Positions 1 to 64,000 of a DNA stretch of 64,000 nt are shown here, one piece after another; positions within the stretch are counted from its first letter, which is position 1, and each line of letters begins with the position of its first letter. This DNA is from Lampris incognitus (Eukaryota > Chordata > Actinopteri > Lampriformes > Lampridae), in assembly GCF_029633865.1 (NCBI RefSeq), contig NC_079216.1, positions 69,669,167-69,733,166 on the forward strand, given 5' to 3'. The notes below the pieces were generated by a model. It saw only the letters and a program-made list of their open reading frames with translations. It had not been told where the DNA came from and made no database searches. Both the position numbers and the translations under genes were made by a program.

Positions 1-451
1 CATGTAACACACACAAATACAATCTTCCCACTTCCACCGAGTTGACTGATCACTGCCAGCTGTTTTCAGCTTCCGCCTTCGTGAGCAGCGGCTTCGTGAT
101 CGGGAGATCGACAACTTTTATTTTTGTCTTATTAGTTCTTTATATTCTGCCTTAAACTCCTCTTTTTGTTCGGATTTAGCTAGTTTCTGTGCTTAGTTCA
201 CTTATCGCTAGATTCTCTAGTTTCTTTCTTATACAAATCTTGTGTTTAGTAGGTAGCTTCTTGTTCCCAGTTTGTTACTAGCTTTGAGCTTAGCCTAGCT
301 TACCAGTTAGCTCTATTACATTCGCAGTAAAAGCAGTCTCGTTAAAACGATGGTTTGTGGTGACTGCTCCGTAGTTACAGATAGGTTGTCTCTACTAGAG
401 AGACGTGTCCGTGAGTTAGAGCAGCTGCTTTCGGCTAGGATTACGTGAGAT

Positions 452-1229
452 GTGACGGGCACTCCAGATAGCCTTAGCCCCGGGCCTGACAGCAGACCTG
501 ATATTGTTAGCACTAGCTCAGCTTTATGTGCAGATGCGGAGGAGTTTGTCTTTGTTTACCGGCGTGGGAAGGCTCGAAAGAGCAAGCCATCGGTCATGTG
601 GCCTGGTCTTCAGTCACCTCTCCTGACTGCAAACCGGTTTTCACCACTCACCAGCCCTGTTGGTAGTCCTACGGGCCATCGTGCGTCTCCCCTTTCTGTC
701 GACAGAGTAAAGCAACGCACACTAGTGATAGGAGACTCCATTACCCGCAATGTTAGATTAGCTTCGCCAGCCTTGGTTCACTGTTTACCCGGGGCCAGAG
801 TCTCCGACATAGAGGATAATCTTAGGGTGCTGGCATCACGGAGGGAGAGTTGGGGAACCCAGGCACACAGCACCACTACTTTCAGCAACATTGTTATTCA
901 TGTTGGCACCAATAATGCTAGGATGAAGCAATCAGAGATCACAAAAGCCAGCCTAGTCAGAGTGCTTGAGTTTGCTAGAAAGATGTCGGCATCGATTAAT
1001 TGTCTCTGGTCCCTTACCTGTGAGGGGTAATGATGAGATGTACAGTAGGCTCACCTCAATGAACAGCTGGCTGGCTCGTTACTGTAATGAGCAGGGATTC
1101 GGCTTCGTTGATAACTGGCCTTCTTTCTGGGGCCGCCCTTACCTGTTGAAAGCGGACGGCATTCACCCTACTGGGGACGGCACCGCTCTTTTGTCTAGCA
1201 ATATAGATAGTTGTTTACGTTTAGTTTGA
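452..1229 (+). pseudogene. L2-like LINE ORF1 with SGNH/GDSL-type esterase domain, frameshifted
   Basis: ORF1 of the LINE. The first part (452 to about 1005) carries the block I motif IGDSIT with the expected serine nucleophile and the block III motif HVGTNN. The reading frame is then lost near 1000-1020. The rest continues in another frame from about 966 and includes ADGIHPTGDG, which supplies the D-x-x-H catalytic pair. All catalytic blocks of an SGNH hydrolase are therefore present, but on two frames. Esterase-type ORF1 proteins are known in CR1/L2-group LINEs, where they are thought to act with the ORF1 ribonucleoprotein. This copy cannot make a single protein unless the frameshift is an assembly error. 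Confidence 0.75.
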
Positions 1230-1254
1230 CACTAAGGACTTAACCTTCAGCGGG

Positions 1255-4200
1255 TTGCAGGTGATTAGAGAGCCTGCTAGGTTTAAATCTAGTGCGGATG
1301 TGGAGTCAAGTAGTTTAATTAATGTTAGTCAGGGAATTTCTCATAGTGTAGATTATCAGCCTGATAGCTTGGTCTATAACATTGAGACTGTCTCCCTGCC
1401 CTGCTGTATTGCTCTCAAGCTCTCCTCTCCTAAATGTGTGAATCACAATAATCTAGTAATTATTCCTACCACTTGTAGTGGTGAGATGTGTGACAAAGTA
1501 CCTAATAATCTACAAAACCAAACAGCTAACGTTATCAAGAATGTGACCACATATCGTCCAAAGCGTTGGTGGCCAAAACTCTCAACAAGGTGTCTAATTC
1601 CAATTAATCTTTCACCTATTGGTAGCTCTAAAGCTCTGCCTACTACTGATCACTTCCACAAGATGCTTAAATTTTTGTAAATATCAGATCACTGTCTACC
1701 AAAGCCTTACTAATAAATGATCTGATTCTTGAACATAGTTTTGATATGATTAGGTTATGTGAAACATGGCTGAAACCAAATGTTTTCCTTCCCTTAAATG
1801 AAGCTTCCCCACCTGACTATACTTATGCCCATGTAGCTCGGGCTAATAAACAAGGTGGGGGTGTTGCCTTAATATATAAATCTATTTTCAATCTGACTTC
1901 TAGACTTGAATCTAAATTCCAGTGTTTTGAGTCTCTTGTTCTTGGTCCATCTCCCTCAGCCATGAATAGACTCGGCTCAGTCCAAATTGTGATACTCTGC
2001 CGGCCTCCTGGCTGTTACTCGTTATTTCTTGAAGAATTTGGAGAATTTGTCTCAGGCTTTGTTACGCACTGTGATGAGATTCTAATTCTAGGTGATTTCA
2101 ATATTCATCTGAATAAGGCTGCTGATCCTCTAAGTATAGCCTTTCTGGCACTAGTTGATACTTTTGGGTTCACTCAGTTTGTTCAAGAGTCGACTCAGTG
2201 CAGTGGTAACACCCTTGATTTGGTTTTATCTAAAGGAATAGCTGTTTCTGATCTGAATTTCTTACCAACCACATCTGCTGTCAGATCCTTTTCTCATCAA
2301 ATTTGAAGCATTATTGGCCTGTCCAGTTATTGTCAGCACAGATGTAACTGCCACTCGCCATATTGGTCCCTCCAGTGTAGCTGCATTTGGCCAGCAGCTG
2401 CCTGAAGTCTTGGCTCCTTTCACTGTGGTTAAATGACTCTGTTGAAAATATCACTAGTGACTTAAATGTGGCCCTCTCTAGTCTCTTCTATTCAGTTGCA
2501 CCTCTCACTACCAGAGCTAGGCAACTAAAGAGGCCTACACCCTGGTTGAATGATGAGACACATGCTCTTAAGCGGACCTGCAGGAGACTTGACTGTAAAT
2601 GGCGAAAATCAAAATTGGAAGTTTTTTACCTATCGTGGCACGAGTGTTTATTGAAATACAAGCGTGCTTTATCTACTGCAAAAACATCGTATCTCTCTCA
2701 CTTAATGAATATTAATAAACATAACCCCAGATTTCTCTTTGACACTGTATCTAAACTTACTAAAAGCAGCCGTCTATTAGCTGCTCACCATTCACAGCCC
2801 ATGAATTTCTAGATTTTTTCTGCAATAAGGTTGATGAGATCTTGGACAAAATGAGTTCTTCAACTCCATCTACTCCTGCAGATCCTGTCTTACTATTTTC
2901 ATATCTACATAATGAGTCACTGACAGTTCCAGTTATTACAGCTTTTGAGATTATCTCTCTTGATACTTTGACTAAGTTCGTGTCAGCTTCTAAATCAACT
3001 GCTTGCCTACTTGATCCCTTACCAGCAAAACTTTTTAAAGACCTCTGGCCTTTTTTTGGACCTACAATCCCAGACATCGTTAATTTATCTCTTACTGCTG
3101 GCATTGTTCCCAGCAGTTTTAAGACAGCTGTGGTTAAACCTCTACTTAAAAAACCGCACCTTGATCCAGGGTCTCTTAATAACTATCGACCAGTCTCTAA
3201 TCTTCCATTCTTCTCTAAAGTACTAGAGAGAGTTGTTTATCAACAACTTTGGACCCATATAAAAGACAACCATCTATATGAACCTTTTCAGTCAGCTTTC
3301 AGGCCCTGTCATTCCAGTGAAACTGCTCTGACCAGAGTGGCAAATGATCTCTTACTAGCTATCGACTCTGATTCCACTTCTGTGCTTCTACTACTGGACC
3401 TCAGTGCAGCCTTTGACACCATTGATCACTGTATACTTTTAGATAGATTAAATTGTAATTTTGGTGTCTCTGGCTTAGCTCTCTCTTGGCTGAAGTCTTA
3501 CCTATATGGAAGAACACATTGTGTCTGCTATAATAATATTATATAAACATTTTCTGAAATTAAATACGGTGTGCCTCAGGGCTCAGTTCTTGGCCCTCTA
3601 CTTTTCTCTCTGTACATTACACCTCTTGGCCAAATTATATGCAGTTATGGAATAAATTTCCATTGCTATGCTGATGATACTCAGTTTTATGTGCCTATCA
3701 GGGCTGATGATCATACTCAAATCACGAACTTAAGAGGCCTGCTTGGCTACTGTGAAAAACTGGATGTCACTTAATGTTCTGCTTTTAAATTCAGATAAAA
3801 CCGAGATGCTGGTCATTGGCCCTGCTAGACAGACACCAATTTGGTCAAGTAGCGATAACTCTGTGGCTTGGCACCCAAAAATCTTGGTGTTACGTTTGAT
3901 CCCAGCCTTTCATTTGTTAAGCACATTAAAAAAAATCACCAAGACTGCCTTTTTTCACTTACGTAACATAGCTAAAATTCGGTCTTTTCTCTCCATGGCT
4001 GACGCAGAGACTCTAATACATGCATTTGTTTCATCCAGACTCGATTACTGTAATGTTCTGTTCTCAGGTCTGCCACGTTCTAGTACTAAAAGTGTTCTGA
4101 TGGTTCAGAATGCTGCTGCTAGAATCCTAACTAAAACTAGGAAATTTGACCATATTACACCAATTCTTGCCTCCCTTCATTGGCTTCCTATCCATGTTAG

Positions 4201-4474
4201 ATCAGAATACAACGTGCTTCTGCTGACTTGTAAAATCCTAAATGGGCTTGCCCCACCTTACTTGTCTGATCTCCTTAAACCTTACATGCCATCTCGAGCT
4301 CTTTGTTCTCAAAATACAGGGCCCCTGTGTGTACCCAAAGTTAAAAAGAAGTCAGCTTGTGGCAGGGCTCCATTGTTGTGGAATAACCTGTCTGCTGCCA
4401 TCAGACTATCGGAGTCTGTTGAGTCCTTTAAATCCAAACTTAAAACTCATCTTTTTGCCTTAGCTTACAATTAG
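1255..4474 (+). pseudogene. L2-like LINE ORF2: endonuclease and reverse transcriptase, multiply broken
   Basis: An endonuclease of the APE type is visible at about 1675-2306, with CETWL, a GGGVAL loop, GDFNIH and a NTLDLVLS segment. The reverse transcriptase follows at 2842-4474. It has NYRPVSNLPF, motif A DLSAAFDTIDH, motif [12 protein letters not shown] and motif C CYADDTQF, then the conserved LDYCNVLFSGLP and NAAARILT region typical of L2. Frame changes occur near 1675, 2306-2390, 2812-2842 and 3760, and an in-frame stop lies at 3544. The catalytic aspartates are still readable, so decay is moderate. It lies directly downstream of ORF1 in the same LINE. Confidence 0.8.
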
Positions 4475-4910
4475 TTGCCTTTAAGTTGTGTGCTTCACAA
4501 CCTGTACTGGATGGCAGGTCGGTTTTTTGTCTCAATGAATTTACCAACCACTGTTCTGCCGACGAGATTATCGAGTATAGATTACAGAGTATAAATTATG
4601 ACTACTTGATGACTTAATTGATTATGACTAATGACTATTGCAAACTGTTCTCTTCTCTAACATGTCTTTTTCTCTCTCTCTGAATGATGTCTTCTCCTTT
4701 CTCTTTTTCTGTGTTTGAATGGTGTCATATGAGTCTCTCTTGCGTGCACGTGCAGTCGGTTCTCCTCCCAGGTCTCCTTGGTGATGGTGGTCGCCATTTG
4801 GATGCTGCCTGCCCTTCCTCTCCTCACATAAATTTTTTTAATTTAAAAAATGTTTTTAACTGATGATGCTGGTCGTGTGGCTTGGGTCCTGGGCTGCACC
4901 TGGGGAAGGA

Positions 4911-5375
4911 TCAGCCAGTCAAAGAGAGCATCTTGAGGATCGCCTCAAAAGTATGTTTGAGGGGCTGTTGTTGAAATTGAGACAGGATGAAACATTCCAG
5001 GCACCTATAAAATCTCTTGTCTCCTCTTATGAGAAGGTTATGCCCGAGAGTGCGCTGATTTCACCGTTGTCCACGTTTGGAAAACCAAGTAGTGCAGCCA
5101 CTTCAGCCAAACTACTAAAAATGCAGGCAAGGAAATGCCTGCAAATGAGCACAGCAACTGGTGTGCAACCTACAGCTGTGGTTCGACGGAAGGTACCACT
5201 TGGAGGCAGATGGGCATTGATCACTGGACGACCTCCTAAAAGAGCCCGGAGAGATCATACCTGTGGCAGAGTTAAAGAGGGGGGCAGCGAACTGCCCAAA
5301 AGATTGGCACCACACTTACTTTCTCAGTGTGTGACTGATCGTGTGTCCTTGGGTGGCAAACATAGCAGCAAATAA
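4911..5375 (+). CDS. Unrecognised open segment, possible last coding exon or captured fragment
   Basis: The frame is open for about 155 codons and ends in TAA at 5375. It begins inside or just after the LINE 3' UTR, so no start codon can be assigned; an ATG at 4863 lies in LINE sequence and is unlikely to be real. The translation is not low complexity. It has an amphipathic stretch (EDRLKSMFEGLLLKLRQD) followed by a basic C-terminal part with GRPPKRARRD that could be a nuclear localisation signal or AT-hook-like motif. I do not recognise the family. It may be a host exon, a processed copy or part of a DNA transposon gene. Confidence 0.3.
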   Translation, partial: SASQREHLEDRLKSMFEGLLLKLRQDETFQAPIKSLVSSYEKVMPESALISPLSTFGKPSSAATSAKLLKMQARKCLQMSTATGVQPTAVVRRKVPLGGRWALITGRPPKRARRDHTCGRVKEGGSELPKRLAPHLLSQCVTDRVSLGGKHSSK

Positions 5376-5503
5376 ACTATTAAACAGCATGTTTATGTTT
5401 ATGTAGGCCTAAGTATTCCGATTTTAACAGCAAAAAGTTCTCAAACAAATCACAGACTATACCTTACAAAAAAAAATATATTGTAACGTGCATGGATAAG
5501 AAG

Positions 5504-5560
5504 ACATCGCTAACCGCTAGACTAAAGGGTCTGACCCTTTAGTCTAGCGGTTAGCGATGT
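5504..5560. repeat. Perfect inverted repeat, 28-bp arms with 1-bp spacer
   Basis: Bases 5504-5531 are the exact reverse complement of 5533-5560, with a single T between them. The right arm contains TAGTCTAGCGGTTAGCG, which looks like the A-box end of a tRNA gene or tRNA-derived SINE (compare TGGTCTAGTGGTTAG). It may therefore be two tRNA-like heads joined tail to tail. As DNA it could extrude a cruciform; as RNA it would fold into an almost loopless hairpin. Confidence 0.85.
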
Positions 5561-6870
5561 AGTATGGCCTCACTGATTGCTGTTGATTTGCAGCACTGGT
5601 GGTTGTTACGCCCTTGCTTGAAAGGTGGGGTTGTGTCTGGGCTGGAGTGTCACAGTTGTGGCTGGCTGTGTGCATCGGGGGCAGTTGGAAACCCAGTGTG
5701 GCAGCAGAGGCACCTTCTTGCTTTGACTGATAATCTGCATAGTCACTGAACATTTTGATATATTTTTTTCTAAATCACTATGACTGGTGTAACTGTTGGC
5801 GTCAAAACAGATGACTATTAATGATTCACTGTGTTCACAGAATAAGTTTAGCTGTGTATGCAAAATCTCCCTTTTTTCCAGTAAATATATCAAAAAACAA
5901 TAATCACCATCAACTCAAAACTCACATTAAACTTGAGTCAAAATCAGATGGTCAATACACAACCCTTAACCAAAACCAAAAAATTATGAATGATATATAT
6001 CAGCATAATGTTAAACACAGTGTTCCTATAGCAGGATCTCACATAGCACACTTTTACACAACTCAAATAACAGTTAAGTTTATCGAAATATCATAAAAAG
6101 TCCTCAAATGGATATAGCAAGCTTTCAACAGTCTTTAAAGGATATTTGAAGAGGTGAGTATCTTGCCAATGCTGCAGCGCCGATGACAGTAGTTCAGTCC
6201 ACCACACTGTCCAGTCACTGAAGGTAACGCAGTTCAATGCAGCAGCAAAGGCGAGGACGCGAGTCTCTGTATGTCCTTGGATCTCGAAGCACCACGATCC
6301 GGGTCACGGCACCATGATGTTACCCGCACTTTGCGTTCGGCCGTCGTCTCCCGACACGCCCTGGGACTCTGCGTTGTGTTTGTTGTAGTATGATGTTTGC
6401 GTGGAAAAGGAAAGAGGCGGAGGCTTGGGATCGTGGCTGAGACCTGGACACTTTACTGGCACTCGCTTACACTTCACCTCTCATCAATCAGCTGACCGCT
6501 GGCCTCATCATACTCTCAGCTTCCGGCAGAAGAAACAAAAAAAAAGACATGTGATCAACGTAGCCTTTTGCCCGGGACAAGACTTGGGGGTACGGTGTTG
6601 CAAAAGGGACAAACATCGCCATTTGCGGCATTCCCGGGGGAACATACAGCGTAACAGTGCCACCCTGTGGCGGATTTACATTACTACCCTACATTAACAT
6701 AACGCGGCGCAGCAGTTAGCGGAAGTGGAGACGTAACAAGCGCATTTGATTTACACCACTGGTACATTACCTGTTTTAAAGCACCGCATTATAAATCCAA
6801 AGTTATCAAGCAGTACATGATCATTGTGGTCTACAACTGTCACAACACATCCAAAGCAACATTTCAGACT
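5561..6870. other. Intergenic, no gene recognised
   Basis: Only short incidental reading frames without recognisable motifs. A GC-richer patch at about 6180-6700 contains GTGCCACCCTGTGGCGG, a short imperfect palindrome common in dispersed repeats, but I could not place it in a family. Confidence 0.4.
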
Positions 6871-6872
6871 GT

Positions 6873-7110
6873 CATGACCCGCTCCACATCCTAGCTCATG
6901 TTTTATGAGTTTTTCATATTTCCCAGTGTTTCCTGTTTTATTGTGGTATTCATTTCAGATGCCACTTCCTGTCAAGTTTCCCTCCTGTGTGATCACCGGC
7001 CCCGCCCTAATGTGTTGCACCTGTGTGTCATCATCTCCCCATGTGTGTATTTAAGCCACGTCTTTCTCCCTCATGCTGTCAGTTCGTCTTTACCCCGGAG
7101 AAGAGCCTGA
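6873..7110 (+). mobile_element. Possible LTR-retrotransposon LTR fragment
   Basis: The stretch starts TGTCATGACCC, runs through pyrimidine-rich text with repeated TTTCCTG, and has TATTTAAG near 7049 followed by TGTCAGTTCGTC. This layout (TG start, TATTTAA promoter box, then a start-site-like segment) resembles fish Gypsy-type LTRs. I found no matching second copy or primer-binding site, so it may be a solo LTR or chance similarity. Confidence 0.28.
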
Positions 7111-8009
7111 CGCCTCTGGCTGGTTGCCGCGTACCGACCTTTTTGCCCGGTTAAACCTTTTTGGAGCTTTTGCTATCTGTGTCAGTCTGCTTTGTGGGTC
7201 CTTCGTCATTGTGATCCTGCGAACTGGCTACAATATGGGCTCCGCAAACCACATCCCGGTTCGTACTGCTCTGCGAGCTAGGACCAGCGACCGCAATGCT
7301 AGAAGCGATGCATAAATCGGACGCTACATCGCCGTGTGACCCTGGTAAGTTTTCTTTTTCTGTCAAACAACGTTATTGATTGTCTTACACGTTTGGTAGT
7401 TAATGCTGTACAAAAGAAACAATTTCACTTGCTGTTTTATTGCTTGTGCAGTACGAGTGTGAGTAGACTCGCTAGCTGGTGGTCGTATATAAAAAAAATA
7501 TATACAAAAACCTCCCACTAACACCTACACATATTGCATTCTACCACCCAGCAAACAATCACCACTCCCAAGAGACGCACCCGGGTCTTCTGTGGTCATT
7601 CAAGAAAACATTATTTCAGTGGTGTCAGTCAGGGCCGGAGTCTGTGTCCATATTTTATGATTAACTCCCGGGTTCACCGCGCAATTTCCCATGAAGTGAG
7701 GTCTGCCGGGCCGGCTAGGGTTTAGACTTCTCACGAACGGCCGGCCCCGGAGTTGCCACCGAGGCAATTACCACCGAGACAAATGCCGCGTCGTACAGCG
7801 TGTCTGAGAGTTAGCATGCTATGCTAGCACCATGTCATGAGTAGGCGAGACGCCGAGTCGAGTAGCCGCTGGTCTCGGCTAGTTTTTGACGGAGGTGCCA
7901 AGAATGTTGAACCGTGAGAGACGAACACTTTAGGCGGTCTTCGGCTGCAAGTTCTAAAGGACACCGTTTTAAATGAGGAAGCGCAGGAGACGAGGAGAGA
8001 CATGCCGCG

Positions 8010-8087
8010 GAGTATGCGGAGCTAATTCAGTTTGTGGATGATGAAAGCTTGTCGCTGGTGCTGCGAGAAGCAGTGGACAACGGTGAT
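8010..8087 (+). pseudogene. Short gag-like fragment of a copia-type LTR retrotransposon
   Basis: One frame reads EYAELIQFVDDESLSLVLRE and then AVDNGD. The wording resembles the gag region of copia-like elements in fish, where a helix near the capsid N-terminus carries this kind of FLDDKSLSLV segment. The frame is closed shortly after 8087. Upstream DNA (7730-8000) may belong to the same relic, but I see no further motif in it. Confidence 0.35.
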
Positions 8088-9200
8088 TCATTAACACCAA
8101 CAAAAGCTAAATGAGGCCTCCATCGCAATTATTTACATGGTCTCGAGACCGAGAAAACGACAAAACATGTTTTTAAACAAAACCTGAACATGAAAAATGC
8201 TTTCAATAAACAAAGCCAAGTTTGTTAGGCGAATAAGAATTTAATTTTTTGGAACATTTTAGTGAACTTTATGCGCAATCGATATCCTTTTTAAAAAAAA
8301 AAAAAAAAGTAAATCCAACAGACTTGGAGGGGGGGTGGTAAGGCGTGCAGAGCCTGTGGCACGGCTAACCATTTTGCACATTCCGGGACAGCGGAATCTG
8401 CGTTATTCTATTTGCTACCTAACCCTGGTTAGTTAAGACAGCGTCTTAAGTTGATCTGTTGTTGCATATATTTGCTTATGGTTAGTATTTTTGTTAATAA
8501 ACTTGTTTATTTTTAAACTTGGTTCTGCCTACCACCTTTCTTATTCCCCCGGGATACTTTTCCTTTGTTACTTCCCCTGGACCTTTTGACGGGCAATGTA
8601 ACGGGGAGGAAAGGGAACAGTGGTTTCACTCTTCAACTAGAAGCAGCAATGTCAACTCGATTCAAGAACCACATGTGTAATGTCACGAGTTTCAAGCACA
8701 AAATGCGGATTGCTCCCAGACCATCTCACGCCAAGTAGCACCAGACTCTACTCAGACCAGTTGTTGCCCTCCATAGGCCTGTTGGTGACGGTGTGTTGTG
8801 CGCTACCACAGATGCACTATAGATTTCGAGGTAGTTGAGGCCAGAGCCCTAGAAAGAGTTACGTCAATGAGGGGTCAGAACGCGAGGATCACGTGGTTCA
8901 TGTAGCCGTTGAATAGTTCCAAACAAAGCTTGGCGGGTCATTTAAATGAACTGCTTAGCCGCGATGATTTTTTTTTTATATAGATATATTCCAACCTGAA
9001 ATTATTCTATGCGCACTGTTTGGAACTATCCGGGGCTCCCACGATCCGCCATTGCTGTTAAATAATTGGCCCATTGACGTCTACGGAGTTAACGTAACTC
9101 TCTTTCTAGGGCTCTGGTTGAGGCCAGCCAGCAGCCATTGCTCTGACGGTCCATCTGTGAGTGCGTTGGGCTCATGCATTTCACCATTCCATCTGACTGA
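8088..9200. other. Intergenic, low gene content
   Basis: AT-rich DNA with an A16 run near 8293-8308 and an AATAAACTTG segment near 8497. No coding region or RNA gene is recognisable. Confidence 0.4.
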
Positions 9201-9204
9201 GAAC

Positions 9205-9411
9205 ACACTGGTTGGCAAATACCAAGGTGTTTTCACTTCCCCAGTTGACTCCGTGCCAGATGAGGTGCATTTTGAGTTGGATGCAGTGATTCGGCCAGTC
9301 CAGAGTCCACCTCGCAATGTTCAAGTCGCTACGCAGAAAGCGCTGAAGTCACGGCGTGATCAATACAAAGCGGAGGGCTTTGTATCTGATACTTTTCTAC
9401 AAGTAGGTTGA
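9205..9411 (+). pseudogene. Gypsy-type pol fragment (segment just before the reverse transcriptase)
   Basis: The open frame contains VFTSPVDSVPDEVHFELDAV and IRPVQSPPRNVQVA. This matches the hallmark sequence upstream of the RT in Gypsy elements, where a short acidic segment is followed by a V-x-P-V-Q-x-x-P-R pattern. The frame ends at 9411 before the RT core, so only a scrap remains. The frame is open from 9052, but the earlier part is not recognisable. Confidence 0.5.
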
Positions 9412-10860
9412 TCATGATTATCGGTCTAATAAATGTAATGATGTTGTACACTCGAGTGAATAGTAACGGTAATCATTAAGCAAGGAAATGTCGAGTTCGA
9501 CCGTATTTTAGCCTGACGACGTTAGACTAGCGACAGCAGTAAAATGGCGACCGCTGACGGAACGAGTCACGTAAATGTTGTATTCACAAAAGACGAGATA
9601 ATATGCAGCGACTGTGATAGAAGCCTTTGTGTGTCTTATTATAATCGGTGCTAGATCGCTGATTAGCTTAATTATCCGAAGACGATTTGTCGTTCATTTA
9701 TGAGGTTCTAGCTTGGCTAACCGCTAGCTTGGACTACAGTAAAACACTGAAGTAGCTAGCCTAGTTTACGGTCACCACGAGGTGGGAGACACCGCGTGCT
9801 ATACGTACTGGTGCTAGTAGAATGGCGACTTAATCTTAACATATCGGCAGCTAGTGAATCAGCCTGTCATCTTTAAGCTCATGTGGATTAACAATAAAGA
9901 ATATATTAATGTGATAATAGATTGGTAACAATAGATAAAACACGTAATGGATTAATGTGACTACGTGTAGTAATGGGTCGATGGATGTAGCCTTTCTAAT
10001 TTTGTGAACTACTCCGGACCTTAGTCCGACCTCGTTAGAGTGCAGGTATAGTATTCATGTAGTAAGAACAGGGTGTATCAGATGAAGTAAACGCAGCTCT
10101 TTTTGAATAGACATGTTATTCTTAAGAGTTTATCTGCTATTCTTAAAAGATAAGTATACTTGTTTTCAAAATAAGAATCGTTTGATTAATGTTGGCGTAT
10201 GTTTAATCTACCTCTTTAATGCAATGGTACCAACCTTCTAAGATATTTCAGGATATGTTGGAACAGTAAAACAGGTATACAGTCTGTAATGAACAATACA
10301 CTATATTGTGTATGTAACTTATAGAATACTTTTTTTGTGAACTATAGATTATAAATTAACAAACAATGGACGTTATTTACCTAAACTTGTAAGGGGAGGG
10401 AAATTTAATCTTTATACTCTACTGGAGTCCTGTAAGAAAGATCTTAATCTGTAAATGAAAGATGGGTTAATATGGACATTGTAATTGAAGAGTAGTCAAC
10501 TTTGTACTAGGAAGGTAGAATTGTGTATTGTATGAGTTAAATGATGGTATTGATGGTTGATTATATATTGATGTTAGTTGATTGTATTTTGAGAATCATC
10601 AGTAGGTTGCTGATTCTAGAAACTTTGTCAGTACATGATGGGAGTGATAAGACCGCTACAGAAAGATTCAGTGCTCTAATATTTTGTATTTTCTACAGTT
10701 TCCCTACTAAATTAAATGTGTTACACCAAACTGCGCCCCAGGCATCATTTTGTCTAACACTGAAAGAATAGTGAAGTCTGGCCATCGAATAAATCTCCTA
10801 GCTTTGTTAGCCCCTGGCTGTACCGTGCTTTAAACACTATCTTATTGTTTTCCTTTAAAA
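9412..10860. other. AT-rich intergenic region with one possible coding start
   Basis: The only item of note is an ATG in a good context at 9543 (AAAATGG) followed by about 37 open codons ending in TAG. If a donor is used within it (for example GTAAAT near 9570) it could be a first exon of the candidate split gene at 13.1-13.6 kb, but nothing directly links them. The rest is AT-rich and unremarkable. Confidence 0.3.
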
Positions 10861-10866
10861 TAATTT

Positions 10867-11215
10867 TCTGGGGTCCGCGGTGATGTAGCGGTCTAAACAT
10901 CGGCTTTGTGTTGATGCAGTCGCCCACGGGGGTTTGCGCCCCGGTCTCGTCAGATCCGACTATGGCCGGACTCGATGAAGCAGCAATCATTGGCGACGCT
11001 GTCTTCGGGAGGGGAGCGGAGTCGGCTTGTGTCGGAAAAAATAGTGGTTCGGCCTGGAGTCGCCTTGTCACGAAAGTGGGGAGGCGGTCTCCTTCGAGAC
11101 TGCCGGCCGGAGAGATGCAGTTGGCGAACGCATGCAGTACGAGGGTGGGTGTTTGAATTAAAATAGGCATCGATTGGCCACTAAATTGGGAGAAAAAAGG
11201 GAAAAATCAAAAATT
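10867..11215 (+). mobile_element. tRNA-derived SINE, 5' tRNA-like head and fish-type tail
   Basis: The head GGGGTCCGCGGTGATGTAGC has an A-box-like GATGTAGCGGTCTA and a diverged B-box region. The body contains a conserved-looking GGAGTCGGC / GGAGTCGCCTTGTCACG part. The 3' tail reads ATTGGCCACTAAATTGGGAG and then AAAAAAGGGAAAAATC. This arrangement is typical of a widespread teleost tRNA-SINE whose tail reads close to ATTGGGGAGAAAAAGGGGG. The copy is diverged and has no coding potential. Confidence 0.6.
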
Positions 11216-13140
11216 TATAAAAAAAATGACTTTTTCTGTTCCCCCCCCTTTTAACGTTCCATGTGGGGCTGCGACATCTAGTCCTGAGTCAAGCACCACT
11301 ACTACCCTTTGTATCAACCCTAAAAAAAAAAATCGGCAAAGGTAGTTCTTGTTGCTACAGGCACTTTTGTTGCATGAAATGTAGAAGATCCACCCAGTAG
11401 TTGTGCTAGAGTTTTATACAGGGATTGGCCAAGGCTAATTCAGGAGGTCCGCAGACAATGACAGAAAACTAGTGTATAACCCTAACCTGGCATTTAACGA
11501 GTATGAATGAATCCTGTGATTGCTGATTAGAGGTTGAAGTGATAATTCACTTAGCCCGAAGTGCTTCAATGTGGCACAGTGTGGTCCGCTAGGGTTACTT
11601 CACTAGAATTCTTTAACATACTAGGAGTAGCCAGTGTCTCTACTTCCAGAACTGCAGCTCAATTTCTTTGTCACACACACACTGCTATACTAATATAATA
11701 TACTAGACTGGGGTCACTCTGTTTTCATGAATATATAATCTGGGTCCAAGTGTTGAACATCCAAAATATTTTCAGGAAATAAAGCTTGAGCACCAAGGAG
11801 ATAAGATGGCATTTGTGTGTGACATAATTTGCATAGCTTATTTATGGAAGTAAATTTACAAATGAACACTGCAATTTGATGTACCAGGTATGACCAACTT
11901 GTACAGACCTCTCTGATTCCCAAGTCAATGTTTTTTGTTTTGTGAAAACACAAGATGTGCTTGTACAAAATATTATCAAGCAGAAATGGACTTGGAAAAA
12001 GAAAAATAATTTTGGTGCCCACCAAGGTTACAACTTAAACAATGTTCCCTGCAATTATTGCAAGGTTTGTTTTTATTGAAAAACATAATTTCTCAACAAG
12101 TAGCTATAATTTCCTATACCTTACGATGGCAAACAGGCCATCTGCAAATTGTGGTAATGTTAACAGATTAATTGTTCGTTTCGAGTTCAAGAACAAAAAT
12201 CTGAGTTGATGGATTTCAGGTTGCTAAATGTTAACTTGCTCAACACTTGGTTGTATTAATTATCTAAACACTTGTTTATTGTAACTTAGAACAGTTCGCT
12301 GTCTATGCATGGTGTGTATTACTAGCGCAGATGTAAACATAATGTTAGGCTAAACTGGGAACCTAGCTCTCTCAGCTGATTAACTCTGTTATGGAGTCAA
12401 ATGGCCAGTATGCATCTACACAGCCACTCAACTTTCATAAAAGTTGTTCAGGAAACCTAAACTCGATGGTAAAACTTACTTCAAAATGGTGCTTTCGCCG
12501 TAGGTCTGCCATAGTTGTCAGTCGCTTGCGTAACTCGTGAGCTGTGGAAATATTTTCTCATCCTCGATTTTTTTGAAAAGCAGTGTTGGATGTCAAAATA
12601 AACGCTTCTTTCAAGAAGAGATGAAATGTCAATCGGCATCAAACTGCGAATGAAGTTTTAGGATGGCATCTGGGCTGGCCTGTCGGGTGTCCAGTGCCAC
12701 CCCAGACACCCCTCTGGCTCTACCTTGATTGAGTGGAAGTTTTGTGATTGCACAGGAGCAAATTGTTGTCAATGTCTAATAAACTGGCTAACAACCGTTT
12801 TTTTATTGTTTTAATTTCGTGACCTAGCAAGCACTGAGCAGCACTCACTACCTGCTAAACATTTTTAAAGCAGTTTAAAGGTTTTATATTTCATCCAACC
12901 TGATGCAGCACACACTGAGAATACGCTAATATAAATGGCAGGGAAGCAAGGAAAACTTTCATCCTGCTGTGAGTATTGGGGGAGGATGGAGTGCCCTCTA
13001 TTGTCCAGAAACGCACACTATCTGTATGTGCTGAAGTGTAGTTGATGAGGTTTTCTTGGTGCAATATGTTTCTATCCGAGTGTCAGCCTACCTGGACTAG
13101 CAAATTGCTAATGCTCCTGCATAAAGATGGTTGTATTTAA
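11216..13140. other. Intergenic or intronic AT-rich DNA
   Basis: No coding region recognised. The minus-strand open frame at 11714-12025 has no recognisable motif and is probably chance. Confidence 0.4.
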
Positions 13141-13147
13141 TTTGCAG

Positions 13148-13609
13148 GTGCCGGAATTGATGGACTCAACACCCTCACAGAAGGGACAGCCCACAAGAAA
13201 GGTAATTAAAAACTGCTCTCTGTATGAATAAATGTAACTGAGTTTTGAGCTGCAATTGTTCAGTTATTTGGCGTTTAGTTTTATGATTGTATGGTTGACG
13301 TGTGTACAAAAGGGAAGCACTATAAAAATGCCAATGTATACATATCTAATTTATAGGTTCCAGCATCCCCGCGACCCTGAGAGCAGGATAAGCGGTTTGG
13401 ATAATCGATGCATGGATAACAAAAGAATTCATGCATTGACATATCCTTGCATTAATGTAAGCCTTGTCTTGTTCCTTGCGATTAGGTCTTGTCAAAATAT
13501 ATGGTACATTCTCTTAAAGAAGAACTTGGACGAAGACCCAGATCCAAACACAGGCCACCTCTTTATGACAGACTCTATCACAGATCTCAACAATCAGTCA
13601 CCAAGAAAT
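13148..13609 (+). CDS. Candidate two-exon host coding segment, function unknown
   Basis: Two segments have splice signals on both sides. The first, 13148-13201, is preceded by AATTTGCAG and followed by GTAATT; it is 54 nt and open in phase 0. The second, 13486-13609, follows GCGATTAG and ends at GTAAGT; it is open throughout and reads MVHSLKEELGRRPRSKHRP and then PLYDRLYHRSQQSVTKK in the same phase. A basic, charged peptide of this kind is unlikely by chance over 41 codons. The intervening intron holds a piece of a common fish repeat (CCCGCGACCCTGAGAGCAGG near 13368). I do not recognise the protein. Confidence 0.35.
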
Positions 13610-14261
13610 GTAAGTAGTTGTAGTACTCTTTAATTGTTTTTATTTTTTTGGGAGAGTGCATATTAATTAAATCATAAATAGGCCAGATTTAGCCTGTCAT
13701 GTAGTCCTACCTTAGCAATAACCAACAAACTTCATCTGAACACATTTTGCACAATTTACTAATTCACTTTCAGTTGGGTATGAATTTGAATATAATTAAG
13801 TGAAAACATCTCACATAAGCAATTACAGCTCTTTTTAAGGCTTGTTTGCTATGATTAAACTATTTGTATTTTTGATACTGGCTTATGCCTACATTCCATT
13901 TGCCCCAGCTTTTCTGTTCATGGTATAGAGATGAGTGACTTCTTCATATGGCCACATACAGCTCGCTACCCCTGCAGCAGACAGCTATTAAATGTACAAG
14001 TACTTGTTGTTCTTATTTGGTTGATGTAGTTGTTGGTTTCAAATAAGACAACTGTACTTATTTAACTGAACTTTATTTGCGCGCTCAACAGCAAGTGGCC
14101 ACAGTCTACCGAAGATTTCAACAAGTGCCTTTCACTAGCAGCGCACCTTCCTCCTAACAGGAGGGTTACTGTAAAGACTGCAGTAGAAGTGACTAACAAA
14201 ACAGGCTACTGTATTATAGGCACCAACAAAAGTTAACTTAAACTTAACTGTTGTCTCATTT

Positions 14262-14345
14262 AGGGCTGCAACTAACAACTATTTTGACAGTCGAATAACT
14301 TATTGATACAAATAATTGATTATTCAGATTATGACTCGCAGTTAC
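14262..14345 (+). repeat. Fragment of a dispersed fish repeat (GGGCTGCAACTAAC type)
   Basis: GGGCTGCAACTAACAACTAT and the following TCGAATAACTTATTGAT-type text resemble a very common teleost interspersed repeat end. Only about 80 bp are recognisable. The rest of 13620-15500 shows no feature I can support. Confidence 0.4.
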
Positions 14346-15499
14346 TCAATGGCTCTTATCTATCTGCTTTCAAATGTAGCTTGAGGTTGTTTTAGGCATG
14401 CGATAAAGATGAGACCTTCATTCAAAAATGTATTTTTTAATGAATGGTTAACTAGGACTAGTTCAGTGAAGGCAGTTGCTTGCTGGGGTGTACAACTCTG
14501 CTTCCTTTGAAGAAAGCCATCCATGGTAGCATTACAAGATCCAACAAACCCACAACTTGTTCCAATTAATTTGAATGCAACCCACATTGGGCATGCACGC
14601 ATAGACAAGTTGTAGAAATCTTAAACAAATTCAAGTATCAAATCCTCCGGTGTTCTCCAAACTTTTGTATTCGGCAGCAACACTATCTCCAGCCATACAT
14701 GTCACCATGACAACAATGCGACGTTTAAGCAAAGAATTTCCAAATGGCAGACAGGCTCTGGTTTAACATTGTAAAGTTAGGGCACATATGGAATGTGAAC
14801 AGGATGGTTGTGAATATGTCCAATGTCATTAATAATTGATTGATCAAGAGAAAATGTATTTCAAAACAGAATGTTACAGCTCATAACGTGGAGTAACATG
14901 GCTTAACACTAACATTAGCTAGCCAGCTAGCTTAACAAGACGAGTCTTCATCATACAGAGAGCCAACGTGCCACCTCTTCAGATTTTGCGTCGCATTGAT
15001 CAGTGCATAATTTCTGTTAGTTGGTTAGTAGTAGACGTAGCTCGTACTAACGGTCACATTGTGAGATGGTCATCCTAACTTTGACACTCAGACTTTTGTC
15101 CCAGGTTATCTTTGGTCGTAAGACTGGAATAATGGCCATCTTTGAACCTGTCTCGTAGTGCAACATAAGACCACTTTTAGAACCCCGACCAAACATATCG
15201 CCACGTTTAGTCATCTGAGACGGCCCAAATCGCATAGTCTGTAGGAGAGAGATAATGTTACAGAATCTTCTTTTTCCAAAAAAACACACCCAAACTCCAA
15301 ATCTGCCTGGAGACCGGAGAGCCAATCGGTAATGACCAGGACAGCCCTCCCAATGGCACGTAAACTGACGATGATGATTGCTGCCTTCAGAAACTGCAGG
15401 GGGCTATTATGAAAGTAGAGTTGTCATATATGGGGTTTTAAATTTTCAGTTAAGACAAAAACAATGTTCTTTACAAGGAAAAGAACTGATAATGAAGTA

Positions 15500-16190
15500 G
15501 AACAAATTATGTAATCAAGAATTGGAAAAGTGGAACCCTTTCAGTTTTTAAGGATATGGTTCGATGAAAGAATTGTATGCTTATCCATTCAGAAAGTAGT
15601 GGACGAAGGTACTAAATGTAATGGTGTTTAGTTGGAAGTGAATGGGGCAGATGGAACTGCTTTGAAGGCCATATAGAATGGTTTATTTTGGTCAGTATTA
15701 GATTATGGCTGTGTAGTGTATGGGTCAGCAGCCAACATTGGGGAAAAGAAATGAGATAAGGTGCATTTAAAACAAGCCCAACAGCAGCATTACAGGTAGA
15801 AATGGGAGACAGGCCACTAGAAATGAGAAGGATAGTTATCCTTGAACTACTGGGCTAATTTACAGGGCCATAGTCAGGATCATCCAACACTAGACACTTC
15901 AGTCCCTTGTTGGGAAAAGGAGAGAAGGGAAACAAAAAGCTTTGGATGGACAATGACACGGAAAGCAATAGAATTTGAAGTAGATCAATTAAACATTGAG
16001 CCAACACTATCTTTGCCAGCAATACTGCCTCGGATACTTCCAGATTCCTCAGAGTTCCCGTTATTAGAAAAGAACAAATGTAAGGATTTGAATTCTGATT
16101 GACATAAAATACAGGCTTACACTGATAATTACACAGTTGCATCCAGATTTATACGGATGCATCAAACGGGTCAGTAAATAATCAAGATGG
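15500..16190 (+). pseudogene. I/Nimb-type LINE relic: end of RT and start of RNase H
   Basis: Translating across frames gives SVLDYGCVVYGSAANIG, then HLKQAQQQHYR, EMGDRPLEMRR and YWANLQGHSQDHPTL. Next come CWEKERRETKSFGWTMT and a long divergent tail, and finally IYTDASNGSVNNQDGL at about 16150. This is the order seen in I-clade (Nimb-like) fish LINEs, where the RT thumb region is followed by a linker and an RNase H domain beginning YTDAS. Stops and frameshifts are frequent and the RT core is missing on the left, so it is a dead 5'-truncated fragment abutting the satellite block. Confidence 0.6.
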
Positions 16191-19100
16191 GTTGTGAATT
16201 GTAAAGAAGAAACATCCAAATTTACCGTATCCTTAATCCATCAAACTCTATCCACATCCCTAATTCTGGGGGTATCTCCAAGCCAGCACTGGCGGAGGCC
16301 CTCTGGTGACACGCGCTGGCCCGGGCATTCAACCCTTAACTTTCACTCCGAGAAGGTCAGTATTATCCATCAGAAATGCCATTGCCATGGTTCGCTTGCC
16401 TACTGTGAAGAGTTAGTCTCTGTTGCTGTGGTGTTCTTTGTAGGATTGTCTACCTGAGCAAGTAAAATCTTACCCTAACAAAAACCCAACCCAAAAGTGT
16501 GGAAAGATCCCGCAATTAATTTTATCCAAAACTCACTCTGAGAAGCTCAAGACTTTACATAAGAAATGCCATTGCCGTCGTTAGCTTGGCTACTGTGAAC
16601 TACTCTTTTGCTGTGGTATTGTCTGCGTGAGCAGATAAATCCCGTACCCTAACCCAACCGAATCGTGTAGAAGGGGGCATCCGTTAATTTTATCCAAAAC
16701 TATCACTCTGAGAAGCTCAGTGCATTATAAATGCCGTTACCGTGGTTAGCTTGGCTACCGTGAAGAGTTAGCCTCTGTTGCTGTGGTATTCTCTGTGCGA
16801 TTGACTGCCCAAGCTGATAAAACGCTTACACTAATCGAAATATGTAGAAAGAGCCGTCCGTTAATTTTATCCAAAACTTTCATTCCGAGAAGCTTGGTAC
16901 TTTCCATCCGCATTGCCATAATTAGCTTGGCTACGATGAAGATTTGGTCTCTGTTGCTGTGGGATTTCTGAGGGATTGTTCGACTAAACGGATAAAACCC
17001 TTGCCCTAAGTGAAACATGTAGAAAGCACTTCAGTAATTTTATCCAAAACTTTCACTCTGAGAGGCTTGGTACTTTCCATCAGAAATGCCATTGCCGTGG
17101 TTAGTTTGGCTACTGCGAAGAGTTGGCCTCTGTTGCTGTGGTATTCTCTGTGCAATTGTCTGCCTGAGCTGATAAAACCCATACCCTAAGCGAAACATGT
17201 AGAAAGAGCCATCTTGTTCTACATCTTTCAGTCAGGGTTGGTGAAGGGTTATGGTCAGCAACAAAGACGGTCTGCCTGTGCAGATAAAACCCTTACAACT
17301 AAGCGAAACATGTAGACAAAACCGTCAATTTTATCCAAAGCTTTTATTCTGAGAAGCTTCGTACTTTCCATCAGAAATGCCATTGCTGTGGTTAGCTTGG
17401 CTACTGCGAAGAGTTAGACTCTGTTGCTGTGGTATTCTCTGTGCCATTGTCTGCCTGAGCTGATAAAACCCTTAAAACTAAGACAAACATGTAGAAAGAG
17501 GCGTCCATTAATTTTAGCTAAAACTTACTCCGAGAGGTTTGGTACTTTCCATCAGAAATGCCATTGCCGTGGTTAGCCTTGGCTACTGCAAAGAGTTGGT
17601 CTCTTTTGCTGTGGTAATCTGTGCGACTGTCTGCCTGAGCTGATAAAACCCTTATGCTAACCAAAACATTGTAGAAAGAGCATACGTTAAGATCCAAAGC
17701 TGTCGCTCCCATTCCCATGGTGAGCTTTGCTACTGAGAAGATTTAGTCTCTGTTGCTGTGACATTGTTTGCCTGAGCAGATAAAACCCTTACCTAATCCC
17801 AAACCCTACCTCAACCAAAACATGAAGAAAGTCATCAGTTAATTTGATGCAAAATGGTGACTAAGAGAAACTAGGTACTTTATTTCAGAATTGTCATTGC
17901 TGTGTTTAGCTTGCCTACTGCTAAGTGTTAGTCTCTGTTGTTGTGGGATTGTCTGCCTGAGCTGATAAAACCCTTACACTAAGCGAAATATGTAGGAAGA
18001 GCTGTCCAGTAATTTTATCTAAAACTTTAACTCCGAGAATCTTGGTACTTCAGTAATGCCATTGCCCTGGTTTGCTTGGCTACCACAAAGAGTTAGTATC
18101 TGTTGCTATTGTCCGACTGAACAGATAAAACCCTTACACTAAGTGAAACATGTAGAAAGAGCCGTCCAGTAATTTTATCCAAAACTTTCACTCCGAGGAG
18201 CTTGGTACTTTCCATCAGTAATGCAATTGCCGTAGTCAGCTTGGCTACTACGAAGAGTTGGACTCTGTTGCTGTGGTGTTCTCTGTGTGATTGTCTGCCT
18301 GAGCTGATAAAACCCTTACAGTAAGCGAAATATGTAGACGGTGCCGTCCATTAATGTTATCCAAAACTTTTACTCCGAGAAGCTTGGTACTTTCCATCAG
18401 AAATGCCATTGCTGTGGTTAGCTTGGCTGTTGTGAAGAGTTGGACTCTGTTGCTGTGGTATTGTCTGCCTGAGCTGATAAAACCCTTACAACTAAGACAA
18501 ACATGTAGAAAGAGCCGTCCATTAATTTTAGCTAAAATTTAGTCTGGGAGGTTTGGTACTTTACATCAGAAATGCCATTGGCATGGTTAGGCTTGGCTAC
18601 TGCTAAGAGTTATTCTCTTTTGTTGTGGGATTGTCTGGCTGAGTAGATAAAACCCTTACCCTACCTCAAGCGAAACATGTAGATAGCGATGTCCGTTAAT
18701 TTTACGCAAAAATTTTACTCTGAGAAGCTGTGTACTTTCCATCAGAAATACCATTACCGTGGTTAGCGTGGCTACCGCGACGAGTTAGTCTCTATTGCTG
18801 TGGTATTCTGTGTAGGATTGTCTGCCAGAGCAGATAAAACCCTTAGCCCAACCGTAACTGAAAGATATTAAGCCATCAGTTGAGTTTATCCAATCCTAAT
18901 TTCGGGGATAATTTCTTTAGTTCTTATATTGAGAAATGTTTTTCTAAAGTGTGAGTCCCTTCACCCACGATGATGAGCCTGGGGTGCTTCTCCCTGAGCG
19001 CAAAGCAGGTACAGAGAAGTGGTTTAATCACTCACTATGTGCTTTTGGTGACCGTTCAGTGTTGCTTTTATGGGGTTATCAAGTGAAGGACCATGTTCTG

Positions 19101-20686
19101 TGTGGTAAAAAGGAGGGGAAAATGTAGAAATTCATCAATTTTATCCAAACCTATCCCTAAACCTTAGTCCTAACCCTAAAAACATTAAATTACAATTGCA
19201 GAAGTGCAATTCAATTAAAAAAAACACTTTATTGCTCAAAACACTAAGTTTTCAAGTTTAAAACAGGATAAACTAATCAAGAGAGAAGACCATGGGAGAT
19301 CAATTGTAAAGAATAAACAACCTCCAAATTGACCCTAAACCTGGGGGTATCTGTTATCCAGTATTTGGGCATTTGGCATTCAACCATAATCTTACCTTTC
19401 ACTAGGAGAAGCCTAGTATTTCCCATCCAAATTGCCATGGTTGACGTGGCTAACATGAAGAATTAGTCTGTCGCTGTGGTGTTTTCTGTGGGATTTTCTG
19501 CCTGAGCAGGTAAAACCTTTACCCTATCTTCACACCGAAAAACTCTGTACTTTCCATCAGAAATGCCATTGCAATGGTTAGCTTGGCAACCGCCAAAACG
19601 GTCTCTGTTGCTATGGTGTTCTTTGTGGGATTAATTCTTAGCAGGAGTCAAGCTAACTACGGCAATGGTATTTTTGGTGGAAAATACTGACTGTCTCGGA
19701 GCCTTAGGTTTGGATATAATTAACGGATGGCTCTTTCTACATCTTTATGTACTGGTTGTGATAGGTTTAGTATGAGTTTTATCTGCTCAGGCAGACAGTC
19801 TCTGTTGCTGTGGTATTCTCTGTGGGACTACATTTGAGTAGGAAAAACCCTCATCGTAACCCTAATCCTACGCTAACCCTTGCCGAAAGATGTATAAAGA
19901 GACCTCCGTTAAGTTCATCCAAAACTTTCATTTCAAGAAGCTCGGTACTTTCCATCAGAAATGCCATTTCCATCGAAATCTTGCCTATCGCTATATTAGT
20001 CTCCTCTTGCTGTGGTATTGTTTGTGGGATTAAGCCTTGGCGGTAGCCAAGCTAACCACAGCAATGGCATTTCTGATATAAAGTACCGAGCTCCTCCGAG
20101 TGAAAGTTTTGGATGAACTTAACGGATGGCTCTTTCTACATCTTTCGGTTAAGGTTTTATCTGGTAAGGAAGACAATCCCAAAGAGTACCTCAGCAACAG
20201 AGACTGTCTGCCTATGCAGTTAAAATCCTTATATTAAACCTATCCCAGGCCTTACTTTCCATCTGAAATGCCATTACTGTGGTTGGGTTGGCAACCGCCA
20301 AGACGGTCTCTGTTGCTATGGTATTCTCTGTGGGATTGTCTGCCTCAGTAGATAAAAACCGAATCCCAGCCTTAACTGAAAGACCCGTCTGTCAAGTTTA
20401 TGCAAACTTAACCCTAACCAAGAGATTCAGAAGACGATACTTTGAGCGATAATGTCTGTCGTTCTTGTAAAATGTTTCAAGTGTGAGTTCTGCCACCCAC
20501 GATGATGAGCTGCGGTGCTTCTTCCTGAGCATGAAGCAGGTACAGAGAAGTGGTTTAATAACAAGCGGTGTGCTTTTGAGGCAAGAAGCGTGCTTTGATC
20601 GGTAAACTGGAGGAAACTATCAATTTTATTTAAACCTAACCCTAAAAACAAACTGCCATAGCAATTAACTTTAATTAAAAAAAAAT

Positions 20687-21058
20687 TTGGTAACACTTTA
20701 GTATGGGGAACATATTCTAAGTAACAAACTTAATTTATAGTAATTTAACACTTGTAGTTTTGTTATGTAAGAACAGACCATATTCATTGTGTTAGTAAGG
20801 GAGAATAACTCTTCTTGTGGTACTACCACCTTATAAAGTCCATACTAAGCAGAGCATATTGAGATGGTACTACTAATAAACAATAATTCTGAGGTTATAG
20901 AGGGAAAACTCAGTTAATGGCTCACTGGTTGTATAAGGCCATGCAGAATAAGGCAATGAGTATGTAATAATGACCAATTAAGAGCCAATATGTTAATTTG
21001 CATGCAAATAAGCACCTAATTAATGGTGACTACGTTCCCCATACTAAAGTGTTATCAA
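20687..21058. mobile_element. MITE, 372 bp, with 25-bp terminal inverted repeats
   Basis: The left end TTGGTAACACTTTAGTATGG and the right end (reverse complement TTGATAACACTTTAGTATGG) match at 24 of 25 positions (20687-20711 against 21034-21058). The interior is AT-rich and non-coding. It interrupts the A-rich end of the satellite end block. No clear target-site duplication is visible because both flanks are A/T-rich. The terminal sequence resembles common teleost MITEs starting GGTAACACTTTA. Confidence 0.8.
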
Positions 21059-22889
21059 CATTTTTTTATAATGCTCCAAACCTCACCAACAATTTTTCAA
21101 GTTTAACACGGGATAAATTAATAAAGATGCAAGACAGTGGTAGATGAGTTGTAAAGAAGAAAAAACATTCAAATTGAACCCATCAATCTCCCCATAACCC
21201 TAATATTGGGGGTGTCTCCAAGCCAGCACTCGGACACTGTCCGCTCGAGCAGGTAAAACTTTACCCTAACCCAAACTCTACCTCAACCGTAACATGTAGT
21301 AAGAACCATCCGTTGATTTGATCCAAAACCTTTACTACGAGACGCTCATTACTCTTAATCAGAAATGAGAAGGCTGTGGTTAGTTTGGTGACCGTGCAGT
21401 TATTCTCTGTGCGATTGTTTGCCTGAGCAGATTAAACCCTTTCACTAACCCAGCCCTAACCGAAATACGTAGAAAGACACACCTGTTAATTTTATCAAAA
21501 CTTTTCACTCGGAGAAACTCGGGTTCTTTCCTTCAGAAATGCTATTGCTGTGGTTAGCTTGACTACCACAAAAAGTCAGTCTCTGTTGTTGTGGTATTGC
21601 TGCGGGGTTGTCTGCCTGAGCAGATAAAACCCATTACTCTTAAGTGAAACATGTAGAAAGAGCCATCCGTTAATTTTATCCGAGACTGTTCCTCCGAGAA
21701 GCTCTGTACTTTCCATCTGAAATGCCATTTACGTGGTTAGCTTGTCTAGCGAAGTTCTCTGTTGCAGTGGTATTCTCTGTAGGATTTTTGGCCTGAGCAG
21801 ATAAAACCCATTACTCTTAAGTGAAACCTGTAGAAAGAGTTGTCCGTTAATTTTAACTGAAACTATCACTCCGAGAAGCTTGGTACTTTTCATCAGAAAT
21901 GCCATTGCCATGGTTAGCTTGGCTACCACGAAGAGTTGGTGTCTGTTGCTGTGGGATCGATTTGCCTGAGCTGATAAAACCCTTACCGTAACCCTATCCC
22001 AAACTTGACCAAAAGATGTAGAAAGAGCCAACCCTTAATTTTATCCAAAAGTTTTACTCCGAGAAGCGCTGTACTTTTCCTCTGAAATGCCACTGCCATG
22101 GTTGGATTATGTATGCGAAGGTATTCTCTCTTGCAGTGGTATTCTGTAGGATTTTCTGCCTGAACAGGTAAAACCTGTACCCTACCCAAACATGTACCAA
22201 GAGCATATGTTAATTTTATCCAAAACTATCACTCTGAGAAGCTCGGTACCTTCCATCAGAAATGCCATTGCCGTGGTTAGCTTTGCTACCATGAAGAGTT
22301 AGTCTCTTTTGCTGTGGGATTTTCTGCCTGAGTAAGTAAAACCCTAACCAAACTGAAATGCGTAGAGAGAGCATACGTTAATGTTATCAGAAACTATCAC
22401 TCCTAGAAGCTTGGCACTTTTCATCAGAAATGACATTGCTGTGCATAGCCTGGCTACTGCTTAGTTGGTCTCTGTGGTGTTCTGTGCGGTTGTCTGCCTG
22501 AGCTGATAAACCCCTACCCTAAGCAAGACATGTCGAAAGAGCCATCCGTTAATTTTATTCTCTTTTCACTCCGTGAAGCTCGGTACTTTCTGTCTGAAAT
22601 GCCATTGTTGTGGTTGGTTCGGCTTTCGCAAAGAGTTGATCTCTGTTGCTGTGGGATGGTCTGCCTGAACCGATAAAACACTTACCCTAACCCAACCGAA
22701 ACGTGTAGAAAGCCATCTGTTAATTTTATCCAAAACTATCACTCCATGAAGCTCTGTACTTTCCATCAGAAATGTCTTTGCCATGGTTAGTTTGGCAACT
22801 GTGAAGAGGTAGTCGCTGTTGCTGAGGTATTGTCTGCCTGAGCAGATAAAACTCTTAGCCTAACTCATCCCTAACCGAAAGATGTAGAA

Positions 22890-23096
22890 AGAGCCATCTT
22901 TTTTTTCTTAGTTTTTTTTCACAATAATAAAACATATAAACAAGTATTTCAGTTTGAAATAACATGGACATTAAATGAGAATGCGAACGAAACAAGCACA
23001 ACCAGACCGAAAATAAATAAAAGATAGGAGAGACATAATGAAAGGAGGAAAAAACAAACAAAAGAAGAAAAAACATGACTGTGAGCCATCTTCTAA
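22890..23096 (-). mobile_element. Short retrotransposon insertion with target-site duplication
   Basis: A ~190-bp stretch interrupts a satellite monomer and is flanked on both sides by GAGCCATCTT (about 22891-22900 and 23086-23095). Read on the minus strand it ends in a run of A, as a 5'-truncated LINE or processed RNA would. The source family is not recognisable from this length. Confidence 0.5.
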
Positions 23097-24129
23097 TTTT
23101 ATCCAAACGTTTCACTCAGAAAAGGTCAGTACTTTCCCTCAGAAATGACTTTGTCATGGATAGCTTGGCTACTGTCAAGAGTTATTCTGTTGTATTTTTT
23201 TGTGGGATTGTCTGACTGAGCAGATAATCCCAAACCCTACCTCAAGTGAAACATGTAGAAAGCGCTGTCTGTTAATTTTATGCAAAACTTTTACTCTGAA
23301 AAGCTCGGTTCTTTGTGTGGGGTACTTGGGATTTAGTAGCCCCCCATCTATTTTTTATTTTACTTACCTTCATTGACCACTCACTACTAGTAAAGAGGGA
23401 ATTGTCTGCTGTGTTGTTGTGATAGCCGGTTCTCGCCACAGGAGGGCACTGCAGGTTAATTGCTTCTAGCCTGTGTGAAGTAGTGCTGGCTCTCGCGGTG
23501 CACTCTGGGACATTCGGGTAGAGTCGTCAGATGAGTGTTGCCGTTCGTATAGTTAGCCATGCTCTGAAAACGTGTCCTCTGTAATGTCTATTTGACAGAT
23601 GGAGTAAAACAACAAAAACACCAGCCCTTGTAAGTGTCATTCTTATCAAGTGTGCTACATTTGCTTTAGAAATGCCATTGCCATGGATAGCTTGGCTATC
23701 GCGATGAGTTAGTCTGTATTGCTGTGGCTCTGTAGGATTGTCTGCCAGAGCAGATGGAACCCTTATCCCAATGCTAACTGAAAGATATAGAGCCACCTGT
23801 TAGGTTTATCTACACCTCATCCTAATTTCGGGGATAATTTCTTTAGTTCTCATATTGAGAAATGTTTTTCTAAAGTGTGTCCCGCCACCCACAATGATGA
23901 GCTGGGGTGCTTCTTCCTGAGTGCGAAGCAGGTACAGAGAAGTGGTTTAATCACAAGCTCTGTGCTTTTGGTGACCGTTCAGTGTTCCTTTTATGGGAGC
24001 ATCAAGGGAAGGAGCATGTTCTGAGTGGTAAAAAGGGGAAAAAAAATGCAAGAATTCATCAATTTTATCTAAACCTTAGTCCTAACCTTAAACATTAAAT
24101 TGCAGAAAAGTACAATTAAAAAAAAACAC

Positions 24130-24430
24130 ACTCACTCATTAATTTGGTATATAAAATTTGTTGCTATATAAAAATCCCAAAATACAACCCAACAGGCTTG
24201 AAAACATAGGAATTGACACCAAGATCAATCGAGCCAAAAAACAAAACCTATTAAAAAAAAAAAAGCCATCTTTGGAGGCTAATCTGACAGCCATCTTGAA
24301 AAATGGCCTCCATCTTGGATTTTCAAGTAGCCAATCGGACAGATTTGATCGGAAGCCTGTGGAGAAGAATGCACCAAATTTCATGCTTGTATCATAATTT
24401 GCACAATTCCACTCGTTTGGCTTTATCCGC
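24130..24430. other. Unclassified repeat-like segment
   Basis: Contains an A12 run and a CCATCTTGAAAAATGG short hairpin near 24292-24307. Followed by ATTTCATGCTTGTATCATAA and TTTGGCTTTATCCGCTCCAC, wording that recalls a dispersed fish repeat. No coding potential. Confidence 0.3.
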
Positions 24431-24684
24431 TCCACTATAACCCAAAACCTACCTCAACCCTAACATGTAGAAAGAGCCATCTGTACACTTTATCCAAAAC
24501 TGTCACTCCGAGAAGCTTGGTACTTCCCATCAGAAATGCCATTGTTAACTTAAGAGTTCGTCTTTGTTGTTGTGATATCTTACAGTATACCCACCAGCAA
24601 CAAGCTCCCCTCACTACACATACCCAAATAGTGCCCAAACAAATTTTAACAAAAATCAGCGTCCCCCAAAAATACTTTGGGGGA

Positions 24685-25085
24685 CATTTGTTCCTGATTT
24701 AGTTTGTCTCGTCATTAAGACTGGATTATTAATTGTTCCTGATTTAGTTTCTCAAGTCATAAAGACTGGATTATTGTTTGTACTTGGTTTAGTTTGTCAG
24801 GTCATAAAGACTGGATTATTGTTTGTTCCAGGTTTAGTATGTCAAGTCATAAAGACTGGATTATTTTCAATTTTATTGTCATTAAAAACAATGTGCAAGC
24901 ACATGTTCCTGCATTAGGGTCTCAAGTCATGAAGACTGGGTTATTTGTTCCTGATTTAGTTTGTCAAGTCATAAAGGCTGGATTATTTTTCCCCCCCTGA
25001 TTTAGTTTGTCAAGTCATAAATACTGGTTTGTTTGTTCCTGGTGAGTTTGTCAAGTGAAAGACTGGATTATTGTTTGAAGCCTGG
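24685..25085 (+). repeat. Minisatellite, unit about 45-50 bp, about eight copies
   Basis: The unit TTTGTTCCTGATTTAGTTTG followed by TCAAGTCATAAAGACTGGAT TATT is repeated with substitutions and one ~50-bp interruption near 24870-24905. Copies start near 24689, 24736, 24779, 24823, 24904, 24948, 24996 and 25038. Confidence 0.8.
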
Positions 25086-25204
25086 TTTCTGTCTGATTTT
25101 TTTTCTGTACTTGGGTCCATACCAAACCAAGGTCCTAACAAAGATGTGCCCCCCCCTTTATTTAATAACTGTTCCCCAGCTGTGAGAGGAACTTGTATTG
25201 GGTG

Positions 25205-25375
25205 TGTGCGCGCGCGCAACATGGTATTTGATAGATATAATAAATACAGTATAGAGTATAGAACATGTAATATAATCGTTAGTATAGAGCAGAGAACATA
25301 GAGTATAGGACATAGTATAGTTAGATATAATCGATGGATATAATAGTATAGAGCAGAGAACATGGCAGAGACAAG
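25205..25375. repeat. Low-complexity region: short CG-alternating run, then AGTATAGAG-type repeat
   Basis: A short GTGTGCGCGCGCGC run is followed by irregular repeats of TATAGAGTATAGAACAT and GATATAAT. Open frames through it are products of the repeat. Confidence 0.6.
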
Positions 25376-25599
25376 TTGATTTGAAGATATGCTTTTAGGT
25401 AAATAATTTTATTAGCCACACGAGCAAAACCGGTGGAATTAGTTTTTGCTACATTTTGATTCTGCAGCACAATATATACATGTACAACAACAGACACTCC
25501 ACAAATCATGAACAATACAGTCACACGATAGCAGAAATAAACATATCAGGTATAACAGGTGAATGGTGGTATTTATGCCAATGGTGTGTGAGGATGGGA

Positions 25600-25910
25600 C
25601 TATAGGGAGGAATTCAGAGTCTTGATGGATAGGGAGAAAAAAACTGTTTGCAAAGCGTGTAGTCTTAGTTGACAGTGACCTGTAGCGCTTCCCTGAGAGA
25701 AGGAGCTGGAAGAGGTGATGAGCAGGATGTGAGGGGTCGCAGGTGATCTTTGCTCGCTTTACAGTCCAGTTAGTATGTAGAGATTCAACTGAGGGGGGTG
25801 GGTTGCCTATGATTTTGGATGCCTTGTTGACAATCCGCTGCAGTTTTTTAGTGTTTGACTGTCTGTGCTGCTGTACCATACGGTAATACTGTAATAGAAG
25901 ATGTTATGAT
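25600..25910 (-). pseudogene. LINE ORF2 C-terminal tail, Rex1/Babar-like
   Basis: On the minus strand the frame reads QRIVNKASKIIGNPPPSVES, then CDPSHPAHHLFQLLLSGKRY and RSLSTKTTRFANSFFLP. This K-A-S-K-I-I-G / DPSHPAHxLFxLLPSGRRYRS / TTRxxNSFFP pattern is the conserved region after the RT in Rex1/Babar and related fish LINEs. Only this tail remains; the 3' side runs on to about 25440 without motifs. The start codon at 25879 is incidental. Confidence 0.6.
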
Positions 25911-26059
25911 GGACTCGGGTAATGGCTGAGTAAAATGACGAGCAGTAGATGCTTGATCCAGTACTTTTTTCTTTTTTCACAAATTTTATTTATTGAAATT
26001 TTACAATCAAAATGTTATACAGACATATATGAAGTCAATGTTTATTGGTCCACTTCATT

Positions 26060-26520
26060 CAAACATGAAACCTACCGCTAAAAATTTGGTGTCATCTTTG
26101 ACCAGTATCTTTTGATCACCATGTTACTAAGGTTGTCCAATCCTGTTTCCTTCAGCTACAAAATATTGCAAAAATCACCTTTAAAGACATCGAAAAATTA
26201 ATTCACTTTCTCCCTCTAGATTAATGTAACTTTCTCTACTCTGGCCTCAACTATGCTACTTTAAATCATCTACAGTTGGTTCAAAATGCAGTTGCTAAAC
26301 TAACTAGAACTAGTTGTAGGTCCCATATTACCCCTATTCTTGCATCTCTTCATTGGCCTCCTGTAAAGTTCAGAATAATCTTGTTTATTGATTACATTTA
26401 AAGCACTGCATGATCTTGCCCCCAGTTATATTTGTGACCTTCTCATTTCACTTTCAGACCACTCTGATCCTCACCTCAGTTATATTTCCCTCAAAGCACA
26501 GACACAAGTGGCTTTCTCGC
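26060..26520 (+). pseudogene. L2-like LINE RT C-terminal fragment, first half
   Basis: Frames with several stops read a line like LQLVQNAVAKLTRTS, then ITPILASLHWPPVKFRI and FKALHDLAPSYICDLLISLS. These match the region after the RT core of L2-group ORF2 (compare NAAARILT and HWLPIHVRSE in the LINE at 1-4.9 kb). The fragment stops at about 26520 and its continuation is found at about 28270. Confidence 0.55.
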
Positions 26521-26589
26521 TACTGGTTTATTTGAAAGTTGTCTTCGCCTCCAAATCCACCATGAAAACTGACAGTATTAATGACCCAT

Positions 26590-28250
26590 GAAGACCATAA
26601 TAGCTTAACGTGGAAAAAATTGTATACGCTCCATGTTGCGTAACATACAAAGAAAATGCCTATGACTCAGAAAATAGGTTATAAAGCAAACTGGGCTAAA
26701 TAATTTAAAATAGGTTTGGCTAGGGAGGCATTGGAAAAGAATTATTCAGACAACAGTATTATAAAAGAGAAACGGCCAGCATTTATTAAACATATTAATA
26801 ACAATACAAGTGCACTTTGAATGGTCAATAAGGAAAATAATAAAGAATAAGGGTCAAACCCCTTTTGGTCTGTCTGTAATGTCTTTTCGGTGCGTAGACT
26901 CAGAGCTCTGGTCAAAAAGAGAAAATATGAAAAGATAAAAGTCTGAAACTACCTGGGTAGTGTGTGTAGTGTTCATTCACAAAAATGGAGATCTCCAAAA
27001 CGGTCTTGTCTGTCTCTCCTGGTCGTCCTCAATGGAGAAGCAAGACGCCACTCTTCCACGTGCTGTCTACGCCTCGTGGGTCACAGGGCTTGCTGCTCCC
27101 TTCTCTTGGGGAAGGAATCCAGTACACAAAAAAAACAACCTGCATACCGCAGGGTAGAAAATAAGTCTCTACTCTCTAAAGCACCAGATCTAGAATATTT
27201 GAATCAATCTTTCACATTCCCAAATAATGGAATTAGGAAACAAAACGAAGCTAGTGAAGGTCCTTGCAGCTAACAAGTACAAATCACAGCGGAATCGTAT
27301 AACATTCATATTAAGCTATAGGATATAGGCTATCTGAAAATCCTCCGATTTGGTTCTTGTAATGAAATGTTCTCTTCAGTTCTAGGCCTAACAGGCCTAC
27401 ACATTATAAGACAACTACTATGCTACTACAGTGCATGGATAGAAAAAAGACAAACATGGCTAAACTAGCACATGGTTAGCTACTGTAGAAACTCACTGAA
27501 GAATCTGGGCAAATAAAGAAAACAGGTTTTCAAGCAAGCAATCCAAACGGGATTAATTAATTTAAACTGGTAAACTTAAGTGAGTAAGGGTAGCAAAGGC
27601 ATAAATTTTGTATCTCTGTTCCAGTTTCTACGAGTTGGACTTTGGTTCATTCGTCTGCAGTCAATCTTTTACACGTTCTGATCTGACAAGGCCTGGTAAT
27701 TTTCCATTTGGACAGGCTGCTAGCGCCCTCTACAGGGGACTGTATGGACATGCATTAACTCTTTCTAGGGCAGCTAAAATCGGGGGTTACACCTCGCTGG
27801 CTGCATGCTACGACAGGGAAGTCGTCAAATCTTGTTTGTAAATATCAACTTCTCAAAGTTCGCTATATACGACATAAACTTTCATTACACATGAAGTCTT
27901 GTTAGTTGCTTGCTTGCGGAGATCTTCCCTCAATCTAACTTATGTGAAAGAAACCCAACAGGATTTGCCCCTCAACATTAAAATCGGCTGTCAAAATAAG
28001 TCTCAATACAAATCATAGTTGCATGCAATACAATAATTGCTTGCCGGTACTGCTTAAGTCTTCCTGATGTGTACGTAACCTTAAGCTGAGACTTCAAAAT
28101 GATAGTACTATTACTTGTAATGAATGAAATGATGTATACATAACAAATGCAGTTAAAATGAACTCTCAAACATAACATTGGTCTTGGAAAAGGTAGACGA
28201 ATATTACAAATTATGTAAACATGATGGCATCACTCTTATCTATTGCTTAT
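26590..28250. other. Unclassified ~1.7-kb segment splitting an L2 fragment
   Basis: The L2 fragment ends at about 26520 and resumes at about 28270, so this interval is probably an insertion. I see no terminal repeats or recognisable coding motif. An open frame at 27608-27841 reads FYELDFGSFVCSQSF and beyond but is not recognised. The boundaries are approximate. Confidence 0.35.
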
Positions 28251-28269
28251 TCCAACTGCAAAACAAAAT

Positions 28270-28555
28270 GACTTTGCCTTTGCAGTTTCAGCCCCAAGCC
28301 TCTGGAATAATCTCCCCCAATCTATTAAATTTGCTAAATCTTCGATTGTTTTAAGCGGCTTCTAAAAACCCATCTTTTAATGGATTCCCACGTTTGACTT
28401 CTGTTTTGGTTTTTTTTAGCTTGGTCTGTTACTACCGGTTCTATATTAAAGATTTCATTCACTATGTATTTGTTCGCATTTTGTGTATGTAATGTAAAGC
28501 ACTTTGTAACGGTGTTTAACAGTGATATAAATAAAATGATGTAAATAAAATGTTG
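28270..28555 (+). pseudogene. L2-like LINE ORF2 end and 3' UTR, second half
   Basis: The frame reads FAVSAPSLWNNLPQSIKFAK, the end of L2-group ORF2 (compare APLLWNNLSAAIRLSE in the LINE at 1-4.9 kb). The 3' UTR ends in ATAAATAAAATGATGTAAATAA, an L2-like terminal repeat. Same relic as 26060-26520. Confidence 0.55.
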
Positions 28556-28604
28556 CTTGCTTCAAACTAATGGGACTGTGTCCAGATAGATGGGGTTTCC
28601 TCAG

Positions 28605-30500
28605 TTTTAGGTAATTGTCTTTATGCTTTCCACAGATACTGTTCTCTGGCCATGACAATTGCACTCCTTGTCGGCCGGTTTAATGATCTGTCTGTTATCG
28701 AGGAGTTCAGATAAGGCTCTGTCTTTTGTACTATTAGGTTTTACTACATACTGTATGCGGAAGAAGTTGTCGAAATAATTCAAAATGGCCACAATGAGGG
28801 TTGCGATTTCCGCCAGCAGCGTGCTGTTAGGGGTCTATTCCGACTTGGGAGTGAATGGCAGGGGCTCCGCATCTGTGCGGTCCTTGTAATACGCTGCTAG
28901 TTTCAGTCTTCTGTGGCATTGTTGAATGTCCTGATCTGTTCCATTATGCTTTTTCTTACTTAGTTGGAATTTTATTTCTCTGTTCAGTAGGGTTAATTGT
29001 GGGGAAGTTAGGAGAGAGTTTTTCACTAGTACTACATTTTAATTCCTGTCCTGTATCGGCAGGCTTGTGGGGATTTTTAATTTAAATACTCCAACCAGTT
29101 TTGTCAGTAATTATATTGCCGTCTGGAGTCCAGTGCACCTTGTCCTTCTATAAGTCTCTAAGAGAGTCTTATTTAGTGGTGGCATGGTTGGAGTTGCCTT
29201 TGATGTATTCATCCAGTTTTTGTAGGTTTGTTTGTTCCCCCAGCAGGAGGCTTGTGGAGTAGTTAATCATGGGTATCTGCACATTGGCCCGTGGGAGTTT
29301 GCTGCTTGATGGTGGTCTTTTTCAGTTTTTGTGATCTATTACTTCGCCTAAAGGACACAATCACCTCTTCCATTGTGTTGGAGTGGGTGGCTTTGTTGGT
29401 TGTGCTCTCCGCATGTCTGAATGTGGCTGCCGGATAACTGTCAATTTGTAGGTTAGCCAAGTCGAAAGGTGGGAATTTGGCAGCATTTGAGTCTCCCATT
29501 ATCAGTATACTTTTGCTTGTGCTTATGTTAAACCTCTAGTCTTGGCATTTGTTTGTTTGCCAGATAGTCTGGGGTATAGTGGTCAGGTTTATTTTTCGTC
29601 CGGTGTCCACTTCCAGACAGCTCTGTTTAGCTGTTGTGTGATTTGGCGTGAGGGTCAGACCAGTCAGGCTTGGTCAGTTGTTGTTGGGACGGTCTCGTCT
29701 TGGAGTGTTTATTTGGTCTGGATTCCCATATGGATCAGTCTGTTGGGTGGGTATTCCAGTGTGGTTCCTTCCCTGCCTCTGTTCTTTTGGGGATGGTGCC
29801 TGCGGTGGTGGTGTGGGGAATATAGTCCTGCTTTTCAGCTGACTAGTCTCCCCTGATCTCCGCGGCCTCGCTGGTCCTCAGTTGCAGCTGTGGGGCCGTA
29901 GACAGCTGTGGGCGATCACTCATTGTTTGCGTGGGGGAGGTTGTTTGCTGTTTTCTGCCCCTGTGATGCGATTCGGCGGCACATGGACTTGGGTGACCAC
30001 AAGCTTCGTTGTACCAGATGGCCCCGCCATTGGTGATTGACTTGGGTGTTTGGTGGCTTCGATTGGTTGTACTCAGCCTCGAAGTCTGTCAATTTGGAGA
30101 TGAATATTGTCTGTCGTCAATCGTCTCCTCCTGCAAGTGGCAGCCCAGGCCTTTCCTTGCCGAGGATTAGGCTACCTGGAACGGGCCATCCTAGTCCCGT
30201 GTGGATAGGTTGGTGAATTTATCCATTTCTCCTTTTATCAAGTTTTTGTAGTGTTGCTGTACTATTCTCATGGTTGTGGCAGCCCAGTTTTTTTTGCAAT
30301 GTCCTCAATCTTTCTCCGTGTCTTCGTTCAGGACTGCTGGTTTAATGGTGGTAGTCAAATTGTTGGCCAGACTAACTGGTTGGTTGGGGGCTGCTGTGAG
30401 GCCGATGCAGTTTTCGAGTGATGGTTTGCTGTTAGCAGTTTGAAAATTCACCGTCTTTAAGCCGAAGTCTGTCATCAGACCGTTCTTTAATTTCATTTAG
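28605..30500 (-). pseudogene. Old relic of the same PLE type: ORF1 (helical + SGNH) and RT N-terminus
   Basis: Minus-strand frames show homology to family A in the same order. Near 30360-30230 it reads LTTTIKPA, then after a frameshift WAATTMRIVQQHYKN (family A ORF1: LTAFIKPA and WMENNMAILQEHYRA). At 29499-29400 it reads GDSNAAKFPPFDLANLQIDS then YPAAT (family A: GDSNINRIPPHHNPDIQLDS then YPGAT). Near 29270-29120 come PMINYSTSL and KDKVHWTPDG, the block V region. At 28990-28840 it reads HRRLKLAAYYKDRTDAEPLP, and at 28690-28660 IIKPADK, the N-terminal PLE RT signature. Stops and frameshifts are numerous and the RT core and endonuclease are missing. Confidence 0.75.
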
Positions 30501-30545
30501 CTCTATTTGTTGTTGTAGAGGGCCTTAAAGGAGCAGCAGCCCCTG

Positions 30546-30870
30546 GTGAATCTACCCTCAAATGTGTATCACCACAGTGGCATAGAAAGGGACTTTGTCT
30601 GTAAGCAGCTACTCCGTGAAAAGAATCTCACCCTGGAATTAGCGATAAGCACCTGTGTGCTTCATGAACAGTCAGAAAAGAGCTCCAAGGAGTTAAAGAA
30701 AGAAGCGGATATGTACGCTATTCAGAAAACTCGCTGCGGCAACTGCAATGGACAACACACGCTCCTGACCGTAGTAAATGTTATGCATTCAATAAACAAT
30801 GCAATAATTGTGGCGAACTCAATCATTCTGTTAAATGCTGCAGATCCACACCAGCATTGCCCATAGTTGG
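30546..30870 (+). pseudogene. Gypsy-type gag fragment with CCHC zinc knuckle
   Basis: The frame reads RDFVCKQLLREKNLTLELAI followed by an acidic/basic helical stretch and TRCGNCNGQHT. After a frameshift near 30760 it continues DRSKCYAFNKQCNNCGELNH and SVKCC. The CNNCGELNHSVKCC segment fits a C-x2-C-x4-H-x4-C nucleocapsid knuckle. This order is typical of Gypsy gag in animals. No pol follows, so it is a fragment. Confidence 0.6.
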
Positions 30871-31879
30871 CGCCAAATCCCCCAGTCATTACTAAAAAAA
30901 GACAGCCAGATAGCGAGAACGAACTGGCCACACAACCAGACAGTGCTTTGGATGATACGTTTTTTTGCGACCCAGTTGATTCAGCCACTCGGGAGAAATC
31001 TTCACAACGCTGAAAGTGGAAAGGGCAACTGAAGGTAAAATTGGTTTACTTTGATTTTTGTATTGTCTTAACATTTCTCTGTTCAGCACACGTATTATCT
31101 CGTTTGTAGCCGGGCTCTGCTTAGGTTTGGCGGTGGAGAATGCGTGGTTGCCAGATACAGCTGATAGTTTGCTGTCCAAAAACTGCCAGGGTGCACATAA
31201 AACTGCCCAAAATGTAAAATCAATATATAGTTCAGTAATATTATTTAATTGCCATACTATCCAGCATAAAAACAATGTACACGGACAGCCGAAGCACGCA
31301 CAAAATAGCCTAACTCTTATAATGAGAAATTACAGCACCGCAAACCACAGCATATCGATCTTAGGTGCTACTGCCACCCTCTGGGCAACATAAATACTGT
31401 ATGAGAGTCATCAAATGGGTTCGCCATGGTGCTGCGCATCTCTCTACTCCTCGGGAAGCGGCAAGTCAGACAGAGCTGAACCAAACAATTATCGTTTTCA
31501 TGTCAATGCAGCAACAATATGTTGCGATCAAATCTATGTCCCTCTTTGCAAAAGCACAAAGAGGCACAGAGCGCGGTCAGTGTGCTCAAGCGCACGCAGG
31601 CATTGCACTATTACAGAGTAGATTTAAATAGTTTATCTGTGAACATACACAGTAATCAATATTAGCTTTTACTCCAGACTGTGTGTGTGTGTGTGTGTGA
31701 GAGAGTGATATCTTGCCTTTAGATGCAGAACAGGCTGTCGGTTGCAACTTGAACACACTGGTGAAAAACACACGTGAACTATGTACAGTTTGACACAGCT
31801 GTGTAGTACATGGATGAGTCAAACCTCCCCAACAACTGTGAGGGAGGTTAGAACATGGCTGAGGTACATCTGTGTTAGA

Positions 31880-33110
31880 CCTGTGCGCACATCCATCAGA
31901 GCAGAAAGGGGCAGTAATTCCATGCAATTTCTGGTATCGTCCTTGTGTTACTTGGGAAATGTTCTTTCCACATGCACAGTTGAGATGGGCAGGGTCAGAA
32001 ATGTTATTGCACCTAGTGCTAAATCCTGGAAGCACCGGTTTCCTCCGACATCTTTAAAGGCTTCCACCTCCAGCCAAAAGGCATCGATGGGCTGATCATG
32101 GGAGAAATTTGTCGATGCCATATTTCTCCACTGGGTCTCAAGTGAGCATGGAAAAAAAGCCGGGCACAGTAGCTCCATTTTCCAAAGAGGCAGGTAAGCA
32201 CACCTGATGCTGCACCAGGACTTCTTTCAGAAACTCCATGCAGCATGTTGTAATGAGCTGCGTCTTCTCAAGGGGCGGAGTACTGGTCTCTAATTTCTGA
32301 CTAAAAGAGGTCACCAGAGCTGCCTCAAGAGGTGAAATGAATGTTTGGGTATTGTAGGTCCAATTACCTGATCTGTTGATCGGTGTTCATGTGACGTATG
32401 ATCTGCTTGATTATTCGTCTGTGTTGACATGAACAGCCTGTTAAGGTCCCTGAAAACGCCTAAGCTGTCTCCTGTTTCCAGCTGAAAGTAGTTGATCACA
32501 ACTTTGATCTCCTGAAGAATTGGATGTAGAAAATGCATGAAAAGACTTTGTCGAGTCACTATACATCTCATTCAGGAGTCGCATAGCATTGCTCATTATT
32601 TGTTGCCTGAGTGAAGTGTAACTTGGGCTTATTTTCTTGCTCAAGTATTCTATCGATGCAGTCAGCTGTCACTAACCAACGGGTAGCACTTGGTGAAAAC
32701 ATTTTCAGCGGACATTCCCCATTTGTTAATGGTCTTGTAGATAGCTCGACTGGCGCTTGGCTGAATGAGCGAACCAGTTGTAGGACTCGTATGTAATCCA
32801 GATTGTTGGGGAGATGCTGCATCGCCTTGAGCAACAATGTCAAAGAAATGGCGCACACACAGCTAATTAGCTGTAAACCGGGTTCTTGTTTTATGAGGAG
32901 TGTAAACTGTTGTTTATCAACTATGACCCTGGCTCCGTCAGGAGCAATTCCCACCATGTTGTTAATTTTTAGACTGCTATCTTCCAAAAACCTAATGATA
33001 GCTTCCACAATCCCTTTTGGCATCTGAACGTGAAAGATCAGCCAGGCCGAGGTAATTGCTGACAAAGTTGTTGTTTCTTGGAGCGACATTTCACATAAAT
33101 GCAAAGCAGT
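31880..33110 (-). pseudogene. hAT-type transposase relic (ZNF862/KIAA1586-like)
   Basis: Read on the minus strand. The first part (33104-32568) has NNMVGIAPDGARVIVDKQQF and SATRWLVTADCIDRIL, matching the DGAxVM and SATRWL blocks of hAT catalytic domains. Next comes LHPILQEIKVVINYFQLE (32571-32311). The end (32130-31940) reads ALGAITFLTLPISTVHVERT then FPKVTQGRYQKL, which is the C-terminal hAT dimerisation region. The frame is broken at about 32560, 32300 and 31945. Upstream DNA to about 33470 may hold the N-terminus but shows no clear zinc finger. Confidence 0.7.
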
Positions 33111-33469
33111 TTGTTTACAGAAATGTTGGTGGTTTCATTCAGATAAAGTAAGGGGACTCACCGATGTCCTCTCTAAGCTCTTGTCTGAAATGCGGTGCCA
33201 GTACTGATTTGATTACAGTCGTACACTTGGTTCTGTGCGTTTTAAATTCTCCGGTCTCATCTTGCAGTATATCTGAAGTCGTTCACAGCGTTAATAGAAG
33301 TGTGGCGAGCGATAGACGTTGCTATGCTGAGCTCGTGGCGTTTCTGGTCATCTTTGATGTTCTGGTTGCTCGTCATGGGCACAGTAAAGGGTTTCACACT
33401 AGACTGGCAACGAACCTTGTGTTTGCTGGTTGCACCGTGATCTTAAGTCTTTTAAATGAGCCCTAATGC

Positions 33470-33870
33470 CGCTTTTGCCAAATTTGCAATGTGCCTTTGT
33501 CTCGTAGGTAGTACCATATAGCACCATAACTAATTTGTGAAGAAAAACTCGAAGTGAAGCTAAGTTTACTAGTTAAATTGGCAGTTAATTCCTCTTGGAT
33601 CACATGTTTGCGTGGATCAAATGAGTGAATACTTTGGTGTTAAGAGTATGTCATTGAATGCAGGTAATGTGAAGTTAGTACTGTTATTTGGGTGACATTT
33701 CATGCTTCCAACATGTAACCTGATTCTCCATGGCGCTTGCATGCGTTTGTTTCCTGTAGACGACCCACTCTGATACCTGCCAATAAACGGGTAAAGGGAA
33801 GTTCTGTCTCCTCTGTTTGATCAACACACATTGGTGACGGCTGTCGCACCTGGACCACATACTCTCACCT
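33470..33870. other. No gene recognised; possible LTR end
   Basis: GCCAATAAACGGG and CTGTCTCCTCTGTTTG are followed by ACATTGGTGACGG near 33830-33841, which resembles an LTR end next to a primer-binding site. There is no partner LTR in view, so this is weak. Confidence 0.25.
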
Positions 33871-33879
33871 CCACCTTCT

Positions 33880-34548
33880 TTATGCTAGCTCTATCCCGTC
33901 TGCTCCTGGGTCCTGCGTTGGTCCGTCGACGAAGAAAACGTGTTCCGTCGTTGGCGTAAGTGGCTCCGTTGGCGGGAGCGGTGTTGGTAGCTTTGTGGTT
34001 GGTCTTGCTTTCCAACGCGTCCGTCTCTGGTCCCCGAAGCACAAGTCCGTCGGAGTCTCGGTCTGGTGAGCCATAGCCGTTGCGCTGGTGTGGGCGCCCG
34101 TGCCGGTAGTTGACTGTCGTCCACTCGGTGGCTTCCGTGTAGGTTTGCCGGTGGTGGAAAAGACGTGGTCTGTCATCCGTGTAGGTGGCTTCTTCATTTC
34201 GGTTAGTCGCATCTCGTCTGTAAGGGGGTCCCGTGTTGGTTTGTCGTTGAGGAAAACGTGTTCCGTCTCTGATTTAAGTAGCTCTATTGGTGAAGGCGGT
34301 GTTGGTAGTTGCGTGGCTGGTACTCCCTTCCAACGCGGCCGTCGAAGTCTTGGTCTGGCGAGCCGTAGTCGTTGCTGCTGTCGACGCCCGTGTCGATAGT
34401 TGATGTTCATCCACTTGGTGTTTTTTTTCTTCTGTCCTAGGTCGCCATAATGCTGTGGATTGACTCGTCCGGATAAAGGGTAAAAAATAAATAAATAAAA
34501 AAATTCGGGGTTTCTAAGTATTTTGTCCAGAAACCAAAGCGTTGTCAA
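33880..34548 (-). CDS. Unrecognised 222-codon open frame with three internal repeats
   Basis: The minus-strand frame is open for 222 codons. It contains three related units: TEHVFLNDKPTRDPLTDEM, TDHVFSTTGKPTRKPPSG and TEHVFFVDGPTQDPGADGIE. Intervening Pro/Thr/Arg-rich text also repeats (KLPTPLPPTEPL against QLPTPPSPIELL). At DNA level the two outer units form a ~320-bp diverged tandem duplication. The N-terminal 40 codons are hydrophobic and probably spurious, so the true start may be later. It is not a family I recognise. It could be a disordered repeat protein of a mobile element or a coding-looking minisatellite. Confidence 0.35.
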   Translation of the reverse strand: MTTLWFLDKILRNPEFFYLFIFYPLSGRVNPQHYGDLGQKKKNTKWMNINYRHGRRQQQRLRLARPRLRRPRWKGVPATQLPTPPSPIELLKSETEHVFLNDKPTRDPLTDEMRLTEMKKPPTRMTDHVFSTTGKPTRKPPSGRQSTTGTGAHTSATAMAHQTETPTDLCFGDQRRTRWKARPTTKLPTPLPPTEPLTPTTEHVFFVDGPTQDPGADGIELA

Positions 34549-34839
34549 TTGGCTTGGTTTCTGTTTAGACAGGCCATTGGGATGTTGCTCTGTCTAAAAA
34601 AACAAAAAAACAAACTTTTTTAAGTTTTTGTAAATAAGAGAGGGGGGGGGGTATTTTGCCCAGAAACTTGGTTTCTGCTTAGACAGGCTGTTGAATGTTG
34701 CAACGTTTCGGTTTTTAAGAGACATTCAGGCCGGCCTATATGACGTTTTATGGTAAAAATAAATAAATTGAAATAGCTACGTGGAAAAAAAATCCGTCAT
34801 TGATGTAGCGTTCTAATCCTCTTCTGTTTCTCTATTTTT

Positions 34840-35390
34840 ATAGTCCCTCAGGGCTTTGAAAAGCAGGTTGGCATGTCGATTGAAAGATTTTTCATTTTGT
34901 CCAAGAAATCTTATGCATCTTGGATGTAGCTAGGATGTTCTTTAGAAATGGGGTTAAGATAACATTCCAGTAAATTCTGCTGTTAAGTATCACTGTTGCA
35001 GTCAAACAATTGTGTAACCGGGAGGAATTTCATAGGGTGTACTCCAGGATTTCGGATCTTGGTAATAAATAAAATCTTTTAGGGCGGGGATTGTCACTAC
35101 CCTTCAAATATATATAATGTGTATATATGTTTTTAGTATCAATCAAACCTCCAATATTTTGTGTACTACTGGTATGGTGTATGGGAAAATGGGGCTACTA
35201 AGTTTGGTTTAATGTCTGGTGTTACTGAATTCTGTCTTCGACACATATTATTCCCTATCCAAAATAACCTCCCCACTACCTTTATCTGCGGGTTTAATAA
35301 CAATGGGTTTGTTGCTTAAGAGCTTCAATTTCTTCCTGGGATAAACTAGTGTTGTCTTTTCGATCCCAGTGAAGATTCCTCAGAACGAAT
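34840..35390 (-). pseudogene. Old PLE reverse transcriptase relic
   Basis: Minus-strand frames give KPADK-like text near 35285-35300. Near 35075-35020 they give PKRFYLLPRSEIL and YEIPPGYTIV, matching FYLLPKIHKEPQTW and FEVPPGRPIV of the family A RT. The two parts are about 200 bp apart, separated by AT-rich DNA, and both are frameshifted. It is too diverged to tell whether it belongs to the telomeric family. Confidence 0.5.
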
Positions 35391-35393
35391 ATA

Positions 35394-35560
35394 CGCTATG
35401 TACAAAAGTATTGGGACACACCTCCTAATCATTGAATTCAGGTGTTTCATTGATTCATTGCCATAGGTGTATAAAGTTAAGCAGCTAGCCATGCAGCCTG
35501 CATTTACAAACATTTGTGAAAGAATGGGTCTGACTAACCATTAAGTGGCAAGGTCTGCAT
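35394..35560. mobile_element. DNA-transposon or MITE end (ACAAAAGTATTGGGACAC type)
   Basis: TATGTACAAAAGTATTGGGA followed by CACACCTCCTAATCATTGAA resembles a very common terminal sequence of short teleost DNA transposons. I could not find its inverted partner nearby. Confidence 0.4.
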
Positions 35561-35758
35561 CAGTCCTGTATTAGTCAGATTCAATGTCAATATATTATTG
35601 GCGAATTATCTCCCTTGCAAGCTCTGACGAATGAAGGTGTAACCTTACATTCACTGTAGGTGAGTAAGTGGAGAAGAGGAGACGAGAGCTGTGCCTAATG
35701 TTAATAAGATTGGCTTGTCTTTAATTTTCTGAGTGTTGGAAGATGACCGACAACAAAA

Positions 35759-37060
35759 ATGGCAGAAGCCAAAAGCTCAAAAACATCATTCACAATGAAT
35801 GGGAGGAAGGTTTTTATTCCAACGCAAAATCCATATGTCTTATCTGCCATAGTAGTGCCGACGAAGAGTAATTTGGAGCGGCATTTTAAAATGGTGCACA
35901 AAAGTTATGATACAGATTTCCCAGTGAAAACGGCTCTAAGAACCAGAAAATAGCAGGAATTGAAGTCTCAATTAGCGCAAGTAAATTTTATGAGACAACT
36001 CCAAGGGTAAGGCTGCAATGACGATAGCGTACCGCAATCGGTCACGTTCTTGTTAAGCATACAATCGTTCAAGACGGTGAAATTGTGAAAGACGTTTGTC
36101 GTGGCTGCGGATGCACTCTAAGGTGATTTCAAGAATAAAACGGACACTGACTGCCATTTAAAGACCTTCAACTATCCCGGAATACTGTTACACGGCGCTG
36201 TGAGGAAATGGCCGAGAATCTTAACGAGCAACTGAATGACATGGATGCATGCGAGTGTTTTTCCTTCTAGTTTGACGAGTTAACCGATATGGTAGTTGTG
36301 GCACAGTTATGCATTTTCACTAGAATGTTCTTTGAAGACATGAGCGCAAAAGATCTACTCCCCATTTTGCCGCTTAAAGGGCAGACTAGAGGCAAATATA
36401 TTTTTCAAGCATTCATGGAATTCGTTAACCAGACTACTTCCACTTTTTTTAAACTCCTCTCCCTTGCAACTGATGGCGCACCTGCTATGGTAGGCTGTAC
36501 TAATGGGTTTGTGGAATTGTGCAAGCAAAGTGATTCTTTACCGGACTTCTTTATCATTGCATAATTCACCAACAAGCGCTGTGTGGGAAGATCTTAAATA
36601 TGAAAGAAGTAATGGATGTAGCTATGAAGATTGTGTGCTCAGGGCGAGGAGGCTATTTTGTGCACACATGGTGGAGATGGTAGCAGAACACAGACTGTTA
36701 CTGCACACGGGTGTAAGGTGGCTGAGCCGAGGCAAATTTTAGGAGAGATTCAATGAGTTGTTACCTGAAATCAAAGATTTTCTCAGGTTTGCTAAACATG
36801 CCGATAATACACAACTGGAGGACAAGTGGCTTTTGGATTTGGCATTCCTCATCGATCTCACTAGCACGCTAAATGAGCTGAATTTAGAACAATAGGGAAA
36901 GGATAAACATGATCAGCTCAGTGAAGGCATTTAATAGCAAGCTCCAACTGCTGTCAAGTAGGCTGTGACCTGTGACACTTTGCTGACATGCTGGACTTCA
37001 ACGTCAGGGCAACGACACAGCACAGCTTGATAGTACAAATCCACAATGACAGATGTCAAC
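35759..37060 (+). pseudogene. hAT-type transposase relic (GTF2IRD2/ZBED5-like)
   Basis: The N-terminal part reads SNLERHFKMVHKSYDTDFPV then KTALRTRK, the BED-like H-x3-5-H end with the YDTDFPxKSALRxRK tail of GTF2IRD2/ZBED5-type genes. The middle (36289-36564) reads VVVAQLCIFTRMFFEDMSAK, then LPLKGQTRGKYIFQAFMEF and LATDGAPAMVGCTNGFVEL. Next come EMVAEHRLLLHTGVRWLSRG and, at about 36760-36890, LPEIKDFLRFAKHADN and DLAFLIDLTSTLNELNLEQ. The blocks are in the normal order but separated by stops and frameshifts, and the C-terminal dimerisation region is not visible. Confidence 0.75.
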
Positions 37061-37400
37061 CTAGTGGCCTGTGTAAGGCTTGCAACCAGCTGCTACAACC
37101 CTATTCATGGGTTTCAATCACGTGGTTTTTGTTGCTATGACCGCCATCTTGAGGACCGCGGTCCCCGGGAAGTTTAGAAAGACTGTCCAGAATCGTTCAC
37201 TTAACCACGGAGGAGATGCAGTGTTATCTGCAAAAAATCGAATTTTGAGAATTGGATCCTTCTATCCAAAGACCAATTAACCCCACTTCAGTCTATCGAT
37301 CTTCCTAATTTTCCGTTTCACGACGTTTACGTGTACCTCTTCCACAAGACTGTTTTGTTACAAGGCTATGAAGTTAACGCGGTAGTCAGCTAGCTAACGT

Positions 37401-37559
37401 TCATAGCCTGGAGTGTTCTGTGGGAATCCAGTGGTCCTTTTTGATTACTGCGATCAGTTTATTTAGACAATCATGGTTTTTCGTGATTCTGTAAAATTGT
37501 AATCCATTTGTTTGTAACTTCTTGTGGTCACAACCCACAGCACCACAGATCGAAGGCAT
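37401..37559 (-). pseudogene. THAP-type zinc-finger fragment
   Basis: The minus-strand frame from the ATG at 37559 reads MPSICGAVGCDHKKLQTNGL, then QFYRITKN, LIAVIKKDHWIPTEHSRL. This fits the start of a THAP domain: MPxxCxxxGC, a hydrophobic F-x-R segment, then W-x-P-x-x-x-S-x-L. The second zinc-ligand pair (C-x-x-H after SRL) is not in frame, so only the first half is present. It may be an exon or a relic of a P-element-like transposon. Confidence 0.5.
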
Positions 37560-37689
37560 CCTGGTATCCATTGGTCCTGAAGATGGGGGTGTGATGCACC
37601 ACTCAAATGATGTGAAACTCATGAATAAGAAACTATCCGCCTCCTCCCACTGCCAGCACTCCCACTAAGGTAGGGCGACATTTATTTTC

Positions 37690-38000
37690 TAAGTGAGGGA
37701 TTGGGCAGGTTTAGGGGTTGGGGTTAGGGTCAGGGTTAGGTTTTGGGTAAGGGTTGGGGTTGTGGGTTATACATTGTATTTATGTAGCACTGGCCTCCTG
37801 ATCTGAGGGATGGTGTGATGGAGAAGGCTGCGGTCCCTCCTGCCAGGGACGAAGGTTCAATTCCCAGACAGAGTACAAGAGCAGAGGAAGGAGTGGTCTA
37901 ATAGAGTTGGGTTAAAAGGGGAGGCTACACGGATCCCTGGACGAGAAGGTCCCCCGGGTTAAGTTATGAGTTTAAGTTAAATACTGAGGTAAAATCTAGA
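37690..38000 (-). mobile_element. Family C: telomere-type repeat joined to a short repeat with the shared 3' motif
   Basis: Degenerate G-strand repeats (GGTTAGGGTCAGGGTTAGG, about 37700-37763) run directly into TATTTATGTAGCACTGGCCT and CCTGATCTGAGGG. The GCACTGGCCT...TCTGA core is the same motif found at the telomeric edge of families A and B. Further right is GGTTCAATTCCC (37854-37865), a B-box-like sequence, so part of it may be tRNA-derived on the plus strand. No coding potential. Confidence 0.45.
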
Positions 38001-38385
38001 AGCTGGAGGAGGAGTAAGTAAGTCCTAAGTGTTAAATTCTAAGTGCTAAAAATAAAGTGCTATTAGAAGACTCACTAGCATAGTAAAAAATAACAATAAT
38101 AAATAGGAATAATAATAAAGAAAAACTCTAAGCCATGTGATTACGTGCTCTAATATAAACCGAAAAATAAGTTATCCCCTCAAACCAGTCTAATAAAATT
38201 GCCTAAAATTTCATAAATAAAACACAATAAATAACAATTAATTAAAAGGGTAAATCGATGAATAAATAAATATGGGGTTGTCATCTTGTGCCAAGATTTA
38301 GACAAGATTGAGATCTTAAAGAAAGGGGGATCAGTGCAGCCAGATTGTAGATCCAGGGACAACCACACCAGGAGTGGGTCGGCCA

Positions 38386-38940
38386 TCTTTCAATCATCAT
38401 TAAGACCTCCTGGTACGGTGGTCCCAAGCCTGTGGATCCAAATTCTCTTTCTCTGCTCAACGGTCCAGCGGTCGTTGTTTTCTAGACCGGAAACTGTGAG
38501 GTGAGTGGGTGAAGTTGGAAATGTTTGACCCGGGTGGTGTTGAGTCGACCTTGCCTGATATTGTAGAGGTGTTGTGATAAGCTGGTGTGAATGGAGTGGT
38601 TGGTTTCTCCTATGTCATGTTTGTGACAGAGTGTGCATGTATTGATGTATACCACGTTGTTGGTGATGGAAGAAGAGCCTGGCGTGGGGAAAGATGTGAA
38701 TTCTGGATGAATTTTCTGTTTTTGTAGTGGTGGCCATAGTGCAGTTGGGGTGTGGGTCTATGGTCAGCGAATTGGGATCTAGTGAGTAATGGTTGAAGGC
38801 TCTTGCTTTTTCTGTAGGCTGAGATGATTTTGTGATTGTGAAAAGCTGGGTGTTGAGACTGTAATATGGCAAAGTTGTTTGATTGTACGATGAAGTGCTG
38901 TAATTTTGTGTGAAAAAGAGGAAACAACGTATGAGTTGCG
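38386..38940 (-). pseudogene. PLE ORF2 3' part (linker and GIY-YIG), diverged and frameshifted
   Basis: The minus-strand frame 38927-38615 reads LQSQHPAFHNHKIISAYRKS, then DHRPTPQLHYGHHYKNRKFI. After a frameshift it continues NNVVYI..CTLCHKHDIGET, the endonuclease start. It aligns along its length with the family A ORF2 C-terminus but is clearly more diverged than the other chain members. Its distal (right) edge at about 38940 is cut off and followed by telomere-type repeats. It is the oldest PLE link of the chain. Confidence 0.75.
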
Positions 38941-38947
38941 GTGTATT

Positions 38948-39110
38948 CTAGGGTTAGGGTCTGGGTTAGCTTTGGGTTAAGGGTTCGGTTAGGGCCTAGG
39001 TGTTAGGGTTAGTTTGGATTAGGGGGTTACAGTTGGGTTTGGGTTATGGTTTATACTCGGGTGCACTGGTCTGAGGGTTAGGAGTTGGGGTTAGGGTTGG
39101 GATTCAGGGT
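38948..39110 (+). repeat. Degenerate telomeric repeats with an embedded short element end
   Basis: About 160 bp of TTAGGG variants (TAGGGTTAGGGTCTGGGTTAG and similar). Within it, near 39047-39075, TTTATACTCGGGTGCACTGG TCTGAGGGTTAGG contains the shared GCACTGG...TCTGA motif and returns straight to TTAGGG-type repeats. This looks like a very short, 5'-truncated attachment. Confidence 0.7.
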
Positions 39111-40010
39111 GTCAATAAATGACTTCGTTTGCACTGGCCTACGGTGTCTGAACTAGTCCCCCCAATGGGTAAAGATGGTTGCTCGCAGATGCATGGACAT
39201 GAGCAAACGGGCCACCATAATTAATCATCATTATTGAGGCCTCCCGGTGCAGTCGTCCCGAGCTTGTGGATCCACTGTTTTTCAGCTCTCTTCCTCTGCC
39301 CCACGGTCCAGTGATCGTTATTTTCAAGGCCAGAGATGAGGAGGTGGGAGGAGGGGTGCGCCTGGAAGTGTGTGACTAGGGGGGTACGAAGTTTGCCTTC
39401 CCTGATGTTGTGTATGTGCTGTGAGAGTCGTGTATGTATAGAGTGTCGGGTTTCCCCAATGTAGTGTTTATCGCAGAGGGTGCATGTGATGATGTAAACG
39501 ACGTTTGTGGTGTTGACGGAGAATGAGCCCAAGGTGGGCATAGCTGTATTGGTGTGTGGGTTGTGGATGTATTTTCTGTTTCTGTAGTGGTGTGCATATT
39601 GTAATTGGGGTGTGGGTCTGTGATCGGAGAATTGGGATTTGACCAGTATGTTGTGGAGGCTCTTGTTTTTTCTGTAAGCGGATATGATGTTATTGTTGTG
39701 GAAAGCCGGGTGCTGGGACTGTAAACTGGAGAAATTGTTCTTTATGGCATGGTGGAGACAGGTTATTTTGTGTGAAAAGGTGGAGATGAGAGGTATGAAG
39801 TGCCGCGGCGGGGTATGGTTGAGGTGTGAGCTAATTGTGGCGGTGTGTTGTGGGCCCGAGCTGCCTCTCGCTACAGGGGGGTTGGGATACAGACCGTCAT
39901 TGGGGAAGGGGGAAGAGTTAGGTTCAGGATAAGGACCGGGGGTAGGGTCATGGTTAGGGTTATGGTTAGGATAAGGACAGGGGGTAGGGTCATGGTTAGG
40001 GTTAGGGGGT
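39108..40010 (-). pseudogene. Family A element truncated within the telomere-like linker of ORF2
   Basis: The 3' UTR (39108-39220) has the shared motif at 39131-39155. The minus-strand frame 39221 to about 39920 encodes the complete GIY-YIG region (NVVYIITCTLCDKHYIGETR, ending TTAPGGLNNDD) and the conserved region before it. The element ends at the Pro-Asn tract: after about 39925 the sequence is only G-strand-like repeat, including a direct duplication of about 37 bp, and then the next element's 3' end. The remaining coding stretch has no frameshift. Confidence 0.75.
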
Positions 40011-40011
40011 T

Positions 40012-41236
40012 AGGGTTGGGGTTTGGGGTGTCGGTAATTGACTTCATTTGCACTGGCCTACGGTGTCTGAACTAGTCCCCCCAATGGATAAAGATGGTTG
40101 TTGGCGGATGCATGGACATGAGCAAACGGGCCGGCGTAATTAACCGTCATCATTGAGGCCTCCCGGTGCGGTCGTCCGGAGCTTGTGGATCCACTGTTTT
40201 TCCGCTCTCTTCCTCTGCCCCACGGTCCAGTGATCGTTGTTTTCAAGGCCAGAGATGATGAGGTGGGAGGAGGGGTGCGTTTGGAAGTGTGTGATTAGGG
40301 GGGTACGAGGTTTGCCTACCCTGATGTTGTGTATGTGTTGTGAGAGTCGTGTATGTATCGAGTGTCGGGTTTCCCCAATGTAGTGTTTGTCGCAGAGGGT
40401 GCATGTGATGATGTAAACAACGTTTGTGGTGTTGACGGAGAATGAGCCCAAGGTGGGCATAGCTGTGTTGGTGTGTGGGTTGTGGATGTATTTTCTGTTT
40501 CTGTAGTGGTGTGCATATTGTAATTGGGGTGTGGGTCTGTGATCGGAGAATTGGGATTTGACCAGTATGTTGTGGAGGCTCTTGTTTTTTCTGTAAGCGG
40601 ATATGATGTTGTGGAAAGCCGGGTGCTGGGACTGTAAACTGGAGAAACTGTTCTTTATGGCATGGTGGAGACCGGTTATTTTGTGTGAAAAGGTGGAGAT
40701 GAGAGGTATGAAGTGTCGCGGCGGGGTATGGTTGAGGTGTGAGCTAATTGTGGCGGTGTGTTGTGGGCCCGAGCTGCCTCTTGCTACAGGGGGGTTGGGA
40801 TACAGACCGTCATTGGGGAAGGGGGAAGAGTTAGGTTCAGGATAAGAACCGGGGGTAGGGTCATGGTTAGGGTTATGGTTAGGGTTGGGGTTATGGTTAG
40901 GGTTGGGGTTAGGGTTATGGTTAGGATAAGGATGGGGTTGGGGGTGGTTAAGATCAGGATAAGGGTGGGAGGGGATGTCAGGGCTGGGGTTTAGAGGATC
41001 CAGGCCTTGGTTCAGGTAGGGGGAAGAGGGTGGAGGCAGCTCGGATCTGGGAACCTGGGTTGGCGGGGGCTGGGGCCGATGGGGGGGTGAGCGAATGGGA
41101 ACGGGAGGAGCCAAGGTGTTGCTCTTAATGGTGCGGAGGAAGCGTTTGGAGTAGCCTCGTTTACGGAGGCTTTTGAACAGAATGTGGGTGGCTGAGTGGA
41201 AATCTGAGATGTCTGAGCAAATGCGATGGAAACGGA
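40012..41236 (-). pseudogene. Family A element, 5'-truncated after the RT core, capped by TTAGGG
   Basis: The 3' UTR is at 40012-40139. ORF2 is open from 41236 to 40140 and includes the region just after the RT core (FKSLRKRGYSKRFLRTIK), the Pro-rich linker with a short Pro-Asn tract (about 40855-40930) and the full GIY-YIG domain. It has one in-frame 6-bp deletion (HN-IISAYR) relative to its relatives. At 41236 the coding sequence stops within RFHRIC... text and GTTAGGGTTAGG begins with no spacer. The RT catalytic core is absent. Confidence 0.85.
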
Positions 41237-41262
41237 TGAGTTGTTAGGGTTAGGTTTGGGTT
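41237..41262 (+). repeat. Short telomeric repeat tract at an element junction
   Basis: GTTAGGGTTAGGTTTGGGTTAG joins the 5'-truncated family A element on the left to the 3' end of family B copy 1 on the right. Confidence 0.85.
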
Positions 41263-42150
41263 AGCGTTTGTGCCCTGGGGCCATCGCTGATGTTTAGGTG
41301 CACTGGCCTAAAGGTCTGAGGGGGTAATGGGGGAGCAGGGCAAATCGGTCTGCTAGACCTTAAGACGGGGAGGGCGGTCTATGATGTAGCCCATTGTCGC
41401 GACGTTTCGGTACTTCTTACCTTCATCAGGCGTGGGCTACGCTTAAAAATCAAAAAATAATATAATTGTCCACCATATAATTGTCCATCAAAAAAAAGTG
41501 TAGCCACCATTAGTCCAACTCAACGGCCAGCGGGTGAAACAGCTCTCTGCCGGACTCCGTCGGAAAGAGCGATCGGAGCGCCGGTTCAAGCCACAAAATG
41601 GATGCCATCTCCGGTGGGCGGGCCCTGCCCCATGAAAATGGTAGGCGTCCCCCACTGCACTTTTCGTATCAGTGAGGGACGCCATGGGAAGGAGGAGGGG
41701 GGATACGGAGAGGAAAAAAACGTGTGTGTCTTTTTCTCTCCTCAATTGGAAAAAACCGAAAGACAGACCAAACAAAGGGGGGGAAAAAAGGGTGGATCTA
41801 AGGTCGGACGGTGAGCATGGATCACACCAAGTCCATCTCACCGAACCGCGGGTAACACAAGCTTCCGGGCACTCCGGTTTAAGCTGTTAAAATAGACATT
41901 TCCGGTCGGCGGGCGCTTCCTATGGAAATGGTGGCGTCCCTCGCTAATACCATCGCAGTTGCGAGAGACGCCACAGGGAGGAGAGAGGAGGGGGGGGGGT
42001 AACACCGCTGTGTTTCTTGGGTGGAAAAAACCGAAAGAGAGAAAAACAGAAAAAAATAAAAATAACTAAAGGTGGGGATCTAATGCCGGACGATGAGCAG
42101 GGCGAATGTGCACACTTGGACGGTGAACATGGGCTAAAAAACGGGGGGGG
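41263..42150 (-). mobile_element. Family B copy 1: non-coding hammerhead-bearing telomeric element
   Basis: About 890 bp with no convincing coding region. In the minus (RNA) sense it has a ~700-bp upstream part holding two diverged ~300-bp repeats, each with a long hairpin. An AT-rich stretch with TTATATTATT follows at about 41455-41470, then a hammerhead ribozyme (41386-41440), ~85 nt of further sequence, and the shared 3' motif AGACCTTTAGGCCAGTGCAC at about 41290-41312. It ends against C-rich telomeric complement. It shares the motif and ribozyme design with family A but no ORF. The right edge passes into G-rich and TTAGGG repeats. Confidence 0.7.
41386..41440 (-). ncRNA. Hammerhead ribozyme (type I, minimal stem III) in family B copy 1
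   Basis: On the minus strand: GTAGCCCACGC, then the core CTGATGA, stem II GGTA-AGAAG-TACC, then GAA, ACGT, C (cleavage base), and GCG-ACAA-TGGGCTAC. Stem I pairs GUAGCCCA with UGGGCUAC and CGC with GCG around an ACAA bulge. Stem III is only the palindrome ACGU with no loop, a form reported for PLE and retrozyme hammerheads that can act as dimers. All core nucleotides are present. Confidence 0.85.
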
Positions 42151-42356
42151 GGGTTTAGGGTTAGGGAAAACGGGTCGGTTTAGTCCTGGCCTGGGTTAGG
42201 CTTTCGGTGTGGGTTATGATTAGGGTTAGGTTTAGGGTGTCAGCCTGGGTTAGGCTTTCGGTGTGGGTTATGATTAGGGTTAGGTTTAGGGTGTCAGCCT
42301 GGGTTAGGCTTTTCGGCGTGGGTTCACGTTTAGGGTTAGGGGGTTGGGGTTGGGTT
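42151..42356 (+). repeat. Telomere-like repeat with three copies of a ~57-bp unit
   Basis: TTAGGG variants are organised into a larger unit, CCTGGGTTAGGCTTTCGGTG followed by TGGGTTATGATTAGGGTTAG and GTTTAGGGTGTCAG. It is repeated at about 42190, 42247 and 42297 with decay in the third copy. Confidence 0.8.
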
Positions 42357-42399
42357 AGGGTTGGGGTTTGGGGTGTCGGTAATTGACTTTATTTGCACT
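42357..42399 (-). mobile_element. Minimal (~43-bp) family A 3' end capped by telomeric repeat
   Basis: GGGGTTTGGGGTGTCGGTAA and TTGACTTTATTTGCACTGG are the last bases of a family A element in RNA sense. The copy stops within the shared motif and is followed directly by (TTAGGG)5. A second, longer family A 3' end then starts at about 42427. It reads as an attachment in which only about 40 nt were copied. Confidence 0.8.
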
Positions 42400-42426
42400 G
42401 GGTTAGGGTTAGGGTTAGGGTTAGGG
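42400..42426 (+). repeat. Telomeric repeats (TTAGGG)n
   Basis: Four to five clean TTAGGG units between the minimal element end and the next family A fragment. Confidence 0.9.
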
Positions 42427-42752
42427 TTGGGGTTTGGGGTGTCGGTAATTGACTTTATTTGCACTGGCCTACGGTGTCTGAACTAGTCCCCCCAATGGAT
42501 AAAGATGGTTGTTGGCGGGTGCATGGACATGAGCAAACAGGGGCCGGCGTAATTAAACGTCATCATTGAGGCCTCCCGGTGCGGTCGTCCGGAGCTTGTG
42601 GATCCACTGTTTTTCCGCTCTCTTCCTCTGCCCCACGGTCCAGTGATCGTTGTTTTCAAGGCCAGAGATGATGAGGTGGGTGGAGGGGTGCGTTTGGAAG
42701 TGTGTGATTAGGGGGGTCCGAAGTTTGCCTTCCCCGATGTTGCGTATGTGTT
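42427..42752 (-). pseudogene. Family A 3' fragment truncated in the GIY-YIG domain
   Basis: The 3' UTR with the shared motif is at about 42450-42560, and the ORF2 C-terminus (ending TTAPGGLNDDV) runs on to about 42752. It stops within sequence corresponding to the HIHNI segment and is followed immediately by GGGTTAGGGTTAGG. The catalytic GIY-YIG part is lost. Confidence 0.8.
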
Positions 42753-42824
42753 GGGTTAGGGTTAGGGGGGTTAGGGTTAGGGGTTAGGGTTAGGGTTAGG
42801 TGTTAGGGTTAGCGTTTGTGTTTT
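42753..42824 (+). repeat. Telomeric repeats between chain members
   Basis: TTAGGG and TTAGGGG variants joining the truncated family A fragment to family B copy 2. Confidence 0.85.
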
Positions 42825-42924
42825 GGGGTCATCGCTGATGTTTAGGTGCACTGGCCTAAAGGTCTGAGGGGGTAATGGGGGCGCAGGACAAATCGGTCTG
42901 CTAGACCTTAAGACGGGGAGGGCG
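42825..42924 (-). mobile_element. Family B copy 2, truncated to ~100 bp
   Basis: Only the 3'-terminal part of family B (shared motif at about 42849-42870, up to AAGACGGGGAGGGCGG) remains. It stops before the hammerhead and is followed directly by TTAGGG repeats. Confidence 0.8.
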
Positions 42925-42961
42925 GTTAGGGTTAGGGTTAGGGAGGGTTAGGGTTAGGTGT
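42925..42961 (+). repeat. Telomeric repeats between family B copies 2 and 3
   Basis: TTAGGGTTAGGGTTAGGGAGG and related units; about 37 bp. Confidence 0.85.
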
Positions 42962-43865
42962 TAGGGTTAGCGTTTGTGTTTTGGGGTCATCGCTGATGTT
43001 TAGGTGCACTGGCCTAAAGGTCTGAGGGGGTAATGGGGGAGCAGGACAAATCGGTCTGCTAGACCTTAAGACGGGGAGGGCGGTCTATGATGTAGCCCAT
43101 TGTCGCGACGTTTCGGTATGTCTTACCTTCATCAGGCGTGGGCTACGCTTTAAAAATCGAAAAATAAAAAAATAATATAATTGTCCACCATATAATTGTC
43201 CGTCAAAAAAAAGTGTGTAGCCACCATTAGTCCAACTCAACGGCCAGCGGGTGAAACTGCTCTCTGCCGGACTCCGTCGGAAAGAGTGATCGGAGCGCCG
43301 GTTCAAGCCTTAAAATGGATGCCATCTCCGGTGGGCGGGCCCTGCCCCATGAAAATGGTAGGCGTCCCCCACTGCACTCTTCGTATCAGTGAGGGACGCC
43401 ATAGGAAAGAGGAGGTGGGACCAGGAGAGAGAGAAAAAAGTGTGTGTTTTCTCCTCTCCTCAATTGGAAAAAACCGAAAAATAGATAAAACAAAGGGGGG
43501 AAAAAAGGAAAATCTAAGGTCGGACGGTGAGCATGGATCACACCAAGTCCATCTCACCGAACCGCGGGTAACACAAGCTTCCGGGCACTCCGGTTTAAGC
43601 TGTTAAAATAGACATTTCCGGTCGGCGGGCGCTTCCTATGGAAATGGTGGCGTCCCTCGCTAATACCATCGCAGCAGCGAGAGACGCCACAGGGAGGAGA
43701 GAGGAGGGGGGGGGTAACACCGCTGTGTGTTTCTTAGGTGGAAAAAACCGAAAGAGAGAGAAACAGAAAAAAATAAAAATAACTAAAGGTGGGGATCTAA
43801 TGCCGGACGATGAGCAGGGCGAATGTGCACACTTGGACGGTGAACATGGGCTAAAAAACGGGGGG
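42962..43865 (-). mobile_element. Family B copy 3, full length
   Basis: Collinear with family B copy 1 over about 900 bp with scattered substitutions and small indels. It contains the shared 3' motif (about 43002-43022), the hammerhead (43092-43146), both ~300-bp internal repeats with hairpins, and the G-run at its right edge. No coding potential. It is joined on both sides to telomeric repeats. Confidence 0.75.
43092..43146 (-). ncRNA. Hammerhead ribozyme in family B copy 3
   Basis: Same architecture as the copy at 41386-41440. The only change is in stem-loop II, GGTA-AGACA-TACC instead of GGTA-AGAAG-TACC: the loop changes and the stem is kept. Core CTGATGA and GAA plus ACGTC are intact. 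Confidence 0.85.
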
Positions 43866-44075
43866 GGGGGGTTTAGGTTTAGGGAAAACGGGTCGGTTTA
43901 GTCCTGGCCTGGATTAGGCTCTCGGTGTGGGTTATGATTAGGGTTAGGTTTAGGGTGTCAGCCTGGGTTAGGCTTTCGGTGCGGGTCATGATCAGGGTTA
44001 GGTTTAGGGTGTCAGGGTTAGGGGTTAGGGGTTAGGGTTAGGGGTTAGGGGTTAGGGTTGGGTTAGGGTTGGGGT
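43866..44075 (+). repeat. Telomere-like repeats between family B copy 3 and family A copy 1
   Basis: A G10-run, the same CCTGG(A/G)TTAGGCT unit as at 42190, then TTAGGG and TTAGGGG variants reaching the family A 3' end. Confidence 0.8.
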
Positions 44076-44194
44076 TTGGGGTGTCGGTAATTGACTTTAT
44101 TTGCACTGGCCTACGGTGTCTGAACTAGTCCCCCCAATGGATAAAGATGGTTGTTGGCGGATGCATGGACATGAGCAAACAGGGGCCGGCGTAA

Positions 44195-46876
44195 TTAAAC
44201 GTCATCATTGAGGCCTCCCGGTGCGGTCGTCCGGAGCTTGTGGATCCACTGTTTTTCCGCTCTCTTCCTCTGCCCCACGGTCCAGTGATCGTTGTTTTCA
44301 AGGCCAGAGATGATGAGGTGGGAGGAGGGGTGCGTTTGGAAGTGTGTGATTAGGGGGGTACGAAGTTTGCCTACCATGATGTTGTGTATGTGTTGTGAGA
44401 GTCGTGTATGTATCGAGTGTCGGGTTTCCCCAATGTAGTGTTTGTCGCAGAGGGTGCATGTGATGATGTAAACGACGTTTGTGGTGTTGACGGAGAATGA
44501 GCCCAAGGTGGGCATAGCTGTGTTGGTGTGTGGGTTGTGGATGTATTTTCTGTTTCTGTAGTGGTGTGCATATTGTAATTGGGGTGTGGGTCTGTGATCG
44601 GAGAATTGTGATTTGACCAGTATGTTGTGGAGGCTCTTGTTTTTTCTGTAAGCGGATATGATTTTATTGTTGTGGAAAGCCGGGTGCTGGGACTGTAGAC
44701 TGGAGAAACTGTTCTTTATGGCATGGTGGAGACCGGTTATTTTGTGTGAAAAGGTGGAGATGAGAGGTATGAAGTGCCGCGGCGGGGTAGGGTTGAGGTG
44801 TGAACTAATTGTGGCGGTGTGTTGTGGGCCCGAGCTGCCTCTCGCTACAGGGGGGTTGGGATGCAGGCCTTCATTGGGGAAGGGGGAAGAGTTAGGTTCA
44901 GGATAAGGACCGGGGGTAGGGTCATGGTTAAGTTTAGGGTTAGGATTAGGGTTGGGGTTATGGTTAGGGTTATGGTTAGGGTTATGGTTAGGGTTGGGGT
45001 TATGGTTAGGGTTATGGTTAGGATAAGGATGGGGTTGGGGGTGGTTAAGATCAGGATAAGGGTGGGAGGGGGTGTCAGGGCTGGGGTTTAGAGGATCCCG
45101 GCCTTGGTTCAGGTAGGGGGAAGAGGGTGGAGGCAGCTCGGATCTGGGAACCTGGGTTGGCGGGGGCTGGGGCCGATGGGGGGGTGAGCGAATGGGAACG
45201 GGAGGAGCCAAGGTGTTGCTTTTAATGGTGCGGAGGAAGCGTTTGGAGTAGCCTCGTTTACGGAGGCTTTTGAACAGAATGTGGGTGGCTGAGTGGAAAT
45301 CTGAGATGTCTGAGCAAATGCGATGGAAACGGATGAGTTGTGATTTGACTATGCCTTTGAACGTGTGTCTTGGATGGTAACTATATTTGTGTAATAGTGA
45401 GTGTGTGTCCGTTGGTTTGAAATAAACTTTGGTCTGGAGTGTTTTCTGTGTGGAGTCGAGTGGCCTGAAATAGACTGTGGTGTCCAGGAAGTTGATTTGT
45501 TCCGATTCTATGGTGTGTTTGATTTTGATGGAGGGGTGATGATTATTGAGAATGTGGATAAAGTCTGAGAATTGTGCCAGGTCGTGTGGCCAGATTCCGA
45601 AAATGTCGTCTAAAAACCGAAGGTAGAGGGTGGGTTTTAGGGGGCATTTGTCCAAGGCCTCTCGCTCCCATTCACTCATGTAGAGGTTGGCATAGGATGG
45701 TGCGAATCTCTGGCCCATGGCCGTCCCGGTCACCTGGAGATAATATTGATTATTGAATAGGAAGTCGTTGTTTTTCAGGCACAACTCTAGGAGTTGAAGG
45801 ATTTCCGCATCCGGTCGTGTGTCGTCCGGGTTGCGAGAAAAAACGGATGAGATGACTTGTAAACCCAGTTGTGTGTTAATATTGGTATACAGGCTATCAA
45901 CGTCAATTGTGAATAAATACGCGTTGGCGGGGACGGCCATGGAGCGGATGATTTCCAGGAAGTGGTATGTGTCTTTAATGTAGCTGGGGTGTCGGGTGGA
46001 GAGAGGGCCCAAGAAGTGGTCGATGTATTGGCTAATGTGGTAGGTGGCGCTATTGCAGTCCGAGACTATAGGGCGGCCGGGAGGAACCTCAAAGGGAACG
46101 GTCCAAGTTTGTGGCTCTTTGTGGATTTTTGGTAGGAGATAAAAATAGCGGGGTCGTGGGTTCTGTGGTCCGAATAGATAGTGTTTTTGTTTGGCCGAAA
46201 TGTATTTTTTGTTATGTAGCGATTGAATAATGGTCCGGATTTGAATTTGGGTCTGGGGTTGTATTGTATCGTCCAGGGGTCTATAGTAGGTGGTGTTGTT
46301 TAGCTGTCTGTTCGCCTCCAGTGAGTATTGTTGTCTGTCCATGATTACAATTTTGCTGCCTTTGTCTGCCGGTTTGATAATGATGTTGGGGTGATGGATT
46401 AGTTGTTTGAGCGCTGCGCGTTCGGCCCCCGGTAGGTTGTCTGGGACATCCGCCGGGGGACGATAGCGGCGTAGAGTCAGTCTATCTTGGAGGATGAGGT
46501 GTTGTGTTTCCGGGTCTAGGGTGGTGTTGTCCGGTTCCCAGGTGGACGGGTGGCTGAATTGTTTGTGTTGTCGTTGTTGTTGGGAGTCGGGATGGAAATA
46601 ATTTTTGAGTTTTAATCGTCTGTGGTAATTGTGTAGGTCCCTTTGAAGTTGCTCCCAGTCAAAGTTGGTGGGGCGTGGGATGAAGGTGAGCCCCCTCTCC
46701 AGGAGATGGCGTTGTGGTGTGGTGGGAGTGAACAATGTTGCCAGATTACAGATTTGTGATTCTGAATTCCAGACCAGGTCCCGATTGCGGTGTGTGTCCG
46801 GTCGTGGTTCTGGGGTGTGCTCGTCCCGTGCCCGGTTAGGCTTCAGGCCGACGTTAAATTTAATTGTTTGCACCAA
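44195..46876 (-). CDS. PLE ORF2, copy 1: RT, Pro-Asn linker, GIY-YIG (893 codons)
   Basis: The frame is intact through all domains: KPADKGSKIVIMDRQQY, motif A FTIDVDSLYTN, motif B GTAMGQRFAPSYANLY, motif C LRFLDDIFGIW, then INFLDTTVYF and FKPTDTHSLLH. The GIY-YIG region reads NVVYIITCTLCDKHYIGETR. The Pro-Asn tract (DNA about 44918-45026) is one of the shorter versions, with several His and a KL variant. Substitutions against copies 2-4 include FKGIVKSQL for FIGIVKSQL and WTVGQ for WTGGQ. As in the other copies the first codon shown is TTG, and no ATG precedes the RT domain. ORF1 in this copy is truncated, so expression would depend on a chance promoter. Confidence 0.85.
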   Translation of the reverse strand: MVQTIKFNVGLKPNRARDEHTPEPRPDTHRNRDLVWNSESQICNLATLFTPTTPQRHLLERGLTFIPRPTNFDWEQLQRDLHNYHRRLKLKNYFHPDSQQQRQHKQFSHPSTWEPDNTTLDPETQHLILQDRLTLRRYRPPADVPDNLPGAERAALKQLIHHPNIIIKPADKGSKIVIMDRQQYSLEANRQLNNTTYYRPLDDTIQPQTQIQIRTIIQSLHNKKYISAKQKHYLFGPQNPRPRYFYLLPKIHKEPQTWTVPFEVPPGRPIVSDCNSATYHISQYIDHFLGPLSTRHPSYIKDTYHFLEIIRSMAVPANAYLFTIDVDSLYTNINTQLGLQVISSVFSRNPDDTRPDAEILQLLELCLKNNDFLFNNQYYLQVTGTAMGQRFAPSYANLYMSEWEREALDKCPLKPTLYLRFLDDIFGIWPHDLAQFSDFIHILNNHHPSIKIKHTIESEQINFLDTTVYFRPLDSTQKTLQTKVYFKPTDTHSLLHKYSYHPRHTFKGIVKSQLIRFHRICSDISDFHSATHILFKSLRKRGYSKRFLRTIKSNTLAPPVPIRSPPHRPQPPPTQVPRSELPPPSSPYLNQGRDPLNPSPDTPSHPYPDLNHPQPHPYPNHNPNHNPNPNHNPNHNPNHNPNPNPNPKLNHDPTPGPYPEPNSSPFPNEGLHPNPPVARGSSGPQHTATISSHLNPTPPRHFIPLISTFSHKITGLHHAIKNSFSSLQSQHPAFHNNKIISAYRKNKSLHNILVKSQFSDHRPTPQLQYAHHYRNRKYIHNPHTNTAMPTLGSFSVNTTNVVYIITCTLCDKHYIGETRHSIHTRLSQHIHNIMVGKLRTPLITHFQTHPSSHLIISGLENNDHWTVGQRKRAEKQWIHKLRTTAPGGLNDDV

Positions 46877-47431
46877 TGTTGGAAGATATTGCGGGCTGTG
46901 GACGCTGTCCAGTGGAGGTTATCTTTTTCCGTGGTGAAGGTGTCATGTGGGATTTCTGCCAGGAAGGGGAGGTGTGTGGCTATGGTGTTGTTAATGATTT
47001 TCAAATTGTCCCGGTGGGTTGGCGGGAGCCGTGAGGAGTAATTTATAATGGGGAAGTAAATGTCTGCATTTGGGAAGGTGATTTTGGCCTGTCTATAAAG
47101 TGCTCTGAGCTGTTTTATGGAGGTTTGTTTTGCGTCCCGGTCCCTGTTGTTGAGGCCAATTGAGAATACCGCGATTTTGGTGTCCGGGTAAATCGGTGCC
47201 TTTTCGCATACTTTCAGAAAAGTATACAGCGTGGCTCCCGGATAACTGTCGAGTTGTATTTCGGGGTTGTGGTGAGGGGGGATCCTATTGATGTTTGAAT
47301 CACCAAGGATAATGATGGGTCTACGGGGTTTAAAATGCCAGGCTGTTATTTTAAGGTGCGCTCTCGCTATGTGGCAGGTGGGTCTGAATGGAGATTGGCG
47401 GAGGGGGGGTGTGCCCAGCACCCGGGCAAAA
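46843..47431 (-). pseudogene. PLE ORF1 C-terminal part (SGNH hydrolase), copy 1, 5'-truncated
   Basis: About 193 codons, from APGARH-like text after the truncation point through the whole SGNH domain (GDSN, GLNN, DNLH) to the stop. The domain is intact and differs from copies 2-4 at a few residues (for example WHFKP for WNFKP). The slippery heptamer is kept at 46855-46861. The protein lacks its N-terminal and helical regions because the element is cut at 47431. Confidence 0.85.
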
Positions 47432-47540
47432 GGTTAGGGTTAGGGTTAGGGTTAGGGTTAGGGTTAGGGTTAGGGTTAGGGGGTTAGGGTTAGGGTTAGG
47501 GGGTTAGGGTTAGGGTTAGGGTTAGGGTTGGGTTAGGGTT
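47432..47540 (+). repeat. Telomeric (TTAGGG)n tract
   Basis: About 110 bp of mostly perfect TTAGGG with three TTAGGGGG interruptions. It is the cleanest telomeric array in the window and lies between the 5'-truncated copy 1 and the complete copy 2. Its last units (TTGGGTTAGGGTTGGGGTTT) merge with the complement of the element's C-rich 3' end, so the boundary is within about 20 bp. Confidence 0.95.
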
Positions 47541-47565
47541 GGGGTTTGGGGTGTCGGTAATTGAC

Positions 47566-47571
47566 TTTATT
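47566..47571 (-). terminator. AATAAA poly(A) signal at the family A 3' end
   Basis: AATAAA in RNA sense lies 4 nt after the shared AGGCCAGTGCA motif and about 18 nt before the C-rich stretch CCCCAAACCCCAACCCTAAC. Cleavage at a usual distance would fall in the C-rich stretch. The same arrangement is at 44096-44101, 53396-53401 and 59246-59251. Confidence 0.6.
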
Positions 47572-47664
47572 TGCACTGGCCTACGGTGTCTGAACTAGTC
47601 CCCCCAATGGATAAAGATGGTTGTTGGCGGGTGCATGGACATGAGCAAACAGGGGCCGGCGTAA

Positions 47665-50397
47665 TTAAACGTCATCATTGAGGCCTCCCGGTGCGGTCGT
47701 CCGGAGCTTGTGGATCCACTGTTTTTCCGCTCTCTTCCTCTGCCCCCCGGTCCAGTGATCGTTGTTTTCAAGGCCAGAGATGATGAGGTGGGAGGAGGGG
47801 TGCGTTTGGAAGTGTGTGATTAGGGGGGTACGAAGTTTGCCTACCATGATGTTGTGTATGTGTTGTGAGAGTCGTGTATGTATCGAGTGTCGGGTTTCCC
47901 CAATGTAGTGTTTGTCGCAGAGGGTGCATGTGATGATGTAAACGACGTTTGTGGTGTTGACGGAGAATGAGCCCAAGGTGGGCATAGCTGTGTTGGTGTG
48001 TGGGTTGTGGATGTATTTTCTGTTTCTGTAGTGGTGTGCATATTGTAATTGGGGTGTGGGTCTGTGATCGGAGAATTGGGATTTGACCAGTATGTTGTGG
48101 AGGCTCTTGTTTTTTCTGTAAGCGGATATGATTTTATTGTTGTGGAAAGCCGGGTGCTGGGACTGCAGACTGGAGAAACTGTTCTTTATGGCCTGGTGGA
48201 GACCGGTTATTTTGTGTGAAAAGGTGGAGATGAGAGGTATGAAGTGCCGCGGCGGGGTAGGGTTGAGGTGTGAACTAATTGTGGCGGTGTGTTGTGGGCC
48301 CGAGCTGCCTCTCGCTACAGGGGGGTTGGGATGCAGGCCTTCATTGGGGAAGGGGGAAGAGTTAGGTTCAGGATAAGGACCGGGGGTAGGGTCATGGTTA
48401 AGTTTAGGGTTAGGGTCGTGGTTAGGGTTAGGGTTAGGGTTGGGGCTATGATTAGGGTTGGGGTTATGGTTAGGGTTAGGGTTGGGGTTAGGGTTATGGT
48501 TAGGGTTGGGGTTAGGGTTGGGGTTAGGGTTAGGATAAGGATGGGGTTGGGGGTGGTTAAGATCAGGATAAGGGTGGGAGGGGGTGTCAGGGCTGGGGTT
48601 TAGAGGATCCAGGCCTTGGTTCAGGTAGGGGGAAGAGGGTGGAGGCAGCTCGGATCTGGGAACCTGGGTTGGCGGGGGCTGGGGCCGATGGGGGGGTGAG
48701 CGAATGGGAACGGGAGGAGCCAAGGTGTTGTTTTTATTTTTAATGGTGCGGAGGAAGCGTTTGGAGTAGCCTCGTTTACGGAGGCTTTTGAACAGAATCT
48801 GGGTGGCTGAGTGGAAGTCTGAGATGTCTGAGCAAATGCGACGGAAACGGATGAGTTGTGATTTGACTATGCCTATGAACGTGTGTCTTGGATGGTAACT
48901 ATTTTTGTGTAATAGTGAGTGTGTGTCCGTTGGTTTGAAATAAACTTTGGTCTGGAGTGTTTTCTGCGTGGTGTTGAGTGGCCTGAAATAGACTGTGGTG
49001 TCCAGGAAGTTGATTTGTTCCGATTCTATGGTGTGTTTGATTTTGATGGAGGGGTGATGATTATTGAGAATGTGGATGAAGTCTGAGAATTGTGCCAGGT
49101 CGTGTGGCCAGATTCCGAAAATGTCGTCTAAAAACCGAAGGTAGAGGGTGGGTTTTAGGGGGCATTTGTCCAAGGCCTCTCGCTCCCATTCACTCATGTA
49201 GAGGTTGGCATAGGATGGTGCGAATCTCTGGCCCATGGCCGTCCCGGTCACCTGGAGATAATATTGGTTGTTGAATAGGAAGTCGTTGTTTTTCAGGCAC
49301 AATTCTAGGAGTTGAAGGATTTCTGCATCCGGTCGTGTGTCGTCCGGGTTGCGAGAAAAAACGGATGAGATGACTTGTAAACCCAGTTGTGTGTTAATAT
49401 TGGTATACAGGCTATCCACGTCAATTGTGAATACATACGCGTTGGCGGGGACGGCCATGGAGCGGATGATTTCCAGGAAGTGGTATGTGTCTTTAATGTA
49501 GCTGGGGTGTCGGGTGGAGAGAGGGCCCAAGAAGTGGTCGATGTATTGGCTAATGTGGTAGGTGGCGCTATTGCAGTCCGAGACTATAGGGCGGCCGGGA
49601 GGAACCTCAAAGGGAACGGTCCAAGTTTGTGGCTCTTTGTGGATTTTTGGTAGGAGATAAAAATAGCGGGGTCGTGGGTTTTGTGGTCCGAATAGATAGT
49701 GTTTTTGTTTGGCCGAAATGTATTTTTTGTTATGTAGCGACTGAATAATGGTCCGGATTTGAATTTGGGTCTGGGGTTGTATTGTATCGTCCAGGGGTCT
49801 ATAGTAGGTGGTGTTGTTTAGCTGTCTGTTCGCCTCCAGTGAGTATTGTTGTCTGTCCATGATTACAATTTTGCTGCCTTTGTCTGCCGGTTTGATAATG
49901 ATGTTGGGGTGATGGATTAGTTGTTTGAGCGCTGCGCGTTCGGCCCCCGGTAGGTTGTCTGGGACATCCGCCGGGGGACGGTAGCGGCGTAGAGTCAGTC
50001 TATCTTGGAGGATGAGGTGTTGTGTTTCCGGGTCTAGGGTGGTCTTGTCCGGTTCCCAGGTGGACGGGTGGCTGAATTGTTTGTGTTGTCGTTGTTGTTG
50101 GGAGTCGGGATGGAAATAATTTTTGAGTTTTATTCGTCTGTGGTAATTGTGTAGGTCCCTATGAAGTTGCTCCCAGTCAAAGTTGGTGGGACGTGGGATG
50201 AAGGTGAGCCCCCTCTCCAAGAGATGGCGTTGTGGTGTGGTGGGAGTGAACAATGTTGCCAGATTACAAATTTGTGATTCTGAATTCCAGACCAGGTCCC
50301 GATTGCGGTGTGTGTCCGGTCGTGGGTATGCTGGGGTGTGCTCGTCCCGTGCCCGGTTAGGCTTCAGGCCGACGTTAAATTTAATTGTTTGCACCAA
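47665..50397 (-). CDS. PLE ORF2, copy 2: reverse transcriptase, Pro-Asn linker, GIY-YIG endonuclease
   Basis: About 910 codons. Residues counted from the TTG at 50397: N-terminal region 1-160; KPADKGSKIVIMDRQQY at about 169-185; FYLLPKIHK about 246; PPGRPIVSD about 267; motif A TIDVDSLYTN with Asp326; motif B GTAMGQRFAPSYANLY about 385; motif C FLDDIFGIW with Asp424-Asp425; INFLDTTVYF about 462; FKPTDTH about 488. A Pro-rich linker with the Pro-Asn tract spans about 560-690. The GIY-YIG domain is at about 818-905, with VVYII, CTLC, HYIGET, RLSQH and a final EKQWIHKL. RT plus C-terminal GIY-YIG defines Penelope-like elements. No ATG occurs upstream of about residue 180, inside the RT, so translation probably comes by -1 frameshift from ORF1. 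The protein would reverse transcribe the element RNA. Confidence 0.93.
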   Translation of the reverse strand: MVQTIKFNVGLKPNRARDEHTPAYPRPDTHRNRDLVWNSESQICNLATLFTPTTPQRHLLERGLTFIPRPTNFDWEQLHRDLHNYHRRIKLKNYFHPDSQQQRQHKQFSHPSTWEPDKTTLDPETQHLILQDRLTLRRYRPPADVPDNLPGAERAALKQLIHHPNIIIKPADKGSKIVIMDRQQYSLEANRQLNNTTYYRPLDDTIQPQTQIQIRTIIQSLHNKKYISAKQKHYLFGPQNPRPRYFYLLPKIHKEPQTWTVPFEVPPGRPIVSDCNSATYHISQYIDHFLGPLSTRHPSYIKDTYHFLEIIRSMAVPANAYVFTIDVDSLYTNINTQLGLQVISSVFSRNPDDTRPDAEILQLLELCLKNNDFLFNNQYYLQVTGTAMGQRFAPSYANLYMSEWEREALDKCPLKPTLYLRFLDDIFGIWPHDLAQFSDFIHILNNHHPSIKIKHTIESEQINFLDTTVYFRPLNTTQKTLQTKVYFKPTDTHSLLHKNSYHPRHTFIGIVKSQLIRFRRICSDISDFHSATQILFKSLRKRGYSKRFLRTIKNKNNTLAPPVPIRSPPHRPQPPPTQVPRSELPPPSSPYLNQGLDPLNPSPDTPSHPYPDLNHPQPHPYPNPNPNPNPNPNHNPNPNPNPNHNPNPNHSPNPNPNPNHDPNPKLNHDPTPGPYPEPNSSPFPNEGLHPNPPVARGSSGPQHTATISSHLNPTPPRHFIPLISTFSHKITGLHQAIKNSFSSLQSQHPAFHNNKIISAYRKNKSLHNILVKSQFSDHRPTPQLQYAHHYRNRKYIHNPHTNTAMPTLGSFSVNTTNVVYIITCTLCDKHYIGETRHSIHTRLSQHIHNIMVGKLRTPLITHFQTHPSSHLIISGLENNDHWTGGQRKRAEKQWIHKLRTTAPGGLNDDV
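48400..48540 (-). repeat. Telomere-type repeat inside ORF2, read as (Pro-Asn)n
   Basis: On the plus strand this is GGTTAGGGTTAGGGTTGGGG and similar. In the ORF2 frame it reads CCT-AAC or CCC-AAC hexamers, hence Pro-Asn, with CAC/CAT (His) variants. Lengths differ between copies by whole hexamers: about 44918-45026 in copy 1, 54228-54362 in copy 3, 60080-60218 in copy 4, and short versions at 40855-40930 and 39925-39985. All keep the frame. Confidence 0.9.
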
Positions 50398-52640
50398 TGT
50401 TGGAAGATATTGCGGGCTGTGGACGCTGTCCAGTGGAGGTTATCTTTTTCCGTGGTGAAGGTGTCATGTGGGATTTCTGCCAGGAAGGGGAGGTGTGTGG
50501 CTATGGTGTTGTTAATGATTTTCAAATTGTCCTGGTGGGTTGGCGGGAGCCGTGAGGAGTAATTTATAATGGGGAAGTAAATGTCTGCATTTGGGAAGGT
50601 GATTTTGGCCTGTCTGTAAAGTGCTCTGAGCTGTTTTATGGAGGTTTGTTTTGCGTCCCGGTCCCTGTTGTTGAGGCCAATTGAGAATACCGCGATTTTG
50701 GTGTTCGGGTAAATCGGTGCCTTTTCGCATACTTTCAGAAAAGTATACAGCGTGGCTCCCGGATAACTGTCGAGTTGTATGTCGGGGTTGTGGTGAGGGG
50801 GGATCCTATTGATGTTTGAATCACCCAGGATAATGATGGGTCTACGGGGTTTAAAATTCCAGGCTGTTATTTTAAGGTGCGCTCTCGCTATGTGGTAGGT
50901 GGGTCTGAATGGAGATTGGCGGAGGGGGGGTGTGCCCAGCGCCCGGGCAAACGGTGTGGTAGGGGATAGCGGGTGTGTGGGGAGCCGATTGTCTATTTCT
51001 GGTGTCGCGGCCCGCGGACCGGGGTGGCCAGGCAGCGAGGCCCCACCATCTTGTTGGGTGGAGGGTTCAGAATGGGCTCTTGTTGCGGCCATATCGACCT
51101 TCTGCGTCCCGCTCATCATGGTTGTTTCACCCTTTTCACCCTGTGTTTTTTTGAGATGGCTGGGAGAGGTTTGCTGCCCAACCGAGCCGGTCCGCCCGCC
51201 GGGGAGATCTGTGGGGGATAGAGAGAGGGGAAGAATTGAGTCCTCCGTCGTTACGGCCACGTTAGACTCCCTGAGGGGTCCGTCCAAGGTGGTAGTCGCA
51301 AAGTCCGGGGTGGTGTGTGGTGGTGTTACTGTCTGGGGTGGCGCATGGACCTGAGCGTGGCTGTCCCGCAGGGCGGTCAGTGGTTTTAGCGGTCCGCTAC
51401 GGGGTTGGGTGGTGGGTGTTGGGGTTACTTGGGGTGTTGTGATGGGTAGTGGGACTGAGGAGGGCTGTGACGACTTTTTTGGCTGGTCTGCTGTTTGGCA
51501 GGTTGCCGTCGTCTGTGTGAGTGGTGAGTGTCGGTTTGTTGGGGCAATTGATGTGGGGCGGGCGATTTCTTCGGAGAGGGAAGCGCGTGGACCTAGGTAA
51601 AGTGAATATAGTTTGTATGGGGCCCTTGCCCTCGGTAGGGGTGGAAAGTCTTCTTCTGTCCCCCCTTGGATGAGTGGCCGAGATTGTGTATTTGCGGTGA
51701 GTGTGTGATGAGGGGGGGGAGGAGGAGGAGGGGGAGGAGGGGGGGGGCAGGGTTGTGGGTCGGCTGGTGTGCGATTGTGTGGGTGAATGTCTAAGATGTG
51801 TTCTACTGTGTGAATGGTATCCTGTTTGAGTTTTTGGCCATATTTCTTCCTAGCCCAACCAATAGCAATCCGGAGGGCTAAGGCATCTTTGGGTGTGTCA
51901 GTGAAGGTTGCCATAGTGGCCCGGTAATGTTCCTGTAAAATGGCCATGTTGTTTTCCATCCAGGAGATGGTGTTTTCTGCCACTCTGTTGTGTGTGTGTT
52001 GTGTGGGAGCTGCCGGTTTGATGAAGGCCGTGAGTTTGTTAACTTGTCTCATCATACCGGGGGGAAATGTTTTCGTGGCTATGGCCTCATCTATGACACG
52101 TTTGTGGTATGTGGCCTGAATGAGCCTATAATACCGTTTGCTGTTGTGTCTAGTTTCTGGGGTCGACGGCTGGATGGGTCTGTAGGTGAGTGGCTGCCGA
52201 GATTGTGTGCGTGTGCAAGGGTATCCGGTCCGCATGTGAGGCGGTGTGTGCGTGTGCGCGTGTACGCGCGCATGTCGTGATCTATGTGTTGGGTGTGTGG
52301 CGATGGACATGTGTGGTCGTGGATGGAAGTCGCGTGCGTGTGCTCTGTGTGTTGGCTGTCCGTTCATACCTGTTAACTCCAATGCGTCGGTCCGCTCCTG
52401 AAAAAAAGAAGAATTAGACTGGTGGCGGGCTCCTACCTCAGTACGCGCCGGCCCGGCGTCCCGGCCGCCGCCCCGGGCCCGGCCGCCGCCGAAACCACGT
52501 CCCCCGGCTTTCGTCGAAGTCTCCGACCGCGTGGACGTCTCCGGGCGAGCGGCCCAGCACGCCCCGGGCCGGGCGCGCGGCCGAGGAAAAGAGTCCCCCA
52601 CCGCCGTTTTGAAATTAATAATGTTGCGACAGCCAATCAT
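50364..52640 (-). CDS. PLE ORF1, copy 2: helical domain, Pro-rich region and SGNH hydrolase
   Basis: About 758 codons from the first ATG (52640); the frame is open a little further upstream to a TAA. The N-terminal ~90 residues are Arg/Gly-rich from very GC-rich DNA and may be non-coding; a second candidate start is the ATG at 52370 (MNGQPTH). Next is a His/Thr/Pro-rich stretch, then a helical region (RYYRLIQATYHKRVIDEAIA through MAILQEHYRATMATF and ARKKYGQKLKQD). A Pro12 run, a long Pro/Thr-rich linker, and a C-terminal SGNH hydrolase of ~160 residues follow. That domain has GDSN (Ser nucleophile), SYPG, GLNN and D-N-L-H (catalytic Asp/His). ORF1 probably packages RNA; the esterase role is unknown. 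It ends 34 nt inside ORF2. Confidence 0.85.
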   Translation of the reverse strand: MIGCRNIINFKTAVGDSFPRPRARPGACWAARPETSTRSETSTKAGGRGFGGGRARGGGRDAGPARTEVGARHQSNSSFFQERTDALELTGMNGQPTHRAHARDFHPRPHMSIATHPTHRSRHARVHAHTHTPPHMRTGYPCTRTQSRQPLTYRPIQPSTPETRHNSKRYYRLIQATYHKRVIDEAIATKTFPPGMMRQVNKLTAFIKPAAPTQHTHNRVAENTISWMENNMAILQEHYRATMATFTDTPKDALALRIAIGWARKKYGQKLKQDTIHTVEHILDIHPHNRTPADPQPCPPPPPPPPPPPPHHTLTANTQSRPLIQGGTEEDFPPLPRARAPYKLYSLYLGPRASLSEEIARPTSIAPTNRHSPLTQTTATCQTADQPKKSSQPSSVPLPITTPQVTPTPTTQPRSGPLKPLTALRDSHAQVHAPPQTVTPPHTTPDFATTTLDGPLRESNVAVTTEDSILPLSLSPTDLPGGRTGSVGQQTSPSHLKKTQGEKGETTMMSGTQKVDMAATRAHSEPSTQQDGGASLPGHPGPRAATPEIDNRLPTHPLSPTTPFARALGTPPLRQSPFRPTYHIARAHLKITAWNFKPRRPIIILGDSNINRIPPHHNPDIQLDSYPGATLYTFLKVCEKAPIYPNTKIAVFSIGLNNRDRDAKQTSIKQLRALYRQAKITFPNADIYFPIINYSSRLPPTHQDNLKIINNTIATHLPFLAEIPHDTFTTEKDNLHWTASTARNIFQHWCKQLNLTSA
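50376..50382 (-). promoter_or_regulatory. Predicted -1 ribosomal frameshift site A AAU UUA
   Basis: In the ORF1 frame the codons are TTA AAT TTA ACG TCG GCC TGA, so the heptamer A AAT TTA is in the canonical X XXY YYZ phase and lies 12 nt before the ORF1 stop. A -1 slip gives ATT AAA TTT AAC, exactly the ORF2 frame (TIKFNV). The same heptamer type is used at the Rous sarcoma virus gag-pol junction. It is conserved at 46855-46861, 56200-56206 and 62056-62062. I see only a weak GGC/GCC stem just downstream by eye. Confidence 0.75.
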
Positions 52641-52718
52641 CCGATCAAAGAAGTGGGAGCACAACTCTAATCGGAAAATTCCTTTTTAAAAAAAGAAGCG
52701 ATACCCGAGCGCATCGGA

Positions 52719-52769
52719 GTTCAAACACCCAACGTTTCGCAACTAGACGTTGCTTCATCAGAGGTGAAC
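52719..52769 (-). ncRNA. Hammerhead ribozyme (type I, minimal stem III) in family A copy 2
   Basis: Minus strand: GTT-CACCT, core CTGATGA, stem II GCAAC-GTCTA-GTTGC, GAA, ACGT, T (cleavage base), GGGTG-TTTG-AAC. Stem I pairs CACCU with GGGUG and GUU with AAC around a UUUG bulge, the same plan as in family B with a completely different stem sequence, which supports it by covariation. Cleavage would fall between 52731 and 52730. The cleavage base is U (GUU), which is allowed but usually slower than GUC. Confidence 0.85.
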
Positions 52770-52793
52770 AGGCAGAGAGGACAAGCCAAGGTG

Positions 52794-52943
52794 TATATAT
52801 AGTGTGTGTGGACGCGGGAGCCCCCTCCCCCTTCCGGGACAAACGCGTCCAATCAGCCCGGCGGCAACACCGCTGCGCCAACCCCATACGCCACTTCGTA
52901 TTTTGAATCTCGGCGGGGCAGGAGACGCAGCCCCCTGATTGGT
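52794..52943 (-). promoter_or_regulatory. Pol II-type promoter of family A (TATA and CCAAT boxes)
   Basis: On the minus strand CACTATATATACACC (TATA at 52794-52801) lies about 30 nt upstream of the first base of the hammerhead, so the expected start site is near 52770. Farther upstream are GACCAATCAG (CCAAT at 52938-52942) and a reversed CCAAT (about 52849-52853) within GC-rich DNA. The same block is at 58624-58773 in copy 3. Confidence 0.6.
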
Positions 52944-53010
52944 CATTGATCCCGGAAGGACAGAGGGGCAAAGTAACTATGTGTAGCTATGTGTGTGAGC
53001 AAACTCCCAC

Positions 53011-53183
53011 GCCCATGTGGTGTGGCGGATAGCGCGCCCGCCCGTCAGCCCAACGGGCCGCGATCGAGTCCCGCAGGCGGCAGAAAACGGAGCGCCACCC
53101 CCACCCACCCATCAACCAAACATCACAACTATTATTAATTTATTTTTTTATTTTATTATTTTTTTTATTTTTTTATTTATTTT

Positions 53184-53190
<7 letters not shown>
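53011..53190 (+). mobile_element. tRNA-like (SINE-like) segment in the upstream region of family A
   Basis: On the plus strand TGGTGTGGCGG (53018-53028) fits a Pol III A box and CGATCGAGTCC (53061-53071) a diverged B box. The text between can fold an anticodon-like arm (GCCCG / CGGGC). A T-rich tail follows. Orientation is opposite to the element. The copy at 58841-59010 differs by several transitions. Confidence 0.5.

Positions 53191-53214
<24 letters not shown>
53191..53214 (+). repeat. (TG)n microsatellite in the upstream region of family A
   Basis: About 12 TG units here and about 23 at 59019-59064 in copy 3, one of the main length differences between the tandem units. Confidence 0.9.
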
Positions 53215-53494
53215 GGGTGGAATGGAGTGGGGAAAGAGGGTGAATACAGAAGGAATCTGATATGGTGAGAGAATGTGGAGGTCGTTTTTACGTAGGGTTT
53301 CCGGATTATCTGAGTTGCAGGGGGGAGTCCAGATCCGTGGCACTGGCTGGATTAGGGTTGGGTTAGGGTTGGGGTTTGGGGTGTCGGTAATTGACTTTAT
53401 TTGCACTGGCCTACGGTGTCTGAACTAGTCCCCCCAATGGATAAAGATGGTTGTTGGCGGGTGCATGGACATGAGCAAACAGGGGCCGGCGTAA

Positions 53495-56221
53495 TTAAAC
53501 GTCATCATTGAGGCCTCCCGGTGCGGTCGTCCGGAGCTTGTGGATCCACTGTTTTTCCGCTCTCTTCCTCTGCCCCCCGGTCCAGTGATCGTTGTTTTCA
53601 AGGCCAGAGATGATGAGGTGGGAGGAGGGGTGCGTTTGGAAGTGTGTGATTAGGGGGGTACGAAGTTTGCCTACCATGATGTTGTGTATGTGTTGTGAGA
53701 GTCGTGTATGTATCGAGTGTCGGGTTTCCCCAATGTAGTGTTTGTCGCAGAGGGTGCATGTGATGATGTAAACGACGTTTGTGGTGTTGACGGAGAATGA
53801 GCCCAAGGTGGGCATAGCTGTGTTGGTGTGTGGGTTGTGGATGTATTTTCTGTTTCTGTAGTGGTGTGCATATTGTAATTGGGGTGTGGGTCTGTGATCG
53901 GAGAATTGGGATTTGACCAGTATGTTGTGGAGGCTCTTGTTTTTTCTGTAAGCGGATATGATTTTATTGTTGTGGAAAGCCGGGTGCTGGGACTGCAGAC
54001 TGGAGAAACTGTTCTTTATGGCCTGGTGGAGACCGGTTATTTTGTGTGAAAAGGTGGAGATGAGAGGTATGAAGTGCCGCGGCGGGGTAGGGTTGAGGTG
54101 TGAACTAATTGTGGCGGTGTGTTGTGGGCCCGAGCTGCCTCTCGCTACAGGGGGGTTGGGATGCAGGCCTTCATTGGGGAAGGGGGAAGAGTTAGGTTCA
54201 GGATAAGGACCGGGGGTAGGGTCATGGTTAAGTTTAGGGTTAGGGTCGTGGTTAGGGTTAGGGTTAGGGTTGGGGCTATGATTAGGGTTGGGGTTATGGT
54301 TAGGGTTGGGGTTAGGGTTGGGGTTATGGTTAGGGTTAGGGTTGGGGTTAGGGTTAGGATAAGGATGGGGTTGGGGGTGGTTAAGATCAGGATAAGGGTG
54401 GGAGGGGGTGTCAGGGCTGGGGTTTAGAGGATCCAGGCCTTGGTTCAGGTAGGGGGAAGAGGGTGGAGGCAGCTCGGATCTGGGAACCTGGGTTGGCGGG
54501 GGCTGGGGCCGATGGGGGGGTGAGCGAATGGGAACGGGAGGAGCCAAGGTGTTGTTTTTATTTTTAATGGTGCGGAGGAAGCGTTTGGAGTAGCCTCGTT
54601 TACGGAGGCTTTTGAACAGAATCTGGGTGGCTGAGTGGAAGTCTGAGATGTCTGAGCAAATGCGACGGAAACGGATGAGTTGTGATTTGACTATGCCTAT
54701 GAACGTGTGTCTTGGATGGTAACTATTTTTGTGTAATAGTGAGTGTGTGTCCGTTGGTTTGAAATAAACTTTGGTCTGGAGTGTTTTCTGCGTGGTGTTG
54801 AGTGGCCTGAAATAGACTGTGGTGTCCAGGAAGTTGATTTGTTCCGATTCTATGGTGTGTTTGATTTTGATGGAGGGGTGATGATTATTGAGAATGTGGA
54901 TGAAGTCTGAGAATTGTGCCAGGTCGTGTGGCCAGATTCCGAAAATGTCGTCTAAAAACCGAAGGTAGAGGGTGGGTTTTAGGGGGCATTTGTCCAAGGC
55001 CTCTCGCTCCCATTCACTCATGTAGAGGTTGGCATAGGATGGTGCGAATCTCTGGCCCATGGCCGTCCCGGTCACCTGGAGATAATATTGGTTGTTGAAT
55101 AGGAAGTCGTTGTTTTTCAGGCACAATTCTAGGAGTTGAAGGATTTCTGCATCCGGTCGTGTGTCGTCCGGGTTGCGAGAAAAAACGGATGAGATGACTT
55201 GTAAACCCAGTTGTGTGTTAATATTGGTATACAGGCTATCCACGTCAATTGTGAATACATACGCGTTGGCGGGGACGGCCATGGAGCGGATGATTTCCAG
55301 GAAGTGGTATGTGTCTTTAATGTAGCTGGGGTGTCGGGTGGAGAGAGGGCCCAAGAAGTGGTCGATGTATTGGCTAATGTGGTAGGTGGCGCTATTGCAG
55401 TCCGAGACTATAGGGCGGCCGGGAGGAACCTCAAAGGGAACGGTCCAAGTTTGTGGCTCTTTGTGGATTTTTGGTAGGAGATAAAAATAGCGGGGTCGTG
55501 GGTTCTGTGGTCCGAATAGATAGTGTTTTTGTTTGGCCGAAATGTATTTTTTGTTATGTAGCGACTGAATAATGGTCCGGATTTGAATTTGGGTCTGGGG
55601 TTGTATTGTATCGTCCAGGGGTCTATAGTAGGTGGTGTTGTTTAGCTGTCTGTTCGCCTCCAGTGAGTATTGTTGTCTGTCCATGATTACAATTTTGCTG
55701 CCTTTGTCTGCCGGTTTGATAATGATGTTGGGGTGATGGATTAGTTGTTTGAGCGCTGCGCGTTCGGCCCCCGGTAGGTTGTCTGGGACATCCGCCGGGG
55801 GACGGTAGCGGCGTAGAGTCAGTCTATCTTGGAGGATGAGGTGTTGTGTTTCCGGGTCTAGGGTGGTCTTGTCCGGTTCCCAGGTGGACGGGTGGCTGAA
55901 TTGTTTGTGTTGTCGTTGTTGTTGGGAGTCGGGATGGAAATAATTTTTGAGTTTTATTCGTCTGTGGTAATTGTGTAGGTCCCTATGAAGTTGCTCCCAG
56001 TCAAAGTTGGTGGGACGTGGGATGAAGGTGAGCCCCCTCTCCAAGAGATGGCGTTGTGGTGTGGTGGGAGTGAACAATGTTGCCAGATTACAAATTTGTG
56101 ATTCTGAATTCCAGACCAGGTCCCGATTGCGGTGTGTGTCCGGTCGTGGGTATGCTGGGGTGTGCTCGTCCCGTGCCCGGTTAGGCTTCAGGCCGACGTT
56201 AAATTTAATTGTTTGCACCAA
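53495..56221 (-). CDS. PLE ORF2, copy 3: RT, Pro-Asn linker, GIY-YIG (908 codons)
   Basis: Matches ORF2 of copy 2 except for a net loss of one Pro-Asn unit in the linker. All RT and GIY-YIG motifs are intact and no stop or frameshift is present. First codon TTG at 56221; no upstream ATG. Overlaps ORF1 of the same unit by 34 nt in the -1 frame. Confidence 0.93.
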   Translation of the reverse strand: MVQTIKFNVGLKPNRARDEHTPAYPRPDTHRNRDLVWNSESQICNLATLFTPTTPQRHLLERGLTFIPRPTNFDWEQLHRDLHNYHRRIKLKNYFHPDSQQQRQHKQFSHPSTWEPDKTTLDPETQHLILQDRLTLRRYRPPADVPDNLPGAERAALKQLIHHPNIIIKPADKGSKIVIMDRQQYSLEANRQLNNTTYYRPLDDTIQPQTQIQIRTIIQSLHNKKYISAKQKHYLFGPQNPRPRYFYLLPKIHKEPQTWTVPFEVPPGRPIVSDCNSATYHISQYIDHFLGPLSTRHPSYIKDTYHFLEIIRSMAVPANAYVFTIDVDSLYTNINTQLGLQVISSVFSRNPDDTRPDAEILQLLELCLKNNDFLFNNQYYLQVTGTAMGQRFAPSYANLYMSEWEREALDKCPLKPTLYLRFLDDIFGIWPHDLAQFSDFIHILNNHHPSIKIKHTIESEQINFLDTTVYFRPLNTTQKTLQTKVYFKPTDTHSLLHKNSYHPRHTFIGIVKSQLIRFRRICSDISDFHSATQILFKSLRKRGYSKRFLRTIKNKNNTLAPPVPIRSPPHRPQPPPTQVPRSELPPPSSPYLNQGLDPLNPSPDTPSHPYPDLNHPQPHPYPNPNPNPNPNHNPNPNPNPNHNPNPNHSPNPNPNPNHDPNPKLNHDPTPGPYPEPNSSPFPNEGLHPNPPVARGSSGPQHTATISSHLNPTPPRHFIPLISTFSHKITGLHQAIKNSFSSLQSQHPAFHNNKIISAYRKNKSLHNILVKSQFSDHRPTPQLQYAHHYRNRKYIHNPHTNTAMPTLGSFSVNTTNVVYIITCTLCDKHYIGETRHSIHTRLSQHIHNIMVGKLRTPLITHFQTHPSSHLIISGLENNDHWTGGQRKRAEKQWIHKLRTTAPGGLNDDV

Positions 56222-58470
56222 TGTTGGAAGATATTGCGGGCTGTGGACGCTGTCCAGTGGAGGTTATCTTTTTCCGTGGTGAAGGTGTCATGTGGGATTT
56301 CTGCCAGGAAGGGGAGGTGTGTGGCTATGGTGTTGTTAATGATTTTCAAATTGTCCTGGTGGGTTGGCGGGAGCCGTGAGGAGTAATTTATAATGGGGAA
56401 GTAAATGTCTGCATTTGGGAAGGTGATTTTGGCCTGTCTGTAAAGTGCTCTGAGCTGTTTTATGGAGGTTTGTTTTGCGTCCCGGTCCCTGTTGTTGAGG
56501 CCAATTGAGAATACCGCGATTTTGGTGTTCGGGTAAATCGGTGCCTTTTCGCATACTTTCAGAAAAGTATACAGCGTGGCTCCCGGATAACTGTCGAGTT
56601 GTATGTCGGGGTTGTGGTGAGGGGGGATCCTATTGATGTTTGAATCACCCAGGATAATGATGGGTCTACGGGGTTTAAAATTCCAGGCTGTTATTTTAAG
56701 GTGCGCTCTCGCTATGTGGTAGGTGGGTCTGAATGGAGATTGGCGGAGGGGGGGTGTGCCCAGCGCCCGGGCAAACGGTGTGGTAGGGGATAGCGGGTGT
56801 GTGGGGAGCCGATTGTCTATTTCTGGTGTCGCGGCCCGCGGACCGGGGTGGCCAGGCAGCGAGGCCCCACCATCTTGTTGGGTGGAGGGTTCAGAATGGG
56901 CTCTTGTTGCGGCCATATCGACCTTCTGCGTCCCGCTCATCATGGTTGTTTCACCCTTTTCACCCTGTGTTTTTTTGAGATGGCTGGGAGAGGTTTGCTG
57001 CCCAACCGAGCCGGTCCGCCCGCCGGGGAGATCTGTGGGGGATAGAGAGAGGGGAAGAATTGAGTCCTCCGTCGTTACGGCCACGTTAGACTCCCTGAGG
57101 GGTCCGTCCAAGGTGGTAGTCGCAAAGTCCGGGGTGGTGTGTGGTGGTGTTACTGTCTGGGGTGGCGCATGGACCTGAGCGTGGCTGTCCCGCAGGGCGG
57201 TCAGTGGTTTTAGCGGTCCGCTACGGGGTTGGGTGGTGGGTGTTGGGGTTACTTGGGGTGTTGTGATGGGTAGTGGGACTGAGGAGGGCTGTGACGACTT
57301 TTTTGGCTGGTCTGCTGTTTGGCAGGTTGCCGTCGTCTGTGTGAGTGGTGAGTGTCGGTTTGTTGGGGCAATTGATGTGGGGCGGGCGATTTCTTCGGAG
57401 AGGGAAGCGCGTGGACCTAGGTAAAGTGAATATAGTTTGTATGGGGCCCTTGCCCTCGGTAGGGGTGGAAAGTCTTCTTCTGTCCCCCCTTGGATGAGTG
57501 GCCGAGATTGTGTATTTGCGGTGAGTGTGTGATGAGCGCGGGGAGGGGGAGGAGGAGGAGGGGGAGGAGGGGGGGGGCAGGGTTGTGGGTCGGCTGGTGT
57601 GCGATTGTGTGGGTGAATGTCTAAGATGTGTTCTACTGTGTGAATGGTGTCCTGTTTGAGTTTTTGGCCATATTTCTTCCTAGCCCAACCAATAGCAATC
57701 CGGAGGGCTAAGGCATCTTTGGGTGTGTCAGTGAAGGTTGCCATAGTGGCCCGGTAATGTTCCTGTAAAATGGCCATGTTGTTTTCCATCCAGGAGATGG
57801 TGTTTTCTGCCACTCTGTTGTGTGTGTGTTGTGTGGGAGCTGCCGGTTTGATGAAGGCCGTGAGTTTGTTAACTTGTCTCATCATACCGGGGGGAAATGT
57901 TTTCGTGGCTATGGCCTCATCTATGACACGTTTGTGGTATGTGGCCTGAATGAGCCTATAATACCGTTTGCTGTTGTGTCTAGTTTCTGGGGTCGACGGC
58001 TGGATGGGTCTGTAGGTGAGTGGCTGCCGAGATTGTGTGCGTGTGCAAGGGTATCCGGTCCGCATGTGAGGCGGTGTGTGCGTGTGCGCGTGTACGCGCG
58101 CATGTCGTGATCTATGTGTTGGGTGTGTGGCGATGGACATGTGTGGTCGTGGATGGAAGTCGCGTGCGTGTGCTCTGTGTGTTGGCTGTCCGTTCATACC
58201 TGTTAACTCCAATGCGTCGGTCCGCTCCTGAAAAAAAGAAGAATTAGACTGGTGGCGGGCTCCTACCTCAGTACGCGCCGGCCCGGCGTCCCGGCCGCCG
58301 CCCCGGGCCCGGCCGCCGCCGAAACCACGTCCCCCGGCTTTCGTCGAAGTCTCCGACCGCGTGGACGTCTCCGGGCGAGCGGCCCAGCACGCCCCGGGCC
58401 GGGCGCGCGGCCGAGGAAAAGAGTCCCCCACCGCCGTTTTGAAATTAATAATGTTGCGACAGCCAATCAT
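56188..58470 (-). CDS. PLE ORF1, copy 3: helical domain, Pro-rich region and SGNH hydrolase
   Basis: Identical in plan to ORF1 of copy 2. It is two codons longer because Arg-Ala follows the Pro run (PPPRAHHT here, PPPPHHT in copy 2), from differences in the GGA-rich DNA near 57535-57575. First ATG at 58470; alternative start at 58200. GDSN, GLNN and DNLH catalytic blocks are intact. Confidence 0.85.
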   Translation of the reverse strand: MIGCRNIINFKTAVGDSFPRPRARPGACWAARPETSTRSETSTKAGGRGFGGGRARGGGRDAGPARTEVGARHQSNSSFFQERTDALELTGMNGQPTHRAHARDFHPRPHMSIATHPTHRSRHARVHAHTHTPPHMRTGYPCTRTQSRQPLTYRPIQPSTPETRHNSKRYYRLIQATYHKRVIDEAIATKTFPPGMMRQVNKLTAFIKPAAPTQHTHNRVAENTISWMENNMAILQEHYRATMATFTDTPKDALALRIAIGWARKKYGQKLKQDTIHTVEHILDIHPHNRTPADPQPCPPPPPPPPPPPPRAHHTLTANTQSRPLIQGGTEEDFPPLPRARAPYKLYSLYLGPRASLSEEIARPTSIAPTNRHSPLTQTTATCQTADQPKKSSQPSSVPLPITTPQVTPTPTTQPRSGPLKPLTALRDSHAQVHAPPQTVTPPHTTPDFATTTLDGPLRESNVAVTTEDSILPLSLSPTDLPGGRTGSVGQQTSPSHLKKTQGEKGETTMMSGTQKVDMAATRAHSEPSTQQDGGASLPGHPGPRAATPEIDNRLPTHPLSPTTPFARALGTPPLRQSPFRPTYHIARAHLKITAWNFKPRRPIIILGDSNINRIPPHHNPDIQLDSYPGATLYTFLKVCEKAPIYPNTKIAVFSIGLNNRDRDAKQTSIKQLRALYRQAKITFPNADIYFPIINYSSRLPPTHQDNLKIINNTIATHLPFLAEIPHDTFTTEKDNLHWTASTARNIFQHWCKQLNLTSA

Positions 58471-58548
58471 CCGATCAAAGAAGTGGGAGCACAACTCTAA
58501 TCGGAAAATTCCTTTTTAAAAAAAGAAGCGATACCCGAGCGCATTGGA

Positions 58549-58599
58549 GTTCAAACACCCAACGTTTCGCAACTAGACGTTGCTTCATCAGAGGTGAAC
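58549..58599 (-). ncRNA. Hammerhead ribozyme in family A copy 3
   Basis: Core, stem II, ACGU stem III and stem I are the same as at 52719-52769. The only nearby change (GCATTGGAGT for GCATCGGAGT) lies just outside stem I. Predicted cleavage is between 58561 and 58560. Confidence 0.85.
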
Positions 58600-59013
58600 A
58601 GGCAGAGAGGACAAGCCAAGGTGTATATATAGTGTGTGTGGACGCGGGAGCCCCCTCCCCCTTCCGGGACAAACGCGTCCAATCAGCCCGGCGGCAACAC
58701 CGCTGCGCCAACCCCATACGCCACTTCGTATTTTGAATCTCGGCGGGGCAGGAGACGCAGCCCCCTGATTGGTCATTGATCCCGGAAGGACAGAGGGGCA
58801 AAGTAACTATGTGTAGCTATGTGTGTGAGCAAACTCCCACGCCCATGTGGTGTGGCGGACAGCGCGCCCGCCCGTCAGCCCAGCGGGCCGCGATCGAGCC
58901 CCGCAGGCGGCAGAAAACGGAGCGCCACCCCCACCCACCCATCAATCAAACATTATAATTATTATTAATTTATTTTTTTATTTTATTATTTTTTTTATTT
59001 TTTTATTTATTTT

Positions 59014-59066
<53 letters not shown>

Positions 59067-59344
59067 GTGGAATGGAGTGGGGAAAGAGGGTGAATACAGA
59101 AGGAATCTGATATGGTGAGAGAATGTGGAGGTCGTTTTTACGTAGGGTTTCCGGATTATCTGAGTTGCAGGGGGGAGTCCAGATCCGTGGCACTGGCTGG
59201 ATTAGGGTTGGGTTAGGGTTGGGGTTTGGGGTGTCGGTAATTGACTTTATTTGCACTGGCCTACGGTGTCTGAACTAGTCCCCCCAATGGATAAAGATGG
59301 TTGTTGGCGGGTGCATGGACATGAGCAAACAGGGGCCGGCGTAA

Positions 59345-62077
59345 TTAAACGTCATCATTGAGGCCTCCCGGTGCGGTCGTCCGGAGCTTGTGGATCCACT
59401 GTTTTTCCGCTCTCTTCCTCTGCCCCCCGGTCCAGTGATCGTTGTTTTCAAGGCCAGAGATGATGAGGTGGGAGGAGGGGTGCGTTTGGAAGTGTGTGAT
59501 TAGGGGGGTACGAAGTTTGCCTACCATGATGTTGTGTATGTGTTGTGAGAGTCGTGTATGTATCGAGTGTCGGGTTTCCCCAATGTAGTGTTTGTCGCAG
59601 AGGGTGCATGTGATGATGTAAACGACGTTTGTGGTGTTGACGGAGAATGAGCCCAAGGTGGGCATAGCTGTGTTGGTGTGTGGGTTGTGGATGTATTTTC
59701 TGTTTCTGTAGTGGTGTGCATATTGTAATTGGGGTGTGGGTCTGTGATCGGAGAATTGGGATTTGACCAGTATGTTGTGGAGGCTCTTGTTTTTTCTGTA
59801 AGCGGATATGATTTTATTGTTGTGGAAAGCCGGGTGCTGGGACTGCAGACTGGAGAAACTGTTCTTTATGGCCTGGTGGAGACCGGTTATTTTGTGTGAA
59901 AAGGTGGAGATGAGAGGTATGAAGTGCCGCGGCGGGGTAGGGTTGAGGTGTGAACTAATTGTGGCGGTGTGTTGTGGGCCCGAGCTGCCTCTCGCTACAG
60001 GGGGGTTGGGATGCAGGCCTTCATTGGGGAAGGGGGAAGAGTTAGGTTCAGGATAAGGACCGGGGGTAGGGTCATGGTTAAGTTTAGGGTTAGGGTCGTG
60101 GTTAGGGTTAGGGTTAGGGTTGGGGCTATGATTAGGGTTGGGGTTATGGTTAGGGTTAGGGTTGGGGTTAGGGTTGGGGTTATGGTTAGGGTTAGGGTTG
60201 GGGTTAGGGTTAGGATAAGGATGGGGTTGGGGGTGGTTAAGATCAGGATAAGGGTGGGAGGGGGTGTCAGGGCTGGGGTTTAGAGGATCCAGGCCTTGGT
60301 TCAGGTAGGGGGAAGAGGGTGGAGGCAGCTCGGATCTGGGAACCTGGGTTGGCGGGGGCTGGGGCCGATGGGGGGGTGAGCGAATGGGAACGGGAGGAGC
60401 CAAGGTGTTGTTTTTATTTTTAATGGTGCGGAGGAAGCGTTTGGAGTAGCCTCGTTTACGGAGGCTTTTGAACAGAATCTGGGTGGCTGAGTGGAAGTCT
60501 GAGATGTCTGAGCAAATGCGACGGAAACGGATGAGTTGTGATTTGACTATGCCTATGAACGTGTGTCTTGGATGGTAACTATTTTTGTGTAATAGTGAGT
60601 GTGTGTCCGTTGGTTTGAAATAAACTTTGGTCTGGAGTGTTTTCTGCGTGGTGTTGAGTGGCCTGAAATAGACTGTGGTGTCCAGGAAGTTGATTTGTTC
60701 CGATTCTATGGTGTGTTTGATTTTGATGGAGGGGTGATGATTATTGAGAATGTGGATGAAGTCTGAGAATTGTGCCAGGTCGTGTGGCCAGATTCCGAAA
60801 ATGTCGTCTAAAAACCGAAGGTAGAGGGTGGGTTTTAGGGGGCATTTGTCCAAGGCCTCTCGCTCCCATTCACTCATGTAGAGGTTGGCATAGGATGGTG
60901 CGAATCTCTGGCCCATGGCCGTCCCGGTCACCTGGAGATAATATTGGTTGTTGAATAGGAAGTCGTTGTTTTTCAGGCACAATTCTAGGAGTTGAAGGAT
61001 TTCTGCATCCGGTCGTGTGTCGTCCGGGTTGCGAGAAAAAACGGATGAGATGACTTGTAAACCCAGTTGTGTGTTAATATTGGTATACAGGCTATCCACG
61101 TCAATTGTGAATACATACGCGTTGGCGGGGACGGCCATGGAGCGGATGATTTCCAGGAAGTGGTATGTGTCTTTAATGTAGCTGGGGTGTCGGGTGGAGA
61201 GAGGGCCCAAGAAGTGGTCGATGTATTGGCTAATGTGGTAGGTGGCGCTATTGCAGTCCGAGACTATAGGGCGGCCGGGAGGAACCTCAAAGGGAACGGT
61301 CCAAGTTTGTGGCTCTTTGTGGATTTTTGGTAGGAGATAAAAATAGCGGGGTCGTGGGTTCTGTGGTCCGAATAGATAGTGTTTTTGTTTGGCCGAAATG
61401 TATTTTTTGTTATGTAGCGACTGAATAATGGTCCGGATTTGAATTTGGGTCTGGGGTTGTATTGTATCGTCCAGGGGTCTATAGTAGGTGGTGTTGTTTA
61501 GCTGTCTGTTCGCCTCCAGTGAGTATTGTTGTCTGTCCATGATTACAATTTTGCTGCCTTTGTCTGCCGGTTTGATAATGATGTTGGGGTGATGGATTAG
61601 TTGTTTGAGCGCTGCGCGTTCGGCCCCCGGTAGGTTGTCTGGGACATCCGCCGGGGGACGGTAGCGGCGTAGAGTCAGTCTATCTTGGAGGATGAGGTGT
61701 TGTGTTTCCGGGTCTAGGGTGGTCTTGTCCGGTTCCCAGGTGGACGGGTGGCTGAATTGTTTGTGTTGTCGTTGTTGTTGGGAGTCGGGATGGAAATAAT
61801 TTTTGAGTTTTATTCGTCTGTGGTAATTGTGTAGGTCCCTATGAAGTTGCTCCCAGTCAAAGTTGGTGGGACGTGGGATGAAGGTGAGCCCCCTCTCCAA
61901 GAGATGGCGTTGTGGTGTGGTGGGAGTGAACAATGTTGCCAGATTACAAATTTGTGATTCTGAATTCCAGACCAGGTCCCGATTGCGGTGTGTGTCCGGT
62001 CGTGGGTATGCTGGGGTGTGCTCGTCCCGTGCCCGGTTAGGCTTCAGGCCGACGTTAAATTTAATTGTTTGCACCAA
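59345..62077 (-). CDS. PLE ORF2, copy 4: RT, Pro-Asn linker, GIY-YIG (910 codons)
   Basis: Same as copies 2 and 3 with another arrangement of Pro-Asn units in the linker; the total length equals copy 2. Fully open with all motifs. First codon TTG; slippery heptamer at 62056-62062 in the ORF1 overlap. Confidence 0.93.
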   Translation of the reverse strand: MVQTIKFNVGLKPNRARDEHTPAYPRPDTHRNRDLVWNSESQICNLATLFTPTTPQRHLLERGLTFIPRPTNFDWEQLHRDLHNYHRRIKLKNYFHPDSQQQRQHKQFSHPSTWEPDKTTLDPETQHLILQDRLTLRRYRPPADVPDNLPGAERAALKQLIHHPNIIIKPADKGSKIVIMDRQQYSLEANRQLNNTTYYRPLDDTIQPQTQIQIRTIIQSLHNKKYISAKQKHYLFGPQNPRPRYFYLLPKIHKEPQTWTVPFEVPPGRPIVSDCNSATYHISQYIDHFLGPLSTRHPSYIKDTYHFLEIIRSMAVPANAYVFTIDVDSLYTNINTQLGLQVISSVFSRNPDDTRPDAEILQLLELCLKNNDFLFNNQYYLQVTGTAMGQRFAPSYANLYMSEWEREALDKCPLKPTLYLRFLDDIFGIWPHDLAQFSDFIHILNNHHPSIKIKHTIESEQINFLDTTVYFRPLNTTQKTLQTKVYFKPTDTHSLLHKNSYHPRHTFIGIVKSQLIRFRRICSDISDFHSATQILFKSLRKRGYSKRFLRTIKNKNNTLAPPVPIRSPPHRPQPPPTQVPRSELPPPSSPYLNQGLDPLNPSPDTPSHPYPDLNHPQPHPYPNPNPNPNPNHNPNPNPNPNPNHNPNPNHSPNPNPNPNHDPNPKLNHDPTPGPYPEPNSSPFPNEGLHPNPPVARGSSGPQHTATISSHLNPTPPRHFIPLISTFSHKITGLHQAIKNSFSSLQSQHPAFHNNKIISAYRKNKSLHNILVKSQFSDHRPTPQLQYAHHYRNRKYIHNPHTNTAMPTLGSFSVNTTNVVYIITCTLCDKHYIGETRHSIHTRLSQHIHNIMVGKLRTPLITHFQTHPSSHLIISGLENNDHWTGGQRKRAEKQWIHKLRTTAPGGLNDDV

Positions 62078-64000
62078 TGTTGGAAGATATTGCGGGCTGT
62101 GGACGCTGTCCAGTGGAGGTTATCTTTTTCCGTGGTGAAGGTGTCATGTGGGATTTCTGCCAGGAAGGGGAGGTGTGTGGCTATGGTGTTGTTAATGATT
62201 TTCAAATTGTCCTGGTGGGTTGGCGGGAGCCGTGAGGAGTAATTTATAATGGGGAAGTAAATGTCTGCATTTGGGAAGGTGATTTTGGCCTGTCTGTAAA
62301 GTGCTCTGAGCTGTTTTATGGAGGTTTGTTTTGCGTCCCGGTCCCTGTTGTTGAGGCCAATTGAGAATACCGCGATTTTGGTGTTCGGGTAAATCGGTGC
62401 CTTTTCGCATACTTTCAGAAAAGTATACAGCGTGGCTCCCGGATAACTGTCGAGTTGTATGTCGGGGTTGTGGTGAGGGGGGATCCTATTGATGTTTGAA
62501 TCACCCAGGATAATGATGGGTCTACGGGGTTTAAAATTCCAGGCTGTTATTTTAAGGTGCGCTCTCGCTATGTGGTAGGTGGGTCTGAATGGAGATTGGC
62601 GGAGGGGGGGTGTGCCCAGCGCCCGGGCAAACGGTGTGGTAGGGGATAGCGGGTGTGTGGGGAGCCGATTGTCTATTTCTGGTGTCGCGGCCCGCGGACC
62701 GGGGTGGCCAGGCAGCGAGGCCCCACCATCTTGTTGGGTGGAGGGTTCAGAATGGGCTCTTGTTGCGGCCATATCGACCTTCTGCGTCCCGCTCATCATG
62801 GTTGTTTCACCCTTTTCACCCTGTGTTTTTTTGAGATGGCTGGGAGAGGTTTGCTGCCCAACCGAGCCGGTCCGCCCGCCGGGGAGATCTGTGGGGGATA
62901 GAGAGAGGGGAAGAATTGAGTCCTCCGTCGTTACGGCCACGTTAGACTCCCTGAGGGGTCCGTCCAAGGTGGTAGTCGCAAAGTCCGGGGTGGTGTGTGG
63001 TGGTGTTACTGTCTGGGGTGGCGCATGGACCTGAGCGTGGCTGTCCCGCAGGGCGGTCAGTGGTTTTAGCGGTCCGCTACGGGGTTGGGTGGTGGGTGTT
63101 GGGGTTACTTGGGGTGTTGTGATGGGTAGTGGGACTGAGGAGGGCTGTGACGACTTTTTTGGCTGGTCTGCTGTTTGGCAGGTTGCCGTCGTCTGTGTGA
63201 GTGGTGAGTGTCGGTTTGTTGGGGCAATTGATGTGGGGCGGGCGATTTCTTCGGAGAGGGAAGCGCGTGGACCTAGGTAAAGTGAATATAGTTTGTATGG
63301 GGCCCTTGCCCTCGGTAGGGGTGGAAAGTCTTCTTCCGTCCCCCCTTGGATGAGTGGCCGAGATTGTGTATTTGCGGTGAGTGTGTGATGAGCGCGGGGA
63401 GGGGGAGGAGGAGGAGGGGGAGGAGGGGGGGGGCAGGGTTGTGGGTCGGCTGGTGTGCGATTGTGTGGGTGAATGTCTAAGATGTGTTCTACTGTGTGAA
63501 TGGTGTCCTGTTTGAGTTTTTGGCCATATTTCTTCCTAGCCCAACCAATAGCAATCCGGAGGGCTAAGGCATCTTTGGGTGTGTCAGTGAAGGTTGCCAT
63601 AGTGGCCCGGTAATGTTCCTGTAAAATGGCCATGTTGTTTTCCATCCAGGAGATGGTGTTTTCTGCCACTCTGTTGTGTGTGTGTTGTGTGGGAGCTGCC
63701 GGTTTGATGAAGGCCGTGAGTTTGTTAACTTGTCTCATCATACCGGGGGGAAATGTTTTCGTGGCTATGGCCTCATCTATGACACGTTTGTGGTATGTGG
63801 CCTGAATGAGCCTATAATACCGTTTGCTGTTGTGTCTAGTTTCTGGGGTCGACGGCTGGATGGGTCTGTAGGTGAGTGGCTGCCGAGATTGTGTGCGTGT
63901 GCAAGGGTATCCGGTCCGCATGTGAGGCGGTGTGTGCGTGTGCGCGTGTACGCGCGCATGTCGTGATCTATGTGTTGGGTGTGTGGCGATGGACATGTGT
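62044..64000 (-). CDS. PLE ORF1, copy 4, N-terminus cut by the window edge
   Basis: Open from the window edge to the stop at 62044, with the helical region, Pro run (with the Arg-Ala variant of copy 3) and the complete SGNH domain. A Met at 63996 (MSIATHPTH) is internal when compared with copies 2 and 3 and is not the start. Confidence 0.85.
   Translation of the reverse strand, partial: HMSIATHPTHRSRHARVHAHTHTPPHMRTGYPCTRTQSRQPLTYRPIQPSTPETRHNSKRYYRLIQATYHKRVIDEAIATKTFPPGMMRQVNKLTAFIKPAAPTQHTHNRVAENTISWMENNMAILQEHYRATMATFTDTPKDALALRIAIGWARKKYGQKLKQDTIHTVEHILDIHPHNRTPADPQPCPPPPPPPPPPPPRAHHTLTANTQSRPLIQGGTEEDFPPLPRARAPYKLYSLYLGPRASLSEEIARPTSIAPTNRHSPLTQTTATCQTADQPKKSSQPSSVPLPITTPQVTPTPTTQPRSGPLKPLTALRDSHAQVHAPPQTVTPPHTTPDFATTTLDGPLRESNVAVTTEDSILPLSLSPTDLPGGRTGSVGQQTSPSHLKKTQGEKGETTMMSGTQKVDMAATRAHSEPSTQQDGGASLPGHPGPRAATPEIDNRLPTHPLSPTTPFARALGTPPLRQSPFRPTYHIARAHLKITAWNFKPRRPIIILGDSNINRIPPHHNPDIQLDSYPGATLYTFLKVCEKAPIYPNTKIAVFSIGLNNRDRDAKQTSIKQLRALYRQAKITFPNADIYFPIINYSSRLPPTHQDNLKIINNTIATHLPFLAEIPHDTFTTEKDNLHWTASTARNIFQHWCKQLNLTSA

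Follow-up and report, generated by a model that had tools for sequence, protein, structure and literature searches.

Penelope-like elements with a GIY-YIG endonuclease at the chromosome ends of a fish, probably primed by telomeric 3' ends

How did a chain of Penelope-like elements (PLEs), all facing the same way, come to lie near the end of a vertebrate chromosome? The DNA considered here is a window of 64,000 nucleotides from Lampris incognitus (the whole stretch that was analysed), whose right edge (69,733,166) stops 25 kb short of the right-hand end of its contig, C9 (69,758,166). The final 2.5 kb of this contig are 99.4% TTAGGG, so the chromosome end does lie to the right, as an earlier note on this DNA had supposed. 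That note had also described a chain in one orientation over about 26 kb. The chain holds, with 13 PLEs between 37.7 and 64 kb of the window, the sense strand of each being the minus strand, but they are not all of one kind: nine are copies of an element E, and four are short copies of a different, non-autonomous element, N (among which E0b is grouped, its type being unsure). In window coordinates, the features are:

37705..38937, minus strand: E0, the oldest, a decayed E-type copy; its telomere-like 3' tail is degenerate and its ORF2 survives as remnants
38990..39075, minus strand: E0b, a 3' tail alone, with a telomere-like tail and GCACTGG box
39084..40012, minus strand: E1, 5'-truncated E copy whose end falls inside the telomere-like linker; 92.8% identical to E9
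40007..41243, minus strand: E2, 5'-truncated E copy; 90.2% identical to E9 including linker gaps; junction GTTG/TTAGGG
41244..42340, minus strand: N3, non-autonomous; carries a hammerhead and, on the 5' side, telomere-like repeats of 54 bp; 94% identical to N7
41404..41429, minus strand: hammerhead core of N3, fold z -4.0
42341..42399, minus strand: E4, an E 3' end of about 60 bp, then TTAGGG
42400..42438, plus strand: TTAGGG repeats between E4 and E5
42418..42753, minus strand: E5, 5'-truncated E copy whose tail merges into the preceding TTAGGG; 97.9% identical to E9
42753..42816, plus strand: TTAGGG repeats between E5 and N6
42792..42922, minus strand: N6, 5'-truncated N copy; 99.3% identical to N7 over 135 bp
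42924..42966, plus strand: TTAGGG repeats between N6 and N7
42950..44020, minus strand: N7, non-autonomous element, the N reference
43110..43135, minus strand: hammerhead core of N7, fold z -4.3
44060..47431, minus strand: E8, truncated within ORF1, with ORF2 complete; 97.2% identical to E9
47432..47550, plus strand: TTAGGG array between E8 and E9, including the E9 3' tail
47530..53350, minus strand: E9, full-length E copy, the E reference
47665..50397, minus strand: ORF2 of E9 (RT, linker, GIY-YIG)
48361..48558, minus strand: in-frame telomeric linker of E9 ORF2, (CCTAAC)n = (Pro-Asn)n
50364..52664, minus strand: ORF1 of E9, with an SGNH-like domain at the C-terminus
52734..52761, minus strand: hammerhead core in the E9 leader, weak fold support, z -1.35
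53360..59200, minus strand: E10, full-length E copy; 99.2% identical to E9
58564..58591, minus strand: hammerhead core in the E10 leader, weak fold support, z -1.35
59210..64000, minus strand: E11, E copy running past the window edge; 99.7% identical to E9

Over positions 36,001-64,000, TTAGGG occurs 122 times and CCCTAA never, and TTAGGGTTAGGG occurs 37 times in the window, always on the plus strand, against 0.03 expected. The 3' ends of the chain elements lie on the proximal side and are telomere-like and C-rich in the RNA sense, as had been claimed, so that an RNA 3' end complementary to the telomere is common to the chain copies. On the distal side, truncated 5' ends pass into TTAGGG at 41,243, 42,399, 42,750, 42,922 and 47,431. 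The earlier note had all five doing so without a spacer; TTAGGG repeats follow at the last four, but at 41,243 the telomere-like tail of the next element is reached within about 10 nt. The truncated ends overlap the telomere register by 2, 2, 1, 3 and 3 nt at these junctions, and over 6 junctions the overlap sums to 16 nt versus 5.3 nt expected (P ~0.015, a modest statistic). Together with two copies elsewhere in the genome, seven truncated copies are followed by telomeric repeat. The linker as a hot spot of truncation was considered and dropped, the single case (E1) being too few. The proposed alternation of PLE and telomerase is supported by these junctions, but the near-identical E9-E11 are joined instead by an invariant 34-nt junction with no TTAGGG array between, and these three may therefore reflect tandem amplification.

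We consider it probable (at roughly 70%) that an endonuclease-bearing PLE family resides at these vertebrate chromosome ends, primed by TTAGGG 3' ends and healed by telomerase. The RNA of E finishes in a C-rich tract, the complement of the telomeric G-strand, and an exposed TTAGGG 3' end would pair with this tract. The element's RT would copy the RNA from the 3' side, after which telomerase would add TTAGGG to the newly made distal end, in many cases 5'-truncated. Repeated rounds would build a chain running one way, the RNA 3' ends facing the centromere, and N, a non-autonomous element with matching terminal boxes, may take the same route as E, mobilised in trans. The head-to-tail arrays of units and the N satellites were probably expanded by recombination or by the copying of multimeric RNA.

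Allowing up to 3 mismatches, a genome-wide search for the E 3' end gives 423 matches, and a reversed-pattern control gives 0. Position and orientation were analysed for 100 listed matches of the 423, all exact. Ninety-three of these are no more than 119 kb away from a contig end, with 17 ends represented, and the 3' end points toward the centromere in 93/93 terminal copies among the 100 listed, as the earlier note had predicted. Many copies in non-telomeric DNA with target-site duplications and no TTAGGG, which that note had named as evidence against telomere attachment, do not appear among the same 100: seven are interstitial, the two of them whose flanks were read directly adjoin a telomere-like minisatellite and begin at the same 3' base, and three form a cluster that begins 23 bp past a TTAGGG array. 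The existence of these interstitial ends implies that a chromosome end is not strictly required. At the contig ends examined, the same tail starts all 18 visible E 3' junctions, and before it stand TTAGGG-rich repeats (7), the tandem junction (8) or other or cut sequence (3).

The eight tandem junctions are identical and spread over six ends, and N also forms satellite arrays, a pattern expected if a few old insertions had been spread by subtelomeric exchange or break-induced replication, with tandem units made by unequal exchange and little current attachment. Exchange also preserves orientation relative to the end, so 17 ends do not equal 17 events, and outside the linker E9-E11 differ by synonymous changes alone (1 in ORF2, 3-4 in ORF1, zero non-synonymous). 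The idea that E9-E11 are necessarily separate retrotranspositions was dropped, given the 1 synonymous ORF2 change left outside the linker; with the linker, E9 and E10 ORF2 show 7 synonymous and 0 non-synonymous changes, a count inflated by linker alignment. Recombination probably does spread the arrays, but it is quite improbable as the main source of the pattern, since at least seven distinct truncation points are each joined to telomeric repeat, one chain mixes different element types, the frames of E1, E2 and E8 are open with pN/pS below 1, and interstitial copies share their 3' starting base. An assembly artefact at repeat-rich contig ends, to which the contigs that begin or stop inside a PLE array and the end regions that partly read as the base letter N might point, is almost certainly not the explanation: a single orientation prevails at 17 ends, the 2.5-kb TTAGGG cap is clean, the junctions differ, and an independent contig from other material (locus L002, below) has a telomere-like 3' UTR and (CCCTAA)n at its start.

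Moving from proximal to distal, the copies become less diverged from the outermost ones (6 of 720 orders fit as well). E0 is 70% identical to E9 over 38394-38922, and tblastn places its ORF2 pieces in three frames, one with 3 stops; E1 retains a stop-free ORF2 stretch of 264 aa. Decay in place as the source of the gradient was dropped because E1, E2 and E5 have open frames. The ORF2 differences suggest purifying selection for the most part, with pN/pS of 0.24-0.53 for the ORF2 pieces of E1 and E2 and 0.29 for the ORF2 of E8. Two ratios count against the end-priming reading: E5, with few sites, gives 1.08, and the part of ORF1 kept in E8 gives 0.89 from 2 synonymous and 6 non-synonymous changes.

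The E unit is 5.8 kb long and its open reading frames are intact, ORF1 having an SGNH-like fold and ORF2 an RT, a Pro-Asn linker and a GIY-YIG endonuclease; the family may still be active. The GIY-YIG domain scores 25.2 bits (Pfam cut-off 22.6), its key residues are invariant across 19 aligned rows, and the Pfam search found no other nuclease in ORF2. RVT_1 scores 20.2 bits, under the Pfam cut-off of 29.6, and the RT was recognised as PLE-type through close relatives in 2,100 proteins. The nearest relatives of ORF2, with Solea, Larimichthys, Oryzias, Epinephelus, Chelmon, Pangasianodon and Salmo among those named, are endonuclease-bearing fish PLEs, and these named relatives support the fish host that the earlier note proposed. 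At the protein level, the relatives' linkers (46 of 120 cut out by pattern) hold 63 Pro-Asn dipeptides versus 27.5 expected. Four hammerhead cores were found by core pattern, versus 0.02 expected, with a strong fold for N and a weak one for E; an Rfam search with E-values up to 1 detected no hammerhead, and ARAGORN gave no tRNA for tRNA-like boxes spotted by eye.

The conserved GIY-YIG counts against end priming because end priming would not need it. If, instead, the endonuclease nicked TTAGGG or telomere-like duplex and the RT were primed from the cut G-strand, ends would be favoured because the target repeat is located there. Insect telomere-specific LINEs are said to prime from a nicked telomeric repeat. 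Nicking predicts the same junctions as end priming and suits a conserved domain above its Pfam cut-off, as well as the interstitial pair on minisatellite and the cluster of three after a TTAGGG array. We nevertheless regard it as unlikely: the proximal-to-distal age order and the lack, in the window, of copies inserted within the telomere-like linkers of other copies fit terminal growth better, and the one vertebrate PLE protein characterised to date has AT-rich DNA as its target (PMC11167929).

Alignment of ORF2 against a genome contig collection gave six contaminant loci (L001-L006); the exact 3'-tail pattern had no match in the same collection, and the viral contig collection scanned gave no relatives. 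The 3' flank is telomere-like at L001, L002 and L004 and not at L005, and L003 and L006 extend 107 and 57 bases beyond the match. L001 overall has no CCCTAA excess (7 versus 5.1 expected), and its 3' flank has 4 versus 0.5 expected; a second, cut-off L002 flank is weaker (3 versus 0.6 expected, reached by 15 of 1,000 shuffles). The 3' flanks of two distant fish-type relatives are telomere-like as well, in the same sense as in E. End priming by TTAGGG is supported, then, because polarity is uniform (93/93), seven truncation junctions are telomeric and the tail is shared in 18/18 cases, and because the overlap, the age order, pN/pS and the flanks of these two relatives fit it; the eight identical tandem junctions on six ends count against it because independent end additions would not yield them.

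TRAS/SART and HeT-A/TART are non-LTR retroelements that lie in or at telomeres in a fixed orientation. In location and polarity E resembles them, but telomere-specific non-LTR elements have a non-LTR RT with an APE-type endonuclease, whereas the ORF2 of E has GIY-YIG. Closer in kind are Athena of bdelloids and PLEs of fungi, protists and plants, which the available text of PMC3846280 and PMC12477314 describes as telomere-associated and endonuclease-deficient; E shares with them a PLE RT, location at chromosome ends, telomeric repeats on truncated 5' ends and a fixed polarity (93/93 of the terminal copies, within the 100 listed out of 423), but keeps a conserved GIY-YIG in a fish-type host. As portrayed in the accessible parts of PMC6431247, the Terminons of bdelloid rotifers also have C-rich, telomere-complementary RNA 3' ends, hammerheads, a GDSL/SGNH esterase, 5' ends truncated by telomeric repeats, and head-to-tail arrays; they reach 40 kb and use Athena RTs, whereas E is 5.8 kb with endonuclease-bearing fish PLE kin, and their hammerhead lies beside the 3' repeats, whereas that of E is in the leader and N alone has one near the 3' end. 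The nearest precedent found is the GIY-YIG PLEs of lake sturgeon, bounded by telomere-like repeats; the portion of PMC12031113 at hand describes them as degraded and as random inserts, and mentions neither a chain nor a rule of orientation nor a terminal location. The green anole's Poseidon likewise combines GIY-YIG, a hammerhead and tandem units in a vertebrate PLE, but it cleaves AT-rich DNA and its reverse transcription begins within the RNA (PMC11167929), whereas E has a telomere-complementary 3' end. Neptune PLEs have, in the excerpted account of PMC3846280, a Cys-rich domain between RT and endonuclease; in the translated ORF2 of E, the stretch from residue 549 to the GIY-YIG CTLC is free of Cys.

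The family is best read as Athena/Terminon-like in kind, set apart by the endonuclease it has kept, its vertebrate host, its satellite-like partner and a telomeric linker read in frame. In our literature search, no account of vertebrate chromosomes capped by GIY-YIG PLEs came up, which does not prove absence. It is possible, if somewhat doubtful, that telomerase and the PLE with N together build these chromosome ends, the arrays being a working subtelomere that can replace lost telomeric DNA, with the telomeric repeat adopted as an ORF2 linker and the telomere-complementary 3' UTR ancestral to a clade of fish PLEs.

Endonuclease-bearing PLEs are described, in the available sections of PMC3846280, PMC12477314 and PMC12031113, as rather random inserts in AT-rich DNA. 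A GIY-YIG family whose copies lie for the most part at chromosome ends would contradict the rule that telomeric PLEs are endonuclease-less, and would extend retroelement attachment to telomeres to vertebrates. PLE and telomerase RTs are held to share ancestry, in the part of PMC3846280 that treats them, and as both seemingly extend the same ends here, the link becomes testable in vertebrate cells. The finding might also account for the presence of a sturgeon herpesvirus, one whose ends are TTAGGG, next to PLEs bounded by telomere-like repeats.

Self-comparison, ORF calling and blastn with intact E9 and non-autonomous N7 as reference copies resolve 13 elements in a single orientation, comprising copies of a Penelope-like element (PLE) with two ORFs (E) and of its short non-autonomous partner (N), and confirm the head-to-tail, telomere-joined chain that the earlier note had described.
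37.7-64 kb, minus-strand sense: E0, E0b (3' tail only, type unsure), E1, E2, N3, E4, E5, N6, N7, E8, E9, E10, E11
42189-42340 (N3) and 43907-44015 (N7), 5' side of each element: tandem telomere-like repeats with a 54-bp unit

Between 36,001 and 64,000, TTAGGG occurs 122 times and CCCTAA not once, and all 37 copies of TTAGGGTTAGGG in the window are on the plus strand, with 0.03 expected. Five truncated 5' ends in the window run directly into telomeric repeat with no spacer, as had been claimed. At the left end of contig C16 a truncated copy is followed by 438 nt with 59 TTAGGG and then by the next copy, and to the right of the window a truncated copy is joined to 209 nt with 30 TTAGGG. The overlap with the telomere register at six measurable junctions is 2, 2, 1, 3, 3 and 5 nt (that of E8 measured ignoring one mismatched base beside the break); the sum of 16, compared with a simulated mean of 5.3, is reached in 2,925 of 200,000 simulations, a modest fit to what healing by telomerase would leave. 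Among 18 E 3' junctions in the contig ends examined, seven are preceded by TTAGGG-rich repeats (one is the E1 linker), eight are an identical 34-nt tandem junction spread over six ends, and three are other or cut off. Because the tandem junction is invariant, it points to multimeric templates or to recombination among tandem-joined units as its possible source.

The assembly comprises 1.48 Gb in 537 contigs, and the window (C9:69,669,167-69,733,166) lies near the right end of a contig of 69,758,166 bases, whose final 2,500 bases are 99.4% TTAGGG; the chromosome end is thus to the right, where the earlier note had placed it. The readable sequence between the window and this end (other parts are N bases) holds two further E-type copies in unchanged orientation, 75.7% and 99.7% like E9. 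Allowing at most 3 mismatches, the 30-mer at the E 3' end matches the genome 423 times, 289 times in forward and 134 times in reverse orientation; its reversed-pattern control has no match. Among the 100 matches listed of the 423, all exact and on C1-C16, 46 lie within 69 kb of left ends, all on the minus strand, and 47 within 119 kb of right ends, all on the plus strand; therefore the 3' end faces the centromere, as expected, in 93 of 93 terminal copies. These occupy 17 ends, and 150-kb end zones make up 0.45% of C1-C16. Exchange between ends also preserves orientation, so these ends do not represent 17 separate events. In the left 10 kb of C1-C20 (five of them under 1 Mb), mirrored E or N arrays are found at eight (C1, C3, C5, C6, C11, C12, C14, C16), C13 and C15 start with N bases, and no E or N arrays were seen at ten.

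Seven of the 100 listed matches are interstitial.
C2, about 0.25 Mb: three copies
C2, 7.98 Mb: one copy
C2, 45.16 Mb: one copy
C5, 55.86 Mb: two copies

A degenerate telomere-like minisatellite immediately precedes the common 3' tail at C2 7.98 Mb and in one C5 copy, and the first copy of the C2 0.25-Mb cluster starts 23 bp past a TTAGGG array. Either these copies entered telomere-like repeats off the present ends, for which the element's endonuclease offers a means, or they lie at former ends. Near 0.246 Mb of C2 (+), three E copies and a TTAGGG array have their backs to the contig end close by, an arrangement that an inversion, a fusion or a misjoin would leave.

The E unit is about 5.8 kb long. 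ORF1 of E9 (766 aa) has a C-terminal SGNH-like domain that scores 17.9 bits against Pfam GDSL, below the cut-off of 32.9; its predicted model (7 sequences, mean pLDDT 69; alternative models poorer) resembles SGNH esterases (OatA, PAF acetylhydrolase, TesA; 25 PDB hits, E ≤ 1e-3). ORF2 (910 aa) carries the GIY-YIG domain read earlier, which passes its Pfam cut-off, and an RT match that falls short of its own; key residues are common to 19 aligned relatives. RT and endonuclease are separated by a (Pro-Asn)n linker, which is the telomeric repeat in frame (30 aa in E2, 42 in E8, 56 in E9, 54 in E10, 56 in E11). Its codons in E9 are CCT (18) and CCC (8) for Pro and AAC (21) and AAT (1) for Asn; elsewhere in ORF2 each of the four Pro codons appears, with AAC 38 and AAT 14. 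The leader carries a candidate hammerhead core that is weakly supported by folding (z -1.35; 18 of 200 shuffles equal or better). At its 3' end the RNA forms a degenerate complement of the telomere repeat; the GCACTGG box near that end is invariant across six representative 3' ends. By eye, tRNA-like A and B boxes lie antisense to the element at 53000-53080, 58830-58910 and 37830-37900 (+); ARAGORN found no tRNA for them.

Elsewhere in the window, broken LINE-like ORFs at 452-5375 (+) show endonuclease and RT pieces by eye, and an ORF ahead of them has a GDS motif reminiscent of an SGNH domain. Three U3 snoRNA matches (Rfam: two strong, one weak; 18892-24029 (+), 16683-22864) sit among 175-182-bp tandem repeats holding CCCTAA-like words; 16-24 kb contains 18 CCCTAA and no TTAGGG.

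N measures about 0.9-1.15 kb, contains no ORF of 150 aa by ORF calling, and has a strongly folding hammerhead near its 3' tail (z -4.3 and -4.0). The 3' box common to N and E, together with a similar 5' terminus in N arrays outside the window, suggests that N is mobilised by E.
Left ends of C1, C5 and C11 (loci L013, L017, L023): satellite-like N arrays, near-perfect units of about 1.15 kb

These arrays contain 24 identical unit junctions. Their 5' terminus is absent from N3 and N7, so both may be slightly truncated.

Compared with E11 over a common 3' segment of 254-324 sites, divergence is 34.6% for E0, 8.7% for E1, 1.9% for E2, 2.2% for E5, 0.6% for E8 and 0 for E9 and E10, a proximal-to-distal order matched or bettered by 6 of 720 orders. 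E0 is decayed; frames are open in E1, E2, E5 and E8. Against E9, ORF2 pN/pS is 0.31 for E1, 0.24 and 0.53 for two pieces of E2, 1.08 for E5 (few sites) and 0.29 for E8, where changes outside the linker number 16 synonymous and 15 non-synonymous; for the piece of ORF1 in E8 the ratio is 0.89 (2 synonymous, 6 non-synonymous). Open frames and these values indicate that most of the divergence accrued in working source lineages. E9-E11 are too similar for selection to be judged, with 0-1 synonymous changes in ORF2, 1-4 in ORF1 and no non-synonymous ones, linker excluded.

ORF2 has 2,100 relatives at E ≤ 0.001; among the 120 listed, those named are fish, with a best near-full-length identity of 58-59%, and a Solea protein fuses a GDSL-like domain (below cut-off) to RT. 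Relatives are also encoded by six loci from records labelled bacterial, which are probably host DNA. In two of these, L001 and L002, an SGNH-like ORF1 accompanies RT, GIY-YIG and a hammerhead core, and the 3' flank is telomere-like in the sense found in E. L002 starts with (CCCTAA)n on the expected truncation side, in a whole-genome-amplified source prone to chimeras. In a 30-row tree, to be read with a long-branch warning, L002 is basal and L001 falls within a 22-row clade containing E9. A third, L004, belongs to a distant clade, with a Cys-rich stretch ahead of GIY-YIG and, in its 3' flank (4000-4261), 42-bp repeats with CCCTAAACCCTAA, a TTTAGGG-type match.

E thus combines polarity, a common telomere-complementary 3' end, TTAGGG-joined truncated 5' ends, terminal position and open ORFs, and attachment of a GIY-YIG PLE to telomeres is supported as the origin of the chain. 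In the mechanism that we infer, an exposed G-strand 3' end would pair with the RNA tail, ORF2 would copy the RNA, telomerase would heal the new end and N would be mobilised in trans. Endonuclease-deficient PLEs, a group separate from endonuclease-bearing ones, use exposed ends as primers, with telomeric repeats put on truncated 5' ends (PMC3846280). E resembles Athena and the Terminons (PMC6431247) in mode of working, but these are defined by lack of an endonuclease, whereas E has GIY-YIG. PLE insertion is otherwise fairly random, in AT-rich DNA, according to PMC12477314, and a vertebrate Poseidon starts internally to its own RNA, at AT-rich cuts (PMC11167929). The nearest precedent found is the GIY-YIG PLEs of lake sturgeon, flanked by telomere-like repeats (PMC12031113). 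The same paper describes a sturgeon herpesvirus whose ends are TTAGGG and which is integrated next to GIY-YIG PLEs so bounded. Should PLEs of this kind mark chromosome ends, the neighbourhood of herpesvirus and PLE would be explained by integration at telomeres.
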